This document shows, piece by piece, positions 1-24,626 of a DNA stretch of 24,626 bases (the stretch's first letter is position 1; the number at the start of each line of letters is the position of its first letter). The position numbers and the translations under genes are program-made. The DNA is taken from positions 1 through 24,626 of the forward strand of contig NEEC01000381.1 in NCBI GenBank assembly GCA_002189035.1, in the 5' to 3' direction. The notes below the pieces were generated by a model. That model saw only the letters and a program-made list of their open reading frames with translations. It was not told the DNA's origin and made no database searches. Source of the DNA: Utricularia gibba (taxonomy: Eukaryota > Streptophyta > Magnoliopsida > Lamiales > Lentibulariaceae).

Positions 1-150
1 AGAGTTAGTTGTACCGGCAAATAAAGTGATTATTTATTAACGTTCAGTTTTCGGGGCTGCCTACATGGTTTTTCAAGGAACAGCTTCTCGTTTTGTGGCG
101 CCAGTCTCGCTGGGAACTTGGTCCTTGACCCCGATTATGTATGGCTCATG
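1..150 (+). repeat. Partial satellite unit at the left window edge
   Basis: The window opens at consensus position 161, inside half B, and runs to the end of that unit. The copy reads TGTACCGGC, so it lacks both variable bases 174 and 176. It also reads GTGATTATTT where the consensus has GTGATGTATTT, has four G in the G-run and GGCGCCAG for GGCGGCCAG. No gene is present. Confidence 0.95.
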
Positions 151-3100
151 AGGTCAACCGGATGCAAATCGATTAAAAAAATGATGCCTTTGTTTAAATT
201 ACGATATCACGTGCACCCCACATGATTTTTTCAACAACTTACTTTATACTTGAGGAGGCGGTCTTGGGGTGCGGGACAAAGGTCAGGTTTGGCTTGCGCC
301 GAGAGTTAGTTGTAGCTCGGAAAATAAAGTGATGTATTTATTAACGTTCAGTTTTCGGGGGCTGCCTACATGGTTTTTCAAGAACAGCTTCTCGTTTTGT
401 GGCGGCCAGTCTCGCTGGGAACTTGGTCCTTGACCCCGATGTATGCTCATGAGGTCAACCGGATGCAAATCGATTAAAAAAATGATGCCTTTGTTTAAAT
501 TACGATATCACGTGCACCCCACATGATTTTTTCAACAACTTACTTTATACTTGGGAGGCGGTCTTGGGGTGCACCTAGAACGGACAAAGGTCAGGTTTGG
601 CTTGCGCCGAGAGTTAGTTGTAACTCGGCAAATAAAGTGATGTATTTATTAACGTTCAGTTTTCGGGGGCTGCCTACATGGTTTTTCAAGGAACAGCTTC
701 TCGTTTTGTGGCGGCCAGTCTCGCTGGGAACTTGGTCGACCCCGATTATGTATTGCTCATGAGGTCAACCGGATGCAAATCGATTAAAAAAAATGATGCC
801 TTTGTTTAAATTACGATATCACGTGCACCCCACATGATTTTTTCAACAACTTACTTTATACTTGTGGAGGCGGTCTTGGGGTGCACCTAGAACGGACAAA
901 GGTCAGGTTTGGCTTGCGCCGAGTTAGTTGTAGCTCGGCAAATAAAGTGATGTATTTATTAACGTTCAGTTTTCGGGGGCTGCCTACATGGTTTTTCAAG
1001 GAACAGCTTCTCTTTTGTGGCGGCCAGTCTCGCTGGGAACTTGGTCCTTGACCCCGATTATGTGGCTCATGAGGTCAACCGGATGCAAATCGATTAAAAA
1101 AAATGATGCCTTTGTTTAAATTACGATATCACGTGCACCCACATGATTTTTTCAACAACTTACTTTATACTTGAGGAGGCGGTCTTGGGGTGCACCTAGA
1201 ACGGGACAAAGGTCAGGTTTGGCTTGCGCCGAGAGTTAGTTGTAGCCGGCAAATAAAGTGATGTATTTATTAACGTTCAGTTTTCGGGGGCTGCCTACAT
1301 GGTTTTTCAAGGAACAGCTTCTCGTTTTGTGGCGGCCAGTCTCGCTGGGAACTTGGTCCTTGACCCCGATTCTTTGCTCATGAGGTCAACCGGATGAAAT
1401 CTTTGATTACGATATCACGTGCACCCACATGATTTTTCAACAACTTGCTTTATACTTGTGGTGGGGTGCACCTGGAACGGGACAAAGGTCAGGTTTGGCT
1501 TGCGCCGAGAGTTAGTTGTACACGGCAAATAAAGTGATGTATTTATTAACGTTCAGTTTTGGGGGCTGCCTACATGGTTTTTCAAGGAACAGCTTCTCGT
1601 TTTGTGGCGGCCAGTCTCGCTGGGAACTTGGTCCTTGACCCCGATTATGTATGCTCATGAGGTCAACCGGATGCAAATCGATTAAAAAATGATGCCTTTG
1701 TTTAAATTACGATATCACGTGCACCCCACATGATTTTTTCAACAACTTGCTTTATACTTGTGGAGGCGGTCTTGGGGTGCACCTGGAACGGGACAAAGGT
1801 CAGGTTTGGCTTGCGCCGAGAGTTAGTTGTAACACGGCAAATAAAGTGATGTATTTATTAACGTTCAGTTTTCGGGGCTGCCTACATGGTTTTTCAAGGA
1901 ACAGCTTCTCTTTTGTGGCGCCAGTCTCGCTGGGAACTTGGTCCTTGACCCCGATTATGTATGCTCATGAGGTCAACCGGATGCAAATCGATTAAAAAAA
2001 AATGATGCCTTTGTTTAAATTACGATATCACGTGCACCCCACATGATTTTTTCAACAACTTACTTTATACTTGAGGAGGCGGTCTTGGGTGCACCTAGAA
2101 CGGACAAAGGTCAGGTTTGGCTTGCGCCGAGAGTTAGTTGTAGCTCGGAAAATAAAGTGATATTTATTAACGTTCAGTTTTTGGGGGCTGCCTACATGGT
2201 TTTTCAAGGAACAGCTTCTCGTTTTGTGGCGGCCAGTCTCGCTGGGAACTTGGTCCTTGACCCCGATTATGTATTGCTCATGAGGTCAACCGGATGCAAA
2301 TCGATTAAAAAAAAATGTTTTACGATATCACGTGCACCCCACATGATTTTTTCAACAACTTACTTTATACTTGAGGAGGCGGTCTTGGGGTGCACCTAGA
2401 ACGGGACAAAGGTCAGGTTTGGCTTGCGCCGAGAGTTAGTTAGCTCGGAAAATAAAGATGTATTTATTAACGTTCAGTTTTGGGGGCTGCCTACATGGTT
2501 TTTCAAGGAACAGCTTCTCGTTTTGTGGCGGCCAGTCTCGCTGGGAACTTGGTCCTTGACCCCGATTATGTATGGCTCATGAGGTCAACCGGATGCAAAT
2601 CGATTAAAAAAATGATGCCTTTGTTTAAATTACGATATCACGTGCACCCCACATTTTTTCAACAACTTACTTTATACTTGAGGAGGCGGTCTTGGGGTGC
2701 AGAACGGGACAAAGGTCAGTTGGCTTGCGCCGAGAGTTAGTTGTAGCCGGCAAATAAAGTGATGTATTTATTAAACGTTCAGTTTTCGGGGGCTGCCTAC
2801 ATGGTTCAAGGAACAGCTTCTCGTTTTGTGGCGGCCAGTCTCGCTGGAACTTGGTCCTTGACCCGATTATGTATGGCTCATGAGGTCAACCGGATGCAAA
2901 TCGATTAAAAAAATGATGCCTTTGTTTAAATTACGATATCACGTGCACCCACATGATTTTTTCAACAACTTACTTTATACTTGGGAGGCGGTCTTGGGGT
3001 GCACCTAGAACGGGACAAAGGTCAGGTTTGGCTTGCGCCGAGAGTTAGTTGTAGCCGGCAAATAAAGTGATGTATTTATTAACGTTCAGTTTTCGGGGGC

Positions 3101-3194
3101 TGCCTACATGGTTTTTCAAGGAACAGCTTCTCGTTTTGTGGCGGCCAGTCTCGCTGGGAACTTGGTCCTTGACCCCGATTATGTATTGCTCATG
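151..3194 (+). repeat. Satellite units 1-10 (damaged left block)
   Basis: Units start at 151, 452, 762, 1072, 1383, 1660, 1970, 2283, 2582 and 2883, with a mean length of about 304 bp, the shortest block in the window. Unit 1 (301 bp) lacks nine bases at the CACCTAGAAC motif. Unit 2 lacks CTT in TCCTTGACC. Unit 5 is 277 bp and unit 8 is 299 bp, both with losses around the A-run. Unit 9 (301 bp) has several small losses. Units 5 and 6 belong to the T103/G127 variant group. No gene or unique sequence is seen. Confidence 0.95.
1383..1659 (+). repeat. Short satellite unit (277 bp), two internal losses
   Basis: The first loss, 24 bases in net, changes the A-run region to GATGAAATCTTTGATTACG. The second, nine bases, turns the GGAGGCGGTCTTGGGG region into TGTGGTGGGGTGC. 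The remaining difference is single-base losses at homopolymers and variable sites. The copy carries G91, T103, G127 and ACACGG, the same group as the unit that follows. Confidence 0.92.
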
Positions 3195-6100
3195 AGGTCA
3201 ACCGGATGCAAATCGATTAAAAAAATGATGCTTTGTTTAAATTACGATATCACGTGCACCCCACATGATTTTTTCAACAACTTACTTTATACTTGAGGAG
3301 GCGGTCTTGGGGTGCACCTAGAACGGACAAAGGTCAGGTTTGGCTTGCGCCGAGAGTTAGTTGTACTCGGCAAATAAAGTGATGTATTTATTAACGTTCA
3401 GTTTTCGGGGGCTGCCTACATGGTTTTTCAAGGAACAGCTTCTCGTTTTGTGGCGGCCAGTCTCGCTGGAACTTGGTCCTTGACCCCGATTATGTATGCT
3501 CATGAGGTCAACCGGATGCAAATCGATTAAAAAAAATGATGCCTTTGTTTAAATTACGATATCACGTGCACCCCACATGATTTTTTCAACAACTTACTTT
3601 ATACTTGTGGAGGCGGTCTTGGGGTGCACCTGGAACGGGACAAAGGTCAGGTTTGGCTTGCGCCGAGAGTTAGTTGTAACACGGCAAATAAAGTGATGTA
3701 TTTATTAACGTTCAGTTTTCGGGGCTGCCTACATGGTTTTTCAAGGAACAGCTTCTCGTTTTGTGGCGGCCAGTCTCGCTGGGAACTTGGTCCTTGACCC
3801 CGATTATGTATTGCTCATGAGGTCAACCGGATGCAAATGATTAAAAAATGATGCCTTTGTTTAAATTACGATATCACGTGCACCCCACATGATTTTTTCA
3901 ACAACTTACTTTATACTTGTGGAGCGGTCTTGGGGTGCACCTGGAACGGGACAAAGGTCAGGTTTGGCTTGCGCCGAGAGTTAGTTGTAACTCGGCAAAT
4001 AAAGTGATGTATTTATTAACGTTCAGTTTTGGGGGCTGCCTACATGGTTTTTCAAGGAACAGCTTCTCTTTTGTGGCGGCCAGTCTCGCTGGGAACTTGG
4101 TCCTTGACCCCGATTATGTATTGCTCATGAGGTCAACCGGATGCAAATGATTAAAAAAAATGATGCTTTGTTTAAATTACGATATCACGTGCACCCCACA
4201 TGATTTTTTCAACAACTTACTTTATACTTGAGGAGCGGTCTTGGGGTGCAAGAGAACGGGACAAAGGTCAGGTTTGGCTTGCGCCGAGAGTTAGTTGTAG
4301 CGGCAAATAAAGTGATGTATTTATTAACGTTCAGTTTTCGGGGGCTGCCTACATGGTTTTCAAGGAACAGCTTCTCGTTTTGTGGCGGCCAGTCTCGCTG
4401 GGAACTTGGTCCTTGACCCCGATTATGTATGCTCATGAGGTCAACCGGATGCAAATCGATTAAAAAAAATGATGCCTTTGTTTAAATTACGATATCACGT
4501 GCACCCACATGATTTTTTCAACAACTTACTTTATTTGAGGGCGGTCTTGGGGTGCACCTAGAACGGGACAAAGGTCAGGTTTGGCTTGCGCCGAGAGTTA
4601 GTTGTAGCTCGGAAAATAAAGTGATGTATTTATTAACGTTCAGTTTTCGGGGGCTGCCTACATGGTTTTTCAAGGAACAGCTTCTCGTTTTGTGGCGGCC
4701 AGTCTCGCTGGGAACTTGGTCCTTGACCCCGATTATGTATGGCTCATGAGGTCAACCGGATGGAAATCGATTAAAAAAATGATGCCTTTGTTTAAATTAC
4801 GATATCACGTGCACCCCACATGATTTTTTCAACAACTTATATACTTGAGGCGGTCTTGGGGTGCACCTAGAACGGGACAAAGGTCAGGTTTGGCTTGCGC
4901 CGAGAGTTAGTTGTAGCTCGGCAAATAAAGTGATGTATTTATTAACGTTCAGTTTTCGGGGCTGCCTACATGGTTTTTCAAGGAACAGCTTCTCGTTTTG
5001 TGGCGGCCAGTCTCGCTGGGAACTTGGTCCTTGACCCCGATTGTATGGCTCATGAGGTCAACCGGATGCAAATCGATTAAAAAAATGATGCCTTTGTTTA
5101 AATTACGATATCACGTGCACCCCACATGATTTTTTCAACAACTTACTTTATACTTGAGGAGGCGGTCTTGGGTGCACCTAGAACGGGACAAAGGTCAGGT
5201 TTGGCTTGCGCCGAGAGTAGTTGTAGCTCGGCAAATAAAGTGATGTATTTATTAACGTTCAGTTTTCGGGGCTGCCTACATGGTTTTTCAAGGAACAGCT
5301 TCTCGTTTTGTGGCGGCCAGTCTCGCTGGGAACTTGGTCCTTGACCCCGATTATGTATGGCTCATGAGGTCAACCGGATGGAAATCGATTAAAAAAATGA
5401 TGCCTTTCTTTAAATTACGATATCACGTGCACCCCACATGATTTTTCAACAACTTGCTTTATACTTGTGGAGGCGGTCTTGGGGTGCACCTAGAACGGGA
5501 CAAAGGTCAGGTTTGGCTTGCGCCGAGAGTTAGTTGTAACTCGGCAAATAAAGTGATGTATTTATTACGTTCAGTTTTCGGGGGCTGCCTACATGGTTTT
5601 TCAAGGAACAGCTTCTCGTTTTGTGGCGGCCAGTCTCGCTGGGAACTTGGTCCTTGACCCGATTATGTATGCTCATGAGGTCAACCGGATGCAAATTGAT
5701 TAAAAAAATGATGCCTTTGTTTAAATTACGATATCACGTGCACCCACATGATTTTTTCAACAACTTACTTTATACTTGAGGAGGCGGTCTTGGGGTGCAC
5801 CTAGAACGGGACAAAGGTCAGGTTTGGCTTGCGCCGAGAGTTAGTTGTAACTCGGCAAATAAAGTGATGTATTTATTAACGTTCAGTTTTCGGGGCTGCC
5901 TACATGGTTTTTCAAGGAACAGCTTCTCTTTTGTGGCGGCCAGTCTCGCTGGGAACTTGGTCCTTGACCCCGATTATGTATTGCTCATGAGGTCAACCGG
6001 ATGCAAATCGATTAAAAAAAATGATGCCTTTGTTTAAATTACGATATCACGTGCACCCCACATGATTTTTTCAACAACTTACTTTATACTTGAGGAGGCG

Positions 6101-6302
6101 GTCTTGGGGTGCAAAGAACGGGACAAAGGTCAGGTTTGGCTTGCGCCGAGAGTTAGTTGTAGCTCGGCAAATAAAGTGATGTATTTATTAACGTTCAGTT
6201 TTCGGGGGCTGCCTACATGGTTTTTCAAGGAACAGCTTCTCGTTTTGTGGCGGCCAGTCTCGCTGGGAACTTGGTCCTTGACCCCGATTATGTATGCTCA
6301 TG
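3195..6302 (+). repeat. Satellite units 11-20
   Basis: Units start at 3195, 3505, 3820, 4130, 4438, 4749, 5055, 5367, 5678 and 5990 (mean about 311 bp). Units 12 and 13 carry T103 and G127. Unit 14 has the variant GTGCAAGAGAACGGG and the shortened TGTAGCGGC. Unit 16 has the rare G15 and a shortened TTATATACTTG region. Unit 18 combines G15, C42, G91 and T103. Unit 19 has T20 in place of C20. Small deletions remain frequent. No gene is seen. Confidence 0.95.
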
Positions 6303-9300
6303 AGGTCAACCGGATGCAAATCGATTAAAAAATGATGCCTTTGTTTAAATTACGATATCACGTGCACCCCACATGATTTTTTCAACAACTTACTTTATAC
6401 TTGAGGAGGCGGTCTTGGGGTGCACCTGGAACGGGACAAAGGTCAGGTTTGGCTTGCGCCGAGAGTTAGTTGTAGCTCGGCAAATAAAGTGATGTATTTA
6501 TTAACGTTCAGTTTTCGGGGGCTGCCTACATGGTTTTTCAAGAACAGCTTCTCGTTTTGTGGCGGCCAGTCTCGCTGGGAACTTGGTCCTTGACCCCGAT
6601 TCTGTATGGCTCATGAGGTCAACCGGATGCAAATCGATTAAAAAAATGATGCCTTTGTTTAAATTACGATATCACGTGCACCCCACATGATTTTTTCAAC
6701 AACTTACTTTATACTTGAGGAGGCGGTCTTGGGGTGCACTAGAACGGGACAAAGGTCAGTTTGGCTTGCGCCGAGTTAGTTGTAGCGGCAAATAAAGTGA
6801 TGTATTTATTAACGTTCAGTTTTGGGGCTGCCTACATGGTTTTTCAAGGAACAGCTTCTCGTTTTGTGGCGGCCAGTCTCGCTGGGAACTTGGTCCTTGA
6901 CCCCGATTATGTATGGCTCATGAGGTCAACCGGATGAAATCGATTAAAAAAATGATGCCTTTGTTTAAATTACGATATCACGTGCACCCCACATGATTTT
7001 TTCAACAACTTACTTTATACTTGAGGAGGCGGTCTTGGGTGCACCTAGAACGGGACAAAGGTCAGGTTTGGCTTGCGCCGAGAGTTAGTTGTACTCGGAA
7101 AATAAAGTGATGTATTTATTAACGTTCAGTTTTCGGGGGCTGCCTACATGGTTTTTCAAGGAACAGCTTCTCGTTTTGTGGCGGCCAGTCTCGCTGGGAA
7201 CTTGGTCCTTGACCCCGATTATGTATGGCTCATGAGGTCAACCGGATGCAAATCGATTAAAAAAATGATGCCTTTGTTTAAATTACGATATCACGTGCAC
7301 CCCACATGATTTTTTCAACAACTTACTTTATACTTGAGGAGGCGGTCTTGGGGTGCACCTAGAACGGGACAAAGGTCAGGTTTGGCTTGCGCCGAGAGTT
7401 AGTTGTAGCTCGGCAAATAAAGTGATGTATTTATTAACGTTCAGTTTTCGGGGGCTGCCTACATGGTTTTTCAAGGAACAGCTTCTCGTTTTGTGGCGGC
7501 CAGTCTCGCTGGGAACTTGGTCCTTGACCCCGATTCTGTATGGCTCATGAGGTCAACCGGATGCAAATCGATTAAAAAAATGATGCCTTTGTTTAAATTA
7601 CGATATCACGTGCACCCACATGATTTTTTCAACAACTTACTTTATACTTGAGGAGGCGGTCTTGGGGTGCACCTAGAACGGGACAAAGGTCAGGTTTGGC
7701 TTGCGCCGAGAGTTAGTTGTAGCTCGGCAAATAAAGTGATGTATTTATTAACGTTCAGTTTTCGGGGGCTGCCTACATGGTTTTTCAAGGAACAGCTTCT
7801 CGTTTGTGGCGGCCAGTCTCGCTGGGAACTTGGTCCTTGACCCCGATTATGTATGGCTCATGAGGTCAACCGGATGCAAATCGATTAAAAAAATGATGCC
7901 TTTTTAAATTACGATATCACGTGCACCCACATGATTTTTTCAACAACTTACTTTATACTTGTGGAGGCGGTCTTGGGGTGCACCTAGAACGGGACAAAGG
8001 TCAGGTTTGGCTTGCGCCGAGAGTTAGTTGTAGCTCGGCAAATAAAGTGATGTATTTATTAACGTTCAGTTTTCGGGGGCTGCCTACATGGTTTTTCAAG
8101 GAACAGCTTCTCGTTTTGTGGCGGCCAGTCTCGCTGGGAACTTGGTCCTTGACCCCGATTATGTATTGCTCATGAGGTCAACCGGATGCAAATCGATTAA
8201 AAAAATGATGCCTTTGTTTAAATTACGATATCACGTGCACCCCACATGATTTTTTCAACAACTTGCTTTATACTTGAGGAGGCGGTCTTGGGGTGCACCT
8301 AGAACGGGACAAAGGTCAGGTTTGGCTTGCGCCGAGAGTTAGTTGTAGCTCGGAAATAAAGTGATGTATTTATTAACGTTCAGTTTTCGGGGGCTGCCTA
8401 CATGGTTTTTCAAGGAACAGCTTCTCGTTTTTGTGGCGGCCAGTCTCGCTGGGAACTTGGTCCTTGACCCCGATTATGTATGCTCATGAGGTCAACCGGA
8501 TGCAAATCGATTAAAAAAATGATGCCTTTGTTTAAATTACGATATCACGTGCACCCCACATGATTTTTTCAACAACTTACTTTATACTTGGAGGCGGTCT
8601 TGGGGTGCACCTAGAACGGGACAAAGGTCAGGTTTGGCTTGCGCCGAGAGTTAGTTGTAGCTCGGCAAATAAAGTGATGTATTTATTAACGTTCAGTTTT
8701 CGGGGCTGCCTACATGGTTTTTCAAGGAACAGCTTCTCTTTTGTGGCGGCCAGTCTCGCTGGGAACTTGGTCCTTGACCCCGATTATGTATTGCTCATGA
8801 GGTCAACCGGATGCAAAATTAAAAAAATGATGCCTTTGTTTAAATTACGATATCACGTGCACCCCACATGATTTTTTCAACAACTTACTTTATACTTGAG
8901 GAGGCGGTCTTGGGGTGCACCTAGAACGGGACAAAGGTCAGGTTTGGCTTGCGCCGAGAGTTAGTTGTAGCTCGGCAAATAAAGTGATGTATTTATTAAC
9001 GTTCAGTTTTCGGGGCTGCCTACATGGTTTTTCAAGGAACAGCTTCTCGTTTTGTGGCGGCCAGTCTCGCTGGGAACTTGGTCCTTGACCCCGATTATGT
9101 ATGCTCATGAGGTCAACCGGATGCAAATCGATTAAAAAAAATGATGCCTTTGTTTAAATTACGATATCACGTGCACCCCACATGATTTTTTCAACAACTT
9201 ACTTTATACTTGAGGAGGCGGTCTTGGGGTGCACCTAGAACGGGACAAAGGTCAGGTTTGGCTTGCGCCGAGAGTTAGTTGTAGCTCGGAAAATAAAGTG

Positions 9301-9424
9301 ATGTATTTATTAACGTTCAGTTTTTGGGGCTGCCTACATGGTTTTTCAAGGAACAGCTTCTCGTTTTGTGGCGGCCAGTCTCGCTGGGAACTTGGTCCTT
9401 GACCCCGATTATGTATGGCTCATG
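6303..9424 (+). repeat. Satellite units 21-30
   Basis: Units start at 6303, 6616, 6923, 7235, 7550, 7863, 8175, 8489, 8800 and 9110 (mean about 312 bp). Units 21 and 24 carry C302 in place of A302. Unit 22 (307 bp) lacks several bases in half B. Unit 29 reads GCAAAATTAAA, having lost the CG of AATCGATT. Unit 30 has T215 and A180. The block is more regular than the two before it, and no gene is seen. Confidence 0.95.
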
Positions 9425-12400
9425 AGGTCAACCGGATGCAAATCGATTAAAAAAAAATGATGCCTTTGTTTAAATTACGATATCACGTGCACCCCACATG
9501 ATTTTTTCAACAACTTACTTTATACTTGAGGAGGCGGTCTTGGGGTGCACCTAGAACGGGACAAAGGTCAGGTTTGGCTTGCGCCGAGAGTTAGTTGTAG
9601 CTCGGCAAATAAAGTGATGTATTTATTAACGTTCAGTTTTCGGGGGCTGCCTACATGGTTTTTCAAGGAACAGCTTCTCGTTTTGTGGCGGCCAGTCTCG
9701 CTGGGAACTTGGTCCTTGACCCCGATTATGTATGCTCATGAGGTCAACCGGATGCAAATCGATTAAAAAAAATGATGCCTTTGTTTTAAATTACGATATC
9801 ACGTGCACCCCACATGATTTTTTCAACAACTTACTTTATACTTGAGGAGGCGGTCTTGGGGTGCAAGAACGGACAAAGGTCAGGTTTGGCTTGCGCCGAG
9901 AGTTAGTTGTAGCGGCAAATAAAGTGATGTATTTATTAACGTTCAGTTTTCGGGGGCTGCCTACATGGTTTTTCAAGGAACAGCTTCTCGTTTTGTGGCG
10001 GCCAGTCTCGCTGGGAACTTGGTCCTTGACCCCGATTATGTATGGCTCATGAGGTCAACCGGATGCAAATCGATTAAAAAAAATGATGCCTTTTTTAAAT
10101 TACGATATCACGTGCACCCCACATGATTTTTTCAACAACTTACTTTATACTTGGGAGGCGGTCTTGGGTGCACCTAGAACGGGACAAAGGTCAGGTTTGG
10201 CTTGCGCCGAGAGTTAGTTGTAGCTCGGCAAATAAAGTGATGTATTTATTAACGTTCAGTTTTCGGGGCTGCCTACATGGTTTTTCAAGGAACAGCTTCT
10301 CGTTTTGTGGCGGCCAGTCTCGCTGGGAACTTGGTCCTTGACCCCGATTATGTATTGCTCATGAGGTCAACCGGATGCAAATCGATTAAAAAAATGATGC
10401 TTTGTTTTAAATTACGATATCACGTGCACCCCACATGATTTTTTCAACAACTTACTTTATACTTGAGGAGGCGGTCTTGGGGTGCACCTAGAACGGGACA
10501 AAGGTCAGGTTTGGCTTGCGCCGAGAGTTAGTTGTAACTCGGCAAATAAAGTGATGTATTTATTAACGTTCAGTTTTCGGGGCTGCCTACATGGTTTTTC
10601 AAGGAACAGCTTCTCGTTTTGTGGCGGCCAGTCTCGCTGGGAACTTGGTCCTTGACCCCGATTATGTATTGCTCATGAGGTCAACCGGATGCAAATGATT
10701 AAAAAAAATGATGCCTTTGTTTAAATTACGATATCACGTGCACCCCACATGATTTTTTCAACAACTTACTTTATACTTGAGGAGGCGGTCTTGGGGTGCA
10801 CCTAGAACGGGACAAAGGTCAGGTTTGGCTTGCGCCGAGAGTTAGTTGTAGCTCGGCAAATAAAGTGATGTATTTATTAACGTTCAGTTTTCGGGGGCTG
10901 CCTACATGGTTTTTCAAGGAACAGCTTCTCGTTTTGTGGCGGCCAGTCTCGCTGGGAACTTGGTCCTTGACCCCGATTATGTATGGCTCATGAGGTCAAC
11001 CGGATGCAAATCGATTAAAAAAAATGATGCCTTTGTTTAAATTACGATATCACGTGCACCCCACATGATTTTTTCAACAACTTACTTTATACTTGAGGAG
11101 GCGGTCTTGGGGTGCACCTAGAACGGGACAAAGGTCAGGTTTGGCTTGCGCCGAGAGTTAGTTGTAGCTCGGCAAATAAAGTGATGTATTTATTAACGTT
11201 CAGTTTTGGGGGCTGCCTACATGGTTTTTCAAGGAACAGCTTCTCGTTTTGTGGCGGCCAGTCTCGCTGGGAACTTGGTCCTTGACCCCGATTCTGTATG
11301 GCTCATGAGGTCAACCGGATGCAAATCGATTAAAAAAATGATGCCTTTGTTTAAATTACGATATCACGTGCACCCCACATGATTTTTTCAACAACTTACT
11401 TTATACTTGAGGAGGCGGTCTTGGGGTGCACCTAGAACGGGACAAAGGTCAGGTTTGGCTTGCGCCGAGAGTTAGTTGTAGCTCGGCAAATAAAGTGATG
11501 TATTTATTAACGTTCAGTTTTCGGGGGCTGCCTACATGGTTTTTCAAGGAACAGCTTCTCGTTTTGTGGCGGCCAGTCTCGCTGGGAACTTGGTCCTTGA
11601 CCCCGATTATGTATTGCTCATGAGGTCAACCGGATGCAAATCGATTAAAAAAATGATGCCTTTGTTTAAATTACGATATCACGTGCACCCCACATGATTT
11701 TTTCAACAACTTACTTTATACTTGAGGAGGCGGTCTTGGGTGCACCTGAACGGGACAAAGGTCAGGTTTGGCTTGCGCCGAGAGTTAGTTGTAGCTCGGC
11801 AAATAAAGTGATGTATTTATTAACGTTCAGTTTTCGGGGGCTGCCTACATGGTTTTTCAAGGAACAGCTTCTCTTTTGTGGCGGCCAGTCTCGCTGGGAA
11901 CTTGGTCCTTGACCCCGATTATGTATTGCTCATGAGGTCAACCGGATGCAAATCGATTAAAAAAAAATGATGCCTTTGTTTAAATTACGATATCACGTGC
12001 ACCCCACATGATTTTTTCAACAACTTACTTTATACTTGAGGAGGCGGTCTTGGGGTGCACCTAGAACGGGACAAAGGTCAGGTTTGGCTTGCGCCGAGAG
12101 TTAGTTGTAGCTCGGCAAATAAAGTGATGTATTTATTAACGTTCAGTTTTCGGGGGCTGCCTACATGGTTTTTCAAGGAACAGCTTCTCGTTTTGTGGCG
12201 GCCAGTCTCGCTGGGAACTTGGTCCTTGACCCCGATTATGTATTGCTCATGAGGTCAACCGGATGCAAATCGATTAAAAAAAATGATGCCTTTGTTTAAA
12301 TTACGATATCACGTGCACCCACATGATTTTTTCAACAACTTACTTTATACTTGAGGAGGCGGTCTTGGGGTGCAAGAGAACCGGACAAAGGTCAGTTTGG

Positions 12401-12562
12401 CTTGCGCCGAGAGTTAGTTGTAGCGGCAAATAAAGTGATGTATTTATTAACGTTCAGTTTTCGGGGGCTGCCTACATGGTTTTTCAAGGAACAGCTTCTC
12501 GTTTTGTGGCGGCCAGTCTCGCTGGGAACTTGGTCCTTGACCCCGATTATGTATGGCTCATG
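9425..12562 (+). repeat. Satellite units 31-40
   Basis: Units start at 9425, 9741, 10052, 10364, 10678, 10993, 11308, 11623, 11935 and 12252 (mean about 314 bp, the most regular block). Unit 37 is full length and differs from the reference only by T308. Units 32 and 40 share the altered GTGCAAG...GAAC motif and TGTAGCGGC with unit 14. Units 31 and 39 have nine A in the A-run. No gene is seen. Confidence 0.95.
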
Positions 12563-15500
12563 AGGTCAACCGGATGAAATCGATTAAAGAAAATGATGCC
12601 TTTGTTTAAATTACGATATCACGTGCACCCCACATGATTTTTTCAACAACTTACTTTATACTTGAGGAGGCGGTCTTGGGGTGCACCTAGAACGGGACAA
12701 AGGTCAGGTTTTGGCTTGCGCCGAGAGTTAGTTGTAGCTCGGCAAATAAAGTGATGTATTTATTAACGTTCAGTTTTCGGGGCTGCCTACATGGTTTTTC
12801 AAGGAACAGCTTCTCGTTTTGTGGCGGCCAGTCTCGCTGGAACTTGGTCCTTGACCCCGATTCTGTATGCTCATGAGGTCAACCGGATGCAAATCGATTA
12901 AAAAAATGATGCCTTTGTTTAAATTACGATATCACGTGCACCCCACATGATTTTTTCAACAACTTACTTTATACTTGAGGAGGCGGTCTTGGGGTGCACT
13001 AGAACGGGACAAAGGTCAGGTTTGGCTTGCGCCGAGAGTTAGTTGTAGCTCGGCAAATAAAGTGATGTATTTATTAACGTTCAGTTTTCGGGGGCTGCCT
13101 ACATGGTTTTTCAAGGAACAGCTTCTCGTTTTGTGGCGGCCAGTCTCGCTGGGAACTTGGTCCTTGACCCCGATTATGTATGGCTCATGAGGTCAACCGG
13201 ATGGAAATCGATTAAAAAAATGATGCCTTTGTTTAAATTACGATATCACGTGCACCCCACATGATTTTTTCAACAACTTACTTTATACTTGAGGAGGCGG
13301 TCTTGGGGTGCACCTAGAACGGGACAAAGGTCAGGTTTGGCTTGCGCCGAGAGTTAGTTGTAGCTCGGAAAATAAAGTGATGTATTTATTAACGTTCAGT
13401 TTTCGGGGCTGCCTACATGGTTTTTCAAGGAACAGCTTCTCGTTTTGTGGCGGCCAGTCTCGCTGGGAACTTGGTCCTTGACCCCGATTGTATGCTCATG
13501 AGGTCAACCGGATGAAATCGATTAAAGAAAATGATGCCTTTGTTAAATTACGATATCACGTGCACCCCACATGATTTTTTCAACAACTTACTTTATACTT
13601 GAGGAGGCGGTCTTGGGGTGCACCTAGAACGGGACAAAGGTCAGGTTTGGCTTGCGCCGAGAGTTAGTTGTAGCTCGGCAAATAAAGTGATGTATTTATT
13701 AACGTTCAGTTTTCGGGGCTGCCTACATGGTTTTTCAAGGAACAGCTTCTCGTTTTGGCGGCCAGTCTCGCTGGGAACTTGGTCCTTGACCCCGATTCTG
13801 TATGGCTCATGAGGTCAACCGGATGCAAATCGATTAAAAAAATGATGCCTTTGTTTAAATTACGATATCACGTGCACCCCACATGATTTTTTCAACAACT
13901 TACTTTATACTTGAGGAGGCGGTCTTGGGTGCACCTAGAACGGGACAAAGGTCAGGTTTGGCTTGCGCCGAGAGTTAGTTGTAGCTCGGAAAATAAAGTG
14001 ATGTATTTATTAACGTTCAGTTTTCGGGGCTGCCTACATGGTTTTTCAAGGAACAGCTTCTCGTTTTGTGGCGGCCAGTCTCGCTGGGAACTTGGTCCTT
14101 GACCCCGATTATGTATTGCTCATGAGGTCAACCGGATGCAAATCGATTAAAAAATGATGCCTTTGTTTAAATTACGATATCACGTGCACCCCACATGATT
14201 TTTTCAACAACTTACTTTATACTTGAGGAGGCGGTCTTGGGGTGCACCTAGAACGGACAAAGGTCAGGTTTGGCTTGCGCCGAGAGTTAGTTGTAGCTCG
14301 GAAAATAAAGTGATGTATTTATTAACGTTCAGTTTTCGGGGGCTGCCTACATGGTTTTTCAAGGAACAGCTTCTCGTTTTGTGGCGGCCAGTCTCGCTGG
14401 GAACTTGGTCCTTGACCCCGATTATGTATTGCTCATGAGGTCAACCGGATGCAAATTGATTAAAAAAAATGATGCCTTTCTTTAAATTACGATATCACGT
14501 GCACCCCACATGATTTTTTCAACAACTTACTTTATACTTGTGGAGGCGGTCTTGGGTGCACCTAGAACGGGACAAAGGTCAGGTTTGGCTTGCGCCGAGA
14601 GTTAGTTGTAGCTCGGCAAATAAAGTGATGTATTTATTAACGTTCAGTTTTCGGGGGCTGCCTACATGGTTTTTCAAGGAACAGCTTCTCGTTTTGTGGC
14701 GGCCAGTCTCGCTGGGAACTTGGTCCTTGACCCCGATTATGTATGGCTCATGAGGTCAACCGGATGCAAATCGATTAAAGAAAATGATGCCTTTGTTTAA
14801 ATTACGATATCACGTGCACCCCACATGATTTTTTCAACAACTTACTTTATACTTGAGGAGGCGGTCTTGGGGTGCACCTAGAACGGGACAAAGGTCAGGT
14901 TTGGCTTGCGCCGAGAGTTAGTTGTAGCTCGGCAAATAAAGTGATGTATTTATTAACGTTCAGTTTTCGGGGGCTGCCTACATGGTTTTTCAAGGAACAG
15001 CTTCTCGTTTTGTGGCGGCCAGTCTCGCTGGGAACTTGGTCCTTGACCCCGATTCTGTATGGCTCATGAGGTCAACCGGATGCAAATCGATTAAAAAAAT
15101 GATGCCTTTGTTTAAATTACGATATCACGTGCACCCCACATGATTTTTTCAACAACTACTTTATACTTGAGGAGGCGGTCTTGGGGTGCACCTAGAACGG
15201 GACAAAGGTCAGGTTTGGCTTGCGCCGAGAGTTAGTTGTAGCTCGGAAATAAAGTGATGTATTTATTAACGTTCAGTTTTCGGGGGCTGCCTACATGGTT
15301 TTTCAAGGAACAGCTTCTCGTTTTGTGGCGGCCAGTCTCGCTGGGAACTTGGTCCTTGACCCCGATTCTGTATGGCTCATGAGGTCAACCGGATGGAAAT
15401 CGATTAAAGAAAATGATGCCTTTCTTTAAATTACGATATCACGTGCACCCCACATGATTTTTTCAACAACTTACTTTATACTTGAGGAGGCGGTCTTGGG

Positions 15501-15696
15501 GTGCACCTAGAACGGGACAAAGGTCAGGTTTGGCTTGCGCCGAGAGTTAGTTGTAGCTCGGAAAATAAAGTGATGTATTTATTAACGTTCAGTTTTCGGG
15601 GGCTGCCTACATGGTTTTTCAAGGAACAGCTTCTCGTTTGTGGCGGCCAGTCTCGCTGGGAACTTGGTCCTTGACCCCGATTATGTATTGCTCATG
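12563..15696 (+). repeat. Satellite units 41-50, with a local G-in-A-run subgroup
   Basis: Units start at 12563, 12876, 13190, 13501, 13812, 14125, 14438, 14753, 15069 and 15382 (mean about 313 bp). Units 41, 44, 48 and 50 have AAAGAAAA where all others have an uninterrupted A-run, with the G at 12589, 13527, 14780 and 15409. Units 41, 44, 48 and 49 also carry C302. The rare G15 occurs in units 43 and 50 and is missing as a dropped base in 41 and 44. No gene is seen. Confidence 0.95.
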
Positions 15697-15958
15697 AGGT
15701 CAACCGGATGCAAATTGATTAAAAAAAATGATGCAACAACTTACTTTATACTTGAGGAGGCGGTCTTGGGCACAGGAACGGGACAAAGGTTTTGGCTTGC
15801 GCCGAGAGTTAGTTGTAGCCGGCAAATAAAGTGATGTATTTATTAACGTTCAGTTTTCGGGGGCTGCCTACATGGTTTTTCAAGGAACAGCTTCTCGTTT
15901 TGTGGCGGCCAGTCTCGCTGGGAACTTGGTCCTTGACCCCGATTATGTATGGCTCATG
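15697..15958 (+). repeat. Shortest satellite unit (262 bp), internally deleted
   Basis: Forty-five bases are absent between GATG and CAACAAC, which removes the GATATC/CACGTG/GTGCAC cluster and the T6 run. One base (C) could be placed on either side of the junction. Two further four-base losses follow: CTTGGGCACAGGAAC for CTTGGGGTGCACCTAGAAC, and AAAGGTTTTGGC for the form with CAGG. TGTAGCCGGC lacks base 176. With an A8 run these changes account exactly for the 262-bp length. Confidence 0.93.
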
Positions 15959-18765
15959 AGGTCAACCGGATGCAAATCGATTAAAAAAAATGATGCCTTT
16001 TTTAAATTACGATATCACGTGCACCCCACATGATTTTTCAACAACTTACTTTATACTTGGGAGGCGGTCTTGGGGTGCACCTAGAACGGGACAAAGGTCA
16101 GGTTTGGCTTGCGCCGAGAGTTAGTTGTAGCGGCAAAATAAAGTGATGTATTTATTAACGTTCAGTTTTCGGGGGCTGCCTACATGGTTTTTCAAGGAAC
16201 AGCTTCTCGTTTTGTGGCGGCCAGTCTCGCTGGGAACTTGGTCCTTGACCCCCGATTATGTATTGCTCATGAGGTCAACCGGATGCAAATGATTAAAAAA
16301 ATGATGCCTTTGTTTAAATTACGATATCACGTGCACCCCACATGATTTTTTCAACAACTTACTTTATACTTGTGGAGGCGGTCTTGGGTGCACCTGGAAC
16401 GGGACAAAGGTCAGGTTTGGCTTGCGCCGAGAGTTAGTTGTAACACGGCAAATAAAGTGATGTATTTATTAACGTTCAGTTTTCGGGGGCTGCCTACATG
16501 GTTTTTCAAGGAACAGCTTCTCTTTTTGTGGCGGCCAGTCTCGCTGGGAACTTGGTCCTTGACCCCGATTATGTATGCTCATGAGGTCAACCGGATGCAA
16601 ATCGATTAAAAAAAATGATGCCTTTGTTTAAATTACGATATCACGTGCACCCCACATGATTTTTTCAACAACTTACTTTATACTTGAGGAGGCGGTCTTG
16701 GGTGCACCTGAACGGGACAAAGGTCAGGTTTGGCTTGCGCCGAGAGTTAGTTGTAGGCAAATAAAGTGATGTATTTATTAACGTTCAGTTTTCGGGGCTG
16801 CCTACATGGTTTTTCAAGAACAGCTTCTCGTTTTGTGGCGGCCAGTCTCGCTGGAACTTGGTCCTTGACCCCGATTATGTATGCTCATGAGGTCAACCGG
16901 ATGCAAATCGATTAAAAAAAATGATGCCTTTGTTTAAATTACGATATCACGTGCACCCCACATGATTTTTTCAACAACTTACTTTATACTTGAGGAGGCG
17001 GTCTTGGGGTGCACCTGAACGGGACAAAGGTCAGGTTTGGCTTGCGCCGAGAGTTAGTTGTAGCCGGCAAATAAAGTGATGTATTTATTAACGTTCAGTT
17101 TTCGGGGGCTGCCTACATGGTTTTTCAAGGAACAGCTTCTCGTTTTGTGGCGGCCAGTCTCGCTGGGAACTTGGTCCTTGACCCCGATTATGTATGCTCA
17201 TGAGGTCAACCGGATGCAAATCGATTAAAAAAAATGATGCCTTTGTTTAAATTACGATATCACGTGCACCCCACATGATTTTTTCAACAACTTACTTTAT
17301 ACTTGAGGAGGCGGTCTTGGGGTGCACCTAGAACGGGACAAAGGTCAGGTTTGGCTTGCGCCGAGAGTTAGTTGTAGCCGGCAAATAAAGTGTGTATTTA
17401 TTAACGTTCAGTTTTCGGGGGCTGCCTACATGGTTTTTCAAGGAACAGCTTCTCGTTTTGTGGCGGCCAGTCTCGCTGGGAACTTGGTCCTTGACCCCGA
17501 TTATGTATGGCTCATGAGGTCAACCGGATGCAAATCGATTAAAAAAATGATGCCTTTGTTTAAATTACGATATCACGTGCACCCCACATGATTTTTTCAA
17601 CAACTTACTTTATACTGAGGAGGCGGTCTTGGGGTGCACCTAGAACGGGACAAAGGTCAGGTTGGCTTGCGCCGAGAGTTAGTTGTAGCTCGGCAAATAA
17701 AGTGATGTATTTATTAACGTTCAGTTTTCGGGGGCTGCCTACATGGTTTTTCAAGGAACAGCTTCTCGTTTTGTGGCGGCCAGTCTCGCTGGGAACTTGG
17801 TCCTTGACCCCGATTATGTATGGCTCATGAGGTCAACCGGATGCAAATCGATTAAAAAAATGATGCCTTTGTTTAAATTACGATATCACGTGCACCCCAC
17901 ATGATTTTTTCAACAACTTACTTTATACTTGAGGAGGCGGTCTTGGGGTGCACCTAGAACGGGACAAAGGTCAGGTTTGGCTTGCGCGAGAGTTAGTTGT
18001 AGCTCGGCAAATAAAGTGATGTATTTATTAACGTTCAGTTTTCGGGGGCTGCCTACATGGTTTTTCAAGGAACAGCTTCTCGTTTTGTGGCGGCCAGTCT
18101 CGCTGGGAACTTGGTCCTTGACCCCGATTATGTATGGCTCATGAGGTCAACCGGATGCAAATCGATTAAAAAAATGATGCCTTTTTTAAATTACGATATC
18201 ACGTGCACCCACATGATTTTTTCAACAACTTACTTTATACTTGAGGAGGCGGTCTTGGGTGCACCTAGAACGGGACAAAGGTCAGGTTTGGCTTGCGCCG
18301 AGAGTTAGTTGTAGCTCGGCAAATAAAGTGATGTATTTATTAACGTTCAGTTTTCGGGGGCTGCCTACATGGTTTTTCAAGGAACAGCTTCTCGTTTTGT
18401 GGCGGCCAGTCTCGCTGGGAACTTGGTCCTTGACCCGATTATGTATGCTCATGAGGTCAACCGGATGCAAATCGATTAAAAAAATGATGCCTTTGTTTAA
18501 ATTACGATATCACGTGCACCCCACATATTTTTTCAACAACTTACTTTATACTTGAGGAGGCGGTCTTGGGGTGCACCTAGAACGGGACAAGGTCAGGTTT
18601 GGCTTGCGCGAGAGTTAGTTGTAGCTCGGCAAATAAAGTGATGTATTTATTAACGTTCAGTTTTCGGGGGCTGCCTACATGGTTTTTCAAGGAACAGCTT
18701 CTCGTTTTGTGGCGGCCAGTCTCGCTGGGAACTTGGTCCTTGACCCCGATTATGTATTGCTCATG
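15959..18765 (+). repeat. Satellite units 52-60
   Basis: Units start at 15959, 16272, 16584, 16890, 17203, 17517, 17830, 18144 and 18454 (mean about 312 bp). Unit 53 belongs to the T103/G127/A174/A176 group and is the only copy I found with T at 254. Units 54 and 55 read CCTGAAC, lacking variable base 127. Units 58 and 60 read GCGCGAGAG with one C lost. No gene is seen. Confidence 0.95.
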
Positions 18766-19383
18766 AGGTCAACCGGATGCAAATCGATTAAAAAAAAATG
18801 ATGCCTTTGTTTAAATTACGATATCACGTGCACCCCACATGATTTTTTCAACAACTTGCTTTATACTTGTGGAGGCGGTCTTGGGTGCACCTGGAACGGG
18901 ACAAAGGTCAGGTTTGGCTTGCGCCGAGAGTTAGTTGTAGCACGGCAAATAAAGTGATGTATTTATTAACGTTCAGTTTTCGGGGGCTGCCTACATGGTT
19001 TTTCAAGGAACAGCTTCTCGTTTTGTGGCGGCCAGTCTCGCTGGGAACTTGGTCCTTGACCCCGATTATGTATGCTCATGAGGTCAACCGGATGCAAATC
19101 GATTAAAAAAAATGATGCCTTTGTTTAAATTACGATATCACGTGCACCCCACATGATTTTTTCAACAACTTACTTTATACTTGAGGAGGCGGTCTTGGGG
19201 CACCTAGAACGGGACAAAGGTCAGGTTTGGCTTGGCCGAGAGTTAGTTGTAGCCGGCAAATAAAGTGATGTATTTATTAACGTTCAGTTTTGGGGGCTGC
19301 CTACATGGTTTTTCAAGGAACAGCTTCTCGTTTTGTGGCGGCCAGTCTCGCTGGGAACTTGGTCCTTGACCCCGATTATGTAT

Positions 19384-19540
19384 GGCTCATGAGGTCAACC
19401 GGATGCAAATCGATTAAAAAAATGATGCCTTTGTTTAAATTACGATATCACGTGCACCCCACATGATTTTTTCAACAACTTACTTTATACTTGAGGAGGC
19501 GGTCTTGGGGTGCACCTAGAACGGGACAAAGGTCAGGTTT
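19384..19540 (+). repeat. Half-unit A of the dimeric satellite (example copy)
   Basis: This ~157-bp segment resembles the next ~158 bp (half-unit B). Shared blocks in the same order are GGCT at the start, GCAAAT, TGATG, ACATG followed by a T-run and CAA, then GTCT. The 50 bases at 19423-19472 match 19580-19629 at 32 positions without gaps. Half A alone holds the A7 run, the palindrome cluster and both GTGCAC sites. That the halves descend from one ancestral ~157-bp repeat is inference from this collinear similarity. Confidence 0.72.
19444..19457. other. Overlapping palindrome cluster with CACGTG core (once per unit)
   Basis: Fourteen bases hold GATATC, CACGTG and GTGCAC, each sharing bases with the next. 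The eight bases ATCACGTG fit RTCACRTG, the yeast centromere element I consensus bound by Cbf1, and CACGTG is also the general E-box core of bHLH proteins. The cluster recurs in nearly every unit; the clear losses are in the units starting at 15697 and 19707. Binding by any protein is speculation; the motif match and its conservation are seen. Confidence 0.45.
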
Positions 19541-19698
19541 GGCTTGCGCCGAGAGTTAGTTGTAGCTCGGCAAATAAAGTGATGTATTTATTAACGTTCA
19601 GTTTTCGGGGGCTGCCTACATGGTTTTTCAAGGAACAGCTTCTCGTTTTGTGGCGGCCAGTCTCGCTGGGAACTTGGTCCTTGACCCCGATTATGTAT
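19541..19698 (+). repeat. Half-unit B of the dimeric satellite (example copy)
   Basis: This half is collinear with half A at an offset of 157-158 bp. GCAAAT sits eight bases further along than expected, balanced by an eight-base shorter spacer before TGATG, so one compensating gap pair is enough to align the two. Half B lacks the long A-run and the GATATC/CACGTG cluster, and instead has AAATAAA and the G5 run. Identity to half A looks close to one half overall and is highest between TGATG and the T-run. Confidence 0.7.
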
Positions 19699-21894
19699 GG
19701 CTCATGAGGTCAACCGGATGCAAATCGATTAAAAAAATGATGCCTTTGTTTAAATTACGATATCACGCACCCCACATGATTTTTCAACAACTTACTTTAT
19801 ACTTGAGGAGGCGGTCTTGGGGGCACCTAGAACGGACAAAGGTCAGGTTTGGCTTGCGCCGAGAGTTAGTTGTAGCTCGGCAAATAAAGTGATGTATTTA
19901 TTAACGTTCAGTTTTCGGGGCTGCCTACATGGTTTTTCAAGGAACAGCTTCTCGTTTTGTGGCGGCCAGTCTCGCTGGGAACTTGGTCCTTGACCCCGAT
20001 TATGTATTGCTCATGAGGTCAACCGGATGCAAATCGATTAAAAAAAATGATGCCTTTGTTTAAATTACGATATCACGTGCACCCCACATGATTTTTTCAA
20101 CAACTTACTTTATACTTGAGGAGGCGGTCTTGGGTGCACCTAGAACGGGACAAAGGTCAGGTTTGGCTTGCGCCGAGAGTTAGTTGTAGCTCGGAAAATA
20201 AAGTGATGTATTTATTAACGTTCAGTTTTCGGGGGCTGCCTACATGGTTTTTCAAGGAACAGCTTCTCGTTTTGTGGCGGCCAGTCTCGCTGGGAACTTG
20301 GTCCTTGACCCCGATTATGTATGGCTCATGAGGTCAACCGGATGCAAATCGATTAAAAAAATGATGCCTTTGTTTAAATTACGATATCACGTGCACCCAC
20401 ATGATTTTTTCAACAACTTACTTTATACTTGAGGAGGCGGTCTTGGGGTGCACCTAGAACGGGACAAAGGTCAGGTTTGGCTTGCGCCGAGAGTTAGTTG
20501 TAGCTCGGCAAATAAAGTGATGTATTTATTAACGTTCAGTTTTCGGGGCTGCCTACATGGTTTTTCAAGGAACAGCTTCTCGTTTTGTGGCGGCCAGTCT
20601 CGCTGGGAACTTGGTCCTTGACCCCGATTATGTATGGCTCATGAGGTCAACCGGATGCAAATCGATTAAAAAAATGATGCCTTTGTTTAAATTACGATAT
20701 CACGTGCACCCCACATGATTTTTTCAACAACTTACTTTATACTTGAGGAGGCGGTCTTGGGTGCACCTAGAACGGGACAAAGGTCAGGTTTGGCTTGCGC
20801 CGAGAGTTAGTTGTAGCTCGGCAAATAAAGTGATGTATTTATTAACGTTCAGTTTTCGGGGCTGCCTACATGGTTTTTCAAGGAACAGCTTCTCGTTTTG
20901 TGGCGGCCAGTCTCGCTGGGAACTTGGTCCTTGACCCCGATTATGTATTGCTCATGAGGTCAACCGGATGCAAATCGATTAAAAAAATGATGCCTTTGTT
21001 TAAATTACGATATCACGTGCACCCCACATGATTTTTTCAACAACTTACTTTATACTTGAGGAGGCGGTCTTGGGTGCACCTAACGGGACAAAGGTCAGGT
21101 TTGGCTTGCGCCGAGAGTTAGTTGTAGCTCGGCAAATAAAGTGATGTATTTATTAACGTTCAGTTTTCGGGGGCTGCCTACATGGTTTTTCAAGGAACAG
21201 CTTCTCGTTTTGTGGCGGCCAGTCTCGCTGGGAACTTGGTCCTTGACCCCGATTATGTATGCTCATGAGGTCAACCGGATGCAAATCGATTAAAAAAATG
21301 ATGCCTTTGTTTAAATTACGATATCACGTGCACCCACATGATTTTTTCAACAACTTACTTTATACTTGAGGAGGCGGTCTTGGGGTGCACCTGGAACGGG
21401 ACAAAGGTCAGGTTTGGCTTGCGCCGAGAGTTAGTTGTAGCTCGGCAAATAAAGTGATGTATTTATTAACGTTCAGTTTTCGGGGGCTGCCTACATGGTT
21501 TTTCAAGGAACAGCTTCTCGTTTTGTGGCGGCCAGTCTCGCTGGGAACTTGGTCCTTGACCCCGATTCTGTATGGCTCATGAGGTCAACCGGATGCAAAT
21601 CGATTAAAAAAATGATGCCTTTGTTTAAATTACGATATCACGTGCACCCACATGATTTTTTCAACAACTTACTTTATACTTGAGGAGGCGGTCTTGGGGT
21701 GCACCTAGAACGGGACAAAGGTCAGGTTTGGCTTGCGCCGAGAGTTAGTTGTAGCTCGGCAAATAAAGTGATGTATTTATTAACGTTCAGTTTTCGGGGG
21801 CTGCCTACATGGTTTTTCAAGGAACAGCTTCTCGTTTTGTGGCGGCCAGTCTCGCTGGGAACTTGGTCCTTGACCCCGATTATGTATGCTCATG

Positions 21895-24393
21895 AGGTCA
21901 ACCGGATGCAAATCGATTAAAAAAATGATGCCTTTTTTAAATTACGATATCACGTGCACCCCACATGATTTTTTCAACAACTTACTTTATACTTGAGGAG
22001 GCGGTCTTGGGGTGCACCTGGAACGGGACAAAGGTCAGGTTTGGCTTGCGCCGAGAGTTAGTTGTAGCTCGGCAAATAAAGTGATGTATTTATTAACGTT
22101 CAGTTTTCGGGGGCTGCCTACATGGTTTTTCAAGGAACAGCTTCTCGTTTTTGTGGCGGCCAGTCTCGCTGGGAACTTGGTCCTTGACCCGATTATGTAT
22201 GGCTCATGAGGTCAACCGGATGCAAATCGATTAAAAAAATGATGCCTTTGTTTAAATTACGATATCACGTGCACCCCACATGATTTTTTCAACAACTTAC
22301 TTTATACTTGAGGAGGCGGTCTTGGGGTGCACCTAGAACGGGACAAAGGTCAGGTTTGGCTTGCGCCGAGAGTTAGTTGTAGCTCGGAAAATAAAGTGAT
22401 GTATTTATTAACGTTCAGTTTTGGGGGCTGCCTACATGGTTTTTCAAGGAACAGCTTCTCGTTTTGTGGCGGCCAGTCTCGCTGGGAACTTGGTCCTTGA
22501 CCCCGATTCTGTATGGCTCATGAGGTCAACCGGATGCAAATCGATTAAAAAAATGATGCCTTTGTTTAAATTACGATATCACGTGCACCCCACATGATTT
22601 TTTCAACAACTTACTTTATACTTGAGGAGGCGGTCTTGGGGTGCACCTAGAACGGGACAAAGGTCAGGTTTGGCTTGCGCCGAGAGTTAGTTGTAGCTCG
22701 GCAAATAAAGTGATGTATTTATTAACGTTCAGTTTTCGGGGGCTGCCTACATGGTTTTTCAAGGAACAGCTTCTCGTTTTGTGGCGGCCAGTCTCGCTGG
22801 GAACTTGGTCCTTGACCCCGATTATGTATGGCTCATGAGGTCAACCGGATGCAAATCGATTAAAAAAAATGATGCTTTGTTTAAATTACGATATCACGTG
22901 CACCCCACATGATTTTTTCAACAACTTACTTTATACTTGAGGAGGCGGTCTTGGGGCACCTAGAACGGGACAAAGGTTTTGGCTTGCGCCGAGAGTTAGT
23001 TGTAGCCGGCAAATAAAGTGATGTATTTATTAACGTTCAGTTTTCGGGGGCTGCCTACATGGTTTTTCAAGGAACAGCTTCTCGTTTTGTGGCGGCCAGT
23101 CTCGCTGGGAACTTGGTCCTTGACCCCGATTATGTATGGCTCATGAGGTCAACCGGATGCAAATCGATTAAAAAAATGATGCCTTTGTTTAAATTACGAT
23201 ATCACGTGCACCCCACATGATTTTTTCAACAACTTACTTTATACTTGAGGAGGCGGTCTTGGGGTGCACCTAGAACGGGACAAAGGTCAGGTTTGGCTTG
23301 CGCCGAGAGTTAGTTGTAGCTCGGCAAATAAAGTGATGTATTTATTAACGTTCAGTTTTCGGGGGCTGCCTACATGGTTTTTCAAGGAACAGCTTCTCGT
23401 TTTGTGGCGGCCAGTCTCGCTGGGAACTTGGTCCTTGACCCCGATTATGTATGCTCATGAGGTCAACCGGATGCAAATCGATTAAAATGATGCCTTTGTT
23501 TAAATTACGATATCACGTGCACCCCACATGATTTTTTCAACAACTTGCTTTATACTTGTGGAGGCGGTCTTGGGGTGCACCTGGAACGGACAAAGGTCAG
23601 GTTTGGCTTGCGCCGAGAGTTAGTTGTAGCCGGCAAATAAAGTGATGTATTTATTAACGTTCAGTTTTCGGGGGCTGCCTACATGGTTTTTCAAGGAACA
23701 GCTTCTCGTTTTGTGGCGGCCAGTCTCGCTGGGAACTTGGTCCTTGACCCCGATTATGTATGCTCATGAGGTCAACCGGATGCAAATCGATTAAAAAAAA
23801 TGATGCCTTTGTTTAAATTACGATATCACGTGCACCCCACATGATTTTTTCAACAACTTACTTTATACTTGAGGAGGCGGTCTTGGGGTGCACCTAGAAC
23901 GGGACAAAGGTCAGGTTTGGCTTGCGCCGAGAGTTAGTTGTAGCCGGCAAATAAAGTGATGTATTTATTAACGTTCAGTTTTCGGGGCTGCCTACATGGT
24001 TTTTCAAGGAACAGCTTCTCGTTTTGTGGCGGCCAGTCTCGCTGGAACTTGGTCCTTGACCCCGATTATGTATGGCTCATGAGGTCAACCGGATGCAAAT
24101 CGATTAAAAAAATGATGCCTTTGTTTAAATTACGATATCACGTGCACCCCACATGATTTTTTCAACAACTTACTTTATACTTGAGGAGGCGGTCTTGGGT
24201 GCACCTAGAACGGGACAAAGGTCAGGTTTGGCTTGCGCCGAGAGTTAGTTGTAGCTCGGCAAATAAAGTGATGTATTTATTAACGTTCAGTTTTCGGGGG
24301 CTGCCTACATGGTTTTTCAAGGAACAGCTTCTCGTTTTGTGGCGGCCAGTCTCGCTGGAACTTGGTCCTTGACCCGATTCTGTATGGCTCATG
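21895..24393 (+). repeat. Satellite units 71-78
   Basis: Units start at 21895, 22209, 22523, 22838, 23146, 23460, 23769 and 24082 (mean about 312 bp). Unit 73 is identical to the reference. Unit 74 shares the CAGG loss, a GGGGCACC form and TGTAGCCGG with unit 51. Unit 76 has only four A in the A-run and carries G91, T103 and G127. No gene is seen. Confidence 0.95.
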
Positions 24394-24626
24394 AGGTCAA
24401 CCGGATGGAAATCGATTAAAAAAATGATGCCTTTGTTTAAATTACGATATCACGTGCACCCCACATGATTTTTTTCAACAACTTACTTTATACTTGAGGA
24501 GGCGGTCTTGGGTGCACCTAGAACGGGACAAAGGTCAGGTTTGGCTTGCGCCGAGAGTTAGTTGTAGCCGGCAAATAAAGTGATGTATTTATTAACGTTC
24601 AGTTTTCGGGGCTGCCTACATGGTTT
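24394..24626 (+). repeat. Partial satellite unit at the right window edge
   Basis: The final 233 bases reach consensus position 235, just after TACATGGTTT, so the array continues beyond the window. The copy carries G15, a T7 run where most have T6, and TGTAGCCGG lacking base 176. Confidence 0.95.

Follow-up and report, generated by a model that had tools for sequence, protein, structure and literature searches.

Single-base losses at variable columns of a 315-bp Utricularia gibba satellite are very probably consensus errors

The window (positions 1..24626, forward strand; the whole 24,626-nucleotide stretch of DNA analysed) is an entire contig, C473, made up of a 315-bp satellite repeated head to tail from end to end, with no flanking unique DNA. 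The contig contains 79 anchors, and 76 of the 78 intervals between them measure 290–330 bp; these were counted as units. Two intervals were excluded from the unit counts by length:

1293..1567, forward strand: 275-bp interval with several multi-base losses
15605..15865, forward strand: 261-bp interval

An Rfam search with positions 1–3000 of the window gave no matches at E up to 1. No unique flanks were seen in ten satellite contigs (the window, C175, C232 and C325 read whole, the other six in part). A monomer arranged head to tail on many contigs, in thousands of copies, agrees with what is generally known of plant satellite DNA, and nothing unusual was seen in the array apart from its base losses. 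The literature searched held no account of the 315-bp satellite or of its pattern of deletions; a published description may nonetheless exist.

The assembly comprises 100.09 Mb in 516 contigs, among them C1–C4 (8.5, 6.2, 5.3 and 3.8 Mb), C451 (at least 6.4 Mb), a 172-kb contig carrying a full rbcL frame, and plant 5S arrays. Excerpts of published accounts of the Utricularia gibba assembly mention 18 contigs over 1 Mb, including four putatively entire chromosomes (PMC8333044), and an HGAP assembly at 88x with 581 contigs (PMC5793159), a number that differs from the 516 here. The window, a satellite-only contig, probably comes from a PacBio assembly, platform and assembler being deduced. From the other contigs, 49 intervals were excluded by length and 9 of 310 units for identity below 93%; an extended set retained 483 units after removal of 18 of 501 units and, by length, 86 intervals. 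The best alignments of at least 1200 bases between contigs were less than 99% identical, so no locus was found on two overlapping contigs among the stretches compared. Part of one sister contig is visibly scrambled, and others are patchy.

A sequence-only reading of the window had listed seven motifs with two alternative bases, each with a third state in which that base is missing. All seven triplets are present, although the positions given for them fall 10–176 bases ahead of the motifs. One occurrence of each missing state is as follows:

442..448, forward strand: TATGCTC, missing state of column 86 (G/T; G matches the right neighbour, T the left), 21 in the window
1242..1249, forward strand: GTAGCCGG, missing state of column 269 (T/A between C and C), left unexplained by the simulation described below
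3835..3842, forward strand: AAATGATT, missing state of column 113 (C/T; T matches the left neighbour)
6933..6940, forward strand: GATGAAAT, missing state of column 108 (C/G; G matches the left neighbour)
8351..8357, forward strand: CGGAAAT, missing state of column 273 (C/A; A matches the right neighbour run)
10090..10096, forward strand: CTTTTTT, missing state of column 135 (G/C between T runs)
11745..11751, forward strand: CCTGAAC, missing state of column 220 (A/G; G matches the right neighbour)

Counts of first allele, second allele and missing state were 69/5/4 for GATG[C/G]AAAT (missing at 1393, 6933, 12573 and 13511, of which only the first was absent from the earlier list), 70/3/4 for AAAT[C/T]GATT (3835, 4145, 10693 and 16287), 67/3/4 for CTTT[G/C]TTT (10090, 15997, 18181 and 21932), 56/10/3 for CCT[A/G]GAAC (11745, 16707 and 17014) and 64/12/2 for CGG[C/A]AAAT (8351 and 15244). 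The eleven units reported to lack the variable base of GTAGC[T/A]CGG were recovered, with GTAGCCGG counted 11 times, and TAT[G/T]GCTC gave 36/20/21 against a claimed 37/21/21 or so. In other contigs, T occurs as a third state at column 135. Missing-state contexts in the contigs include TATGCTC, GTTTTGGGG, CGGAAAT and CCTGAAC.

The claim that deletions fall on variable bases was borne out far beyond chance when enrichment was tested per column. At non-homopolymer columns of the 76 window units, 43 of 48 single-base deletions lay on 14 of 145 columns, a set defined by polymorphism in nine other contigs. Those nine contigs repeated the enrichment (220 of 261 deletions on 12 of 145 columns), as did columns defined within the window itself (31 of 48 on 11 of 145; Fisher p=2.3e-7; permutation p=5e-5, the lowest value that 20,000 shuffles can give). 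In the extended set, 460 single-base losses were found at 13 variable columns; 11 of these columns were affected, and few other columns were. Two sites depart from the proposed third state at almost every two-base site: columns 80 and 184 show no single-base losses in the window. Over the 483 units there were 1370 deletion events, 257 insertions and 1196 substitutions.

At 8 of the 13 variable columns one allele equals the adjacent base, and losses are frequent in all eight (359 in total). Relative to the neighbour-matching allele, losses amount to 0.20–0.29 at columns 86, 108, 113, 220 and 267, 0.62 at column 308, 0.78 at column 32 (9 units only) and 0.27 at column 273, which has no invariant counterpart run. 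Invariant runs matched for base and length, available for the other seven columns after five polymorphic runs were left out, show losses of 0.002–0.025, and invariant single columns about 0.001. Three of the five remaining variable columns also lose bases, so the neighbour rule is incomplete; taken alone (8 of 8 against 3 of 5) it is weak, with a chance calculated by hand of 10/78, about 0.13, and losses per heterozygosity overlap between the two groups. States with both alleles present are rare, 16 in all; missing against both-alleles counts were 82 and 0 at column 86, 127 and 2 at 308, 17 and 2 at 220, and 51 and 11 at 273.

Backgrounds of the loss-bearing units were compared with those of the two resolved classes. 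Fourteen site pairs could be tested, a further one lacking losses, and in 9 of them the linked-allele frequency was intermediate. The clearest cases were C80 for column 86 (0.72 with G, 0.02 with T, 0.28 with the base missing) and G220 for column 196 (A 0.09, T 0.71, missing 0.26). Of the five pairs that were not intermediate, three gave 0.00: column 267 paired with 269 (5 units), column 267 paired with 196 (6 units), and column 113 paired with 135. The pairs 273 with 308 and 308 with 273 exceeded both classes (0.45 and 0.60). Across contigs, mean heterozygosity did not predict total losses (Spearman -0.31, p=0.38), the within-site test alone being positive (p=0.013). Losses did not cluster in particular units (p=0.41), and in view of this lack of overdispersion a unit-specific collapse, with some units mixed and others clean, was rejected.

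It is unlikely that the missing states are true third alleles, that is, real deletions spread by unequal exchange. Such alleles would fit the variation in frequency among contigs (the base at column 308 is absent from 65% of C86 units and 0% of C232), the separate background of units lacking 308 or 273, and column 269, which falls outside the consensus model and whose missing units carry the common background. They would, however, have to arise by a separate deletion at each of 11 of the 13 variable columns but at few others, and at rates that greatly exceed those of comparable invariant runs. Agreement between adjacent units in the missing state also barely exceeds chance (lowest p=0.044, column 308); this comparison has low power, because substitution alleles are mostly unshared by neighbours too (only C80, p=0.020).

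The sequence-only reading had offered removal of IUPAC ambiguity letters, or a gap printed at every split column, as a source of the losses. Either would make losses cluster at variable columns, as they do, and should strike columns in proportion to their variability; neighbour context matters instead. Column 80 (A/C) is the most variable of all, with 211 A and 252 C, yet has 4 single-base losses in 483 units, 15 more units lacking the base inside longer gaps. Column 184 (A/G; 429 A, 50 G) is comparable in variability to others and has 2, with 2 more in longer gaps. In the window, column 80 has 9 C in 76 units with no single-base loss and 2 inside longer gaps, and column 184 has 5 G and no loss. 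The near-sparing of both columns argues against both versions. The window contains A, C, G and T only, and no IUPAC letter other than N occurs over all loci examined; of the 9620 N, 9500 lie in 5S stretches, and the satellite loci L001–L014 are free of them. Further evidence against them is the occurrence of multi-base losses and a scrambled stretch, and of CCCC and GGGG runs without substitutions in which a base is lost in 14–15% of units. We therefore regard this source as very improbable. A real process in heteroduplexes arising from exchange between satellite copies, where a mismatch beside an identical base is resolved by strand slip and a dropped base so that such variable sites become deletions while columns 80 and 184 convert cleanly, is rated equally improbable.

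Homopolymer runs of at least three bases show 0.80 single losses per window unit compared with 0.84 at variable sites; among homopolymers, G and C are the most affected. In 5S arrays of the same assembly, which contain one polymorphic run, single-column losses numbered 4 over 319 columns x 35 units but homopolymer losses were many, some of them within the 5S gene. Replication slippage, with the neighbour-matching allele lengthening a run that then drops a base, would suit the 8 of 11 affected columns that have a run-making allele; it is harder still to credit, since the matched invariant runs lose 0.2–2.5% against 20–78% here. Least credible are hypermutable columns gaining substitutions and deletions alike: the two kinds of change are co-located, but the changes at columns 80 and 184 are nearly all substitutions, and invariant single columns hardly lose bases.

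Very probably, then, the single-base losses are consensus errors from the merging of noisy long reads of different copies of one large satellite; this part of the earlier proposal, consensus calling over mixed copies, remains the best explanation. Mixed noisy reads were passed through our own graph-consensus script, a simplified rewrite with approximate gap handling and scoring. It is of the directed-graph kind of pbdagcon and falcon_sense, as outlined for Canu in PMC5411767, and reproduced most affected and spared sites. In 50/50 mixtures, simulated loss was 0.060–0.135 at the eight neighbour-equal sites, 0.09 at column 135, 0.025 at 80 and 0.002 at 184; with 7% deletion error the values were 0.10–0.30, 0.14, 0.05 and 0.02. 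The third state T at column 135 also appeared, and 12x coverage changed losses little. With a 25% minor allele the loss was only 0–0.031, so near-even local mixing is needed.

The agreement was partial. Loss was under-predicted at column 196, and at column 269 it was 0.004–0.037 against 32 of 483 observed; given a C allele, column 269 lost 0.18, but C was output in 141 of 240 runs against 10 of 483 units in the contigs. Simulated and observed loss per heterozygosity correlated over 13 sites with Spearman 0.45 (p=0.12), rising to 0.70 (p=0.012) only with column 269 dropped. Both-alleles states were overproduced (36 of 560 at column 86 against 0 in contigs), and homopolymer losses were not reproduced (0.0018 against 0.14–0.15 at CCCC and GGGG). 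A likelihood-type consensus was rejected as sole cause, a gap being chosen in 1 of 416 runs.

The consensus errors may arise as follows. Reads of the two alleles would align differently, the minority base being put at the far end of the neighbouring run. The consensus graph would then settle dropping the base here and adding no base there independently, so that the shorter path wins. Later polishing would be unable to mend the loss because the contig is all satellite and its reads lack unique placement. Indel errors, and homopolymer-length errors left unrepaired where read alignment is unreliable, are described for repeats in long-read assemblies (PMC8812927); the second class seen here differs in tracking variation between copies, which the consulted portion of that source does not describe.

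The pattern is ordinary, and is useful as a quality warning. Given the consensus explanation, the earlier suspicion that many indels and the unit-length spread are artefacts would hold for much of that spread, in keeping with the excess of deletions over insertions. If the explanation is right, neither the variants of unit length nor the single-base indels of satellite contigs built from noisy reads should be taken as biology. A suggested check is to suspect any column that has three states, an allele matching its neighbour and scarcely any units with both alleles, while columns such as 80 and 184 look reliable.

Units were aligned to the 315-bp satellite consensus (76 of 78 intervals in the window and 301 of 310 units of nine other contigs), and single-base deletions were counted at runs of length one (145 columns, i.e. 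consensus positions). In the window, 31 of 48 such deletions fell on the 11 columns polymorphic within it; when polymorphic columns were set from the other contigs only, 43 of the 48 fell on 14 columns. The nine contigs had 220 of 261 deletions on 12 polymorphic columns. The sequence-only reading had held that small deletions fall on the variable bases, and this is borne out; its seven motif triplets were all found in the window, with counts nearly as stated. Its statement that almost every two-base site has a missing state applies to 11 of 13 variable columns. Columns 80 (211 A, 252 C, 4 single-base losses and 15 more within longer gaps) and 184 (429 A, 50 G, 2 single-base losses and 2 within longer gaps; 483 units for both) are nearly spared.

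At 8 of the 13 variable columns (32, 86, 108, 113, 220, 267, 273 and 308) one allele equals the adjacent base, and all eight show losses. Losses are also present at three of the remaining five (135, 196 and 269), though neither main allele matches a neighbour there; these three have identical flanks and a third, neighbour-equal state in 9, 6 and 10 units, respectively. Since column 80 has identical flanks yet is nearly spared, such flanks are not enough to predict loss. The contrast of 8 of 8 versus 3 of 5 does not on its own reach significance with 13 columns (10/78, by hand). Assuming that missing units derive from the neighbour-matching allele, the loss rate is 0.20–0.29 at columns 86, 108, 113, 220 and 267, 0.62 at 308 and 0.78 at 32 (9 units only), and 0.0018–0.025 in invariant runs matched for base and length. 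It is 0.27 at column 273, which has no invariant run as counterpart. Units with both variant bases at one column are rare (16 in total, 11 at column 273).

Homopolymer losses, absent from the sequence-only reading, are about as common: CCCC and GGGG lack one base in 14–15% of units, and losses per window unit are 0.80 in runs of three or more versus 0.84 at variable sites. In the 5S arrays of the same assembly (35 units) the sole polymorphic run is a CCCCC in the 5S gene (11 T, 8 losses). Homopolymer losses are frequent there (at most 13 of 35, at CCCCCC), and 4 single-column losses were counted over 319 columns. Thus, in this assembly's array with low copy variation, homopolymer losses occur and others hardly at all. 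Single-base homopolymer losses lie within the 5S rRNA gene itself, at CCCCC and GGG (loci L027–L030).

The best reading of these losses is that consensus calling erred over mixed copies, mostly at sites with an allele identical to the adjacent base, with homopolymer loss in addition. The proposal of a consensus artefact is retained in this narrower form. A simplified graph consensus (own script), following the outline in excerpts of the Canu paper (PMC5411767), with gap handling and scoring based on general background, was fed noisy reads with alleles at 50/50. Simulated loss (480 runs) was 0.060–0.135 at the eight neighbour-equal sites and 0.09, 0.025, 0.021, 0.008 and 0.002 at columns 135, 80, 196, 269 and 184. 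Losses were similar at 12x coverage (400 runs) and with linked haplotypes (560 runs), the latter giving both-alleles states more often than the contigs do. With 7% deletion error they reached 0.10–0.30 at neighbour-equal sites (240 runs); with a minor allele at 25% they were only 0–0.031 at all 13 sites (320 runs). Homopolymer losses were not reproduced by the simulation, and a likelihood consensus chose a gap in 1 of 416 runs. Simulation and contigs had a rank agreement of 0.45 (p=0.12) across all 13 sites; leaving out column 269, a choice made post hoc after its failure, raised this to 0.70 (p=0.012).

Column 269 is the sole site unexplained by the consensus model, and its losses are among the most frequent relative to variability. 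When a third, neighbour-equal allele was supplied, simulated loss was 0.25 at column 135, 0.15 at 196 and 0.18 at 269 (240 runs), with the supplied C at 269 far commoner than in the contigs. The missing state of column 269, GTAGCCGG, was seen at 11 places in the window, e.g. at 1242; it may represent a genuine deletion allele, or something else may cause it.

In 9 of the 14 site pairs that could be tested, missing units carried the linked allele at a frequency intermediate between the two resolved classes; the clearest cases were 86 paired with 80, and 196 paired with 184 and with 220. The five exceptions were 267 with 269 and with 196 (5 and 6 units), 113 with 135, and the pair 273 and 308 tested either way round, for which the missing class exceeded both resolved classes. 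At column 269 missing units resemble the common class. A within-site test of losses against variation was positive (p=0.013). Losses per contig did not correspond to heterozygosity, which counts against a consensus artefact; C232 is variable with few losses and C175 the opposite. No clustering of losses in particular units was detected (p=0.41). Neighbouring units seldom share losses, but this says little, since most substitution alleles also seldom run in neighbours.

A scrambled stretch in C175 and patchy satellite matches in C175, C278 and C279 suggest outright consensus failure in places. Patchy matches, with unmatched pieces between, are found in the following loci:
L006, 5900-10000
L007, 1-3050
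L009, 4750-6000
L039
L040
Inspected letter by letter, L006 7600-10000 was scrambled, as if the consensus had broken down.

The window is one complete contig, C473, of a 100.09-Mb, 516-contig assembly that also contains the 5S arrays and a 172-kb contig carrying a full rbcL frame. It includes contigs C1 to C4 (8.5, 6.2, 5.3 and 3.8 Mb) and at least one further large contig, C451; C222, C224, C229 and C1 have round-number sizes (25000, 35000, 10000 and 8500000). Excerpts on the U. gibba PacBio genome give an HGAP assembly at 88x with 581 contigs printed (PMC5793159), and 18 contigs above 1 Mb, four putatively entire chromosomes, with putative centromeres without satellite repeats (PMC8333044). 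The window array is head-to-tail (79 anchors), and window positions 1-3000 had no match to Rfam RNA families. An exact 26-mer of the unit has 4568 matches assembly-wide (2305 + 2263). Among the matches listed, the first forward one is on C7, and none is forward on C1–C6 if they are contig-ordered; spacing is mostly ~625 bp on C7 and often ~1.2 kb on C8. These spacings suggest that this satellite has higher-order forms of two and of four units.
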